Source: Bolinopsis microptera
Lineage: Eukaryota; Ctenophora; Tentaculata; Lobata; Bolinopsidae
DNA length: 64,000 nt
Direction: 5' to 3'
Assembly (NCBI RefSeq): GCF_026151205.1
Contig: NC_087072.1
Coordinates: 4,173,375-4,237,374 of the forward strand
Positions within the stretch are counted from its first letter, which is position 1; the number at the start of each line of letters is the position of its first letter. Position numbers and translations under genes: made by a program. The notes under the pieces were generated by a model. It was given only the letters and a program-made list of their open reading frames with translations, was not told where the DNA came from and searched no databases. Below, piece after piece: positions 1-64,000 of this stretch.

Positions 1-632
1 TTAAAGAAGAGTCTGACAAATATACCATAGCAGGAGAAGAGAGAAAGAAACAAAGGTTGTCCAATTTGTAGTCCACAATATGTCCACATGATATGGTCAC
101 AGTACTTGAGTTCTAGCGTCATCACCCACGGAATATACCTGCGGAATGCGGACAGATTGATCAATTCCGATGTCATATTAGAAAAATAACATTTTGATAA
201 CCAGTCGCATAACGAAATGTTTTGTTTCTGGAAAAATCAAGCACGGTTAGCCAGTCTGGTTACCAAGCTTATATATATTAATATAAGCTTGGTAACCAGA
301 CTGGTAACCGGACTGGTAACCGGACTGACTTGATTATTATGGATACTTACATTATGCTATAGTTACCCAATTATTTAAATAATTACTACCGTGGCCGTAC
401 TATAACTAGTTTTTTTTTATTAAATACTTTTCAAACTTTACAGAGTACAGCAATTACAACGAATGAAATAAACTCGAATAAAATATTGCCCCCGTCTGTA
501 AAATCTGTCGGGAGACCAAACACGGTACTGCACAGTAAAACGTGCCCGCAATTACATGGCCCCGATATGATTTTTTAAAATGTGAAACAAAATTGTGATA
601 AAATAAATGTGTGGTGAAGAATGTGAAACAGT
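1..632. other. Gene-free flank with a palindrome
   Basis: No coding exon is visible. It holds the 24-bp perfect hairpin at 251-304 and, at 412-425, a T-run that on the minus strand reads as AATAAA followed by an A-run. This could be the poly(A) signal or tail of the ORF1-like gene ending at 633. Confidence 0.5.
251..304. repeat. Perfect 24-bp inverted repeat with 6-nt loop
   Basis: Bases 251-274 are the exact reverse complement of 281-304, with loop 275-280. The arm contains GGTTACCAAGCTTATAT. Directly after it, a short direct repeat (GGTAACCGGACT) occurs twice. It may be a small foldback element or a mutational hotspot. No target duplication is visible. Confidence 0.8.
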
Positions 633-1544
633 TCAAATTTCTTCAGACGAGGCTGATACACTGTTCTTATCAGAGCTGACAATCTTATTGTTCCTTATGA
701 AATGAACTCTGTTAGGCTCTGCTTTCCTCTTCTCTTTCAATTCCTCCCAGAGCTTCTTGTAAGCTCTCCTTTCTTCCACTGATCTGTCTGGGCAAATGTA
801 GATACTTTTATAGCCCTCTTTTGTGCGTAGTAGTTTCGCTTTTCGCAGCACCTGAGTAACCATGTCAGAGCTATTTAGAGATAGTTTAGTTGGTCGTATT
901 AATGTGCCCACTCTCTTCAGACCAACTCTACAACAGTCACGAAAAGAAGGTTTCTCGTTTATCTCACCAAGAACTTCAGCAACTTTGTTTTCTAACTTCT
1001 CGCCGTCGGATTCACTTATTCCGTAGATTACGACGTTTCTGCTTCTTTCATACTTTTCAGCTATTGTCTTAACTGCAGTACAGATCTTCTTTGGCGTAAG
1101 AGCAGCTGCACAAGTCTTTTTCAGGGCAGAAGAATATGATTTCATTTCTGTCTGCACAGTTGTTTGAACAGACTTGAGTTCTTCGTCCTTCTTTTCAATG
1201 AGCTGCTTCTGCAAATCAATGACAGTTTTCTGCTCCGCGATTACTGAAATGTTCTGTTTATCTACTCTCTCCGCAGCCATTTGCAAATGAGGAGCCGCAT
1301 AACGATTCAAAATGAAACAAACAGTTTGCAGCCAATCACACAGTTTTTCTTTCGAAACTGATCGCTTGTTCAGGTTTTTCAATACTAGATCTCCGTATTC
1401 CTTAACATCCAGTTCATGGCACATTTCATTAAAAACACTGTTTGTAGCTCTCGCTACCTGATCTGCATGTCTGGCACTAAACAGATCATCATTATCGGGG
1501 TCATCGACCAAATGCTTCGTATGTTCATGGTATGAGTACTGCAT
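633..1544 (-). CDS. LINE ORF1-like protein (coiled coil plus L1-ORF1-type RRM)
   Basis: An intact 303-aa single-exon frame. Residues 1-95 form a poorly recognised N-terminal region, about 100-145 a charged coiled coil (EQKTVIDLQKQLIEKKDEEL), and 165-285 the RNA-binding ORF1 fold of non-LTR elements: NVVIYGISE, a GEINEKP motif, CRVG, ICPDRSVEERRAYKKL and a final HFIRNNKIV. Such proteins bind element RNA in the retrotransposition particle. No endonuclease or reverse transcriptase lies next to it, and the frame has no lesion, which is odd for a truncated element. Related copies lie at 41222-42186 and 61773-62345. It may be an ORF1-only relic, a non-autonomous element or a domesticated gene. The start ATG at 1544 is the first in frame and precedes the conserved part. 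Confidence 0.75.
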   Translation of the reverse strand: MQYSYHEHTKHLVDDPDNDDLFSARHADQVARATNSVFNEMCHELDVKEYGDLVLKNLNKRSVSKEKLCDWLQTVCFILNRYAAPHLQMAAERVDKQNISVIAEQKTVIDLQKQLIEKKDEELKSVQTTVQTEMKSYSSALKKTCAAALTPKKICTAVKTIAEKYERSRNVVIYGISESDGEKLENKVAEVLGEINEKPSFRDCCRVGLKRVGTLIRPTKLSLNSSDMVTQVLRKAKLLRTKEGYKSIYICPDRSVEERRAYKKLWEELKEKRKAEPNRVHFIRNNKIVSSDKNSVSASSEEI

Positions 1545-2487
1545 CGTGTATATTCCAATGTACAGTTCTTGTATACAGGCTACACAACGATCACACTAAA
1601 AGACAAGCACTTCTTATCGCAAGTTACAACAGCTGATAACAGAGCTCGCTATTTGCAACCAAATGTAAAACGACTACACACTGAATCAACGTAAGAATCA
1701 CTAATTGTTAAAATGTTCCATGTTATTGTAAGGTATCACTGAAAGATGTGACTCATCTATGATCTACTGATAATTTATTGTAGGTTTATAACCACCAAGA
1801 CGCGCGCCGAGTTGGACTCGTTGACGGTCCTAATATTTGAAACAAATATTTTAAGAGTATCACCCGTTAAATAATTTATAATTTTGAAACTTTCGATTCA
1901 ACTTGAAACAATTCGAATACACAGAGGTTACAGTCTTGCTGTCCGAAATACCAAAATGAGCCACCTTAAATATCTGCTAGATGATACAATTACATGACTT
2001 TATGTGGTACCAGCACTCACCAGTACAGGGCAATCTTTTCGTTGGATAATTCGCTTCCACTCATTTAATCTTCATAACCAAACAATGTGGAATCTTTCTG
2101 GTTTGATTGATAAATAAAAGGCTAAGCAACATAATTCTACTTGAACATAACAGAAATGATTCACGAAAAGTAGTCAATTTCTACATATCCTTACAAAAGT
2201 GCACGGTCGATCAAAACTTTAAACTAACATCAACCTTCGCTGAACATAAGAAATATAAATATGAAATTAAAAATATTAAAAGTCACTGTAGAGACAGAGT
2301 GTAGCTATCAATTACTCAGCGCAAAATATAAGTTGACGGATGTCTCCGGGCCCTCGTTAACCTCAAAATCTCAGTTTTACTCTTGTTCGGATCAACATGT
2401 ACGCCATCCGCCAACTGACATCGAAGAGATGATGGGTCAAGCAAACATATGAAAGTCTGAACAACAAAAGCAGTTTAATTCAGGATT
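1545..2487. other. Intergenic, no gene seen apart from a dispersed repeat
   Basis: Between the ORF1-like start and the receptor stop codon there is no convincing exon on either strand. The 90-bp dispersed repeat at 1780-1869 is the only recognisable item. The part near 2460-2487 should be 3' UTR of the receptor gene. Confidence 0.5.
1780..1869 (-). repeat. Dispersed ~88-bp repeat, copy 1
   Basis: On the minus strand this reads AACGGGTGATACT, then GACCGTCAACGAGTCCAACT, CGGCGCGC and TAAACCTAC at the end. A second copy in opposite orientation lies at 62662-62748 with the same blocks. Read on the plus strand, GCGCCGAGTTGG matches 10 of 12 positions of a tRNA A-box, but no B-box is evident. It is probably part of a short interspersed or terminal-repeat element. 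Confidence 0.7.
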
Positions 2488-5400
2488 CTAATCCGGAACA
2501 TTAAAACTTTCCACTCGTTCAAGATCTGGAGCAGTCGGCTGGAAGGAAAAGTTATCGTAAACATGTTCCAATTCACAACTTTCCACAGTGTCAAGTTCTC
2601 CAGACAACACCACCTCGATAATAGTAACAGCATTTTCTTCCTCTTCAAACAAGGTACAGCTTCCTTTCTCTTCAAATTCTTCACTTTCTCCCTCTACATC
2701 GTCTAGTTGCTCCTTATCCGGTATCTCATACTCCACTTCAGGAGATATTTCATCAACTTCAGCCGCTTCAGTCTGATAGTTTGCCAGCGAAGAGTACACA
2801 TTATTAAGAGACTGTTCTTCGCACTGTTCTTCGCACTGTTCTTCGCACTGTTCTTCGCACTGTTCCTCTTTCTCTTCCTTCTTATTCTCGTCTAATTCCC
2901 TCCACTCAACAATGCTATTACTGGGCCGCCGATAATTCCTAGGATCACTCTGCTTTATCTTGACGCTCTGCAACGAAATACCGTCATCATTATACGAATG
3001 AGTTTTAGGTCGTTTCGCTTTTACTTTGTACATATAGAGCAGAAGACTAACAATCACCACAATTCCAATACAAGCTCCACCGGGGTAAACTACTGTCTTC
3101 CTTTTCATGAAGGCGAGCAACCAATTCTCTTTACCACAGAACTGAGATAACTCAGGATCTTCTTCTTCAGGACAACTGGTACAGTTCAAGTCCCCAGACT
3201 TACTGTAAAAGTTGTCGGGACACTTTTCACACAAGTTTCCAGTCCTGTTCCACGTGTAGCCAGCTGGACAGTTGCAGTGGGTACTGTTCACTGCAACAGA
3301 GTGTTCAGGACAAACTTCACATCCGGTGCTGTTACCCTCACTTAACTCACCTTCTGAGCAATGTGAGCAGTTTCTCTGAGTTAAGTTCCAGTAATCACCA
3401 GCATAACAGCTGCAGAATGACTGGCGACCAACAGATGTGGACTCTCCAGGACATGCTGAACACTCAGTGCTACCGGAGTAGCTGAAATATCCCTCCTCGC
3501 AAGATTCACAGACATCTCCCTCGCTCATGTAGAGACCTTGTGTACAGTAACAGAGAGAGGAGCCAGGAGGTGAGTCTGAATCATCAGGACAAGGGAGACA
3601 CAAGGAACTGGAGTTGTCTGACTTGTAAGTATTTGCAGGACAATTCTCACAATCAGATCCAGTGAAGTGCTGTCCCTGTGTGCAGTTACAAGATGAGGAT
3701 CCTTGAGAGGAGGTGGAATCTCCAGGACAGTTTGTGCAGTTAGAACTTCCCTTGAAACTGTAGGTGTCCTTTGGGCATAATGAACAAGATTCATCCACCA
3801 TATGATACCCAGGGGCACAGTCGCAGTGGTCTGACTGAGGTGCTGCTGTTGAGTTGAAGGGACAAGGGTTACAAGTGACTGAGTTCTCAGGAGCAAACTT
3901 GTTTTCAGGACAGATCTCGCAAAACCCACTCCTCCAGACCAACCCTGACTGACAACTGCAACGTTCTGACCCTGGGGGAGATGTGCTGTGGTCTGGACAT
4001 GGTGTACAGGTATCACTCCCAGAAAGACTGTAGTGGTTAGTACTACACTCCACACAAAGAGTCTCTGATTCTTTGTAGTAACCAGCAACACAATCGCACA
4101 TCTCAGCTCCGACAGGAGAGCCGGACATGTCCGGGCAAGGGCTGCAAGAAGAGACGTTTCCTTTACTGTATGTGTTCTCTTTGCAGGTTTCACAGGTTTT
4201 GTTCTCAGCAGACCAGGACAGTCCAGACGAGCAGTTACAATGATCGGAACCTGCGTAGGATGTAGTATTTGTAGGACAAACAGAGCAGGTTACAGAATCT
4301 TTTCCACTGAAGGTTCCCTGAGGACATACCTGACAATCTCCCAGGTTCCAGAATGATCCACTCGAACAAGAGCATCTGTTGGATCCGGGTCCTGATGTGC
4401 TTTCAGCGGGACAGTCTTGACAAAAAGTAGAATTGCTATGACTGTATGTGTTGTTTGCACAATCTGGACATTGTCCGTCCGACCAATATTTCCCCGCTGA
4501 GCAACTACACCTCTCAGATCTTGGGGAAGAGGTTGAGCTCTGAGGACACTGCAGACACTGGGTAGAGTTAAACAAACTGTAAGTGTCCTCTTCACAATCC
4601 TCACACTGGGGTAGAACCCAATACTTACCTGCCTTACAAGCGCACTGACCCGACCCTTCAGGAGATGTGCTGTTATCAGGACACTCTGGACAAGTTGTAG
4701 CGTCTGGCTTGCTGTAGTGGTTCTCAGGACAAAGGCTGCAATCTTCCAGTTGTTGGTCCCAAAATGAGCCTTCTTGGCAGGAACATCTGCTAGATCCTGG
4801 AGCTGATGTACTACCATCAGGGCAGTCTTGACAATCAGTAGAGTTGCTGTTGCTGTAGGTATCTTTAGAACAATCAAGACAGTTTCCATTCAACCAGTAG
4901 GTCCCTGCTGGACAACTACACCTCTCAGATCTTGGGGAAGAGGTTGAGCTCTGAGGACACTGCACACACTGAGTAGAGTTAAACAAACTGTAAGTGTCCT
5001 CTTCACAATCCTCACACTGGGGTAGAACCCAATACTTACCTGCCTTACAAGCGCACTGACCCGACCCTTCAGAAGATGTGCTGTTATCAGGACACTCTGG
5101 ACAAGTTGTAGCGTCTGGCTTGCTGTAGTGGTTCTCAGGACAAAGGCTGCAATCTTCCAGTTGTTGGTCCCAAAATGAGCCTTCTTGGCAGGAACATCTG
5201 CTAGATCCTGAAGCTGAGATGCTACCATCAGGGCAGTCTTGACAATCAGTAGAGTTGCTGTTGCTGTAGGTATCTTTAGAACAATCAAGACAGCTTCCAG
5301 TAGGTCCCAGTAGGGACCAGTAGGTCCCCGCTGGGCAACTACACCTCTCAGATCTTGGGGATGAGGTTGAGTCCTGAGGACACTGCACACACTGAGTAGA

Positions 5401-6518
5401 GTTAAACAAACTGTAAGTATCCTCTTCACAATCAGCACACTGTGGTAGAACCCAATACTTACCTGCCTTACAAGCGCACTGACCCGATCCTTCAGGAGAT
5501 GTGCTACCAACTGGGCAATCTGTGCATGTTGTGTCGCCGGAGATACTGAACGTATTAGCTTTACAGAGCTCACATCCTGCTGAAGTGATGGAGTAACCAC
5601 TGTTGCAAGTGCACGACATGACAGTGAGATATGTACACAAACCGGAAGGTATGTTGTAAGTGCAGGATAAAGACCCGTCCGAGTTGGTGGTGCACTGTAG
5701 ATCTTCAACAAAGTACGGCAATACACCACGAGATACACTTTTAACCTCGCCGAACAGATGGAATTTGAGATATTTGCAGATCTCAAGAGCAGTGGAATTG
5801 AAGCCGGAATCCCGATAGCAGACATTTTTACGAGATCCTGATCCATCAAACTCAACTTTTAGCCGTCCATTCCCACCGATGGAAAGCTCTATACTTGAGG
5901 GTCTGCCAAGTATGATTACCTCAGCCAAGCTGAGATATGAAGAACCTCCACGAATCTCTATCTTCCATCCAGTCTCCCTGACATTATAACTAAATGGTCC
6001 AATGCAGGAAGAGCATGAAATGGTCCATATGTGAGTTCGGCTTGTGTCACCCACTTCAACTAGTCCCAAAGAAACCCCATTTATCCTGTCTTCACAACAG
6101 CCTACTCGGTTGTAGATGGTGATCTTCTCCATGTAGAAGTAGGAGGGGAATTCAAGTCTCCACCAAGCGTTCGATCCTTGGCTGGTAGTTTGAGTGAGAG
6201 AGTTATCGCCCCATCTTCCGTTAGTGTTACCATCAATAGCTTTTTCCGCTCCTGTACTCGAGGTCCATTCGTCTGTCTGACTCGCTTTCCCTTGACTGGC
6301 AATGTTACTGTACTGGCTCCAAACCTCTGAGGTCAAAAGAGTCAAAACAATAATAAAAGCACACAAATCCTCGAATTAGTCGCCCTACTTATAATACTTA
6401 TAGGGAAGATCAACCCACATTGGATAACGATCACACTCCTCACCATATAATATGACTTACGTGAGGTTAAAAAGAGTAAGCATGTGATTAGGATCTTCAA
6501 GTTCAATTTTGACACCAT
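2488..6518 (-). CDS. Type I membrane receptor: F5/8C, SRCR-like, GCC2/GCC3 repeats, TM, acidic tail
   Basis: Two coding exons give 1,298 aa. Exon 1 (6461-6518) encodes MVSKLNLKILITCLLFLTS, a signal peptide, and ends in GTAAGT. Exon 2 (2488-6326) follows a TTTTGACCTCAG acceptor. A contiguous frame into 6366 has no ATG, so the spliced start is preferred. Order: F5/8C (discoidin-type) domain at about 25-165, a degenerate SRCR-like domain at about 170-265 (VCYRDSGFNSTALEICKYL), about sixteen TNFR/ephrin-like GCC2-GCC3 cysteine repeats of about 50 aa, a TM helix near 1100-1120 (IGIVVIVSLLLYMY), then a 179-aa acidic cytoplasmic tail. The middle carries near-identical tandem copies of a roughly 420-bp block, a recent internal expansion. 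The tail holds a five-fold EEQC repeat and tyrosine motifs VYSSL and VYDNF that could bind adaptors when phosphorylated. A ligand-binding or immune-type receptor role is inferred. Confidence 0.85.
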
Positions 6519-7831
6519 TTTTTCTATATCTTCGATCTAACAATTTTTGTCACGAAACAAAACAATAAACTTGAGACACTGACAGTGATTGTGCAACATT
6601 TTTCCAATGGGGCTGCTGGTAGTCAAATTTAGCACCGTGACTTTTACAGGAGTAAATAAAATCACTTTTCTATTGCGTTTAGACATAGAATTAAAAATTT
6701 AAAACTAGTTTTGTCATTTCACTGTCTGGACAACATATATTAGCTCAATGCTTTATTAAAACTGCAGCTGTTTTTTAAACGTTTTTAAAGTTAACAGATA
6801 TCTGCCCCTGTCGACATATTATTGAACGTAATGGCACAGATAATATCGATGGAGGAGAAATCGATATGATCATTAACTCTATACAGACATTACGAATTGA
6901 ATTAATAAATACTGACCCAAGTTGTATTTATGTGATCACACTGAAACCAGTGTTTCAATTTTTATTTTCCTACCAATTGTTTCCTACAGGTAATGGGTAT
7001 TGATTGAAAACACTTGCGTGCGAATGCAACATGATTCCTATATCGTATGTGTTTGATTAATTGTTTAAGTTTTACTACGACAACGGACACTAACCGAGCA
7101 AAATGAGGATTCGTCAGAACAGAACAGTTCGAATCGCGCAGACTTGATCTGGAAGTAGAAGTTTAAGACCGCTGTCGGAGTCGAAGTAGGACAACGTTAA
7201 CAACAGTCATCGATATCTTATCCACCAATCTAAGTTGGAATATTACAATCTCATATACAGTTCTCTTCACATAAGTATAACCAATACCATTAACATTTTA
7301 ACAGTCAAATATTTTATTGCCAGTAAATTCTTGTGCCCCTGAAAACTGTTACTTCTACTTTATCTAATCTGCTAATAACGCCTCAGGTTTTTTAGGTTTT
7401 GCTCCCAAAAAAAAATGTATTTGGTTTATGTAGCAATTATAATAAATGACACATTATTTTCAGGCGTGAGTTAGCGATAGGACTAACGAAGTGCAAGGTT
7501 GAAGGTTGTCCAATGTTATTGGTCGCTGCGAGAGGGGCTGAACGAAGCGAATACTTTTAGTTTTAATAAACGGGCTGTTATCAATTAATTAAATAGATTA
7601 GAAGATCAATCACAAACAGTATTTAAAACAACTCACAGTGATACGATCAATATTTCTTTGCAAAATAAATTATTAAAACTAGTTAACATATTACAACTTT
7701 CATCAATCTTCGTTTCAGATCTTTTAGCCCATATCATAAGAGATCTGTCTTAATAATACTGGTTTACAGAAGAAATAATCCCATGGAATTTCAATATCAA
7801 ACTGATTCCTTTCATCTAAAACTCACTATTT
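6519..7831. other. Intergenic, no gene seen
   Basis: AT-rich sequence between the receptor start and the 3' end of the next minus-strand gene. No exon with matching splice sites, no clear repeat array and no RNA gene was recognised. The receptor promoter should lie just above 6518, but no core element is distinctive. Confidence 0.5.
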
Positions 7832-10800
7832 TCAGAATCCTTGACGTTCTAGAAATTTAGTAACACTGTCAGCGAACTGCCCTGGTATGAGCACTCTACA
7901 GAATGGAGCGTCTATGTGTATGTAGGAGGGAGGATAGTCTTCTGTTTGTTGCAAATGTTCGAGAAGGTCCTCAACCAGTACGTTGTAATCACCAAATACC
8001 TGTTAGGACGTGATTAAGTATTATAATTCAACTTTAGTAACCAGAATAAACATGAACTGATAGAATAATATCAAACATTAATGAGCATATAATTTACACT
8101 AATGACTAACATTTACGAAGAATGATTAGAACTTAGATTTATAATCAGATGAGTTGATCTCAAGTCTCAATGATAATAATTGAACTAACCTAACAGAACT
8201 GTTCTGACAGGATATGGAGGCACTAACTTACCTTGTTAACAACTGTTCTGACAGGATATGGAGGCACTAACTTACCTTGTTAACGACTGTTCTGACAGGA
8301 TATGGAGGCACTAACTTACCTTGTTAACAGCTGTTCTGACAGGATATGGAGGCACTAACTTACATTGTTAACAGCTGTTCTGACGGGATATGGAGGCACT
8401 AACTTACCTTGTTAACAGCTGTTCTGACAGGATATGGAGGCACTAACTTACCTTGTTAACAGCTGTTCTGACAGGATATGGAGGCACTAACTTACCTTGT
8501 TAACAACTGTTCTGACAGGATATGGAGGCACTAACTTACCTTGTTAACAACTGTTCTGACAGGATATGGAGGCACTAACTTACCTTGTTAACAACTGTTC
8601 TGACAGGATATGGAGGCACTAACTCACCTTGTTAACAACTGTTCTGACAGGATATGGAGGCACTAACTTACCTTGTTAACAACTGTTCTGACAGGATATG
8701 GAGGCACTAACTTACCTTGTTAACAACTGTTCTGACAGGATATGGAGGCACTAACTTACCTTGTTAACAACTGTTCTGACAGGATATGGAGGCACTAACT
8801 AACCTTGTTAACAATTGTTCTGACAGGATATGGAGGCACTAACTTACCTTGTTAACAACCGTTCTGACAGGATATGGAGGCACTAACTTACCTTGTTAAC
8901 AGCTGTTCTGACAGGATATGGAGGCACTAACTTACATTGTTAACAGCTGTTCTGACAGGATATGGAGGCACTAACTTACCTTGTTAACAACTGTTCTGAC
9001 AGGATATGGAGGCACTAACTTACCTTGTTAACAACTGTTCTGACAGGATATGGAGGCACTAACTCACCTTGTTAACAACTGTTCTGACAGGATATGGAGG
9101 CACTAACTCACCTTTTTAACAATTGTTCTGACAGGATATGGAGGCACTAACTTACCTTGTAAACAACTGTTCTGACAGGATATGGAGGCACTAACTCACC
9201 TTGTTAACAATTGTTCTGACAGGATATGGAGGCACTAACTCACCTTGTTAACAATTGTTCTGACAGGATATGGAGGCACTAACTTACCTTGTTAACGACT
9301 GTTCTGACAGGATATGGAGGCACTAACTCACCTTGTTAACAACTGTTCTGACAGGATATGGAGGCACTAACTTACCTTGTTAACAACTGTTCTGACAGGA
9401 TATGGAGGCACTAACTCACCTTGTTAACAACTGTTCTGACAGGATATGGAGGCACTAACTCACCTTGTTAACAACTGTTCTGACAGGATATGGAGGCACT
9501 AACTCACCTTGTTAACAACTGTTCTGACAGGATATGGAGGCACTAACTTACCTTGTTAACAACTGTTCTGACAGGATATGGAGGCACTAACTAACCTTGT
9601 TAACAACTGTTCTGACAGGATATGGAGGCACTAACTCACCTTGTTAACAACTGTTCTGACAGGATATGGAGGCACTAACTTACCTTGTTAACAACTGTTC
9701 TGACAGGATATGGAGGCACTAACTTACCTTGTTAACAACTGTTCTGACAGGATATGGAGGCACTAACTAACCTTGTTAACAATTGTTCTGACAGGATATG
9801 GAGGCACTAACTAACCTTGTTAACAACTGTTCTGACAGGATATTGAGGCACTAACTTACCTTGTTAACAACTGTTCTGACAGGATATGGAGGCACTAACT
9901 AACCTTGTTAACAACTGTTCTGACAGGATATGGAGGCACTAACTAACCTTGTTAACAACTGTTCTGACAGGATATGGAGGCACTAACTTACCTTGTTAAC
10001 AACTGTTCTGACAGGATATGGAGGCACTAACTAACCTTGTTAACAACTGTTCTGACAGGATATGGAGGCACTAACTTACCTTGTTAACAACTGTTCTGAC
10101 AGGATATGGAGGCACTAACACATCAGTACATTCCATCTCCGAGATATCCAGCTCATTCTTCACTCTGTTCACATGGTACTCTGTCTGAAGAGAAGGGACA
10201 GTTAATATAAAAAGATTTCTGTGTGTTTGAACACTAATTTTAAGTTCTACTGTTTACGGTCCCAACTTTATCATTACTCAACATGCTTCACAACCACAGA
10301 TGTTTTATTATACGAGTCCCTTAGTCTCCGGATCCTGAGGTAATTTTGGGTTGAATGGGTTAGATCGAGGTCAAACTTTGCTCGCAGTTAGTAATACAAT
10401 AGTTCATGTTACTGTTAGTAGAGACTCCCAGGATCCTATTAGTTTTGTCATTGAAGTTCCGAACTTTAAGTTTAGTACTTGTTTTACTACAAACATAGCG
10501 TGACGAACTGAGTACGTATACCCAATGTTTCCTTGAGAGTGTAAAAACTAACATCTGTGAATACCATTATTATGATGTGACACCGCGCTCTCAGTTATAC
10601 TTATCTAACAAAATTATATGCCATTATCTCACTTTCTATCTCAACTGAAAACCGACCGTAATCTCAGATAGCACTGGTTAACGGATATAGCCTCGCGGTT
10701 GGCTGATATTTTAAGCTCCTGATACGTGGCTCTAACTTGAGAGGATGCCCTCGTTGTTCTTGTCGATCTTTACATTTTATCTCCATGATTTGCTTTTGTT

Positions 10801-11863
10801 TACGCTTCGAAACAGCTTTAGAACCTCTCTGATTTAGTATCTCCAGTTTAACTATTTTTATTGGACCATAATAAGATACTATACCATATTATCAGGTTGC
10901 ATTTTATTAGATTAGGGGCAATTATAAATTATAAATTATATGAACAGGCAAATTGTGTGCATAACCTAATTATCGTGACGTAACCTATATAGCAACAACA
11001 AATGCGCATAAACATTAAACAATACCAAAAATGCGCATGTCTGCTCATCAATAAAATGACTGACTGTACGACGGTTAGAGATTTGTTATATTTTAGGTAA
11101 CTTAGGTCCAATTTTTAATTTATGTTTTGGGCCCGGTTCGTCACTCGTTAGTGAACTGACTTCATATTATCTGATAACCTGGTATCTCTAATTTCTACAG
11201 TGACAATGATGTTGATAGTTCAGTTATTGATGATCCGAAATCTTCTCGCTTCGGCTACCAGTGGTAAGTAACAAAATAAATGTATTAGTGTAATGGCAGT
11301 TGTATTAGTGTAATGGCAGTTGTAATTAAGCGTACAGCAAGCTGATTATCATATTTTATTCGTTAATTTCAACAAAAATTTGCCAAAAGCCTGGAAATAC
11401 AGAATATTTAGAGCGGCCCATGCAATTGTTATAATAGTATTAAACTTTGTTGTTATAGACCGAAAAGTTTGCAGGTCAGAATAAGAACTCTCAAAGCCTG
11501 ACCAACTTTGCGTTGAACGAGTGAAACTTTAACAAAAACACTAACAAAGTTACAAAATCTTAAATCAAAACATAAGTACCACACCTCTAGATAACAACTT
11601 TTACTTACCGTAGGACTTTTCTCGTAAGTTATTCCCTTGGTCGCCTCCTGTCTAGCTGTGAGGAACTTAAGAAGAGGTAGCTCATTACCCTCACTGTCGT
11701 ACAAGTGTTCTTTTGTAACCTCGTAACCATGGTAACTTGTGGAGGAGTTTAATCGTGGTGAACACGCCGCAACTCTGCTTCTTAGTGGGACTAATCTTCT
11801 CAGACCGCGTAAACATAACATAGTGGCTCCTTTTTGGGGACGTGAGATTATTTTCATTGTCAT
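7832..11863 (-). CDS. Small putative mitochondrial protein, three exons, identity not recognised
   Basis: Exon 1 (11609 to 11821 or 11863) ends ACG|GTAAGT, exon 2 (10080-10184) follows CTCTTCAG and ends AAG|GTAAGT, and exon 3 (7832-7999) follows CCTAACAG and ends in TGA. All junctions are phase 0. Starting at the ATG at 11821 gives 161 aa; an in-frame ATG at 11863 gives 175. The N-terminus (MLCLRGLRRLVPLRSRVAAC) is rich in arginine and lacks acidic residues, like a mitochondrial presequence. The body is acidic and soluble-looking (YDSEGNELPLLKFL, VFGDYNVLVEDLLEHL, ending FLERQGF). No family was recognised. Intron 2 consists largely of a 44-bp minisatellite whose unit contains the exon 2 end and its donor. 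A missing small exon in the 1.4-kb intron 1 cannot be excluded. Confidence 0.65.
8206..10123. repeat. Minisatellite A: 44-bp unit, ~44 copies, spans a splice donor
   Basis: The unit contains GACAGGATATGGAGGCACTA on the plus strand. On the minus strand it is 40 nt of the end of exon 2 (coding VPPYPVRTVVNK) plus GTAA, so every unit rebuilds an AACAAG|GTAAGT donor at its junction. Units differ mainly at donor position +3: GTAAGT, GTGAGT or GTTAGT. A few units have GTAAGT after T instead of G. Reading on past the first donor meets a TAG at once, so the exon-proximal donor must be used for a full-length protein. Confidence 0.95.
11206..11263 (+). CDS. Possible orphan signal-peptide exon
   Basis: An ATG followed by a hydrophobic stretch (MMLIVQLLMIRNLLASATS) ends at CAGTG|GTAAGT, phase 1, the same length (58 nt) and phase as the receptor's signal-peptide exon. 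No downstream plus-strand exon was found, so it could be chance, a lost gene or an exon spliced to something not recognised. Confidence 0.25.
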
Positions 11864-12435
11864 AAGGAAAACATTGAGATTAGTATCTTCAATCCCAGTG
11901 CGATTCTGAATACTTTCTAGAATTTAAGATAAGAGATCAGTTTGTCAATCGATTTCAAAGTTTCATGATAAGAATTAAAAACGGAAATTTGATGAAATAT
12001 ATAATAGGTTGTTTTATTTCAAATTTTTTTATAATTTATAAAACATTAAATACAAATAAGAAATAAATATCAAAGTAACTGGAGCCCGGAACAATTCAAG
12101 GCTTTAAGTCGTCTGACGGATAAAAATTGTAAAATGTTTGTTTATTACAAACTAATCACGATAGACTTTAAAAAGAAACGTTAGTAGATCCCTCCCTATA
12201 CAAACTTTCAAAACATCGTCATCTGAGACTTCTAAGAAAAATATGGTCATATTCTGAACACAACAGCCATAGCAAACATGATCCACCCAAACCATGACAA
12301 GATGATAAATAATACCGTCCTCAACAATTCTACCCAGAAAATCATCCAAGACTGCATGTCATTAATAAATGATCCAGGTCATCTTGAGTCAAGTGACATT
12401 AAGAAATGATCCAGGTCATGTAAAGTCCAATAACA

Positions 12436-15400
12436 TTAAGAAATGATCCAGGTCATGTTAAGTCCAGTAGGACCCAAGTTAACAGGACCCAACATACCAT
12501 GCTGTTCCTCTCTCAGATAGTATAGCAATAAGATTAGAGTGTGGAACAGGTTGTTCCGTCCTTTACTGACCTGGGAATTACACTGTTAATTATACTGTTA
12601 TGTTGAGAAACAAGAGCGTGCAAAATATTGATGAAACAGTAAACACACTAAGATTTAAGGTTCGCATCGTAAACCTGGTAAACCTTGTAAACCTCGTAAA
12701 CCTGGTAACCCTTGTAAACCTTGTAAACTTTGTAAACCTTGTATTGCCACAATTCTTTCAATATCTTGTCAGAATTGGAGATGTTAAAGCTGGTAAACCT
12801 ATTATCTTACCTCCCACACCTCATCCCCCACTAATAGTTTAAAGTGAGGTGGGTACACTATTATCTTACCTCCCACACCTCATCCCCCACTAATAGTTTA
12901 AAGTGAGGTGGGTACACTATTATCTTACCTCCCACACCTCATCCCCCACTAATAGTTTAAAGTGAGGTGGGTACACTATTATCTTACCTCCCACACCTCA
13001 TCCCCCACTAATAGTTTAAAGTGAGGTGGGTAGACTATTATCTTACCTCCCACACCTCATCCCCCACTAATAGTTTAAAGTGAGGTGGGTACACTATTAT
13101 CTTACCTCCCATACCTCATCCCCCACTAATAGTTTAAAGTGAGGTGGGTACACTATTATCTTACCTCCCACACCTCATCCCCCACTAATAGTTTAAAGTG
13201 AGGTGGGTACACTATTATCTTACCTCCCACACCTCATCCCCCACTAATAGTTTAAAGTGAGGTGGGTACACTATTATCTTACCTCCCACACCTCATCCCC
13301 CACTAATAGTTTAAAGTGAGGTGGGTACACTATTATCTTACCTCCCACACCTCATCCCCCACTAATAGTTTAAAGTGAGGTGGGTACACTATTATCTTAC
13401 CTCCCACACCTCATCCCCCACTAATAGTTTAAAGTGAGGTGGGTACACTATTATCTTACCTCCCACACCTCATCCCCCACTAATAGTTTAAAGTGAGGTG
13501 GGTACACTATTATCTTACCTCCCACACCTCATCCCCCACTAATAGTTTAAAGTGAGGTGGGTACACTATTATCTTACCTCCCACACCTCATCCCCCACTA
13601 ATAGTTTAAAGTGAGGTGGGTACACTATTATCTTACCTCCCTCACCTCATCCCCCACTAATAGTTTAAAGTGAGGTGGGTACACTATTATCTTACCTCCC
13701 ACACCTCATCCCCCACTAATAGTTTAAAGTGAGGTGGGTACACTATTATCTTACCTCCCACACCTCATCCCCCACTAATAGTTTAAAGTGAGGTGGGTGA
13801 ATAGACGACTGGAACAGAGCGTACTCCTTCTTCTTGGTTTCCGCTTTGATGGGTGTCTGGACAAAGTACTGTGTCGTGAAGGTACGGCCCTGAACATATT
13901 GTGGTCATGTCAACTTCCAAGGGGTCGTCTGACGTCTTAGTGACATACAGATAACACGGTTTATAGTTTATATACAGTTTATATAGTTTATAGTTTAGTT
14001 AGATTCGTAGAATGTTAGTCAAGATAAACATTATGTTGTTTTACAGAAATTATTCAGTGGATCATATGTTCAATCAGTGATTAACAACAAAATAGCCCCA
14101 AAATAAATAAAGTCAGTAAATTAGGAAACCTCTGGGTACATAGGGTTTCTGGGGAGGTGAGAGTCGAGGTAGGTAGAGATACAGTGCATAACTATCTGGG
14201 AGTCAGTTGGTAACTCCTTGTTCCAGAGGCTGTTCTTGTACTTTCCACCTGATTCCCACCGAAAACTCCCTGGTTAGTGATCTGTCAGTTAGATGAAGAG
14301 TAAAAATCTGCTGTTATCTGACAAATTTGCTTAAAAGCCTCGGATTCTTAAGTGGTTTTCAGCACTTTTGCCAGAAAAGGGCAGAAATGTGCGGTATATA
14401 AAGATAATAACATGGATACAATAACAAGCTGAATATTCCATCAAGAACCTACCAACACAGACAGTAACATGGATACAATAACAAGCTGAATATTCCATCA
14501 AGAACCTACCAACACAGACAGTAATATGGATACAATAACAAGCTGAATATTCCATCAAGAACCTACCAACACAGACAGTAACATGGATACAATAACAAGC
14601 TGAATATTCCATAAAGAACCTACCAACACAGACAGTAACATGGATACAATAACAAGCTGAATATTCCATAAAGAACCTACCAACACAGACAGTAACATGG
14701 ATATAATAACAAGCTGAATATTCCATCAAGAACCTACCAACACAGACAGTAACATGGATACAATAACAAGCTGAATATTCCATCAAGAACCTACCAACAC
14801 AGACAGTAACATGGATACAATAACAAGCTGAATATTCCATCAAGAACCTACCAACACAGACAGTAACATGGATACAATAACAAGCTGAATATTCCATCAA
14901 GAACCTACCAACACAGACAGTAACATGGATACAATAACAAGCTGAATATTCCATCAAGAACCTACCAACACAGACAGTAACATGGATACAATAACAGGCA
15001 GAATATTCCATCAAGAACCTACCAACACAGACAGTAACATGGATACAATAACAGGCAGAATATTCCATCAAGAACCTACCAACACAGACAGTAACATGGA
15101 TACAATAACAAGCTGAATATTCCATCAAGAACCTACCAACACAGACAGTAACATGGATATAATAACAAGCTGAATATTCCATCAAGAACCTACCAACACA
15201 GACAGTAACATGGATACAATAACAAGCTGAATATTCCATCAAGAACCTACCAACACAGACAGTAACATGGATACAATAACAAGCTGAATATTCCATCAAG
15301 AACCTACCAACACAGACAGTAACATGGATACAATAACAAGCTGAATATTCCATCAAGAACCTACCAACACAGACAGTAACATGGATACAATAACAAGCTG

Positions 15401-18400
15401 AATATTCCATCAAGAACCTACCAACACAGACAGTAACATGGATACAATAACAAGCTGAATATTCCATCAAGAACCTACCAACACAGACAGTAACATGGAT
15501 ATAATAACAAGCTGAATATTCCATCAAGAACCTACCAACACAGACAGTAACATGGATACAATAACAAACTGAATATTCCATCAAGAACCTACCAACACAG
15601 ACAGTAACATGGATATAATAACAAGCTGAATATTCCATCAAGAACCTACCAACACAGACAGTAACATGGATACAATAACAAGCTGAAAATTCCATCAAGA
15701 ACCTACCAACACAGACAGTAACATGGATACAATAACAAGCTGAATATTCCATAAAGAACCTACCAACACAGACAGTAACATGGATACAATAACAAGCTGA
15801 ATATTCCATCAAGAACCTACCAACACAGACAGTAACATGGATACAATAACAAGCTGAATATTCCATCAAGAACCTACCAACACAGACAGTAACATGGATA
15901 CAATAACAAGCTGAATATTCCATCAAGAACCTACCAACACAGACAGTAACATGGATACAATAACAAGCTGAATATTCCATCAAGAACCTACCAACACAGA
16001 CAGTAACATGGATACAATAACAAGCTGAATATTCCATCAAGAACCTACCAACACAGACAGTAACATGGATACAATAACAAGCTGAATATTCCATCAAGAA
16101 CCTACCAACACAGACAGTAACATGGATACAATAACAAGCTGAATATTCCATCAAGAACCTACCAACACAGACAGTAACATGGATACAATAACAAGCTGAA
16201 TATTCCATCAAGAACCTACCAACACAGACAGTAACATGGATACAATAACAAGCTGAATATTCCATCAAGAACCTACCAACACAGACAGTAACATGGATAC
16301 AATAACAAGCTGAATATTCCATCAAGAACCTACCAACACAGACAGTAACATGGATACAATAACAAGCTGAATATTCCATCAAGAACCTACCAACACAGAC
16401 AGTAACATGGATACAATAACAAGCTGAATATTCCATCAAGAACCTACCAACACAGACAGTAACATGGATACAATAACAAGCTGAATATTCCATCAAGAAC
16501 CTACCAACACAGACAGTAACATGGATATAATAACAAGCTGAATATTCCATCAAGAACCTACCAACACAGACAGTAACATGGATACAATAACAAGCTGAAT
16601 ATTCCATCAAGAACCTACCAACACAGACAGTAACATGGATACAATAACAAGCTGAATATTCCATCAAGAACCTACCAACACAGACAGTAACATGGATACA
16701 ATAACAAGCTGAATATTCCATCAAGAACCTACCAACACAGACAGTAACATGGATACAATAACAAGCTGAATATTCCATCAAGAACCTACCAACACAGACA
16801 GTAACATGGATACAATAACAAGCTGAATATTCCATCAAGAACCTACCAACACAGACAGTAACATGGATACAATAACAAGCTGAATATTCCATCAAGAACC
16901 TACCAACACAGACAGTAACATGGATACAATAACAAGCTGAATATTCCATCAAGAACCTACCAACACAGACAGTAACATGGATACAATAACAAGCTGAATA
17001 TTCCATCAAGAACCTACCAACACAGACAGTAACATGGATACAATAACAAGCTGAATATTCCATCAAGAACCTACCAACACAGACAGTAACATGGATACAA
17101 TAACAAGCTGAATATTCCATCAAGAACCTACCAACACAGACAGTAACATGGATATAATAAAAAGCTGAATATTCCATCAAGAACCTACCAACACAGACAG
17201 TAACATGGATACAATAACAAGCTGAATATTCCATCAAGAACCTACCAACACAGACAGTAACATGGATACAATAACAAGCTGAATATTCCATCAAGAACCT
17301 ACCAACACAGACAGTAACATGGATAGAATAAAAAGCTGAATATTCCATCAAGAACCTACCAACACAGAAAGTAACATGGATACAATAAAAAGCTGAATAT
17401 TCCATCAAGAACCTACCAACACAGACAGTAACATGGATACAATAACAAGCTGAATATTCCATCAAGAACCTACCAACACAGACAGTAACATGGATACAAT
17501 AACAAGCTGAATATTCCATCAAGAACCTACCAACACAGACAGTAACATGGATACAATAACAAGCTGAATATTCCATCAAGAACCTACCAACACAGACAGT
17601 AACATGGATACAATAACAAGCTGAATATTCCATCAAGAACCTACCAACACAGACAGTAACATGGATACAATAAAAAGCTGAATATTCCATCAAGAACCTA
17701 CCAACACAGACAGTAACATGGATACAATAACAAGCTGAATATTCCATCAAGAACCTACCAACACAGACAGTAACATGGATATAATAACAAGCTGAATATT
17801 CCATCAAGAACCTACCAACACAGACAGTAACATGGATACAATAACAAGCTGAATATTCCATAAAGAACCTACCAACACAGACAGTAACATGGATACAATA
17901 ACAAGCTGAATATTCCATAAAGAACCTACCAACACAGACAATAACATGGATACAATAACAAGCTGAATATTCCATCAAGAACCTACCAACACAGACAGTA
18001 ACATGGATACAATAAAAAGCTGAATATCCCATCAAGAACCTACCAACACAGCTCCCACTAGCTAGTTCCCCCATCCTGTGCACCAGATACTCCTGGTTCA
18101 CACTGACCTCCAAGTACGGTAACAGCAATGCTGAAGAAAGGTCTTGTTATGGATGATACATGCTATTAATAAGGTTACTGGTATACTTTGGTAACTGAGT
18201 CACACTGGGTACGTTTCTTTCAAACTACTTAACTATAGTCGGATATCCGATCAATTTCTAAATTTTATCAGAGTGAAATTGAGTGGAATTTGAATTAAAA
18301 TATTGTCAAATTGTTATCATTCTAGAGGGTACCTGTCACCAAGATGTAACTAGGTCGAACGGAGAAATGAGGTCTCACGCAGGAATTAGGTCTCACGCAG

Positions 18401-21400
18401 GCACGTGATATATATATAAATACACTTAAAAGCCGCGCCTGCTTGAGACCTAATTCCTGCGTGAGACCTAATTTTTCCGTTCGATCTAGTTACATCTTGG
18501 TGACAGTAAATAATAAAATTTTATTACATAATCAACAACCAAACTTTTCTAAAGTAATAATATGCTTGATATATATTTAGTGCAGGCGAATATCGATATA
18601 TTCGCAGCGCTTCTTTGGCTCAAAGTTTCAGTCCTTTGAAGGAGCAGCTTATATTCTCTGGCTATTGTTAATTTTTGTAGCTATTTAGGTATAGCTATTG
18701 TTTATTGCTTTACAGAATAGAGTCGTATAAGGTCAAATTATTTTTCAAAGAAATAATATGCCTGATTTGCATTTAATGATGACGAATCTCGATATATTCG
18801 CAGCGCTTCTTTGAGTTTGACCTTTTGAATACGTTGAAAGAGCAGCTTATAATTTCTCGCTGCATCACGTGATCGTCGCAATAACGTGACATAATCCAAT
18901 GGAAAAATATTTAAGCACATGTACGTATACTCTACAATCTAAAATATTGTTATTTCCTGATTTTTGCTACGTTGAACAGGGTTAAACGACATGGGCAAAT
19001 TACACGTCTTACTCTCAGTAGTGACCATTCTAGGGCTCCTCTCAGAGACTGGTGGGCAGTGTAAGTCCTCCGATAAAGCTTTAAGCAGGAAGAAGAAGAT
19101 CCTTGCGAAATGCCTTAAACAAGGATATCAATCATCTCTCGAAGGATGCGTTTCAGACAATGGAGAGCAAAAGTCCAAACAAGCAAAGAGATGCAAAAAG
19201 GCGGAGAAGCTCCTGGCATCTTCTGACGTTTCCTGTGTGGATAAGGTGGATGGCGGATATGGTCCCTTCGGAGAATGGAGTGCTTGCTCGGTGGCATGCG
19301 GAACTGGCGTTCAGTCAAGGACAAGGGAATGTAACGATCCTGCTCCATCAGGTATAGGCGGAGATTGCGTTGGAAAAGCACGTGAAGTTCGAGCTTGTAA
19401 CAAAGATACCTGCCCTGTGGATGGTGGGTGGGGGCCCCCTGGAGAGTGGTCAGCTTGCACAGCGGAATGTGGAGGTATAAGTGGCACTCGGTACAGATCA
19501 AGGAATTGCGACAACCCTTCGCCAAAAGAAGGCGGATCGGATTGCCCTGGAGTAGCCACTGAAATTCAAGCTTGTAGTTACACAAATGCCTGCCAAAAGA
19601 TTTGCACCCAACAGTATATTGGTTGCTGGAGGGACAATAAAATCAGAGCCATTACCGGTGGAGTCAGACTGAACGGTGACGTGGAACAATGCAGGGCATA
19701 TACTCAGTCTCGTGGGTACCACGTATTTGCTGTTCAGTACCACTCTGAATGTTTTACCTCTTCAGATGCTCACGAAACATTTGACCAGTATGGAAGAGCA
19801 AATGACTGCATCAACGGCAAAGGAGGAGACTGGGCCAACGACGTGTACCAGATCAACTGTGTTGAAGTGTAACACGAAGTGAGGGCTACTGGAGGGAGAC
19901 TGGAGGGAGACTGGAGGGAGACTGGAGGGAGACTGGAGGAAGACTGGAGGGAGACTGGAGGGAGACTGGAGGGAGACTGGAGGGAGACTGGAGGGAGACT
20001 GGAGGGAGACTGGAGGTATACTGGAGGGAGACTGGAGGGAGACTGGAGGGAGACTGGAGGGAGACTGGAGGGAGACTGGAGGGAGACTGGAGGGAGACTG
20101 GAGGGAGACTGGAGGGAGACTGGAGGGAGACTGGACGGAGACTGGAGGGAGACTGGAGGGAGACTGGACGGAGACTGGACGGAGACTGGACGGAGACTGG
20201 ACGGAACTGGACGGAGACTGGACGGAGACTGGTAACAGAGCTGGTGGGATCAGACTCAGTAGTTCCGTGGATCAATACCGGGCATTCACTGCACTGGCTA
20301 ATGGCTGGACCACCTTTGGTGTACAGTACTGCTCTGAATGTTTCACTGCTGCCAATGCTAGTGACACATGCCGGATGTACGGTTCAGCATGTAACTGCTC
20401 TGGCGGCAGAGGCTGGCCCAACAACGTCTTACAAATAGGGTGCTAATCCTCACACTCAAGAAGATGGACGATAAATATGGAGACAAGGGGAGCTGGACAA
20501 TAGTTAAAACAGTCACATGACTGTGAATTGAATACGAAGATGGAATACAAACTTGATCAATTTGCATGCTTTGAACTTAAAAGAATTCAGAGAAAATATC
20601 AAGAATATCAAGAATACGTTATTTTCAATTACCACTTTTGAAAAGACTTGACTATCTATTTTACAATTTCTTGTAAGTTAGTTTGATGATTATTTATTGA
20701 TGGTTTTTCCCAACGGCACACTTTATAGAAAATAATTACTTGTGAGCTTGTAGAATAAACTAAATCAAAGTTCATGAAATTATAAAATCCAACATAGGAG
20801 TTGGGTGGTTTGCACTTTAGTAGAATATAGTTTTCTCATGTTTCTCCAAAAATGAGTCCCTTAGTCTCTACGCCGTTCAGAAGCTGATTGGTTGTCGAGG
20901 GTTTAAACACAAAAGACAAATTTTCCTCCGAAATATTTTTGAAGTAGAGGCCCTAGCAACTTAGCAAGCTTCTAAACCCGTTAAGTTGTGTCGGGTTTTA
21001 ACCAGATACACGATCATCTTGATCCGGAGCCTCGCTGATTTGGAAAGTCTTTGAAAACTTCTGTTACAGGCAAGATACCGAGTTAATCTTACAAGAAGTA
21101 AATATTTACTTAGTACTTACACTTACTTAGTACTTATTAGTTTTAATTGGAAGATAATTAATGTTTATAGAAAAACTAAGATGTAAATGACAAGGTTGGA
21201 GGCATATATTGGAATATTAGGACAACACGCTCTTACTTTGTGCATATTTATTTCCACAACATGTTTCATTCGTCTGGGAGCTCAACCTGCAAGCGAGATG
21301 GTACTCCTCTTTAGCATCTTCAACTTTCTTGGTGAGCTCATGATCTCATTATATGCGCCTTGAACCCTGTCCTGAATTCGTCCTAGCATTTTAAGAAACG

Positions 21401-24400
21401 GACTGTTATACGCCATACCAGCATGTGCTTGTTTGAGTTTCGACCAAGCTGCTATAAACTAGACTAACACTCACTTACCAACAGACTAGAGACCACTAGT
21501 TTAGATAAACGACCACGCTCTAAACTAATAATGTAGAGCGTGGTTGGTCTCAGAACATAAACAACGCTCAGCAGTATTACTCAGTAGGACAGTGTTTGAG
21601 GCTTCACTAATACTAGTGAGTACTGACCCTGATAACAGAGCCCATCTAGACTATGTCTAGACAAGTTCATTATGTCGTCTGGTGCCCCGTCTCCATCACC
21701 CTGGAATCTCTGGAAATAGGAAAGCTAAGGATTGGCTCTCGTAAACCCGTGTCACGTACTTGCCTATAAGAATCACAGTCGTTGCCGTGAATCATCACAT
21801 TTATTTTTAACCGTTTGCTTTCGAGTAACAGCTCTTGTGTAGCTAATCCTTTGACTCAACGGAGAAATCTACGTGAACACCGCTATTTATTGACAAGATG
21901 AAGTTAAATAAGGTTCTCAAATATTGCATGATTGTTGGCTCCAAGGGTATCATGACAATCTTGGTCATGACTATCTTCCTAAAGGGGATATCAGCTGAAG
22001 GCATTGTTCTTGACCTTGATAACACAGATAGCAAAGGTAGGCTAAGAACAAGGATAAGATCGATGTGAATTTATCAATAGGCAATTCATTATAATACCAT
22101 AATACCTCGTTTATTGAGTGCTGCGCGCGATAATGCCCGAACGTATGTGAATACTACTACGAGCTCGTAGCACGAAATTAAGCCAAGGCGTGATTTGCGA
22201 CTCAATAAGCGTTTGATAATATGCCATGAAGACTCGCATACAATAAACACTGTTTAAAGCAGCTCATCTTTCAGATGAAGTTGTTCAAGTTCAATTTCCT
22301 GAGACGCATTCCCACGTATTCTACAATGGAGATTACTGTTGTAAACATAACAGAGAGAGAACAGATGGTGGTGTTGGGTGTGACGGTAGTGTGCTTTACA
22401 GAGACGACAGTATTTGCTGCCTTAATATGGATCAGATCTTCTGTCCAGATCGGCCAACAAAGTGCCAGAGTTACGGAGGTAGGTGATATTTTATTAAGTA
22501 GCCCCCTCCCCTCCCCTAAGTTACACATCTTTCAGTATTAGCGTCAATAGCAGTTGCAATGTTTCACTTCATACTACTAATGTAAAGTGCACAGCTTTAG
22601 TGTCTACATTGAATGTTGCAAAGCTTAAATGCGCATCAATGTTTTAAAAGCATTATAATTGTAAGGAAAAGTTACAAATCGTGATTTTCAACAAATTTAC
22701 AAAATTAATCGCTTTAAATAATCTTCATTGAATCACGAGAATGTCTAAGTAGCTCAATCGGACATTTTTGTGACCTCGCACGAATAGACCTATAACATGT
22801 ATAATGTATATTGTACAACTGCGTCCTAATATTGTATAAGCTAACATGTTGCTATCATTTTATAGGCTGGATAACAGTAAAACCAGGTGCAGACCTCGTC
22901 CACGACCTGGAAACTACTCCACTAGAAATTAAGACAGATTCTTTAACAAGTCGAGACGAAAAAGTGGTTGTTACAGGGGTAGATTCAAGTGGTAGTCTCA
23001 TTTTCGAACTCGGCATCTTTTTCAATCAAAAAATTCCACAGTAAAACCTGTTAAATTGCATTAAATTACATGCTAAATTCTCGACGGCACCTTCCACCGC
23101 TGTAGACAAGGTGTGGAAGATAACCTTGTCCAGAATTCCAAATATCCGACTAAAGATAGACTGTAATGGAGAAGAAGTTACAAACATCCTTATCAATGCT
23201 AAAGATTGTGCGGATTGGAATAAAATCGTCCACAAAATAAAATTCGAAGTAAGGGATACAGCATCCGATCACTACAGATCTGCTCCAGGTATAAATCGAT
23301 ATTAGTCTAGTAAAGTTGATATAGGGATGTAAACCTTAGTTGCGGTATCTTATATGTGTGTTTTTGAGGAGCATGCTTTTTCCTGCTAGCACAGGACGAC
23401 AACTTAAACGATAATGGCGATTCATATTAATATATATAATAAGGAATCCTTATTATGAATTTCCTTATTAAGGATAGGATCAAGTCTCTGTATTTTAGTT
23501 ACATTCAATGTAAATATTAACACAATATGTCCACATCAGTCGAATGCACTGCACTAAAGGATGAGTGGATAAATACGATGGAATACGATACAACAAAGTT
23601 TCCAGTAGTCGCAGAAACAGTTCTGGAAGTCACGTGTTCTGACACAGGAGCTATCAAGAAAGGGAGCAGCAAAGTGACCTGTATTATGGGAACTGAATTC
23701 TCTTACTCGGACGAACCAAGTAGTTCAAGACCAGGTATGAGGTAGAGTTACGAAAAAAAATGCTTTAGAAGAGGAATGCGAAAAGAACATTATCCATGAT
23801 ATATATATTTATAATAATGTGTTAATAAAGTTTTGGACTTTATTGAAACAAAATTTTAATAAAACAAATCCCTTCCTCGTGCCATCCCCCTCCTCCCCCA
23901 CCTCCCCCATCTCCCCCACCTCCCCCACCTCCCCCTCCTCCCCCTCCTCCTCCACCTCCCCCACCTCCCCCACCTCCCCTCCTCCCCCACCTCCCCCACC
24001 TCTCCCACCTCCCCCACCTCCCCCACCTCCCCCACCTCCCCCTCCTCCCCCTCCTCCCCCACCTCCCCCACCTCCCTTCGCCATTCCCTTTTCGTGGTAA
24101 TACTGACACCAACAGTTCCCAACAGTCTACGGACCAATACCATATATGGATGACTATTAACTAAGATATCAATATGTTAAGTATATATTGCAGATATTGT
24201 AACGCCTGATTCAACTTCAAAATGGTGGACCCTCGATATTAGAATCCAGCTGATCAGGATAAGACGCTTGTTATTTTTGAAAAATTAGATTTATAGATAG
24301 GACAGGCTTAGAAGTAATGGGGCCAGTGGTCTTCTTATATTTTTTGAGAATTTATTGTTCATATTTTGTCTGATTTTGATGATTGATCGCGATAGGTAAG

Positions 24401-27400
24401 ATTTCATAGGAATGTAAATGTAAATAATTGTTTCAGATTATAAAGAAATTAGTCGGTTCAAAGCCAAGACTTGCTGAGACGAACCATAGGACGACTCGGA
24501 CTACATGTTACACACAGAAATCACTGAAAATCCAGAAAACTTATTGTTCAGGTTTTATTTCATATTAAAGTTTTTTTTTTCAGTGAAATTAGTAAGTAAG
24601 TTGCACTGTTTAATATTTGCTGCCATAAAAACCACAAACAAATTGAAAACCTCAGATAACACTTTTATAACTGAACTAATTTCAGATTTCAGAACCGGTC
24701 ACTGAGAGCTCTGATTCTTTGTAGGGGGCTGTGATGAAGAGATTAACGGACACTTGGATCATAACCAACATGGTGCTTGAGAACAATTGGTTATCAAGTT
24801 TTAATAAATGATTACTCTTTAGTTATTTAGAGAACAATTAGGTGTATTGATGCTTTTCATACGAACAAGTAAAAACAAATTCTTTATGTCGTGCATCCTG
24901 GGCCGGGTTTGGACAGGATATGCTCGCTTAAAATACTTCCATCGCGTTACATTACATAATTCTCAATAAATGTAATAGATTTGTAGTGTTGTAATTAGTT
25001 TAGTATATTTGTAAATTTGTTTCATTTTTAGTTATTTAGAGAATAATCAGTTATAAAGTTTTAACATTTTACTCTTTAAGTTAAGTTATTTAGAGAACAA
25101 TTGGGAATAACTTTTTTAAATATTTTCTTCTTGTGAATATTGTTAATGATATTGTAATTACATTGACATAACATTGCGTTTATGCAATATGCATTGTTTT
25201 TTTTGTCCACATTTTATTAAAGTACAAAAATAACGCATTTCTTCAACAATGTGGTAATTTTGATAAGGTCTCAAAGAACTGCAAAATACCATTGATTTTC
25301 GTGTCTAACCCTAAACTTGCCACGAACAACATTATAGCTTATTGCTCGGATAAATCCCGGAATAGAAGATAGAGGATAAGATTAATTAATATCGCAGGAA
25401 GACTAGGTCTAATTGAAAGTGTGATAAGCTAATAAAATTCTTTTTGTCGCAGGAAATAAACAAAACAATCCTTTCCTCGTTCACATATCACATTACAGTA
25501 AACCTATTCCACTAACCAATATTGCTGATGTGTTCGTGTTTACACTAAAACACTACAGTAAACCTATTCCACTAACCTATACTGCTGATGTGTTCGTGTT
25601 TACACTAAAACACTACAGTAAACCTAGTCCACTAACCTATACTGCTGATGTGTTCGTGTTTACACTAAAACACTACAGTAAACCTAGTCCACTAACCAAT
25701 ATTGCTGATGTGTTCGTGTTTAGTGGTGGAGACCTTGCTGAGGACCGCTGTGCTGACTGACCCTATCTTACACTCCGCTGATCCCACCTGGTCTAGTGTT
25801 TTGTTTATTGTCTTTATCTCCCGGTGTATGTGCTGAGAGAGAGAAGGAGTGAGAATAGTGAGAGAGAGGAGAAGAGATGAGGTGGTCAACAACAATTAAC
25901 GTCGACTACGTTTTAATTATTGATTTCCAAACAAGCAGCAGAAGTGTGTTTACGTTATATAATGTGAACGGTCCATTGGACAAAAATTCAGTTGATAGAA
26001 ATATATCCTTGTTCAGATTAGATAAATAATCAATAATCATGCAACTCAGACCTGGAATATCGTCTGCGAGATCCACTTCCGAATATTCTCGGTCCAAACA
26101 TCAAGACTATGGGGGGAGACACCCAACCTCTCCAAGAGAGCATCAGCTGCCTGCTGGTTGTAATAGCTGGTGTCCCCTGACACAGACACTATCTGGTTCT
26201 GGGTAGCTAGAAAGTAGGGTCGGGGTGGCAAGGTCTCTGTGGGTCGTGGAGCCCACCCTCCCGCCAGACTCCTGTCAGAACTACCACGTGACAGCCACTT
26301 CTCCTTCTCCTCGTACTCCTTCAGGTACTCAGATAAATTGTTCAGGTCGGAGACTCTCTTTCGGATTTTAGGAGAGGCCGAGAAGTGGTAGTTGCTGTCC
26401 CCGTCTCGAGCTGGTGTTGAGAAACTGGAAAAGGTAGTTAGATGTTAGTCACAAGTACCTTACATAATCCACCTTAACTGGAGGAATTTTAACAACAGAA
26501 ATAATGAAATCGAAAACCACAGAAAACAGGAGATCGTATAAAATATACCTCATATTAGTGTTATTATCATAATAGTTATATACCTCATATTGGAGCTGAT
26601 AGAATGGAATGAGGAGTTAGACTGGAAGGAGGTGCTGAGAGTCATGTTGGAAGTGCTGAGAGTCATGTTGGAGTTAGGGTTGAGAGAGGTGGAGAGAGGA
26701 GGAGTGAAGGGTTCCCTGGTCGGTTGGTTGGAGACGAGTAAATGCGGGGTTACTGGAGCACTGTGACACGAGTTGTGCTCAGGAGAGGAGAGCATACTCG
26801 TGTTAATCGCTTTGTTGGGAGTGTTCTCTGAAAAACAGTCGTTTGTGAATTAGGTTCTCATTATCTTTTACCTTTTTTAGACTGAACGTAAAGATGAAAA
26901 TTCTGAAGATCAAATAATGTAAAATAAAGTTACGAAAATAAAGTAATGTTCACGACAGTACAATTAGGAAGTGTCCGTTATACAAGAATTTTACCACGCA
27001 AGAGCAATCTACCCGGCCTTACCATATACCAGTAAGTGTCAGCTAAATCTCTGTACTCACCGCATATTTTAACAACAGGTCGAGCTAAAGATCTAATATT
27101 AAGAAGGAGAGATTGAGTAGGGGAGAGAGCAGTGAGATCCTCTTTAAACTTGCGGCTGCTGACGTAGGTGATGACGTCACATATTGCTGACACTCCACAC
27201 ACAACTGACAGTGAGATCTGGTGGAGATATTGTGAAGTAATAGAAAATACAAATTATAGACCTGTTCCTGATAGAAATTTTTTCACTAAACTTAATGATA
27301 TTAAGTCTTAACAAATACTTAACATATTTTAAAGCAACATATATAATAATTGGGAATATTGTTCCAGCTCATGATCTCTCAAATTGAATATTTTACATCA

Positions 27401-27856
27401 TCGTATCTCACGATTCCCATAAAATGCTGCTCGCTAACTTTCACTACGAAAAATATAAAGATAAAAACAAACCTCGAGATATTGCCCATACAAAATATGA
27501 TCAGGAGATAGTTCTACGATTGAGGAGATGAAGTAACCGCCGAGTCGTAGAGCGAATACCACACACAGGACCGTATTTATACCGCACCATTTCAGTGCCT
27601 CGTCCCCGGCTATTAGCTGTGAGGTATAGTATACTTATAGCAATTACGATACTCATGAAATTTATTTTTTCGCTATGTTTAAACTTTCCACACTATTATT
27701 TCAGGCATAAAATTGAACACACAAAAAGTAGATCACTTAATAACTTCTACATTCTTTGCAATGATGATATATACAATAAATAAAAGAAAAACTTACCTTA
27801 TATTTAGCTTTGATACTTTTTTCAACAAGCGGAGTTTGAAATGTCGCTGTGGGCAT
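12436..27856 (-). CDS. TMEM209: TMEM209 orthologue (nuclear-envelope membrane protein), ten exons
   Basis: Exons 27797-27856, 27473-27616, 27061-27217, 26584-26827, 26052-26424, 25697-25832, 18044-18130, 14130-14269, 13755-13889 and 12436-12570 join in phase to 536 aa; human TMEM209 is about 560. Two N-terminal TM segments lie in exons 2-3 ([35 protein letters not shown]), a Ser/Thr/Asn-rich linker in exon 4, and the conserved C-terminal domain in exons 5-10: [55 protein letters not shown] and a final MLGPVNLG. The human protein is known at the nuclear envelope with NUP205. Donors are canonical except GTTTCC after exon 8 and GTCTGA after exon 5. Introns 6, 7 and 9 each begin with a minisatellite carrying the donor. 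Intron 6 hosts two plus-strand genes. Three near copies of a GACCTGGATCATTTCTTAAT block surround the stop codon. Confidence 0.93.
12797..13797. repeat. Minisatellite B: 59-bp unit, ~17 copies, spans the TMEM209 exon 9 donor
   Basis: On the minus strand the unit is the last 44 nt of exon 9 (coding [14 protein letters not shown]) plus 15 nt of intron beginning GTAAGATAATAG. Copies are almost identical, with scattered single changes, so the array is young or well homogenised. A TAA lies just after each donor, so only the exon-proximal donor leaves the protein intact. Confidence 0.95.
14400..18043. repeat. Minisatellite C: 57-bp unit, ~64 copies, spans the TMEM209 exon 7 donor
   Basis: On the minus strand each unit contains CTGTGTTG|GTAGGT, matching the last 8 nt of exon 7 and its donor. 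The unit length is a multiple of three, and the whole array reads open in the exon 7 frame as a 19-residue repeat ([19 protein letters not shown]). The open frame of about 1,260 codons is intron sequence, not an independent gene. Confidence 0.95.
18333..18506. mobile_element. MITE-like inverted-repeat element
   Basis: The left arm starts CTGTCACCAAGATGTAACTA and the right arm ends TACATCTTGGTGACAG, near-complementary over about 70 bp including AGGTCTCACGCAGG blocks that are doubled on the left. It lies in TMEM209 intron 6. No clean target duplication is seen. Confidence 0.7.
18541..18870. repeat. Tandem duplication of ~130 bp upstream of the TSP1 gene
   Basis: Blocks near 18550-18668 and 18745-18868 share AATAATATGC, CGATATATTCGCAGCGCTTC and GAGCAGCTTATA, about 195 bp apart. 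The region lies just upstream of the TSP1 gene start, so it may be a duplicated promoter segment. No TATA-type core was identified with confidence. Confidence 0.6.
18991..19872 (+). CDS. Secreted protein with two TSP1 repeats and a C-terminal WSC-like Cys domain
   Basis: A single-exon frame of 293 aa. Residues 1-22 are a signal peptide ([16 protein letters not shown]). Residues 23-85 are lysine- and cysteine-rich. Two thrombospondin type 1 repeats follow at about 88-142 ([14 protein letters not shown]) and 144-198 ([13 protein letters not shown]), each with the WSxC start and CxxxCG core. About 203-293 is a Cys domain of WSC-like pattern ([29 protein letters not shown]). No TM segment or anchor follows, so it should be secreted; an extracellular-matrix, venom-like or adhesive role cannot be chosen from sequence. 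It lies inside TMEM209 intron 6 on the opposite strand. The lack of introns suggests a retrocopy or an intron-poor gene. A second copy of its last domain follows at 20229-20446. Confidence 0.85.
   Translation: MGKLHVLLSVVTILGLLSETGGQCKSSDKALSRKKKILAKCLKQGYQSSLEGCVSDNGEQKSKQAKRCKKAEKLLASSDVSCVDKVDGGYGPFGEWSACSVACGTGVQSRTRECNDPAPSGIGGDCVGKAREVRACNKDTCPVDGGWGPPGEWSACTAECGGISGTRYRSRNCDNPSPKEGGSDCPGVATEIQACSYTNACQKICTQQYIGCWRDNKIRAITGGVRLNGDVEQCRAYTQSRGYHVFAVQYHSECFTSSDAHETFDQYGRANDCINGKGGDWANDVYQINCVEV
19888..20228. repeat. 11-bp minisatellite (GAGACTGGAGG), ~30 copies
   Basis: Starts about 15 bp after the TSP1 gene stop codon and ends exactly where homology to its last domain resumes. Later units change to GAGACTGGACG. 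Stop-free frames across it on both strands come from the repeat itself and are not genes. Confidence 0.95.
20229..20446 (+). pseudogene. Second copy of the TSP1 gene's last Cys domain
   Basis: Reads in frame [56 protein letters not shown] then TAA, aligning with the last about 75 residues of the upstream TSP1 protein. It starts inside the domain right after the 11-bp minisatellite and lacks the CWRD start. It is either a remnant of a tandem gene duplication or an alternative terminal exon. Cysteine positions are conserved well enough that loss of function is not certain. Confidence 0.6.
20447..21216. other. TMEM209 intron 6 sequence, nothing recognised
   Basis: AT-rich sequence after the duplicated Cys domain. 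No exon, RNA gene or clear element was recognised. Confidence 0.4.
21217..21459 (-). pseudogene. F-BAR-like coiled-coil fragment with a frameshift
   Basis: On the minus strand one frame reads [20 protein letters not shown], then [13 protein letters not shown]. About one base later a second frame continues [20 protein letters not shown] to a TAA at 21217. Together they resemble the middle of an F-BAR or PACSIN-type coiled coil (KKVExAKxxYHxAC). The frame break and lack of splice sites suggest a decayed, perhaps retroposed, copy. The family call is weak. Confidence 0.35.
21489..21551. repeat. Short hairpin
   Basis: ACCACGCTCTA and TAGAGCGTGGT are inverted around a short spacer, with GAGACCA and TGGTCTC further out. 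It is probably a small foldback or MITE remnant. Confidence 0.5.
21898..24288 (+). CDS. Cysteine-rich secreted protein with CCP-like domain, five exons, one in-frame stop
   Basis: Exons 21898-22036, 22275-22478, 22866-23288, 23540-23734 and 24194-24288 all join phase 1 with GT-AG borders (donors GTAGGC, GTAGGT, GTATAA, GTATGA; acceptors TTTCAG, TTATAG, CATCAG, TTGCAG). Exon 1 gives a hydrophobic leader ([19 protein letters not shown]). Exon 2 is Cys-rich ([27 protein letters not shown]). Exon 3 resembles a farnesoic-acid-methyltransferase-like beta domain ([20 protein letters not shown]). Exon 4 is CCP/sushi-like but lacks the fourth cysteine. A TAA at 23042-23044, codon 174 of 352, interrupts exon 3 with the frame intact on both sides, consistent with a Lys-to-stop change. 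The gene is therefore a young pseudogene, a polymorphic null or a sequence error. It is nested in TMEM209 intron 6. Confidence 0.6.
23880..24080. repeat. Pyrimidine-rich simple repeat (CCTCCCCCA)n
   Basis: About 200 bp of CCCCCACCT-type units in the last intron of the nested Cys-rich gene. Open frames across it (poly-Pro on one strand, poly-Gly or Gly-Glu on the other) are produced by the repeat. The strand bias could favour triplex or G-quadruplex structures. Confidence 0.95.
24289..25490. other. TMEM209 intron 6, AT-rich with degenerate repeats
   Basis: No exon seen. Three imperfect copies of a block containing GTTATTTAGAGAACAATT occur between about 24770 and 25110, spaced by 120-250 bp. 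Confidence 0.4.
25500..25720. repeat. Minisatellite D: 60-bp unit, ~4 copies, spans the TMEM209 exon 6 donor
   Basis: On the minus strand the unit holds the last 26 nt of exon 6 (CACATCAGCAATATTG) followed by GTTAGTGGACTAGG. The copy at 25697 joins the rest of the exon and gives the phase needed for exon 7. Every unit has the same ATTG|GTTAGT donor, followed at once by an in-frame TAG if unspliced. Confidence 0.9.
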
Positions 27857-27872
27857 TCTATTCAACTAAGTA

Positions 27873-28010
27873 AAGGTTAATTAGTTAATTAGTTAATTAG
27901 TTAATTAGTTAATTAGTTAATTAGTTAATTAGTTAATTAGTTAATTAGTTTATAAGTTAATTAGTTAATAAGTTAATTAGTCAATAAGTTAATTATTTAA
28001 TACGTTAATT
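27873..28010. repeat. 8-bp tandem repeat (TTAATTAG)n between divergent genes
   Basis: About 15 units, becoming degenerate toward 28010, lie between the TMEM209 start (27856, minus) and the microprotein start (28249, plus), where a shared promoter would be expected. TTAATTA is a homeodomain-type core, but a regulatory role is only a guess. Confidence 0.85.
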
Positions 28011-28248
28011 ATTTAGTTGGGGTAGTTAGTCTTTTAATATTTCAACATCGCAATTCTCTCTAGGTACATTTACACTGAGTACTTTTAGCATAATGGGATA
28101 GCACATTAGTGCGCCGGACATGAAAGTAAACTTAATGAATCCCAGGTAATGGTTGTGTGTGCTGATTTGTTTGTTGGTGAGTAGCGTTAAGTGTTTGTTG
28201 GTAAATTGTGTTAGTGAGATTGAAGCGGAATTCCGTTGCCTGGTTACC

Positions 28249-28668
28249 ATGGAATCGCCTATTACAGCAGGGTTCTCTTTCGAAGGAGCGTCCAGAAGAG
28301 CTAAACTAAGGTTAATATTACTTTATTTCAGTTTCCTCAGTCGACCCTAGCGATATAAGTTTATGTTGAAATATGTATGTATGTCTTTGATAATTCTCTG
28401 AGTGGCTATTTAAGACTTTGCCATCCGGTTCTTAAATTATTAGGTTGAACAATATGTACCGGATTAGGTTGAACAATATGTAACGGATTGAGTGCCGTAA
28501 GAAGCCTATGTTCAGGGAAACCCCTCGAACATTCTGATAAAGATAAAATTGAAAAGTTTATATATTTTCAGTGACAAGAGGTCCTTGCTCAGTATTCACA
28601 ACATACCTCTTCCAGCCCTTGCTATAACACTTGCTTTCTTCGCTGCTATCATTCTTTTTAACATATAA
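28249..28668 (+). CDS. 52-aa tail-anchored membrane microprotein, two exons
   Basis: Exon 1 (28249-28310) starts ATGGAATCGCC and ends CTAAG|GTTAAT, phase 2. Exon 2 (28572-28668) follows TATTTTCAG and ends in TAA. The 52-aa product has a basic N-half (GASRRAKLSDKRSLL) and one C-terminal TM helix (ALAITLAFFAAIILF), the layout of a tail-anchored protein of the secretory pathway. The family was not recognised. It is head-to-head with TMEM209, 390 bp apart, which suggests a shared promoter. Confidence 0.55.
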
Positions 28669-28789
28669 CTGGGATCAGCAAGTTTGTCTGATATAATTTG
28701 AACAATCTGACCCTCCCAGATGAACTTTAAATTGAAACATTGAATCTAATCTGTTTTTAGAATCGAACTTTTCGTATACTTAACTTAAT

Positions 28790-29935
28790 TAGTTGTTTGG
28801 GGATATTCAAATGTTCATCATTGTCATATAATAAATCTTTAAAAACTATGTCCGCTTACGATAACCGGTGTACCCATTATAGTAGACTAACCTCAACCCA
28901 CGAACAAAGTTCCTGTTTATTTCCCACTGTTAATTGGTCTAATCACTGTAATGATGGTGTTAATTGTTAATTAACACACACAGAATCGGAACTAAAGACG
29001 TCGTGCCGGCACACAAGTCGTATTTTTTTCCTTGGCCGGCTAGACTGGGTACACCAGGATATTAAACTGCTAACCAATACCAATTAGACAATTATTACAA
29101 TGTTCATTATTATAATGAATACCAATGTTTTTGTTTGTCTCGAGTGTTTTTGAATCTGTTGGAGAAGAAGCGCCGTGAGCGGGTTTCTACCAATGGCGGG
29201 AGGTTACTGGTGGGTCATAGGGGTCATCCTGATCATCTACATCGCGAACAAGGTTACCATGATGATCAGGAGGTACCGGGCCATGCCTGATGTAGGGGAA
29301 GACCGGATTAAGGCAGACAAGGAACTCAAGAAGAGAATCAAGAACATGACCTATAGTTCGTGTTGTTAGTCATTGTTTGCTTTTCAGGACTATTCAAATG
29401 TGTTCGAGCTTTCTTTAGCAGCTAACCAGTGACCATGCTTTATGAACATTCCTGGACTCTGTGAGACTTATTAAAACAAAGTATTTTGTCGTGATCTAAC
29501 TTTTCTTCCTATTAATATTTGGGGATATTCAAATATTTAGCATTGACAGATGATGAATAACATGATTATATATATTTATACTTCTCAAGATGATAAATCT
29601 TTAAAAATTATGTCTGTTTTTATACGATTATATATATGTTATAGCCGATGTACCAATTACTGCAGACTAATTTTAAGCAATGACCCATGTTTCTGTTTAG
29701 TCACCTCCAACAATTGGCCTAATTACTGTAAGGATGATGTTAACAGTTAATGAAGATAACCAGGGCGGGTACTAAAGCCGTCTTGCTGTGTCCTTGTTCT
29801 GAGGCTACACCAGGATATACACTACTCAACAGTTAACCATTATCAATTAGACAGTACTCATTAGACTGGCGACCTCAGCAAAAGTACCTTTGAATCCGTA
29901 CCAAAGAAGCAAACCGAGCGGAGTTCTCCAAATGG
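28790..29935 (+). repeat. Tandem duplication of ~400 bp upstream sequence
   Basis: Sequence from about 28800 to 29195 recurs, diverged, from about 29518 to 29935: GGGGATATTCAAAT, GATAAATCTTTAAAAA, TACACCAGGATAT and finally an ATGGCGGGAGG / ATGGCAGGCAGG pair. The first copy leads straight into the short membrane gene at 29193, the second lies ahead of the longer gene at 30130. It indicates local gene duplication. Confidence 0.7.
29193..29369 (+). CDS. 58-aa single-pass protein, paralogue of the last exon at 32739
   Basis: ATG at 29193 opens MAGGYWWVIGVILIIYIANK, a TM helix, followed by TMMIRRYRAMPDVGEDRIKA and a terminal Cys pair. It matches the terminal exon of the gene ending at 32902 through most of its length. 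Because the upstream Cys-rich exons were not found here, it may be a truncated copy, the visible last exon of a longer gene, or a microprotein using a new start. The reading frame is intact. Confidence 0.5.
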   Translation: MAGGYWWVIGVILIIYIANKVTMMIRRYRAMPDVGEDRIKADKELKKRIKNMTYSSCC

Positions 29936-30129
29936 CAGGCAGGTGTTCATACCACGTGTTTCTGACCACGTGGTTCAGTTGTGTAATCTCCGGCCGGTTA
30001 AAGCTGGTAATAGCTCATTATACACACAAGCAGTAGCAGTGGGTTTGATCTGTACACTCTGACCGTTGTGATCTTGTTTTAACGTTATGCTCTGAAGCGG
30101 GGGAGGTTGTGTCTGGGCAGTGTTTATTA

Positions 30130-32902
30130 ATGCCACAAGCAGGGTTACTCTCGTTTGTTTTGTTCCATTTGTTAGTGTCAGTACCAGGAGAACCACAACA
30201 CGAGGGCAAAAAGGTGGACAACAAGTTCCACGAGGGAGGAGATGAAGCAGACCCTCATGAAGTAGACTGGGCTGATAAGAAGGCGACCAGTAACCACCTG
30301 GTTCATAGCAATAAATGGGGCAGAGACCCTGAGGTACTGATACTATTCAACTTAATAGTTACCATCTCCCAGTTATATTATGAATCTTAAATTATTATCA
30401 CTTGATCTAAAAAAAGAACTGTTAGTTGTGTTATTGAGTAGTAAGATCACGTGTTATTGTTCAGTTGTGTTATTGAGTAGTAAGATCACGTGTTACTGTT
30501 CAGTTGTGTTATTGAGTAGTAAGATCACGTGTTACTGTTCAGTTGTGTTATTGAGTAGTAAGATCACATGTTATTAATGTTCAGTTGTTTTATTGAGTAG
30601 TAGGATCACGTGTTACTGTTCAGTTGTGTTATTGAGTAGTAAGATCACGTGTTACTGTTAGTTGTGTTATTGAGTAGTAAGATCACGTGTTACTGTTCAG
30701 TTGTGTTATTGAGTAGTAAGATCACATGTTATTAATGTTCAGTTGTGTTATTGAGTAGTAGGATCACGTGTTACTGTTCAGTTGTGTTATTGAGTAGTAA
30801 GATCACGTGTTATTCATCAGTTGTGTTATTGAGTAGTAAGTGTTACTGTTCAGTTGTGTTATTGAGTAGTAGGATCACGTGTTACTTTTCAGTTGTGTTA
30901 TAAGTTATTGAGTAGTAAGATCACGTGTTACTGTTCAGTTGTGTTATTGAGTAGTAAGATCACGTGTTACTGTTAGTTGTGTTATTGAGTAGTAAGATCA
31001 CGTGTTACTGTTCAGTTGTGTTATTGAGTAGTAAGATCACGTGTTATTGTTCAGTTGTGTTATTGAGTAGTAAGATCACGTGTTACTGTTCAGTTCTTCA
31101 GTTGTGTTATTGAGTAGTAAGATCACGTGTTACTGTTAGTTGTGTTATTGAGTAGTAAGATCACGTGTTACTGTTCAGTTGTGTTATTGAGTAGTAAGAT
31201 CACGTGTTATTGTTCAGTTGTGTTATTGAGTAGTAAGATCACGTGTTACTGTTCAGTTCTTCAGTTGTGTTATTGAGTAGTAAGATCACGTGTTATTGTT
31301 CAGTTGTGTTATTGAGTAGTAAGATCACGTGTTACTGTTCAGTTGTGTTATTGAGTAGTAAGATCACGTGTTACTGTTCAGTTGTGTGAAGAGTTTTTCC
31401 TGAACGGAGCTCCGGGCCAGTGCCAGGAGCAAGACACGTGTTGTGGCCTGCTCAACTACACTCAGACTGCCTTCACTGTTCAGATATACTGCTGTCACGA
31501 CAATGAGAAGTTAGTAAACTTTACATTTACAGAAAGTAGAACAAATCCTCCAACTAAAACAACTTTAATTATAGAAGAATGTTCTGAAGAAACCCCTCCT
31601 AGATCAATAACAAGTGTTTTACAGGTGCTGCCAAGGACTGTGCTGTGATGAGAACACAGTTTGCTGTAGAGACAGAGTAGATAAAGAGAAGAGAAGCTCG
31701 GGGTACGGACAGTGCTGCAACAAGGCCAGGTAATCATCCTCACGCACAACAACATTCCGGTATAGAAGCATCATTTAATTGCGGCAAAAACTCGCAAATA
31801 ATACGATCTCGCAACTTTTCTTATTTTTAAATTGCGCAAAGGAATAAAGAAAATACACAGCAAATTGAGCAAATCCGCAACCGCCGCAACAAAATGGTGC
31901 CTCTGAACATAAGCCCTGCACACACATAAATACATCTCCAACCCCATCTCCGACTGACTACCCCAGACGGCCCGGCTGATCAGGATTATATCACGTGGTT
32001 TAGATTTGTCTGCAGAAACCAGACACTATAAATAGCCTGAAATAGCCAGAAAACTGGTAACCCAGTCTTGAGAGCCTTGCTAGCCCGGATACCGGCTCAT
32101 TATACCTTATCTGACAACATGTTAAACTGGTACTGTGATATCGTTTTCCAAAGAGGCTCAATACGATACTTATGATCCATACACTCACGGTATTCGATAT
32201 CTCTATGATTAGGCAGCAGCAAATATTATGTAGTTATGTCTTTAAAATATTGACTTTGTTTTAAATCGTTTTCGATTATCGCACAAATGTTTCCTTAAGA
32301 TTTAAGAGAAAAAACGGTAAGTACACATCTGTGTTGTTGTTGTTTGTTGTTTTTCAGTCGTATTCATCAGTTTTCTAGACATTTATCTAAAAATTAAGGT
32401 CATCTATAAGTTAATCTTAAATCTTAATTTAGGACTTCCAAACAAATACATGACACTGACAACAATATATGAATATTTATTATCCGTTGCGGTTATTAAG
32501 GATTCATAGCCCACAGTTTGTTGTTCTCGTTTTGCCGCACCTTTGCCGGATAAGTTCCATTTTTCCTGCATAGAAGTTTTATCTAGTTACAATTTAAAAA
32601 ATGATTACTTGTCGATTTCACATTATGTTATGTTGGAGGCAAATAATTAACATAATTAACATAACTAATGACCACCACTGCCCAGGGGATGCTGTACGGA
32701 TATAAGAGGTAATGTAGTTTGCTGCGGGACCATGTTAGGACGGTACTGGTGGGTTATAGCGGTCATCCTGACCATCTACATCGCCAGCAAGGTTACCATG
32801 ATGATCAGGAGGTACCGGGCCATGCCTGATATAGGAGAAGATCGGATTAAGGCAGACAAGCAACTCAATGTACGAATCAAAAGTATGACCTATTGCTGCT
32901 AG
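30130..32902 (+). CDS. Cysteine-rich single-pass membrane protein, five exons including a 23-nt microexon
   Basis: Exons 30130-30333, 31382-31509, 31625-31729, 32686-32708 and 32739-32902 join in phase to 207 aa. Residues 1-22 are a signal peptide (AGLLSFVLFHLLVSVPG). An acidic/His region follows, then a Cys-rich ectodomain dense in CC pairs (DTCCGLLNY, IYCCHDNE, CCQGLCCDENTVCCRD, GQCCNKA), a 23-nt exon adding GCCTDIR, then a TM helix (WWVIAVILTIYIASK) and a short basic tail RRYRAMPDIGEDRIKADK. The alternative start upstream at 30109 is GTG and less likely. Intron 1 is mostly minisatellite E, whose unit carries the acceptor of exon 2. The family was not recognised; CC-rich patterns recall small secreted or receptor-like proteins. 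Confidence 0.7.
30420..31385. repeat. Minisatellite E: ~39-bp unit, ~24 copies, spans a splice acceptor
   Basis: The unit includes TTATTGAGTAGTAAGATCAC and ends GTGTTACTGTTCAG|TTGTGT, matching the exon 2 acceptor and its first six exonic bases at 31382. Copies vary in length by small indels and end at the exon. This is the only array of the five at the 3' end of an intron. Confidence 0.95.
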
Positions 32903-33293
32903 CACTCGTCCGGATTAAAGGACTATTCACCCTCTTCAACTGTGTTGGAACTTTGACCCAGAAATAAGAAAAAAGGAGTGGCTCTGCAAATTGATGATGA
33001 TGAAATAGTGAACATGATATGAATTGTGGAGTCATGGAGTGGTGTGTTTTAACGATTTTGTAAGGTCTTGTGTAATATGTATACTGTTTGTGATACTTTT
33101 TATTTGAGCCTGCAGTTATCACAGTAGACTCAGAGACTGAAGCATTGAGCCCAAGGTTATCACAGTAGAGACTGAAGCATTGATCAGAAGGAGTTGAAAA
33201 TATTAACAGATTTACATGGTCTCCAAAACCAGATACAAATTTTCTCCTTAGCGTAAACAAAATGGTTTAGTTCTTAAGTTCACAGTAACAATT

Positions 33294-36189
33294 TTAACTC
33301 AGTTCTTTGGAGTCAAGGCTCTTCAGAAGCCGGAAGAGTCCGGTAGCTTCACGGATTCGGCTGTGGTCGATACAAAATGCCTGAAAACATCTTTATAAGC
33401 TGTACTAGTAATGATTTAATATCTTGAGATAATTTTGTTTAGCAGTATTCTGCAAAATGCTAAGAATTTAATACTGTAAAATTGCTTATTTTACGTTCGT
33501 TCCAATAAAATGATACTACTATTATGATATTATATCAGTAGAAACTACAAACCTGTATTTCAATGAGTATATCCTGAACATTTACTAGTCTGTTTCGTAT
33601 TAGAGCGGTTAGAAACACACACACCAGCCGTACAAATCTGAAGGATTTACATGTAAGGTTCGCAGATAGCGGGTAACCATGGAAAAGTCTAAGAGACAGA
33701 ATTTAAGAGCATCTCTTGGACATGCCAGTATAATACGGTAATGTTTCTTATAGTCCATTTTTACAATAAAACACTTAAACTCGAAATAAATAACTGATTT
33801 TGGGACAAAAAGGTCTCTAACCTGTGTTGAGTGTTTTTATCAGCGATCTCCGTACAGTTGGTTATACAGTTCCGTATGTAGAAGTGGATGAATTGCGGGG
33901 GAAGTTCTAAATTTGCAGTTATTTTATTCACAACCTGCATAATGCATATGAGATTAGATTAACGTACGTTGTGTTATACTCAATGTGCATTAAATTAGTG
34001 AGTCACACTTCCTTGAAACATTTACAAACATGGTATAAAAGGGGTGGTTGGGATGTATCTATATCGGGGGAATCAAGCGGAAGTGCCGTAAGTGACCGAA
34101 GGAGGTCTGGAAAGGGGGTCAAAAAGATGACACCATTTTAGAACACAGCTTAGAATTTCCTGGCCTTATTTTCTACAAAAACAAACCTCCATTGAGTGAA
34201 GTGAGAGGTCCATATTGAGAAGAACAGTGAGGTAGTCAGCAAACTGTTGAGTCTGTGCCAGGAGAAGGAGGATGTCCACAGCTAGGGAGGGGTTCTTGTC
34301 CACAAGTTTAGGCAGGGTGGAGGGAGACAGTGGTAAGCTCTGTAGACAGTCCTCCTTGTCATACAGCTCCTGTTTCAATAGGTCGTACTGCGAGCTTTCA
34401 AGAGCTTGTCGTTGAGCAAGAATGAACAGCTTCTTTGTGTCCTCAGGCTTGTCTTTATCGGTAAAAATGTGTGGCTCCCAAGCGAAAGAGTACTCTGAAA
34501 TAATTCAAATAATAGCAAAATCAAGGTATTGAGCTTAATTGACAATGAAGCAACTCTAACTCCGATTATATTATAAAATGAGAAAATTAGTTGTCAAAAC
34601 ATGATCCGGATATTTATATAATCTTTAGATCGTGACTCAACAAAGTTCAAAATTTAGAAGATTGTTAAAAAGCGACATACCATTGTCGTTCGGACAAAGC
34701 CAGACCAGGTCATCAGAATCAGAGTAGAGAGGGGGAGGAGGTCTCACTAGAGGAGGAAGGAACACCGAGTCAGGGATGTCACTGTCAAACAGTTGACTTA
34801 AAACTTCCTTGTAGTGCTTCTCTTCTTTAGAGTCGTTCTCTGGATCGTCCAAGATTATCGGTAAACTACAATCTGCGAAGTTAATTCGTTAATACCCGGC
34901 CACTCAACTAGTTGTATTGCAGCATGCGAACAGCACATTATTCATGCAGTCTTTTGAGACATGTCAACTAAACCGTCAAATAAGGTGGCTCACACGTTAT
35001 CGTTCGTAATCAGGTTTGTCACGTGACTTTTTGCCGGCACTTGTGAACATATTGAATATTGAGCGCGCACCAAATGCGCGTTTTTTAGCGCCGCAAATGA
35101 CTCAAAATCGTTGCCGCGCGTGCGCTACAGTTCATTTGTCAAGACTGCTTCTGAGGCGGCGTAATACTTTGCCACACTGTCCCACTATACCAAAGTCGCA
35201 AAAAGCTGGCTTCATAACCTTGACCTTTTACAGATACTCTACTAAAATTTCGAGCTTCAACCAACCAACGTGCTCTAGCCCATACTCAGTATGTAAATTT
35301 ATTATAATTGGAACCATTTCATTCCACCTGCATCAATAGAACATTAAAAAGTGTTATCTTGTATTATATGATGGACATTTATATTTGTGGGTAGTTTAAT
35401 GATAATGCTCACTTAACAACTCCAGACCTGGTTTGGGAGAATAAGGAAAGTTCTTCAGTGGGGCACCAATAAGTTTGACGTTTTGTAGAATCTGCGTGGT
35501 TGTACTGGACAGCGTGCTTTGAGAAAACGGTAGCAGGTTGATCAGGTATATCGCTGCTGTTATTCTGAGGAAATATGATAAATATCATCAACAAAAGGCA
35601 CATTAGATCTCTGACTTCTGAGCTAGTCGAAATATGCCGGCCTCATGGATTTCTCTGTATTTACAAACAGAATCCTGGAAAATTGTCATAACTGGATGAT
35701 TAAACCTCGCCTGAGTATCTATAATATAAACTTACTTGGAATCAACAGGTTTGCGGTTAGCATAGTTGAAGATGGCTTTGTTAAAAGGGTTCAATTCCTG
35801 AGGCTGTGCAATTTGACAGAGCAAGAAGACACTGTTGATAACTTCACAGTCAGTGTTCAGCAAATACTCGTGTTGCAGTAGGGAGGCGATACACTGTCCC
35901 ATCTGTTAATATTACTGATTCATTTACTTTAAATCGAAAATGTAAGGTCATGTAAATAATGTGATAAATCTGCTAATATATCAAACTTTTGCACGCTTTT
36001 CAGAAAGGGTGAGGGCAGTGCAGAACTTCCTGTACTGTAATCAGTCATAAAGTAGATATAGTAGTAAAAATGTACCTTGAAATGGAGACATTTGGGACAG
36101 AACAGTTCAAATTGGTTCCAGAGACTCTCCAGAGTGTCCTCAGTCTTTTGGATAATATCCGTTACATCTACCATGTCACACACTTCCAT
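33294..36189 (-). CDS. CNOT11: CNOT11 orthologue (CCR4-NOT complex subunit 11), eight exons
   Basis: Exons 36076-36189, 35736-35902, 35413-35564, 34681-34872, 34187-34494, 33822-33934, 33553-33637 and 33294-33380 join in phase to 405 aa. Family landmarks: [28 protein letters not shown], a proline-rich block ([20 protein letters not shown]), [63 protein letters not shown] and [17 protein letters not shown] at the C-terminus. CNOT11 joins CNOT10 on the N-terminal arm of CNOT1 in the cytoplasmic deadenylase complex. The vertebrate protein is about 100 aa longer, mainly from a low-complexity N-terminus absent here. Start ATG at 36189 opens exon 1; an upstream exon is possible but not needed. Donors GTACAT and GTTTGT are weak but acceptable. 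Confidence 0.92.
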
Positions 36190-36844
36190 ACTAACTCAGG
36201 CTAAACGTGGTATTCAATGTTATTTTCACTTAAATAATAATTAATAATATGTTTACAATTAATGCAATTCAATCCTAAGAACAGGAATTGTTAGAATGGT
36301 ACATATGACTGTTTTATGATTGAATGAGTTAGCATGAAGATTTTGTATCTATTCGGAATTGTTAAATTTTTAGAAACAATTGTTCTTGTTGTTACAGAAG
36401 AAGCCAATTTGAAGTATTCCAAAGAATCTTGATTCACTTTGCGCCCAAGATTGTTTCTCTTGTATCAAATATGCGAACACAATATAAACTGTAACAAAAA
36501 TAACAAATAAGCAGATTTAAAGAAAAAAAGGCAATTATGGTAAAAATGTGGTTTCCTTGGCTAAGTCCAGAAAGCAGAACAAGAGGTACAACTGATAACT
36601 GAACCTGTTCTTACTGATGTCCCCATTTACAGAATTTGAGGAACTCAGGGATGTAACTCCTAGCTAAATCTTACAGTATACCACATGAATAAAAAACGTT
36701 CTTCAATGATGTTGATGAACAAGACATGATTGAAATACTAAAAGAAAACAACAATTTTTAAAAAACAACAATTTTATTTAGTATCAATTAAAGCAAACAT
36801 AAATGTAATTAATTATATAACTAGCATGACCTTTATACCAGATA
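36190..36844. other. Intergenic between CNOT11 and the zinc-finger cluster
   Basis: AT-rich, with no exon or element recognised. It should hold the CNOT11 promoter. Confidence 0.4.
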
Positions 36845-37101
36845 TATTAGGGGACTTGGAATAGCAAGAGAGACTTTTCTAGTAGACATATCATTCATTG
36901 TTTCACCATGATGTTCTCTGATATATGTTCCACAAAGAACTCATCATAAAGGAAGTGAGCTTCACATTTCGGACAAATGAAGCCATGTGATATTCCAGTC
37001 ACTTCCTCCTGTTCAGTTTTTATTTCCTTTTTGATCGGAATTAAATTTATGTTACTCTTTACTTTAACAGTAACCGAGGATCTTTTACTCCGTGTTGACA
37101 T
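36845..37101 (-). pseudogene. Truncated zinc-finger gene, copy 1 of the cluster
   Basis: Encodes the conserved N-terminus shared with the copies at 47694 and 50066 (SKRSSVTVKVKSNINLIPIK, then CPKCEAHFLYDEFF). A two-base insertion at the EHIREHH motif (GATATATG instead of GATATG) shifts the frame, after which NDMSTRK is still readable before homology stops near 36850. No finger array follows. It is a dead fragment. Confidence 0.85.
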
Positions 37102-37436
37102 TACAAACTTTCCTGCATTAATAACTGATTAATGAAATCAAAATGCAGATATAAAATGCGGTAAATAAATGTCAGAGTTATTATATTATAAAAAATGAAT
37201 ATATTGCTTATTGGAAATACGATATATTGGAAATACGATAAATTTATAAATATTAAATTCTAACATTTATTACACGCTTCGACATTAAAATATACCCAAC
37301 AAAGATGTACATTTAAGTCATTCAAGCGAGACTTAGTGTTGAAATACCAAGATTATGGACTTTTTATCAGTTCAGATTTTATGAACAAATATTTGTATGA
37401 AGTTCCCAAAATTATGCACTTTCATATCAGTTCAGA

Positions 37437-37624
37437 CTTTATGGACAAATATTAGAAATATTATCAAAAGCTAGGTGGAAATAAAACGTCTTTAGTGCAT
37501 TTTTAAAACATTCTACAGATGATAATGATCTCACTGAGTAGGGTAGTTCATTCCAAATTTTTGGTCCACAAAACATAAATGCAGCATCCGTTCGTCTGAA
37601 ATGAGGAGCAGGAGGAACTTTCAA
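37437..37624 (-). mobile_element. LINE (L2/CR1-type) 3' fragment
   Basis: A 61-codon frame with FMFCGPKIWNELPYSVR and ECFKNALKTFYF, the C-terminal motif of L2/CR1-type reverse transcriptase ORFs. It abuts a plus-strand LINE at about 37620, head to head. Confidence 0.75.
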
Positions 37625-39850
37625 CAGCCATCAAAGATGATAAAGGAGATGTCAATAGCTTCAACAACTATAGACCGATTAGTAACTTACCTTTCCTCTC
37701 GAAACTCATTGAAAAGAGTGTCCAGAAACAGATGACCAAACATCTTGACTATCACACTCTTCATGCTGAGCATCAAAGTGGTTATAGGTCAAATCATAGC
37801 TGCGAAACTGCAACCCTTACCATCTACAATGATCTTCTTCGTATCAGTGACATGAAAAGCAAGGTTATCCTCCTCCTTTTGGACCTCAGTACTGCTTTTG
37901 ATACTGTAAATCATCACTTGCTCCTAAAAAAACTAAAAAAGGACTTTGGTTTTGAAGGTCCTGTTCTCTATTGGTTTACATCATACCTTAATAACAGATC
38001 CTTCACAGTAACTATTGATAAATCAAGATCAAAGAGATGCTTCCTTAGAATTGGAGTCCCGCAAGGTTCAATTCTAGGTCCAATTCTGTTTATACTTTAC
38101 ACAAAGGAGCTCAATCAGATCGCAAAGAGACATGGATTTAACATCCATATGTACGCAGATGACACTCAACTGTACATTGAGTTTAACCCACTATTTCGAG
38201 ATCTGTCAACAATCGAAGAGAGAATAACAAATTGTTTTGAAGATATTAAGACCTGGATGACCCAAAATAAACTCAAACTGAACCAAAACAAAACAGAAGC
38301 TCTTGTAGTACAGACCAAGAACAGTTACTCTTCATGTCCAGTCGATTTAATACAACTTGACAATGCAGCTGACCCAGTGGATGCATCCCGCACAGTGAAA
38401 AGTTTAGGTGTCCTATTTGATCAATTCCTAACATTTGAAGATCAAATAAACTCAATTATGAGTTGCTGCAACATCCATCTGAGGAACCTTAGAGTTATAG
38501 GCTCAAAGCTTAACTATGATCTAAAAAGACAGCTCATTCACTGCTTGATCTTTTCAAAACTAGACTACTGCAATGGACTCTTATACGGTTTACCCGATCT
38601 TCTCATAAAGAAACTCCAGAAGGTACAAAATTCCTGTGTTCGATTCTTGTTTGGTTGGAAAGTTATCAAAAAATGGGACAGTGTCACTCCATTCCTGAAA
38701 AAAGCCCATTTTCTTCCAATACGACAACGAATAGAGTATAAGATTGCTCTAACCGTGTTCAAATGCGTCAACAACATAGCGCCGGAGTATATCACCAAAT
38801 GTATTGACATCAAGAGTCAACCTGTACGTGTACTAAGAACTGAAGAAGACTATTTCCTCCTAAATGTTCCTCCTTTTTCAAACTATAGTAAAACCGAGAG
38901 AAGTTTCATCTACTGCGGACCCTCTGTTTGGAATCAGCTTCCTTATCAATTGAGAAGGGAAATTGGTAGATCACCGACCGGCTATAAGCCGGTTATAAGC
39001 CGGCTATAAACCGGCTTATAGCCGGCTACAATTTTTATAGCCGGCTATAAGCCGGCTTATAGCCGGTTAGTAGCCGCTTACATTTGTTGTTGAGCGACGG
39101 CTATTAGCCGGTTATAAGCCGGCTATTAGCCGTTTAGGTATCGGCTATAAGAAATTCAGTGAAAACGGCTATTAGCCGGTTATAAGCCGGCTATTAGCCG
39201 TTTAGGTATCGAAAGTGGTTATAAGCCGGCTATAAGCCGGTTATAAGATATTAACTCAACTTCATCGTACTGAACGATAGTCAGGAGCCGGCTATAAGAA
39301 ATTCAGCGAAAACGGCTATTAGCCGGTTATAAGCCGGCTATAAGATATTAACTTAACTTCATCGTACTGAACTGAGTTAATATCTTATAGCCGGCTTATA
39401 GCCGGCTTATAACCACTTTCGATACCTAAACGGCTAATAGCCGTTTTCACTCAATTTCTTATAGCCGGCTCCTGACTATCGTTCAGTACGATGTAGTTGA
39501 GTTAATATCTTATAACCGGCTTATAGCCGGCTTATAACCACTTTTAATACCAAAACGGCTAATAGCAGGCTTATAACCGGCTAATTGCCGTCGCTCAACA
39601 ACAAATGTAAGCGGCTACTAACCGGCTATAAGCCGGCTATAAAAATTGTAGCCGGCTATAAGCCGGCTTATAGCCGGCTTATAGCCGGTCGGTGATCTAC
39701 CAACTGGCCTAAAATCCATACTTCATAAAAATAAGTTCTTATGTACATGTTACTCATGAGTCGCTTTAGATGGTTTGAACTGAATCTTTGGGTTTTGAGT
39801 TCTTTATGGCTATAAAGCGATGTATAAATTCCTACTTATTATTATTATTA
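37618..39850 (+). mobile_element. 5'-truncated L2/CR1-type LINE, interrupted by a foldback element
   Basis: The reverse transcriptase is open from about 37620 (NNYRPISNLPFLSKLIEK) through DLSTAFDTVNHHLL, GVPQGSILGPILF and YADDTQLYI (catalytic YADD) to WNQLPYQLRRE at 38960, where a palindromic element is inserted. LINE 3' sequence resumes after 39703 and ends in (ATT)n near 39850. The endonuclease and ORF1 are missing. The RT part has no stop, so the insertion is fairly young. Confidence 0.85.
38963..39703. mobile_element. Foldback element, 741 bp, built from CCGGCTATAAG motifs
   Basis: Termini are TTGGTAGATCACCGACCGGC and its reverse complement. The arms are near-complementary over almost the full length and consist of dozens of CCGGCTATAAGCCGG/CCGGTTATAAGCCGG units, themselves palindromic. 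No coding capacity. It sits inside the LINE at 37618-39850. No clear target duplication is visible. It is best described as a non-autonomous foldback-type DNA element. Confidence 0.85.
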
Positions 39851-39851
39851 T

Positions 39852-40375
39852 TAACAAATAAAAGTCATCATCTAGTCTGGAACTTTGTCTTCGTACTTCC
39901 CTTAGATTGATGTGTCCTTGTAAGTACTGAGGGGCTATGTTATTAAGACACTTGAAGACCAGAAGTGATATTTTGAACTTGATTCTGAACCGAACAGGTA
40001 AAAAGTGGAGCTTTTTGAGGTAAGGCATGATAGGTTCACGTATCTTTTTTCCGTAAAGACCAAAGATAAATCTAACAGCATTGTTCTGTATCTTTTGTAG
40101 CTTATGGAGATTCTTTTCTGTTATACCATAATAGACTGAGTTGCAGTAGTCTATGAAACAGAGAATATTGGAGTGAACTAACTGAACTTTTAGTTCATGG
40201 GAAAGCTTTGAACCGATTCTTGATAAGTCCCTTTGATTCAAATAACATACTTTGGAGACAGCATTTATTTGAGAGTCCAGATTCATTTGGTGATCGAAAA
40301 GGAATCCCAGGTTCTTGGCCTTGTTAACAGGACAGATTGAGAGGTCTCCTAAATCCATTATCTAATTTGTCAATT
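39852..40375 (-). mobile_element. LINE (L2/CR1-type) fragment, reverse orientation
   Basis: A minus-strand frame with KNLGFLFDHQMNLDSQI, LVHSNILCFIDYCNSVYYGI, RFIFGLYGKKIREPIMPYLK and LLVFKCLNNIAPQYL, the thumb and C-terminal half of an L2/CR1 reverse transcriptase. It is truncated at both ends and lies tail to tail with the plus-strand LINE across the (ATT)n tract. Confidence 0.8.
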
Positions 40376-41060
40376 TACTAATTCGTACTTTCAATACACG
40401 ACAAAATCAATGGGTTTTCAATTAATAGTTAGATATATTGAAGCTTATGATTCACTTTAAGGCCAGAGGCCTTAAAAAATCTCAAAAATCACATTTTGCC
40501 ATTTTGTTAACCTCATTACATATTTCAAGAACAAAGGCAAAAATCAAAATTCTAAAATTAAGTTTTTTGCGAAAAACGACTTAAGTTCGAAAAAATAACT
40601 TACGAAACATATATAAATCGTATGAAAGTCAGAGCACGTGATTTTTCGAGACAAAAATACTACATTTTCGGACTACCAAAATTTAGGCCAGCATCATTAT
40701 TTTCCCCAAATTATTTTTCACGTATTTTCCTTAATTATAACTTTATCGATTTATTCTCAACTTATCAATATAGTACTAAGTTATAAATAATAAATATGGT
40801 TCTTCAAGCAACTAATGAACATTAGTATTCGATCATGAATTGCTATAAAAATGATTTTGGATACAATCCATTAAAAATAAGCAAGCTCTGTCACTACTAT
40901 ATTGGTCACGGCAGTTAAATTTCGGGAGTACTCCCGAAATTTAAGTTAGTGGAAGATAACAAACGCTGTCGGTCTCCTATACCCTTTGAAGGATAATAAG
41001 TTAAGTTGAGGCTAACTTTCAAAGGCTACGGAGAAATTGTTTACAAGACGAAACAGCTGA
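40376..41060. repeat. Segmental duplication: upstream flank of zinc-finger copy 1
   Basis: 40376-40455 matches 47895-47975, and 40630-41050 matches 50296-50662 plus 51100-51130: for example CGGACTACCAAAATTTAGG, CAGCATCATTATTTTCCCC, TCACTACTATATTGG and AAGTTGAGGCTAACTTTCAA. These are the upstream flanks of the zinc-finger copies, carried along in the tandem duplication. The perfect inverted repeat AAATTTCGGGAGT/ACTCCCGAAATTT occurs near 40920. Confidence 0.85.
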
Positions 41061-41221
41061 TCAGAGAAGATCTTTGTATAGAAATGACAATTTTTTTTTG
41101 AGAAAAGACAATTTGATTATTTATGTGTGTAGTGTGTGTAGCTTACGTTGTAATTATCGAGCTCTCTTATCTTTTGTAACTTAGCGATAAGTTCAGTTTG
41201 CTGCTACCGCGTAGTTAGCTT

Positions 41222-42186
41222 TTGTGTGTATATACTTGTACATTACTATACAATGTACACCACGTCACGGAGGATGATTTAAATTTGACCCGATCTCAGA
41301 AGAAACTCAAGGATTTCAACTATGAAGAAAAGGAAGATGTAGAGGGCTGTGCTGATAGATGGTTCACTTCGATGGCAAGACAACTGAAATTAGACAACAT
41401 CGAAATTCGTGGAACTATGGACAAAGAAATATTCATGTCTCCGTCTATCTATAAAAGGTATATGGCAGAATGGGTTATACAAGCAGCAGACCTCGTACGA
41501 CGGCAGAGTAGGAAGATGAAGAGATGAGTGCTATGATGGAAATCGTTGAGTGCCTCAAGACGGAAGCACTAGCAGACAAGGAAAAGATGGTCAGGTTGCA
41601 GGACCAGTTGCTAGTGCAGAAGGACGAACAACTACAGTTGTTTAAGACGTCAGTTGAAGAGACAGTACAAAAAACGGTGGAGTCAGGGATTAAGAGCTAC
41701 AGTGCAGCTGTAAAAAAGAACAGCACAAGTGGCGCGGTCTGCAACAGTAAAATTCTGGAGAATGTAATGAAGAGTGTGGCTGCAGAGGAGGACAGGAGCA
41801 AGAATCTGATAGTGTTTGGACTGAAAGAAGAGGACGAAGGACAGCTTCCAGCTCTGGTAACCGCAGTATTGCAGGAGATCGGGGAGAAACCTCATTTCGA
41901 AGCGACTAGAGTCGGCTGGAAGAGGCCAGGTATCACGGCTATCCGACCAGTCAAGATCACCGTCCCAAGCTCAACAGCAGTTCATCAGATTCTGATGAAA
42001 ACAGGGAGACTGAGGATGGCTGATGCACACAAAGATGTATGGATCTGTCCTGATAGATCCAGCGAAGAGCGTGCAGCAAGGAAGAACGTGGTAACTGACC
42101 TGAAGAAGAAGAGGGCTCAACAGACTCATCTCGACCACTACATCCGTAACGGGAAGGTCTGTAGCCGGGTTAAGAAGACACCATGA
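41222..42186 (+). pseudogene. LINE ORF1-like gene split into two frames by an ATGA overlap
   Basis: The first frame (to 41527, ending RRQSRKMKR) corresponds to the N-terminal region of the intact copy at 633-1544. The second (41524-42186, 220 aa) carries the coiled coil (DKEKMVRLQDQLLVQKDEQL) and the RRM-like ORF1 domain (NLIVFGLKEEDEG, GEKPHFEATRVG, ICPDRSSEERAARK, HYIRNGKVCS). They overlap by four bases (ATGA). Since the homologue is one frame, a frameshift is the simplest reading, although ATGA overlaps also support stop-start reinitiation. No RT is next to it. It lies between zinc-finger copies 1 and 2. Confidence 0.7.
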
Positions 42187-42189
42187 TGA

Positions 42190-42740
42190 CGTAATTCATG
42201 TTTCTCGGACACCGATCAGTATAATATGTACTTGTAGTTGTAGGAGTATTTTAAGAGTTTACGGACGTTATCTGTATTTGAGTGACAATTATATTACATA
42301 TACTTTTTATTATTTGATTGTTTCACACTTTTCACATTTCATAATTTTATAACTAGGTGGAGGTGATGTTATTGAGACTTTGGGCGGCCAAAAAAATCCA
42401 GTTCTGAAAGTTGTCCTTTGTACTTGTTTCACTGACCCACGCTTTTTAGCATTTATACATTTCAGCCCATTTTATATATGTTTGTTCGAATTGCTGTACA
42501 TTTGTATACTTGCTATTTTATAAAAGTTTCAAATCAAAAAAACAAATCATATGTATATAATTTTCTCAAATATTAGTTTCCATGTTTGTAAAATAAGGAG
42601 ATCAAAAAATCCCCAAACATAATGATTTAATTTGGGGTGCGAAATGTGGCGGTTTTTGGAAAAATTACCATATCATTTAGGTACGGTCACCGGAATTATG
42701 TTGAACATAAGTATGCCTCGTAAGGTAGATTAATTTCTCT
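42190..42740. other. Intergenic, no gene seen
   Basis: AT-rich sequence between the ORF1-like gene and the duplicated 3' flank of zinc-finger copy 2. Nothing recognised. Confidence 0.4.
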
Positions 42741-43142
42741 TTCATTTGTGGAACAAATTTCTCAATTCTTGCATTTTAAATCAGAAAAATTCATTACAAA
42801 CATAGCTCTAAACATTTGTGGACATTATTTCAAGACTTAGATGCAATCATTGATCATACCTGGTTGGTGAACTAATAATATACAAGTGGAAGTAAACTGA
42901 CATTTTCTACCAGTGAATACACTGGTTTCTAATAAAGTGTGACTGATCAGAACAAGTATAACAGTTTTATAAGAACATTCCTGGCAATTTTATAGTTCCT
43001 GTCCTGTGTGAGTACGTTGGTGTCTGATATGACTTGATTTAGGAGAGCAGGCAAATGAACATTCCTTGTGAGTACGTTGGTGTCTGATATGACTTGATTT
43101 AGAAGAGCAGGCAAATGAACATTCCTTGCACTTGTAGGGTTT

Positions 43143-43714
43143 AAGATCCCTCTGAGCAAGAGGCTTCTGTTGTATGAGGCTCTGGTAGTATCCGTTTTAA
43201 TGTACAATTCATCTTGCTGGGCTGCCCCTAAATCAGTATTGGAAAAACTTGATATTGCTCACAGACGTCATCTGCGATCAATTTTGAATTACAAATACCC
43301 TCACATCATCTCCAACAAGAAGTTGTATAAACGCTGCAATAGCGAACCATTGTCAGCTAAAGTGGCTCGTAGTCGGTGGAGGATGCTCGGACATGTACTG
43401 CGTGGGCCTACAGATGGCCCAGCCTATTCGTCGCTTGTTTTTGCTGTCAACACCTTACAGCTTCAAGGGCGGCGTGGAAGACCGCAGTCAAACCTTTTCT
43501 CACTGATTCTACACGACCTTAGTGTCCGAAAATTATCGTTAAATAATTTATGTGATTTGAACTATTTAACGTTAATTGCTCAGAATAGAGTTAAATGGAG
43601 AAGTATGCAAATTGCATGACTTTTGTTTGAGAAAGATTAGGGGACAGAAATGTTTACTTTGTTTACTATCTGTTTCTTAGAACTTTTGTTTATATGTATA
43701 TATATATATATATA
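43143..43714 (+). mobile_element. 5'-truncated LINE 3' end, 572 bp, with 10-bp target duplication
   Basis: Carries the last about 150 codons of a LINE polyprotein (YNSSCWAAPKSVLEKLDIAH, RRHLRSILNYKYPHI, SRWRMLGHVLRGP, RRGRPQSNLF) and ends in (TA)n. It is flanked by TGTAGGGTTT at 43133-43142 and 43715-43724, inside a zinc-finger linker codon block. Orientation is opposite to the host gene. Confidence 0.9.
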
Positions 43715-44045
43715 TGTAGGGTTTCTCTCCGGCGTGAGTTCTCATATGTACTGTGAGATAACCTTTCTGAGCACAAGAATATGAACATTCCTTGCACTTG
43801 TAGGGTTTCTCTCCTGTGTGAGTCCTCATATGTAATGTGAGATAACCTTTCTGAGCACAAGAATATGAACATTCCTTGCACTTGTAGGGTTTCCCTCCCG
43901 TGTGAGTACGTTGGTGTCTGATAAGACTTGATTTAATAGAGCAAACAAATGAACATTCCTTACACTTGTAGGGTTTCTCTCCTGTGTGAGTCCTCATATG
44001 TTTTGTGAGATCACCTTTCTGAGCACTAGAATATGAACATTCCTT

Positions 44046-47000
44046 TTTTTTTTTTTTTTTAAGAGAGGCTGGGCCAAGATAGCCCACGAGAGGATAGCAT
44101 TGAGATGCTCTGCCTACCTCTGGGGTGTGGCAACCTTGGGGAAGGTTGCCGGTGAAATCAGAGTGATTGGTGGAGGATGGTGTAAGATGATATATGAGTC
44201 AAAATGATACGCTTAAATGCCAGCTGGGTTTGGAAAAGTAAAACGAGACGAGACAGCATATGAGCTAATACTTTAAGTCACCCCGGTCTGATCCAGCTCT
44301 TCCGGCACAATTAAGCGTTTGGTGCGGTTTGCGAAATTGACAATTGTGGTGATGTGTTGGTTGTCGAATATGTCATTGACAGAGAGGTAGTAGTCCTGGA
44401 AATATTGACCTCTAATTTGGGCAATAGCTGGACACTGTCCAAGGAAGTGTGAGACAGTTTCCTCTCCGTCGCCGCACATAGGACAAGCACTGGTGTTTGA
44501 TTTGCAAATGGTGTGAAGGTGTTTGTTTAAGCCGCAGTGACCCGTGATGAGGTGAACTGCAGTTCTGTAATCTTGTCTGTTTTTGCTGAGTGTAGTGTTG
44601 AGGTTTTTGATGATTTTGGCATGCTTGTGGCCGAGTGTCAGTTTGGTGTGTCTGGGACCGTCAGTTAACCAAGTTTCCTGATTCAGTCTGTTGACTTTGT
44701 TGTCGATTTGACGCTTGATGTAGGATTGTGGAATTGGACACTTCAAAGTGGATTCACTGGTTGTACCAAGCTTGGCCAGCTCATCTGCTTTTTCGTTCCC
44801 CCACAATCCGATGTGTGCTGCAATCCATCGTATCTCTAGCGTGTTGTTGGATCCGAGTGCATTAAGAGAGTCGTAACAGTCTCTTGTAGTTCTACTTCGC
44901 GTTGAAAGCGCAGAGATAGCTTGTATAGATGAGAGACTGTCAGACCATATGATGATATGTGTGTTGGTATAGGTAGAGAGATATTTGCAAGCTTCAATGA
45001 TGGCGGTGAGCTCTGTTTGGTAAACAGTGCAATAATCAGGGAGCTTGAATGATCTTTCTTCAAGGGTGGTGTTATTGTTGTCAGTTGTGATGATATAGCC
45101 AGCCCCGCATCCTGAGTCTGTGAGTGACCCGTCAGTGTAGCAGGTGATCGTTTCACTGGTAATGTTGTCGATGGTGTTTTGAAGTGAATTTCTATATTCA
45201 GTGGTATCGGCTCCAGGAGTTGTGACGGTGAAGTGCCGTCCCAGCATCATGGTTGGTGTTGTTAGGTCTCTCGTTGCTCTAGGTGGGATAATGAGGTCTT
45301 CCATGAATTGTTTGTTGATAGTGGTATGATTTTTGATAGTTCCCTTCCTGAAAGCGATAGTTTCAAGAGTGAGGCTGCCATAAGCTTGTAGCCTGGCCGC
45401 ACCCTTTGCTGCTTCGCCTTGCAGGAACAGTATGATGTCAGAAGTGTCGGTGAGGTGATTCAATGCGATAAAAGGTGTGCTTGGCATGGCACCAGACATC
45501 ATTCTGAGTGCCAATGCCTGAACACGTTTGAGTTTCTTCGCGTTATAGTCCGTTTGAGTGGCCCTGATCCATATACTACAGCAGTAGGATAGGATTGGAC
45601 GGATGACAGCCGTGTACATCCATTTGCATGTTTTGGGGCTCATACCCCATGTGGGGCCGACAGCTCTTCGACATTGCATGAGGGATGCCGTGGCTTTTTT
45701 GGTGGTGTTGATGATATGTTCATTGAAGTTGAGTTTGCTGTCCAAGGTCACTCCTAGAAATTTAGCAGACTTGGAAAGACCTATAATGTTGTTGCCAACT
45801 GTTATAGGTCTTAGAGTCCACTTACTATTCCAGGTAAACATGACTATCTGAGTTTTAAGGGCGCTAATAGATAGCTCTTTGGTTCTGCACCAATTTTCTA
45901 TCGTTTTAATAGTTTTGCATGTTCGGTCCCAGATGATGTCTAAATCATCCCCTTCCGCTAGAGACAACAGATCATCCGCAAAGGCTTGCAGGTAACCCGG
46001 GATGTCTTTTGCGGTAAAGGAAAGGAGATCGTCGACTACCAGGTTCCAGAGAAAAGGAGAGAGAATGCCTCCTTGGGGGCAACCTCGCCTGATCCGTACC
46101 CTTCTCGACTTATCCTTATGATTTAGTGTGATGAATCGATTGGTTACCATGTTGATGATCCACTGTGCTGTAGCCAAGTCCACTTTCGTAGCCTTGACTG
46201 CTTCAGAGATAGCCTTGAACGAGACATTATCGAAGGCGCCCTCTATATCTAGAAAGACACCTAGGACATATCCTTTCTTGGCTATTCTGCGCTCAATGGT
46301 GTGAGTAACTTTATGAAGTGCCGCTTCTGTGGAGCAGCCCTTCTTAAAGCCGAATTGTCGTTTGTTGATATCATTAGCTATGTTGAGGTCATGTTGCATA
46401 TGCCATAAGATCACTTTCTCCTGCAACTTTAACATCACAGGCGAAAGAGTGATCGTTCGAAATGACTTAGCTTTGTTGTAGTCGGTTTTTCCAGGCTTAG
46501 GGAGAAAGATTCCAAGAGAGTCCCTCCACAAAGTTGGGATGTGTTGCGTTTCATGGTTTTTTGTCATAATGTTTTTTGTTATGTCTTTGATATGAGCCCA
46601 GGCTTTCTGGAATATGATAGGTTTTAGAGTGTCAGGTCCTGCAGCCTTCAAGGGATCGAAGGATAGGAGAGCCTTTTCGATTCTTTCAGGGCTGTAGATT
46701 TTGTCTAGTAAGTCTGTGGAGATGGGTAAGGGGCAGAGAGGCGGAACTGGCGGATCAGTAACACTCTCCTTGAAGTGGGTTTGTGTCATGACCTCCAGTG
46801 TCTCCTCTGCATTTTTGGTGAGTTCGCCATTTGGTTTATAAACGGCTTCAAGTTTGTTATTGGTGTCAGTACAGGTTTTCAGAATCTTGTTCATCCTTCC
46901 AGATTCCTTAACCGATTCTGTGTCTGCGCAGAATTTCCGCCACGCATTGCGCTGGGAGTTGGACAGGATCTTGTTGTATTGCTTGTTGCTTTCTCTTAGA

Positions 47001-47207
47001 GCGAGCCACGAAGCATCAGTTTTGATTCGACGAGCTGTGATGAGTTTGCGTCTTATACCCCTCTGTGCTTCCTCAACTTCTCGAGTTAGCCAGGGTGGTT
47101 TTCTGACAGCGCTGGAGATGTAAGTTATGGGACATGCCTCCTCGAAGGCCGCTCGGAGAGCAGTATTAATGGTGTTAACTTTGTGATCAATGTCGTGTGG
47201 TGTGTTA
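44046..47207 (-). mobile_element. 5'-truncated LINE with RNase H (I/Jockey-superfamily type), 13-bp target duplication
   Basis: Ends in an A-tail (T-run 44046-44060 on plus) and is flanked by ATGAACATTCCTT at 44033-44045 and 47208-47220. The 5' end is truncated before the endonuclease. The long frame inside is intact, so insertion is recent. It is inserted in the same orientation as the zinc-finger gene. Confidence 0.95.
44273..47207 (-). CDS. LINE ORF2 fragment: reverse transcriptase, RNase H, zinc knuckle
   Basis: About 978 codons without a stop. The frame appears to begin in host zinc-finger sequence (MQGMFI), so no native start is present. Reverse transcriptase: FLPKPGKTDYNKAKSFRTIT, QFGFKKGCSTEAAL, GVFLDIEGAFDNVS, GCPQGGILSPFLW and catalytic FADDLLSLAEG. 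RNase H: CYTDGSLTDSGCGAGY (first Asp), YQTELTAI (Glu), IWSDSLSSIQAI (Asp) and GNEKADELAKLG (last Asp). The C-terminal knuckle is CPMCGDGEETVSHFLGQC. RT plus RNase H plus this knuckle is the layout of the I/R1/LOA-like clades. It would copy element RNA at a nicked target, but without endonuclease this copy is not autonomous. Confidence 0.9.
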
Positions 47208-47694
47208 ATGAACATTCCTTGCACTTGTAGGGTTTCTCTCCCGTGTGAGTACGTTGGTGTCTGATAAGAATTGATTTAACAGAGCAAGAATATGAACATT
47301 CCTTGCACTTGTAGGGTTTCCCTCCCGTGTGAATACCTAAATGTTTCACAAGATCACTATTCTCAGTACAGGTATAAGAACAATCGTCACATTTAAAAGC
47401 TTTCCCAACAGGAGAAGTATTTTCTTTGCCCAACCTGACTGATGATCGTAAAGAATTTAACAAGACATTTCTAGTAGACATATCATTCATTGTTTCACCA
47501 TGATGTTCTCTGATATGTTCCATAAAGAAATCATCATAAAGGAAGTGAGCTTCACATTTCGGACAAATGAAACCATGTGATATACCAGTCACTTCCTCCT
47601 GTTCAGTTTTTATTTCCTTTTTGACTGGAATTAAATTTAAGTTACTCTTTACTTTAACAGCAGCTGTTGAGGATCTTTTACTGCGTTTTAACAT

Positions 47695-48252
47695 TATGAA
47701 CTTTCCTGCATTAATAACTGATTAATAACATCAAAATACACAAATTTAATTACCAGTAGGTATATTGAGACCACGCTTCGCTATCCATAATTCATCAGTA
47801 CCATGCAGATATAAAATGCAGTAAATAAATGTCAGAGTCGTTATATAATTGTAAATAATAAATATAGCGGCAATATTGGAAATACAATAAATTTACTAGT
47901 TCGTACTTTAAAGACGCGATTAAATCAATGGGGTTTCAATTAATGGTTAGATACATCGAAGATTATGATTCTCTTTAATATCGACAAAAGCTTAATTTCT
48001 CATTCATCTGTGGAACAAACTGCATAATTTTGTAATTGAAATCAGAAAAATTGCTTTCAAACATAGCTCTAAACAATATGTGGAAATAATTTCTAGACTA
48101 TATATGCAATCATTGATCATACCTCGTTAGTGAACTAATAATATAAAAGGGAAAGTAAACTGACATTCTTTACCAGTGAATACTCTGGTATCTAATAAAG
48201 TGTGACTGATCACAACAAGTGTAACAGTTGTATAAGAACATTCCTGGCAATT
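47695..48252. repeat. Flanks between zinc-finger copies 2 and 3
   Basis: The first part is upstream flank of copy 2 (CTTTCCTGCATTAATAACTG, shared with 37105 and 50070). From about 47995 it is 3' flank of copy 3, matching 42735-42960 downstream of copy 2 (ATCATTGATCATACCT, AATAAAGTGTGACTGATCA). The match shows whole-gene tandem duplication. Confidence 0.85.
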
Positions 48253-50066
48253 TTATAGTTCCTGTCCTGTGTGAGTACATTGGTGTTGAACAAGACTCGA
48301 TTTAATAGAGCAAGTGTATGAACATTCGTTGCACTTGTAGGGTTTCTCTCCTGTGTGAGTCCTCATATATGTAATGTGAGATAACCTTTCTGAGCACAAG
48401 AATATGAACATTTCTTACACTTGTAGGGTTACTCTCTCGTATGAGTATGTTGGTGTCTGATAAGACTTGATTTAACAGAGCAAGCATATGAACATCGGTT
48501 ACACTTGTAGGGTTTCTCTCCCGTGTGAGTACTTTGGTGATTAATAAGACTTGATTTGACAGAGCAAGTATATGAACATTCCTTACACTTGTAGGGTTTC
48601 TCTCCCGTGTGAGTCCTCATATGTAATGTGAGATGACCTTTCTGAGAACAAGTATATGAACATTCCTTACACTTGTAGGGGTTCTCTCCGGTGTGAGTCC
48701 TCATATGTTTTGAGAGATCACCTTTCTGAGCACTAGAATATGAACATCGGTTACACTTGTAGGGTTTCTCTCCCGTGTGAGTACGTTGGTGTTTATTAAG
48801 ACTCGTTTTATCAGAGCAAGCAAATGAACATTCCTTACACTTGTACGGTTTCTCTCCCGTGTGAGTCCTCATATGTTTTGTGAGATAACCTTTCTGAGCA
48901 CAAGAATATGAACATTTCTTACACTTGTAGGGTTACTCTCTCGTATGAGTATGTTGGTGTCTGATAAGACTTGATTTAACAGAGCAAGCATATGAACATC
49001 GGTTACACTTGTAGGGTTTCTCTCCCGTGTGAGTACTTTGGTGATTAATAAGACTTGATTTGACAGAGCAAGTATATGAACATTCCTTACACTTGTAGGG
49101 TTTCTCTCCCGTGTGAGTCCTCATATGTAATGTGAGATGACCTTTCTGAGAACAAGTATATGAACATTCCTTACACTTGTAGGGGTTCTCTCCGGTGTGA
49201 GTCCTCATATGTTTTGAGAGATCACCTTTCTGAGCACTAGAATATGAACATCGGTTACACTTGTAGGGTTTCTCTCCCGTGTGAGTACGTTGGTGTTTAT
49301 TAAGACTCGATTTATCAGAGCAAGCAAATGAACATTCCTTACACTTGTACGGTTTCTCTCCCGTGTGAGTCCTCATATGTTTTGTGAGATCACCTTTCTG
49401 AGCACTAGAATATGAACATTCCTTACACTTGTAGGGCTTCTCTCCTGTGTGAGTCCTCATATGTTTTGTGAGATCACCTTTCTGAGCACTAGAATATGAA
49501 CATTCCTTACACTTGTAGGGCTTCTCTCCGGTGTGAGTATGTTGGTGTTTATTAAGACTCGATTTATCAGAGCAAGCAAATGAACATTCCTTACACTTGT
49601 ACGGTTTCTCTACTGTGTGAGTCCTCATATGTTTCGTGAGATTACCTTTCTGAGCACTAGAATATGAACATTCCTTACACTTGTAGGGTTTCTCTCCCGT
49701 GTGAATACCTAAATGTTTCACAAGATCACTGTTCTCCGTACAGGTATAAGAACAATTGTCACATTTAAAAGCTTTCCCAACAGGAGAAGCATTTTCTTTG
49801 CCCAACCTGACTGATGATCGTATGGAATTTAACAAGACATTTCTAGTAGACATATCATTCATTGTTTCACCATGATGTTCTCTGATATGTTCCATAAAGA
49901 ACTCATCATAAAGGAAGTGAGCTTCACATTTCGGACAAATGAAACCATGTGATATACCAGTCACTTCCTCCTGTTCAGTTTTTATTTCCTTTTTGATCGG
50001 AATTAAATTTATGTTACTCTTTACTTGAACAGCAACTGTTGAGTATCTTTTACTCTGTGTTAACAT
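48253..50066 (-). pseudogene. C2H2 zinc-finger gene, copy 3, with two nonsense codons
   Basis: The first frame, 50066-48933, encodes 377 aa: the N-terminal module (KKEIKTEQEEVTGISHG, CPKCEAHFLYDEFF), KCDNCSYTCTENSDL and nine further fingers joined by TGEKPYKC linkers. A TAA at 48933-48935 replaces a linker Lys (HTRE-stop-PYKC). Fingers continue in frame to a second identical stop at 48429-48431, then to a two-base insertion near 48368, and the original end HTGQEL-TAA lies at 48253. The truncated 377-aa protein would still have a full set of DNA-binding fingers, so it could be functional. The gene is intronless. Confidence 0.85.
48375..49382 (-). repeat. 504-bp tandem duplication of six zinc fingers
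   Basis: Sequence near 48375-48878 recurs at an offset of exactly 504 bp (6 x 84 bp) near 48879-49382 with almost no changes, including the AGAGAGTAACCC nonsense site. The duplication is therefore younger than the stop codon it carries. Confidence 0.9.
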
Positions 50067-50662
50067 TATGAACTTTCCTGCATTAATAACTGATTAATAA
50101 CATCCAAATACACAAACTTTCCAATATCAAATATCTACATATTTAATTACCAGTGGGGTATAAGTAAATGGAACAATAAATTCTAATATTTAGACCACGC
50201 TTCGACATCCATAATTCATCAGTACCATGCAGATATAAAATGCGGTAAATAAATGTCAGAGTCGTTATATTGTAAATAATAAATATGGCGGCATATGGTT
50301 TTTCGAGGAAAAAAAACACTTATTTTCGGACTACCAAAATTTAGGTCAGCATCATTATTTTCCCCAAATTATTTACCACGTATTTTCCTTAATTATAACT
50401 TTATCGATTTACTCTCAACTTATCAATATAGTACTAAGTTATAAATATAGTTCATCAAACAATTAATGAACACTGGTATTCGATCATGAATTGCTATAAA
50501 AATGATTTTGGACACGCTCCATTAAAAATAAGCAAGCTCTGTCACTACTATATTGGCCACGGCGGTGAAATTTCGGGAGTAGTGAAAGATAACAAACACT
50601 GTCAGTCCCATTATAATACCCTCGGAGGATTATAAGTTAAGTTGAGGCTAACTTTCAAAGGC
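50067..50662. repeat. Upstream flank of zinc-finger copy 3 (segmental duplicate)
   Basis: Matches the flank of copy 1 at 40630-41030. Likely contains the promoter of the zinc-finger gene, but no core element stands out. Confidence 0.7.
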
Positions 50663-51099
50663 ACTTTCTTTTTTTCTTTCTTCAAAACATTCCAGTACAT
50701 TGTGCAGAAAGTTGGAGATAAAGCCGTAGTACGTACATGATGTTGCATTGCACTGGATCGAGCTTGCAGAGTGTGGTTTCCTCCAGTCTGCGCCGTGCGT
50801 TTATATAAACATACGCGGCGCAGATCGACTGGAGGAGATTACACTGTGTAGGCTCCGGTGTAATGTGATATGTATGTACTACGGCTTTACAAATTTTGGA
50901 CACATGTAGGGATATAGACCTGATACCAATCGTAGATACTAAAAATACTCTAGCACAATTGTAACTGCAGTTTTACAGAACTCTAAATGCTTAATGAACA
51001 CTCTTGCAGGTACCACCCGTATTCACACTCAGACCTGAGTTTAGTCATTTTCCGATACGAGATTGGGGACGGGTTCTAAAAACAAACAAACAAACAAAC
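50663..51099 (+). mobile_element. Retroposon-like insertion with (AAAC)n tail and 13-bp target duplication
   Basis: Flanked by AACTTTCAAAGGC at 50650-50662 and 51100-51112; the duplicate locus near 41020 has a single uninterrupted copy. The insert ends in AAACAAACAAACAAAC, the tail form of SINEs and LINEs. No coding capacity. It carries a MITE at 50721-50887. Confidence 0.8.
50721..50887. mobile_element. MITE with TA target duplication
   Basis: Termini AAGCCGTAGTACGTACAT and ATGTATGTACTACGGCTT, flanked by TA on both sides (50719-50720, 50888-50889), with a GC-rich internal hairpin around GCGTTTATATAAACATACGC. TA duplication and inverted termini fit a Tc1/mariner-type non-autonomous element. 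Confidence 0.7.
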
Positions 51100-51129
51100 A
51101 ACTTTCAAAGGCTCCGGGGAAATTGTTTA

Positions 51130-51340
51130 CAAGAGTCAACGTGAAACTATTATGAATGAGGTATCCACATCAACACAAAGGCAAATAGAACTCCTTAGTG
51201 AAAAAGGAGCACCCATTTGGTTAACCAAACTCCCTCTAAAAGCATGTGGGTACGTCCTCAACAAACAAGAATTCTTTGATGCCCTCTCACTCAGATATAA
51301 TCTTACACTGTCTAAAGCTAACAGAAGTCCCCTATGTGTA
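51130..51340 (+). pseudogene. RT-associated C-terminal domain, piece 1 of 3
   Basis: Reads KSQRETIMNEVSTSTQRQIE, then GAPIWLTKLPLKACGYVLNK, FFDALSLRYNLTL and a cysteine start PLCVS. This resembles the region downstream of the RT in a retroelement protein common in marine invertebrate genomes. Homology stops near 51340 and resumes at 53394. The upstream RT is missing. Confidence 0.7.
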
Positions 51341-51456
51341 TCACAGTGCTGGCAAGCACGACCGTTGCATTTATTGTGGGTATACTATGTACCCCCTTTA
51401 CTATCATACCCCCTTTACTATTATACCCCCTTTGGTACACGTTACACGCCTCTTTC

Positions 51457-51514
51457 GTGCACGCGAAGCGTGCACTCCGGCCGGAGGCGGCGGCCGAAGG
51501 CCGCCGCCTCCGGC
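51457..51514. repeat. Two adjacent perfect hairpins with GAA loops
   Basis: Hairpin 1 is GTGCACGC-GAA-GCGTGCAC (51457-51475). Hairpin 2 has a 16-bp GC-only-like stem around GGCC-GAA-GGCC (51480-51514). The core GCGAAGC is the unusually stable DNA mini-hairpin known from oligonucleotide work. Two more of the same design lie at 62469-62516. Confidence 0.9.
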
Positions 51515-52912
51515 AGGAGTTTTTCAGGCATTAAGACTCATCGGAAGTCGTTCAGCAGATTTATTTTTAGTTGAAAACATTCTAATTTAATGTCAAAGAT
51601 GACAGGAATAAAAAATAGTTATGTTGAGATTTTTAAGAAATTTGCATAAAATACTCGCCAGCACTGTTATACGAAATTCGGTAAAAAACCCAAAATCGCC
51701 ATATTCAGGTGCCTTAAAAACCATGTTAAAATTGAGTTAAAGATCTGAAATTTTTCAGGGCGTCTAGACGTTGACCAAATCGACTGCAAAAAAAGTTTCA
51801 GGTTTCAGGAGCATCGGGAAATGGGTTTTCTAGAACCCCTGTTTTACGACAGATTGTCGTGATACATATATATATACATATTCAGGGATAGACGCTTTGA
51901 CAGTCAAATGTAGTCAATTGTATCCTAAATTTAAGTTTCCATAGATTCAAAAGTATAAAAGATACAGCCATTTCCGACCACAGATCTTGAAAATAATTGT
52001 TTACATTTTAGTTTATATTGTATAAAAAAATTATTTGACGTCATAAACACCCCTTGATGACGTCATCAAGTTAACCGTTTTTAAAACTTGATTTTCGACA
52101 AAGTAATAACTTTTAAAATTGATTTTACACCATTTAAAAGTAATTTTTTTCAACATCTGAGGAAATTTTTAACTTAGATAATTGTTCAAGCATTCTGAAA
52201 ATCTACCGGAAAGTTTTCTTATCTTACTCCTTCATAAAGATATTTGCCTTTGAAGTTAGTGCTTTTTTGAAAAATTATTTTATAAAAACGTCAATTTTGC
52301 GATTTAGTATTCTCTGGTGTTGGGCTATCCCTTGGGTTGTGGAGCTCAGTTCTGCTTTCTATAGGTATAAATTGTGCATTAGGCTAGTTTTAAAGTTAAA
52401 AATCGAAAAGTTGCACACGTGGGGACACGCCGAAATTGATTAAAAATTGCTAAAATCACTGAAAATTTGTGTTTTCACGATTTTTATCAACTTTGGAGTC
52501 CCGTTGTGATCCAAGTTCTATTTGAAATCTTTTGAAACTTTGCACGCTTATCAAACTATATATAAAATACCGCTATGCAAAAATTTACGGCGATTCAGTA
52601 TTGGATGCGCACGCAACAACCGCTCAAAGTTTGCACGTGCGAACGGTGAGAATTTTGCTCATTCGTGGTTTCGAACAAATTCTGCTTTACCACGACAGTT
52701 CAATGTCATTATATATGAATTTAATGGCAACTTGAATGATTATAATGTTTTATGTTCAGTCAGTGATAGACCGATATGCTTACCTAAACACAAGGAAATG
52801 TTTTTAAAGGAAAAATTTCGAAATCGTTAAAACTTCCTCCTTATTAATGAAGACATCAGTTTATATTTCGACTTTATAAAGTACCCTGACATTATAATCA
52901 AAAAGAGATGAT
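51515..52912. other. Inserted AT-rich sequence, nothing coding supported
   Basis: Part of the roughly 2-kb insert between pieces 1 and 2 of the RT-associated gene. Open frames near 52522-52830 show no recognisable motif. The insert probably includes a non-autonomous transposon, but its ends were not defined. Confidence 0.4.
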
Positions 52913-53393
52913 ATTTGACCAAAACCCATAATCATGGGTAGAGTGGACCGCTGCCAGTGTCTCTCTTTCCCAAACAAAAGGAAATGATATTAATTTGATT
53001 GACCGTTCTCAAATGCAAGATGATACCGAGAATGAAATCGGTCGCTCGCTTTTCCCATTAATTTACAATTGTAATAGATTAAGAAGAACTACCCGAAGGC
53101 AGCTGTACTCAGCAATAAAGAATCAATAAACTTCAGCTAATTCACTAACTACCAGTACCACCCTTATCCCGAAATACTAGGTATATCGACCCGAACGCAA
53201 CCCAAAGAGATTTTTACAGCATGTGATTGATTGTAAGCCGTGAATGAATGGGAAAAGCGAGCGACCGATTTCATTCTCGGTATCATCTTGCATTTGAGAA
53301 CGGTCAATCAAATTAATATCATTTCCTTTTGTTTGGGAAAGAGAGACACTGGCAGCGGTCCACTCTACCCATGATTATGGGTTTTGGTCAAAT
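52913..53393. mobile_element. MITE with ~147-bp inverted repeats
   Basis: Left arm ATTTGACCAAAACCCATAAT and right arm ATTATGGGTTTTGGTCAAAT are near-perfect inverted repeats over about 147 bp around a 180-bp unique centre. It lies right beside the resumption of RT-associated coding at 53394. Confidence 0.85.
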
Positions 53394-53812
53394 TTGGAAA
53401 TCAAAATCATATCAACCATACTCTAACCTGCAAAATCAGAGGCTACATTTCACTTAGACACAATTCACTGAGAGATACAATAGCTGAACTCCTAACCACT
53501 GTTTGCAAAGACGATGAAACAGAACCCCAGCTTCTCTCCGTTCCTCACACACTCGAACTATCTAATGGAAAAAATAGGCAGGATGGTGCAAGACTAGACA
53601 TCAGTGCGAGATCGTTCTGGTCGCCGCTGGACAGGGCATTCACAGATGTAAGGGTACTTCACCCTCAAGACCAGTCCAACAGTGACAAGAGCATCTCACA
53701 GATGTATCAATCTCACGAGAAGAACAAAGAACGTGAGTACAATGACAGAGTCCTCAATGTAGAAAAGGCTACCTTCACGCCACTGGTGTTCAGTACTACA
53801 GGAGGAATGAAA
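53394..53812 (+). pseudogene. RT-associated C-terminal domain, piece 2 of 3
   Basis: Reads HINHTLTCKIRGYISLRHNS, AELLTTVCKDDETEPQLL, DGARLDISARSFWSPLDRAF, TDVRVLHPQ, REYNDRVLNVEKATFTPLVF and STTGGM, where homology breaks. The pattern of D-G-A-R-L-D, F-x-D-V-R-V and E-K-x-T-F-T-P suggests a nuclease-like fold of the PD-(D/E)XK sort, which is inference. Piece 3 continues at 61160. Confidence 0.75.
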
Positions 53813-54239
53813 ACTTTAGTTAAACAAATTTTTAGTAAAACAAATTTTATTTTATACCCACAATCAATTTATATTTAAAAGTCAAAATAACCATTTTACA
53901 TTTAAGTGGTTTTATTATAATAAAATAATTTATGATAAATTAATAAATTAATTTACACTCAAAAATGTACAAAATATACACAATTTTTACCTAGTGCAAC
54001 ACTGGTTCTGCGCGCGGTTGATCGAAAAAGTTTGGTTTGTATTTACTAACTACAGTGTACAGCGTACATGAAAAAAATAACTTACTGAATCTTTTAATAC
54101 TAATTACATATTATCAGTTATTTAGAATATATATTCGCATGTATCCACACTAGATATTTACATTACACGTTCAACGTGATATCATTATCAGTGCAGTGTG
54201 TACAACACCAACTACACCGATCAATTGCCAATCTGCGAA
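53813..54239. other. Start of a second large insert, AT-rich
   Basis: Homology to the RT-associated gene stops at GGAATGAA. The short word TGAA recurs at the other edge near 61158. No gene seen. Confidence 0.4.
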
Positions 54240-55085
54240 ACATTATTATTATCACTTCGAGATGGCCAGGCCTACTCTCATGCTGTCTATATGTGATGAT
54301 TAACTCTGAAAAACTAGGGACAACTGGGGAATGATCCCAGAACCTCGACATTTCGCAGAGGCGGCTCGTGGGAGCTGGCTGGCAGTTTTGTTGGGGGTCC
54401 AATCGATGGACTGGGGGGAGGGGGGCTTGGGAGCCGGCTCAAGCTGATCCCTCCAAACTACCGATTACATTACACACAGGGCCTTGTAAATGTAATGTGT
54501 AACACTTTACAGGCGACAGCAAACAAAAACAAAAACTTATAACATGGGTGAAACAGGACACCACACGTGTACGATCTCAGCCGCGCAGTATCACAACAGT
54601 CAATAGTTCAAAGGGTCCTGGACCCCCAAATCGAGGCAAATCATAATAGATTACCTGTAGTGAGATGCGCACGATGTGCTTTGTAACGTTTACAATTAAC
54701 TATGTGTTAAAACTGCGCGGCTGAGTAGTCCAGAGGTAGGATTGGACTCCCTACAACACAAAATTTCACGAAGATCATGCGTGCGCTTACATTAAAACGT
54801 ATGATAGTAAACGAAGACCTTTATATTGCGATTTGTTATTTCCTAACACTATTACTAATTACTATTTCTATTTTAAGCACCAGCCACCAGATAATAATTT
54901 AAAGGCGTCCACGGACGCCTGGACGCCCTCAATAGCCGCCTCTGACATTTCGCGTATCTTGCTCTACCAATTAAGCTACTAACCCTGGTTCTCAGAGCGA
55001 AATCACCACTCATATACAGCACAATTTCATGCTTGACAGCATGAGACTGAGAGTAGGCCTGGCCATCTCGAAGTGATAAATTGAT
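54240..55085. repeat. Inverted pair of a SINE-like repeat with a tRNA A-box
   Basis: CACTTCGAGATGGCCAGGCC, TACTCTCA and CGCAGAGGCGGCT on plus near 54253-54370 recur on minus near 55080-54935. The minus copy contains TAGCTTAATTGGTAGAGCA, an excellent tRNA A-box and D-arm, but no B-box, so it is a tRNA-derived repeat rather than a tRNA gene. Between them CAGCCGCGCAGT and ACTGCGCGGCTG form another inverted pair. Confidence 0.55.
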
Positions 55086-55986
55086 TGAAATAAATTTTCG
55101 TGCACATACAGAATGAATGGTTAATAATTTAATATATATGTAGACCAAGCTCTGTGCACGGGATGCTTCCTGGAAGAATCCAGTTCTTTTAGCGGGGCAC
55201 CCTACCTAAAGCCAAATTGAGATATAATAATCATATTCCTAGGGAAATAATCAGAAATCGAATACCAATCAAATAATATGATATATAGGAGTAGTAACCA
55301 TATTTACTATGCAAAATGCCCCAACCTCTTAGTGTAAATTTATATAAAATTCAAATTCCATACCACCACTAAACCCCAACAGTCAACACAACAGCCCAAG
55401 CAAAATTAAATAACTTCTTATATACTGTCATACTACAAATTAATTAAACATTTGAAATCTGTTAACCAGAGAATAAATTTCTAAACCTAATGCAAGTGAA
55501 ATAATTTAGATGCAATAATGAATGCCTAATATGAGTATCATCTGTCAATGTCCTTGTAGAACAGTCTGTACAAGAGATATGAGTAACTAATATAGAAGGA
55601 AAAAAAACAGGAAGTTGTCGTCTGTTGGAAAATAAATAAAATATCTAGTATATAAATTAGAATATAAAATAACATTCGGTCAATGTGTCGTCAATAAACT
55701 GTACAATTATCAAATGTTAAAACTGTACTGGGTGATACAGTCACCAAAAATAAATACTAAGTATAATAAGTTAATAAATTAAATGTGGTCTGTAAAACTA
55801 CCACTAGGTATAATAGGTCAATAAATTAAAAGTGGTTTATAAAACTACCACTGTGCGAACCCCTTCTCCAGTTAAAACATGTCAGTCATGTGCAGAATCA
55901 ATCAGAATGGTAAGGTGGTAAAAAAGGGAATATCCTTTCGACACTTCAATTATATATGCCTCAGATTTAAAAGAAATAGAAGATAC
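55086..55986 (-). other. Probable 3' UTR of the AlkB-carrying LINE
   Basis: Non-coding sequence downstream of ORF2 on the minus strand. Two ~60-bp imperfect direct repeats (AATTTATTGACCTATTATAC type) occur near 55740-55855. The exact 3' end of the element was not identified. Confidence 0.45.
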
Positions 55987-58962
55987 TTAGTTATCGTCGA
56001 CTATGATTGCAGTGTAAAATTTGTCATATGAATTGTCGACGGTATAATAAGGGTCTGTTGTTATAGATGAGAGTAGCTGTTTCTTATACGAACCACTAAA
56101 GCTTTTAACATCGGGCAGATTTCGTAGATCTGTTGGAACATTATTCCAACATTTTGCCCCCAAGTATTGAAAGTTTTTATGTGATGTTGATCTATTAACA
56201 TATAGGTTGCAGCTTTCGCCGCTCCTACTACCTCCTGATATGTAACTAAATTTGTTCATAAAGTTTGTAGGACAATTGTCATGGATGATTCTAAACATAT
56301 AATTTGACAGATGGAGTTGTCGTCTAAGATGGAGTGGTAACCATTTCATGTCTCTATAAACATTAAGGCTGCTCTCTGTTTGTGGAACGTTGAGAGCTAT
56401 TTTGGCTACCTTTTTGTACAGAGTGTCAAGTTCAGCAAGTTTTGTCTTGCCAGCTCTACAATAGATCGTGTCTAAATAATCGAATTGTGGCAACATGAGT
56501 GCATTGGCAAACATTTTCCTATATTTAATGGGTAGCAGTGCTTTACTTCTATACATGGCACCAATTCTCTTCATGACCTTCCTAATAATATAATCTACAT
56601 GGCTTTTGAAGTTTAATTTACTATCTAGAATGAGGCCAAGATATTTTGTCTCTTTGCACTCCTTGATTGTGAAAGTTACCTCATCACATTCAATGGTTAA
56701 TTCATCATGTTTATCAACAGAATCAAATAATAGGAATTCAGTCTTCTTTTCATTGAGTGATAACTTATTAACACTGAGCCATTTAAAGATTGTCATAAGT
56801 TCTATTTTCATGTTTATAAATGTGCTTCTGCAGGTTTGATCAAAGAATAGTGCACCATCATCTGCAAATAGAAAGGGCTTAGATAGGTTACAGGCATAAA
56901 TGATGTCATTTATGAAGATACTAAATAATATAGGCCCAATGATGCTTCCTTGTGGTACACCACTCAGAACTTCTAAAAATGAGCTTAGTTTGCCATTGAT
57001 CCTTGTGCATTGATATCTACAAGATAAGAAGTTCTTAAACCAGGTTAAAGCAATGCCACAAATTCCATAATATGCCAATTTTTGAAGCAATATTTCATGA
57101 TTCACTGTGTCAAAGGCCTTCTTAAGATCAAGAAAGATGATTCCTGGTTTATAAGACTTAGATTTACTCATATATATTTCGTCCATCAGATCGTACATCA
57201 AATAAGTTGTGGAGTGATTTTTCCGAAAGCCATATTGATGCCGGATGAAAAGTTTGTTCTCTTCCATGTAATCAGTGAGTTGCTTGCCGACAAAGTTTTC
57301 TATAAGTTTTCCTACAAGTGGAAGGATGGATATTGGCCTGTAATTATTAGGATCATCTTTCATTCCTGCCTTATGGATGGGAGTTACTCTAGCTTTTTTA
57401 CAAAGGGTTGGTACAACACCTGTATTAAGGCTCAAATTGACAATATGGGTCAGTGGCTCAACTATGTGTGGTACAGCTTGCTTAAGTAAAAATAGAGGCA
57501 CATCGTCATATGAGGCCTTGTCATTCTTGAGCGTTTCGACATACATTAGGATATCAGTTTCATTTATTTCTTGGAATCTATCAAATGAGATGTTAGAAGT
57601 TCTAGGAGGTAAAAAATCAGTAAAACTAACTCTTTCAATATTGGGGGCCTGATTTTGTAATCTTGATCCAACATTTGCAAAATGAAAGTTAAATAGCTCA
57701 GGATCATTCTCATTGATAGTTTGACAATTAGTTGTACCAGGGGTCATATTTGATGCCAGTTTGATAGTTTTCCATATCCCTTTAAGATCATTCTTGGCAC
57801 TTTTAACTTGTAGATCATCGATTACATTAGCCTTTTTGCAGGTTTTAGCTAATTTGTTTCTAATATTTCTCTGAATCTTGTAGCAATCCCAGGCCTCATT
57901 ACACTTTATACATTTGCTACATGTACCACATTTATTGCAATTTCCATTGTCTCTCTTATCCTTCTTTTTACGGAATTTCTTTAGAAGAAAATGTGTATGA
58001 TTAATGGCATTTAAAAGTTCGGTAGAAGGTTTATGTATGAACTTTTCATGCCTTTCTATGGTCTTGCAAGGGAAGAAGGTTGCATATGCCTGTTCAATAT
58101 GATGACAAAGGCCAGCAGTGATAGCTTCAACATCTGTACTTTCCAATAGTGGACTGTAATCAGAACAGGTATCTAGATAGTCTAAGAATTGTTTAACATT
58201 ACGTTTACAATGATTTCTAATTTCAACCTTTTCAAATTTAGGAGCTATAGGTACTTTACAATCTATCTCACACATAATAGCTTGATGATCCCCAATACGT
58301 TCATCAAGAACAGAAGATTGAACAAAATCTGCATAACAGTTAGTGAATATTACATCAATAGTAGTCTGGGTAAAATTGTCTCCACGTTTAGCAACTCTAG
58401 TTATCCCTTGAATGGTTTGAACTAGATTGTAACATCTCAAGGTCATATCTAATTTTTTGTACTGGGTGGATGAGATATTATTCTGGTCAATGTTTATATC
58501 CCCAATCCAGATAACCTTTTTCCCATTCAATTTTTTCATGCAAAAATGAATGTATTCAATAAAGTTATCAACACTGCAATAATTTCCAGAGCGATAGAAG
58601 CAGCAAACATTGATCTTGCTATTCTTAAGCTTCACCCATAATGCTTCAATGTTATCAAGCTTACTATCCATAATTAATTCTGTGTAAGCTAGTTTTTTGT
58701 TTATCATTAAGCCACAACCACCCCTAGAACTGTTTGGCCTGTCGCATCGCATAAGGTTGAAGGAGGAAGGAATATTTATGGTGTCTGTGTCAATAGTTTC
58801 ATTAAGATTCATCTCATTTAGGGAAAGTATGTCTAATTTATGATCTCTAATAAGTTGGGAAAGTTCATTACTTTTACCTAAATTAAGAAGCCCTCCTTGA
58901 ATGTTACAATGACCAATGCAGAGGTTGTGAAACCTATCAGCTGCATTATTAAAATTTGTCAT
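55987..58962 (-). CDS. LINE ORF2: AP-type endonuclease plus reverse transcriptase
   Basis: 991 aa. The endonuclease at about 15-235 shows HCNIQGGLLNLG, LSLNEMNLNE (catalytic Glu), WIGDINIDQ (Asp-x-Asn), TTIDVIFTN and GDHQAIMCEI (terminal Asp-His). A Cys cluster (CNKCGTCSKCIKCNEAWDC) lies near 340-358. Reverse transcriptase at about 530-790: RVTPIHKAGMKDDPNNYRPI, QYGFRKNHSTTYLM, FLDLKKAFDTVNHEIL, GVPQGSIIGPILF and catalytic FADDGALFF. The end has WNNVPTDLRNLPDVKSFSGS. No RNase H. It would nick target DNA and copy the element's RNA. The layout fits the CR1/Jockey group. Start ATG at 58962 lies 155 bp after the ORF1 stop. Confidence 0.93.
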   Translation of the reverse strand: MTNFNNAADRFHNLCIGHCNIQGGLLNLGKSNELSQLIRDHKLDILSLNEMNLNETIDTDTINIPSSFNLMRCDRPNSSRGGCGLMINKKLAYTELIMDSKLDNIEALWVKLKNSKINVCCFYRSGNYCSVDNFIEYIHFCMKKLNGKKVIWIGDINIDQNNISSTQYKKLDMTLRCYNLVQTIQGITRVAKRGDNFTQTTIDVIFTNCYADFVQSSVLDERIGDHQAIMCEIDCKVPIAPKFEKVEIRNHCKRNVKQFLDYLDTCSDYSPLLESTDVEAITAGLCHHIEQAYATFFPCKTIERHEKFIHKPSTELLNAINHTHFLLKKFRKKKDKRDNGNCNKCGTCSKCIKCNEAWDCYKIQRNIRNKLAKTCKKANVIDDLQVKSAKNDLKGIWKTIKLASNMTPGTTNCQTINENDPELFNFHFANVGSRLQNQAPNIERVSFTDFLPPRTSNISFDRFQEINETDILMYVETLKNDKASYDDVPLFLLKQAVPHIVEPLTHIVNLSLNTGVVPTLCKKARVTPIHKAGMKDDPNNYRPISILPLVGKLIENFVGKQLTDYMEENKLFIRHQYGFRKNHSTTYLMYDLMDEIYMSKSKSYKPGIIFLDLKKAFDTVNHEILLQKLAYYGICGIALTWFKNFLSCRYQCTRINGKLSSFLEVLSGVPQGSIIGPILFSIFINDIIYACNLSKPFLFADDGALFFDQTCRSTFINMKIELMTIFKWLSVNKLSLNEKKTEFLLFDSVDKHDELTIECDEVTFTIKECKETKYLGLILDSKLNFKSHVDYIIRKVMKRIGAMYRSKALLPIKYRKMFANALMLPQFDYLDTIYCRAGKTKLAELDTLYKKVAKIALNVPQTESSLNVYRDMKWLPLHLRRQLHLSNYMFRIIHDNCPTNFMNKFSYISGGSRSGESCNLYVNRSTSHKNFQYLGAKCWNNVPTDLRNLPDVKSFSGSYKKQLLSSITTDPYYTVDNSYDKFYTAIIVDDN

Positions 58963-59117
58963 CTTGTAAATCTTATTAATTCACAATGGAATGAATAAAA
59001 GTTGTAAAGTTGTGTTTAAACTGAAAAACAGAATAAAAGCAGGTTGTATTTGTCTGGATGTCGTACTGTAAAAATAAAACTGATGGTAGGAGTGTTATGT
59101 CAGTATTCAGCAGTATT

Positions 59118-60770
59118 CTAATGGTGTGCATGATACTTCAAGTGCCTTGCTAATTTAACTATGCCATAATCATTGAGATGGACATTATCCTCTCCATAAC
59201 TACTAAAAAATGACGATTTTCTAAAGCCTTTCTTATCACTAAACAAGAAACGATTTGTCTCGGTTGAGAGCAATTTTACATAGGTGTATTTTCTTTGCAG
59301 ATTTGATATACATTCATTGATATCTGTTATAACCTTGTTTCTGGAGAAACTCTCCCGAGGTAATAAGTTAACAATTTTAATATCAGCTCCAGGTGCCCAC
59401 TTGTGAAGGAAAAGTACAAGTTTTTCAATACAATTGTTTGTAAAGTCAAGAGCTCTAGCATCACCAGAAAAACTATCAGGGCACAGAAGTTTAGTCCTCA
59501 TGTTGCGAGGGCTGTTCAGGATAGAGTCCACGTCATTTGTACCACACATAAGTACAATGCTTTTCACATTATTGGTATTAAGAGTGTCTTTTCTTACATC
59601 TGATTGAAACCGTTCATTGATTGCATTGGCTGTGGCACCAGGGTAGCTGAATACATGTGCCTCATGATGTTTGGACGATAGCTTTTCTCCCTCTAATTTG
59701 GAGAACATACTAGAGCTAATGTAGACACACAAAGATTTACCAGAATGTTCTATTGATCTAGTCTTAGGGGCCGAGGGTTCAGTGTTCTTAACTTGACTGG
59801 AAACATCAGTCAGAGTGGATAAGGTTGCGCTGCCATCAATAAGGCGCAGAGTAATGCTTATTCTCATGGTTTTAGACTTGTCCTGGATGAGGCTGTGTTC
59901 AAAGCTGGTCTGGGATTGTCTGGTCATATTCATTATGTCACCATGGGAGAGGGTAAGGTCAGCAATATGAGCTCTAAGTTTGGATCTGAAGCTTAGGACT
60001 CTAGTAGCCCCTAAAGAGATGGTGGAGATCATGGAGCCTGGTGAAATTGACCTCTCGTCATCCGAGTGAAAGGGAATTCCTTGCTGACCATTTCTATACT
60101 TGGTAATCATAGCACTATTGAATTTTAACTTTGGGAACTGTGAGCGTAAGCGTTCTAAAATAGACTTTAGGTAGGGATTGTCTGCTACTGGCCTTGTGTT
60201 ATGAAAGCCTCCATTGTAAGCGTATGGAAAGTCCCCATAATATGCAACTGTCCTATTCTCAAACTCATGAGTATAGTGGGTTTCTATATCTAACTTGGCA
60301 GTGTCAACAAAATGAAAAACTCCTCGAATCAAATCTTGGTATGGATTGATAGAGTTGGTCACACCATTGACACCATTTACAGAGTGTTTGGGATTTTCCG
60401 AATTGATAATTTCTGCTGAATGTTCACTGTCTTCTGCTAATTTGGATAGCTCTTGGTTTAACTCAGAAACAAGATGCGAGGATGAGCTATTACTGAGGGG
60501 AACATTGATAGAATTTTCACAGTGATCAGGTACCTGGGGCAACACAGGGATAAGTGAACCATCGCTGAGGGGAACTTTGAGTGCACTGTCACTTTCTGAT
60601 AATTGTTTATAGAGAATAGAAATTTGCCGACGAAGACTATCATTCTCTCTTAATAGAGTTAAGCAATTTGAACATTTATCAGTAGGACGAGAGCCGTTAC
60701 TGGGGAATTTAACAGAATTCCCTCGATATCTCAGATTGTAATCTCTTGAGCCAACTGGTATTCCAGACAT
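59118..60770 (-). CDS. LINE ORF1: AlkB-like 2OG-Fe(II) dioxygenase fused to SGNH esterase
   Basis: 550 aa, intact. Residues 1-60 hold a CxxC and a short coiled coil (RENDSLRRQISILYKQL). AlkB-like domain at about 145-312: YYGDFPYAYNGG, MITKYRNGQQGIPFHSDDER with iron ligands H235 and D237, STISLGATRVLSFR, LSHGDIMNM, H292, and R303/R309 spaced as the two 2-oxoglutarate-binding arginines. SGNH domain at about 345-548: SSS at 352-354 in place of the usual GDS, PGA (block II), CGTND at 409-413 and EDNVHLN with D528/H531. AlkB enzymes reverse alkyl damage on DNA or RNA. Esterase domains are known in CR1-type ORF1 proteins. The join suggests protection or editing of element RNA, which is inference. 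Confidence 0.85.
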   Translation of the reverse strand: MSGIPVGSRDYNLRYRGNSVKFPSNGSRPTDKCSNCLTLLRENDSLRRQISILYKQLSESDSALKVPLSDGSLIPVLPQVPDHCENSINVPLSNSSSSHLVSELNQELSKLAEDSEHSAEIINSENPKHSVNGVNGVTNSINPYQDLIRGVFHFVDTAKLDIETHYTHEFENRTVAYYGDFPYAYNGGFHNTRPVADNPYLKSILERLRSQFPKLKFNSAMITKYRNGQQGIPFHSDDERSISPGSMISTISLGATRVLSFRSKLRAHIADLTLSHGDIMNMTRQSQTSFEHSLIQDKSKTMRISITLRLIDGSATLSTLTDVSSQVKNTEPSAPKTRSIEHSGKSLCVYISSSMFSKLEGEKLSSKHHEAHVFSYPGATANAINERFQSDVRKDTLNTNNVKSIVLMCGTNDVDSILNSPRNMRTKLLCPDSFSGDARALDFTNNCIEKLVLFLHKWAPGADIKIVNLLPRESFSRNKVITDINECISNLQRKYTYVKLLSTETNRFLFSDKKGFRKSSFFSSYGEDNVHLNDYGIVKLARHLKYHAHH

Positions 60771-61159
60771 AGTTAATCACAAAAAGATGCTACTGTTCGA
60801 AATTTAGTTAATGATTACAGTACCTTTGTAGCATTCCGGAGGATAAGGATAAGTGATGTCTGATAATCTTTAGGTGATAGATGGGAGTAAACTGCTTTAA
60901 AAATCGATGTCTGATAGTCCTTAGGATGTCTTTAAGATAACTTTATCATGCAACAACCATTTACATTGACATACAACCTCAATAAATGTATTTAATTGTA
61001 GTTGTGAAAATAGTTTAAAACTCATATTATATTTAATATCATATTTAAAACTCATATTAAAATACATATTAATTCAGATGTTGTTCAATGAGTTAGCCAC
61101 AAAAATGTTCAAACTATGTAAGAGGGTAAAGGACACAATTGCTAGTAATGCTTTTTTGA
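60771..61159 (-). other. LINE 5' leader
   Basis: Non-coding sequence upstream of ORF1. Short related words GATGTCTGATAATCTTTAGG and GATGTCTGATAGTCCTTAGG occur about 55 bp apart. An internal promoter is expected here, but none is recognisable. Confidence 0.45.
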
Positions 61160-61345
61160 ACTGAGGCTTCACAGTTCCTAAAACATCTCGCTGAAAAGAT
61201 CATCCTTAAAAAAGGCCAACGGTATTGTGATGTGATATCATTTGTCAGACGCAGACTGCGTTTTGATTTACTCAGAACCTGTATAATCTGTATCAGGGGT
61301 TACAAATGTACCAAAACTCTTTCACCTACGGCGATAAGTGATTTG
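61160..61345 (+). pseudogene. RT-associated C-terminal domain, piece 3 of 3
   Basis: Reads TEASQFLKHLAEKIILKKGQ, RYCDVISFVRRRLRFDLLRT and CIICIRGYKCTK, the C-terminal helix pair that follows the GGM motif in this protein family. It continues piece 2 (ending GGM at 53812). Degenerate sequence then runs on to about 61582. Confidence 0.7.
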
Positions 61346-61772
61346 GACCTTAGTTCAAACAGTTTCCGAAATGAAAAAGCAAACGTTTGTGATTTGATTT
61401 TTGTTTCGGCGACTGAATCGTTGATGGGCCAACAAATATTTGTTGTTGTTGTTGTTGTGAAACCAGTATTTCTGGTACCCATAGGGGATTTGAAATCAAC
61501 TTATAAATCAAATGTCAGCAAAAACATCATTCCTCAAAGTATCATAATCAAACCCCGGGCGAGTCCAAAATTAGAAACCTGAGTATTGATTCATATGAAA
61601 TATGAATATCTCTTTAACCATATGTTAACGATAAAATTTCCTGAACCAGATCTGACTCGCTATGTCTGTTCAGACATGTTTGTCTGCCAGATCGTGGTAC
61701 CTGAGTCCCTTCATTGCCGTGCATTGAAATCACACAATAACACACAAAGCTAGAATAACGGCAAATCGACAT

Positions 61773-62345
61773 TCATCGCTTATTCATCGGAGTACTAATG
61801 GACAGTGTTCCTGGAATCCATGGTCCCTGCGTAAAAGATTTGTTGAGGCCAGCAGCACGATCACTCGAAGTGGAGAATCCTGAATGATGCGGAATCGAGA
61901 ATCCTGAGTGTTGTGGAATCGTCTTCTTTTCCGTGCTGTGTTGCGGGGTCACTTTTCTTTCAGTGGTGCAGATCTCTCCTCCTCGTATGAAGTGATACTT
62001 TTCTGGCTCTTTCTCCATCTTTGCTTTTAAAGATTCAACAAGTTTTCTCCGTATCAGCCTCTCCTCAGGAGATCGATCAGGACTCAGAAATGTTTTATTG
62101 AACTGTGACGACTGCTTCAAGTTCTTAGCATTACTGAGCACAACAGAAACTAAGTCTGATCGGCTGAAGCAAACTCTGACTGGACGATGTTGGCCAGGCT
62201 TCGCAGTTCCCAGACGGTAACATTCCCTCACGAAGGGTTTTTCTGCTCCAGCAATTTCACTAAGCATACCTCCCACAACTGCATCAAGATTGGTTTTAGG
62301 ATCCTCCCTGAGTCCGTATACCATCACACAGCGACTGCGATTATC
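61773..62345 (-). pseudogene. Truncated LINE ORF1-like copy
   Basis: Keeps the RRM-like ORF1 domain (CVMVYGLREDPKTN, GAEKPFVRECYRLG, FLSPDRSPEERLIRRKLVES, HFIRGGEICTTE) but lacks the coiled coil and N-terminus. It has an extra C-terminal tail with two HHSGFS-type repeats. There are no stops inside the kept part. Third relative of the genes at 633 and 41222. Confidence 0.75.
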
Positions 62346-62462
62346 ATTGTCAACTGCTGATTGTCGAGTAGTATTAAATACTCGTATCTACATAATTATT
62401 GATTTAATTTAGGAATTGTATATAAATATCTTTGAGCAAGTTTAATTTTGTCATACGTTGTA

Positions 62463-62541
62463 TGACCCGCCGCGCACGAAGTGCGCGGCTCCCCCTGTAT
62501 CGTCGAAGACGATACACTATAGTGAAGCGACAGTGGGGGTC
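62463..62541. repeat. Cloverleaf-like set of hairpins with GAA loops
   Basis: GCCGCGCAC-GAA-GTGCGCGGC (62469-62489) and TGTATCGTC-GAA-GACGATACA (62496-62516) are perfect hairpins. TGACCC at the left edge pairs with GGGTCA at the right, enclosing both, and CCCCCTGT can pair with ACAGTGGGGG. The fold looks like a small multi-branched RNA or DNA structure, but it is not a tRNA. Confidence 0.8.
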
Positions 62542-62661
62542 ACCACGTGATACAAGTTTAATTGTCAATGAGAATGCACCCCAGCACTTGGCGCGCGGCG
62601 GCTTTGATGTTAGCGGCTACAAGTTAGGCAGCTGACGATAAGATGCCGCGCGCATTCAGCT

Positions 62662-62748
62662 TAACGGGTGATACTCGTAAAATATCTGTTCCATATATTG
62701 GACCGTCGACGAGTCCAACTCGGCGCGCTGGTAGGTTGTAAACCTACA
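62662..62748 (+). repeat. Dispersed ~88-bp repeat, copy 2
   Basis: Shares AACGGGTGATACTC, GACCGTC, ACGAGTCCAACTCGGCGCGC and TAAACCTAC with copy 1 at 1780-1869, in opposite orientation. Both copies lie upstream of an ORF1-like gene, but on different relative strands. Confidence 0.7.
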
Positions 62749-64000
62749 AGCATTCAGCGTACGGCTTTTCGTTTTTGATTTTACAGGGCAACTTTTAATG
62801 ATTATTAATGAAATTATCGGATATTTATAATTCAATATGTATTAATTCTGATCTTCTGTGGAAAATAAAAATTGTATTTACTTAAATTGTATTTTACTTA
62901 ACCTGATCAACACTCCTAAACCTTAAACAGGCCATGGAGTGCTTGTTAGGTGGGGGTCTAGACTGCTTTTTGTTGTGATGTGAATTTGTGGATTTTATTT
63001 TTATCTATTGAATTGGTTTATTCATTTTTCAAGGGTGTCTATCCTTATAGCTAGACAATTACCATTGCTGAAATTACATGTATACTGTTCGAATCATTTT
63101 CACAGAAGTAACTTTGCAGCATTTTGGCTGTATTGCTAAATTTTGCTGTATTGCTAAATTGATCTTGTTTGATTATGATCATATATATATATATCTATCA
63201 AAAAAGGAAAGGTCATTCAAACAATATATTCATTTAGAGCCAGTGCATTGATTGTCATTTATTTGGCTACTTTTACCATTAAGGTTTTTTTATAAATATC
63301 AGTTTTTAAGGGGTTTTTTACTCAGATTTTTACTTTTATTATATAGGATCATCGTGATATTATCCGCTCCTACTAAATCGCTCGCCGAAATTTTAAGAAA
63401 ATTCTTGCGAAAAGGCCCTTTGGGTATGAAATTGATCTGGTTCGGTGTATTTTTGGACGCTGATTCCGAATATGACGTAGGGTAAACATGCTTCCCTGGA
63501 GAGTTATGGGCAAAAAACCGTTTTGGTCACGTGACAGGCTAGTAAAACATGAATTCGATTATTTATAGGGCTCGGGTTAGGGTTAGGGTTGTGGTAAGGG
63601 TTATGGATAGCTTCGGGGTTATGGTTAGGGTTGGGATTAGGGTTTATGTAAAACCGTTTTGTACGGCTGCAAAACCATAAAAACCAAAGTCACGTGAAAT
63701 TTTTGGGCAAGCGAATTAGTAAGAGCCGATATTATCTATATATTGTTTGAATAATACTATTTTCTCATCCAAACAATATAATATATATACATTCAATGAA
63801 ATCGAGTGATGTAGAAAGTGGACACTATCTATGTTGATAGTGTTATAAACACAGTGTTTTCTCCTCTAGGCATTATATTTGAAGTGGGTTCTAAAAGGGC
63901 AGCACGTTAGGCTTCTCCTCTCCTTTTCCACCTTTAGTTATAACATCAAACGACACCAGCTTCCCAAGCAGATAATCAATAGGAAATCTCATTTGAATGA
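62749..64000. other. Terminal AT-rich sequence, no gene seen
   Basis: No exon recognised to the window end. It holds a (TA)n tract near 63181 and the telomere-like tract at 63571-63645. Two CACGTGA words flank that tract at about 63528 and 63692. Confidence 0.4.
63571..63645 (+). repeat. Degenerate telomere-like tract
   Basis: Several GGGTTA and TTAGGG words (GGGTTAGGGTTAGGGTT, GGTTAGGGTTGGGATTAGGG) lie within about 75 bp amid variants. This is the metazoan telomere motif at an internal place, too short and degenerate to be a chromosome end. Confidence 0.6.

What the first reader, a model, noticed from the sequence alone, without database searches (positions are those of the whole stretch)
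8206..31385. Five minisatellites in three genes each lie across a splice site
The arrays at 8206-10123, 12797-13797, 14400-18043, 25500-25720 and 30420-31385 have unrelated unit sequences (44, 59, 57, 60 and 39 bp). Yet each unit contains the edge of a coding exon plus its splice site: 40, 44, 8 and 26 nt of exon with the donor, and 6 nt of exon with the acceptor. Five out of five is hard to explain by chance, since introns are mostly interior sequence. It suggests a local process that expands exon-intron junctions (slippage, R-loop or splicing-coupled repair), or selection for repeated splice sites. I do not recall a described class of this kind.
Basis: partly seen in the sequence, partly recalled or inferred. 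Interest (0 to 1): 0.88.

Follow-up and report, generated by a model that had tools for sequence, protein, structure and literature searches.

The report
Repeat arrays spanning exon-intron borders
In a comb jelly, short stretches of DNA that straddle the border between a gene's coding part and its intron have been copied many times in a row; this kind of repeat was already described in lancelets, and here it turns up in several unrelated genes.

Summary
The window is chromosome 1 of the comb jelly Bolinopsis microptera. Five minisatellites, in three genes (mL49-like, TMEM209-like with three arrays, LOC134817909), each span a splice site, with 40, 44, 8, 26 and 6 nt of exon in the unit.

The class is not new. 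Tandem repeats across exon-intron borders are called 'mirages' in amphioxus; human and potato cases exist.

'Five of five' overstates the case. Array-collapsed introns have a median of 233 bp, so a 39-60 bp unit touching its host intron crosses an edge by chance 31-41% of the time (1.7% for the one long intron). A sixth array crosses a stop codon, and smaller arrays lie inside introns. Of 31 arrays outside the window, one crosses a donor with weak homology support, three more may, and most are undecided.

Still, the pattern recurs: arrays elsewhere cross a dynein donor and a sushi-like donor. Two donor octamers occur in about 3-4 times more array loci on C1 than three near-miss octamers (p 0.001-0.02, small numbers).

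Best reading: mirage minisatellites in a minisatellite-rich, short-intron genome. The exon-nearest copy works and the rest are spliced out. A bias towards splice donors is possible but unproven.

The parts
8197..10119 (-). Array 1: 44-bp unit x43.7, across the donor of exon 2 of an mL49-like gene (exon ..PPYPVRTVVNK|gtaagt, last exon base 10080; 40 nt of exon in the unit)
   Evidence: TRF; border; Pfam Img2 PF05046 spans the junction
12799..13798 (-). Array 2: 59-bp unit x16.9, across the donor of exon 9 of the TMEM209-like gene (..[15 protein letters not shown]|gtaaga, last exon base 13755; 44 nt of exon)
   Evidence: TRF; border; relative P0001 reads DEVWEVSKGRNN
14408..18051 (-). Array 3: 57-bp unit x63.9, across the donor of exon 7 of the TMEM209-like gene (..GELASGSCV|gtaggt, last exon base 18044; 8 nt of exon). 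The unit is 19 codons without a stop
   Evidence: TRF; border; P0001; open frame 14331-18146
25490..25722 (-). Array 4: 60-bp unit x3.9, across the donor of exon 6 of the TMEM209-like gene (..KHEHISNI|gttagt, last exon base 25697; 26 nt of exon)
   Evidence: TRF; border; PF09786 whole-protein match
30418..31387 (+). Array 5: 39-bp unit x24.4, across the acceptor of exon 2 of LOC134817909 (gttcag|TTGTGTGAAGAG, first exon base 31382; 6 nt of exon)
   Evidence: TRF; NCBI protein P0009 identical across the junction
12360..12469 (-).
   Evidence: TRF; CDS end
12436..27856 (-). TMEM209-like gene, 10 coding exons: 27856-27797, 27616-27473, 27217-27061, 26827-26584, 26424-26052, 25832-25697, 18130-18044, 14269-14130, 13889-13755, 12570-12436
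   Evidence: PF09786 E 7e-72 (the gene name TMEM209 is recalled)
7832..11863 (-). mL49-like gene, 3 coding exons: 11863-11609, 10184-10080, 7999-7832
   Evidence: PF05046 Img2
30130..31731 (+). First three coding exons of LOC134817909 (cysteine-rich; NCBI protein 217 aa); outer limits approximate
12669..12743 (-). 9-bp x8.3 array wholly inside TMEM209-like intron 9: an intragenic array that does not cross a border

Best explanation
These are 'mirage' minisatellites. In each case one tandem duplication happened to include the end of an exon plus its splice site, and the array then grew by the usual unequal exchange or slippage. The copy next to the exon stays the working splice site. The other copies lie on the intron side and are removed with the intron, so the protein is unchanged. 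They look frequent because this genome is very rich in minisatellites and most introns seen are only about four to five units long, so a large share of intragenic duplications must touch a border. Expansions wholly inside exons are mostly removed by selection; those over a border leave the protein intact. Shown: anatomy, borders, array identity, recurrence in other genes. Inferred: origin by one duplication, use of the exon-nearest site, purging in exons, neutrality.
For: Borders and overlaps. Array-collapsed introns: median 233 bp of 13; a unit touching its host intron crosses an edge with P 0.31-0.41 for four of the five arrays, 0.017 for array 4. Using a more distant copy would hit an in-frame stop in arrays 1, 2, 4 and 5 (AAG GTA AGT TAG; GAG GTA AGA TAA; G GT TAG; TTG TGT TAT TGA; sequence), so the exon-nearest site should be the one used; only array 3 stays open. 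The NCBI protein uses the exon-nearest acceptor. Density: 39 arrays with unit 20 bp or more and 2.8 or more copies in 304 kb. Further crossing arrays in dynein, sushi-like and EGF-like exons, and arrays inside dynein 1 introns. In amphioxus mirages RT-PCR suggested normal splicing (PMC3087553, passages).
Against: Locally, 5 of 6 larger arrays in the three genes crossing is more than random placement gives (P 6e-5 to 0.012, post hoc). Array 4 lies at the edge of an intron of about 6.9 kb after collapsing, where chance is 1.7%. Donor octamers are about 3-4 times enriched in array loci over near-miss octamers. Repeats of 20 bp or more with about two copies in the same genes cross no border (0 of 4), so the junction arrays seem to be the ones that grew.
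Confidence: 0.66

Rival explanations
1. Splice donors are hotspots for the birth or growth of minisatellites, for example through R-loops, U1 binding or repair coupled to splicing.
For: Array loci in the same C1:1-17.65 Mb: AGGTGAGT 9, AGGTGACT 2, AGGTAACT 4, AGGAAAGT 1, against single copies outside arrays 7, 8, 7, 14 in 245 kb: P 0.001, 0.0035 without array 1, 0.02 against AGGTGACT alone, 0.007 allowing for noise in the singles. In C1:1-3.11 Mb the two donors have 8 of 12 loci (P 0.008; 7 of 11 unit families, P 0.019). Two of four independent AGGTAAGT array types cross exon ends with homology support. Units of 12 of the 15 array loci listed for AGGAAAGT also score high as donors (Fisher P 0.03).
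Against: Donors lie in genes and the control octamers mostly do not, so a general excess of arrays in genes would give the same result. Small numbers, listings cut at 100 places, singles from only 245 kb. Three of the five AGGTAAGT loci are a dispersed element (two) or a microsatellite. Donor hexamer GTAAGT is in 2 of 91 sample arrays against 1.3 expected, and 0 of 19 units in 170 kb reach P below 0.05 as donors.
Confidence: 0.2
2. The expansion machinery prefers a GGTAA(C) core, and splice donors are hit because they resemble it.
For: GGTAAC is in 10 of 91 sample arrays against 1.2 expected, GGTTAC 9 against 1.2. AGGTAACT, a poor donor, gives 2639 tandem matches genome-wide against 3 for its reverse, like AGGTAAGT with 1491 against 12.
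Against: AGGTGAGT lacks the GGTAA core and still gives 1351 against 188 for its reverse, and 424 for AGGTGACT. Counted by loci, AGGTAACT (7 loci in the 27 Mb listed) is behind AGGTAAGT (5 loci in the 3.1 Mb listed). Arrays 3 and 4 use GGTAGG and GGTTAG donors.
Confidence: 0.1
3. Repeated splice sites are selected, to give alternative isoforms or to make splicing robust, as in the human IFI6 minisatellite.
For: Array 3 is 19 codons per unit and open through all copies (ORF 14331-18146, 1271 aa). Its donor 9-mer never varies in 64 copies, nor does that of array 2 in 17.
Against: The donor +3 is the most variable site of array 1, differing in 17 of 43 copies, 10 of them to G, which is still a good donor, and 7 to T. 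In arrays 1, 2, 4 and 5 other copies lead to stops. Only 11 of 171 possible single changes of unit 3 give a stop, so an open frame over few distinct changes is weak evidence. The relative's protein has no such repeat.
Confidence: 0.04
4. The borders are wrong or the arrays are assembly artefacts.
For: No RNA-seq could be read here, and array 4's border is less directly supported.
Against: NCBI protein, Pfam and a relative's protein agree with the borders. Array copies differ from each other, and the assembly is Hi-C scaffolded to 13 chromosome-scale pieces (PMC10232365, passages).
Confidence: 0.03

Closest known systems
Mirage minisatellites of amphioxus (Adh3, globins BflGb6 and BflGb9, TnC, PGBD5); PMC3087553 (abstract and passages), PMC3902484 (one passage), Canestro et al. 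2002 (seen as a citation only)
   Same: Minisatellite-like tandem duplications of an exon-intron boundary, at donors and at acceptors, with splice signals in the copies
   Different: Another phylum; units 39-60 bp (amphioxus 10-160 bp), up to 64 copies here against 3-6 reported for BflGb6; splicing and copy-number instability untested here
Variable internal tandem repeats at exon-intron boundaries in human segmental duplications (PMC2812944, passages)
   Same: Minisatellites at exon-intron boundaries; 27 intron modifications after manual inspection
   Different: Recent paralogs, with transcript evidence for novel introns; here conserved genes and no sign of a new intron
IFI6 (6-16) minisatellite giving multiple splice donors (Turri, Cuin and Porter 1995; title seen in reference lists of PMC2572611 and PMC4526556, one sentence on its use in PMC4526556; paper not held)
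   Same: A minisatellite that provides several donors; array 3 here is also in frame
   Different: In IFI6 downstream units are used as donors; use of further copies is not shown here and would hit stops in four of five arrays
[quoted passage not shown]
   Same: The duplicated segment crosses an intron-exon boundary
   Different: There the duplication made a new intron; here each array touches only one end of its intron

Membership tests
Mirage minisatellites (amphioxus) | Tandem repeat unit contains an exon edge and the neighbouring intron | tested here: met
   Five of five arrays
Mirage minisatellites (amphioxus) | Both 5' and 3' intron boundaries can be affected | tested here: met
   Four donors, one acceptor (P0009)
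Mirage minisatellites (amphioxus) | Copies homogenised (concerted evolution) | tested here: met
   TRF matches between copies 97, 99, 98, 96 and 88%; the same variants recur in several copies. No tree of copies was made
Mirage minisatellites (amphioxus) | Regular splicing is not disturbed | not testable with these tools
   Indirect only: NCBI protein joins at the exon-nearest acceptor
Mirage minisatellites (amphioxus) | Copy number varies between haplotypes or cells | not testable with these tools
   One assembly only
Minisatellite with alternative donors (IFI6 type) | Several repeat units are used as donors in transcripts | not testable with these tools
   Only array 3 would allow it without a stop
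Intron gain by tandem duplication | Both splice sites of the intron lie in copies of the duplicated segment | tested here: not met
   Each array touches one end only; 149-240 bp of intron remain after collapsing in four of five, 6.9 kb in the fifth

The most novel reading that the evidence does not exclude
In Bolinopsis, splice donors are real hotspots for minisatellite birth or growth, perhaps at hundreds of loci genome-wide and at three to four times the rate of matched non-donor sequence. The coding ends of exons are thereby drawn into concerted evolution with dozens of junk copies in the intron. That would make a transcription- or splicing-linked expansion process measurable in one genome.
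Probability: 0.27. Interest if true: 0.72.

Novelty: new member of a known kind. Interest (0 to 1): 0.45.

Why it matters
It carries the amphioxus mirage phenomenon to comb jellies, in conserved genes and with far more copies than the BflGb6 case. With many loci in one genome one can ask, statistically, why arrays sit on splice borders and whether junk copies rewrite coding exon ends. If the donor bias is real, it points to an expansion process linked to transcription or splicing.

Tried and rejected
A home-made gene finder on array-collapsed DNA recovered at most 4 of 13 known exons and was dropped; one search was a script error. Donor scores of units alone (score matrix recalled, not fitted) separate poorly: of the window's five, array 1 has P 0.002 and array 2 P 0.011 against random windows, arrays 3 and 4 are ordinary. 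In 34 arrays other than the five, units score higher than their own reversed sequence in 21 (Wilcoxon P 0.017), in random loci in 15 of 25 (P 0.039). In 12 of the 15 array loci listed (three were not typed) donor scores were also high (KS P 0.007, Fisher P 0.03). Raw tandem-match counts were first read as a 124-fold donor excess; AGGTAACT showed that match counts mislead, since single arrays give dozens of matches, so loci were counted instead. The singles had been taken with nine extra small loci in the folder; a recount without them gave the same numbers for the octamers used. An acceptor pattern TTTTCAGG did not complete. Flanks of the five C1 array loci: two cross exons, two are one dispersed 32-bp element, one is a microsatellite. 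Pfam on 140 ORFs near the 31 arrays, of 490 found, and on ten of these, gave mainly a dynein, a GMC oxidoreductase and a transposon-like lipase. No structure prediction was made.

Papers: PMC3087553 abstract and passages; PMC3902484 one passage; PMC2812944, PMC12783039, PMC12221973, PMC10232365, PMC11797021 and PMC4526556 passages; PMC2572611 a reference entry; PMC4974935 abstract and outline; others search listings only. In the passages shown from three ctenophore papers nothing is said on minisatellites at splice sites; the search 'ctenophore' with 'minisatellite' gave 2 papers, neither on ctenophore genomes by title.
Full report
Where it is. The window lies at G000:C1:4173375-4237374 of a 264.65-Mb genome in 232 contigs. 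A spliced protein from the window (146 residues) is identical to part of NCBI 'uncharacterized protein LOC134817909 [Bolinopsis microptera]' on a contig of 26,206,493 bp, the length of C1. B. microptera has 13 chromosome-scale scaffolds and an estimated genome of about 254 Mb (PMC10232365, passages).

The observation. All five arrays exist with the stated units. I built the gene models by hand from the sequence and checked them. The first gene is an mL49-like mitochondrial ribosomal protein (Img2, PF05046, E 6e-7, 30.1 bits against a cut-off of 34.4). The next three arrays lie in one gene, TMEM209-like (PF09786, E 7e-72; the name is recalled), which runs on the minus strand from 27856 to 12436; its sixth intron of 7.5 kb seems to hold plus-strand genes (by eye). 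The fifth lies in LOC134817909. A relative's protein (P0001, 72% identity over 66% of the query) reads straight across the junctions of arrays 2 and 3. It has an extra stretch at the junction of array 4, which I take for a gene-model error, so that border rests on phase, the Pfam match and more distant relatives compared by eye.

What was left out. In the same genes a sixth array of comparable unit (37 bp, three copies, 12360-12469) crosses the stop codon. A 9-bp array (12669-12743) and two-copy repeats at 11281-11324, 13945-13997 and 26491-26536 lie inside introns, and one at 26628-26672 lies inside an exon. So for units of 20 bp or more, arrays with at least 2.8 copies cross a splice site in 5 of 6 cases and those with about two copies in 0 of 4.

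Chance. After collapsing arrays to between one and two copies, the 13 introns of these genes have a median of 233 bp; 11 of them are about 110-255 bp and two are 1.4 and 6.9 kb (LOC134817909 limits approximate). A unit touching its host intron would cross an edge with P 0.31, 0.40, 0.38, 0.017 and 0.41 for arrays 1-5. Placed at random over the three genes, P(cross) is 0.10 (all introns) to 0.30 (without the longest intron and without exon-internal positions). Five or more of six then has P 6e-5 to 0.012. The test was made after the pattern was seen, so it is suggestive only.

Outside the window. In 304 kb (window, 30 kb of flanks and 210 kb from 21 places) TRF finds 39 arrays with unit 20 bp or more and at least 2.8 copies, 31 of them outside the window. 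Three of the 31 could be set beside sequence with homology. L016:2862-7109 (35-bp unit) crosses the donor of an EGF-like exon (Pfam EGF E 0.01, below its cut-off). L018:4314-4443 lies inside a 190-bp intron of cytoplasmic dynein 1 heavy chain (downstream exon aligned to PDB, upstream exon end by eye). L018:882-1531 begins just 3' of a GMC oxidoreductase frame. Two smaller-unit arrays of the dynein gene also lie inside introns (3870-3907 between two aligned exons; 5298-5385 by eye), and a 19-bp array from 6408 to the end of the locus is undecided. Three more of the 31 (L020:9301, L022:7731, L006:7029) may cross donors on open-frame evidence only. The rest are undecided.

Genome-wide patterns. 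I searched for three copies of an octamer 28-58 bp apart. Matches, with the count for the reversed pattern: donor AGGTAAGT 1491 (12), near-miss AGGTAACT 2639 (3), AGGAAAGT 204 (157), donor AGGTGAGT 1351 (188), near-miss AGGTGACT 424 (25). Single copies outside arrays in 245 kb are 5, 7, 14, 7 and 8 (recounted). Matches are clumped, so loci are the fairer count. In C1:1-17.65 Mb AGGTGAGT has 9 array loci (array 1 among them), AGGTGACT 2, AGGTAACT 4, AGGAAAGT 1 (P 0.001; 0.0035 without array 1; 0.007 with uncertain singles). In C1:1-3.11 Mb the two donors have 8 of 12 loci (P 0.008). Each listing stops at 100 places, which sets these limits. Flanks of the five AGGTAAGT loci show that two cross exon ends: a dynein heavy chain exon ..LLQFLPVFESSVKQSDR|gtaagt (PDB phmmer E 4e-14; Pfam AAA_9 below its cut-off) and a sushi-like exon ..EIISCERGGTFNQPQIQCTKK|Ggtaagt (Pfam Sushi E 0.0024, slightly under its cut-off). 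Two are the same dispersed 32-bp element and one is a microsatellite.

Within the arrays. Donor GT is never changed in 128 copies of arrays 1-4, but the +3 position of array 1 differs from consensus in 17 of 43 copies, 7 of them T; the donor 9-mer is invariant in arrays 2 and 3. Copies are 88-99% alike. Variants are shared between copies, so counts are not independent, and selection can be neither shown nor excluded. Using another copy would bring a stop codon in arrays 1, 2, 4 and 5 (from the sequence). Array 3 is open (19 codons per unit), but only 11 of 171 single changes would close it, so openness is weak evidence.

Mechanism. The simplest account is a tandem duplication over the junction, expansion by unequal exchange or slippage, and splicing at the exon-nearest copy, the rest being carried as intron. 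Seen this way the arrays need no special function. The donor enrichment may reflect a splice-linked process, a general excess of arrays in genes, or both; intron-restricted controls are needed.

Known kinds. Tandem repeats over exon-intron borders were named 'mirages' in amphioxus Adh3 and seen in globins, TnC and PGBD5, with both boundaries affected, length and somatic instability, and RT-PCR suggesting normal splicing (PMC3087553, PMC3902484). In human segmental duplications, minisatellites at exon-intron boundaries alter splicing (PMC2812944). These arrays meet the structural features of mirages that I could test; instability and splicing are untested.

Noticed in passing
304 kb sample (window, L002-L025): Unrelated minisatellites share a GTAAC/GTTAC core: GGTAAC in 10 of 91 arrays (unit 8 bp or more, 2.8 or more copies) against 1.2 expected, GGTTAC 9 against 1.2, AGTAAC 10 against 1.7.
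   Followed up: partly
window 14331-18146 (-): Array 3 is an open reading frame of 1271 aa, 19-residue repeats [19 protein letters not shown]; gene predictors may call it coding.
   Followed up: partly
window 19888-20232: An 11-bp x31.5 array follows the end of a coding frame and reads in frame into a second copy of what looks like the same cysteine-rich domain (WSC/TSP1-like by eye only).
   Followed up: no
window 18976-24000 (+): Plus-strand coding frames, perhaps two genes, appear nested in the 7.5-kb sixth intron of the TMEM209-like gene (by eye).
   Followed up: no
G000:C1:36576-37703 and 761375-762150: The same 32-bp unit with alike flanks at two places: a dispersed element that carries its own minisatellite with a donor-like AGGTAAGTACC.
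   Followed up: partly
L028 (G000:C1:884400-886000): Just before the dynein donor array the same exon carries a partial tandem duplication of about 180 bp, readable in frame.
   Followed up: no
window 37600-39009, 44273-47275, 55987-58980: Long open frames that look like reverse transcriptases of non-LTR elements (by eye).
   Followed up: no
window 38978-39539: Dense palindromic CCGGTTATAAG / CCGGCTATAAGC short repeats.
   Followed up: no
window 47125-50093 (-): C2H2 zinc-finger frames with 84-bp repeats, an ordinary coding tandem repeat (by eye).
   Followed up: no
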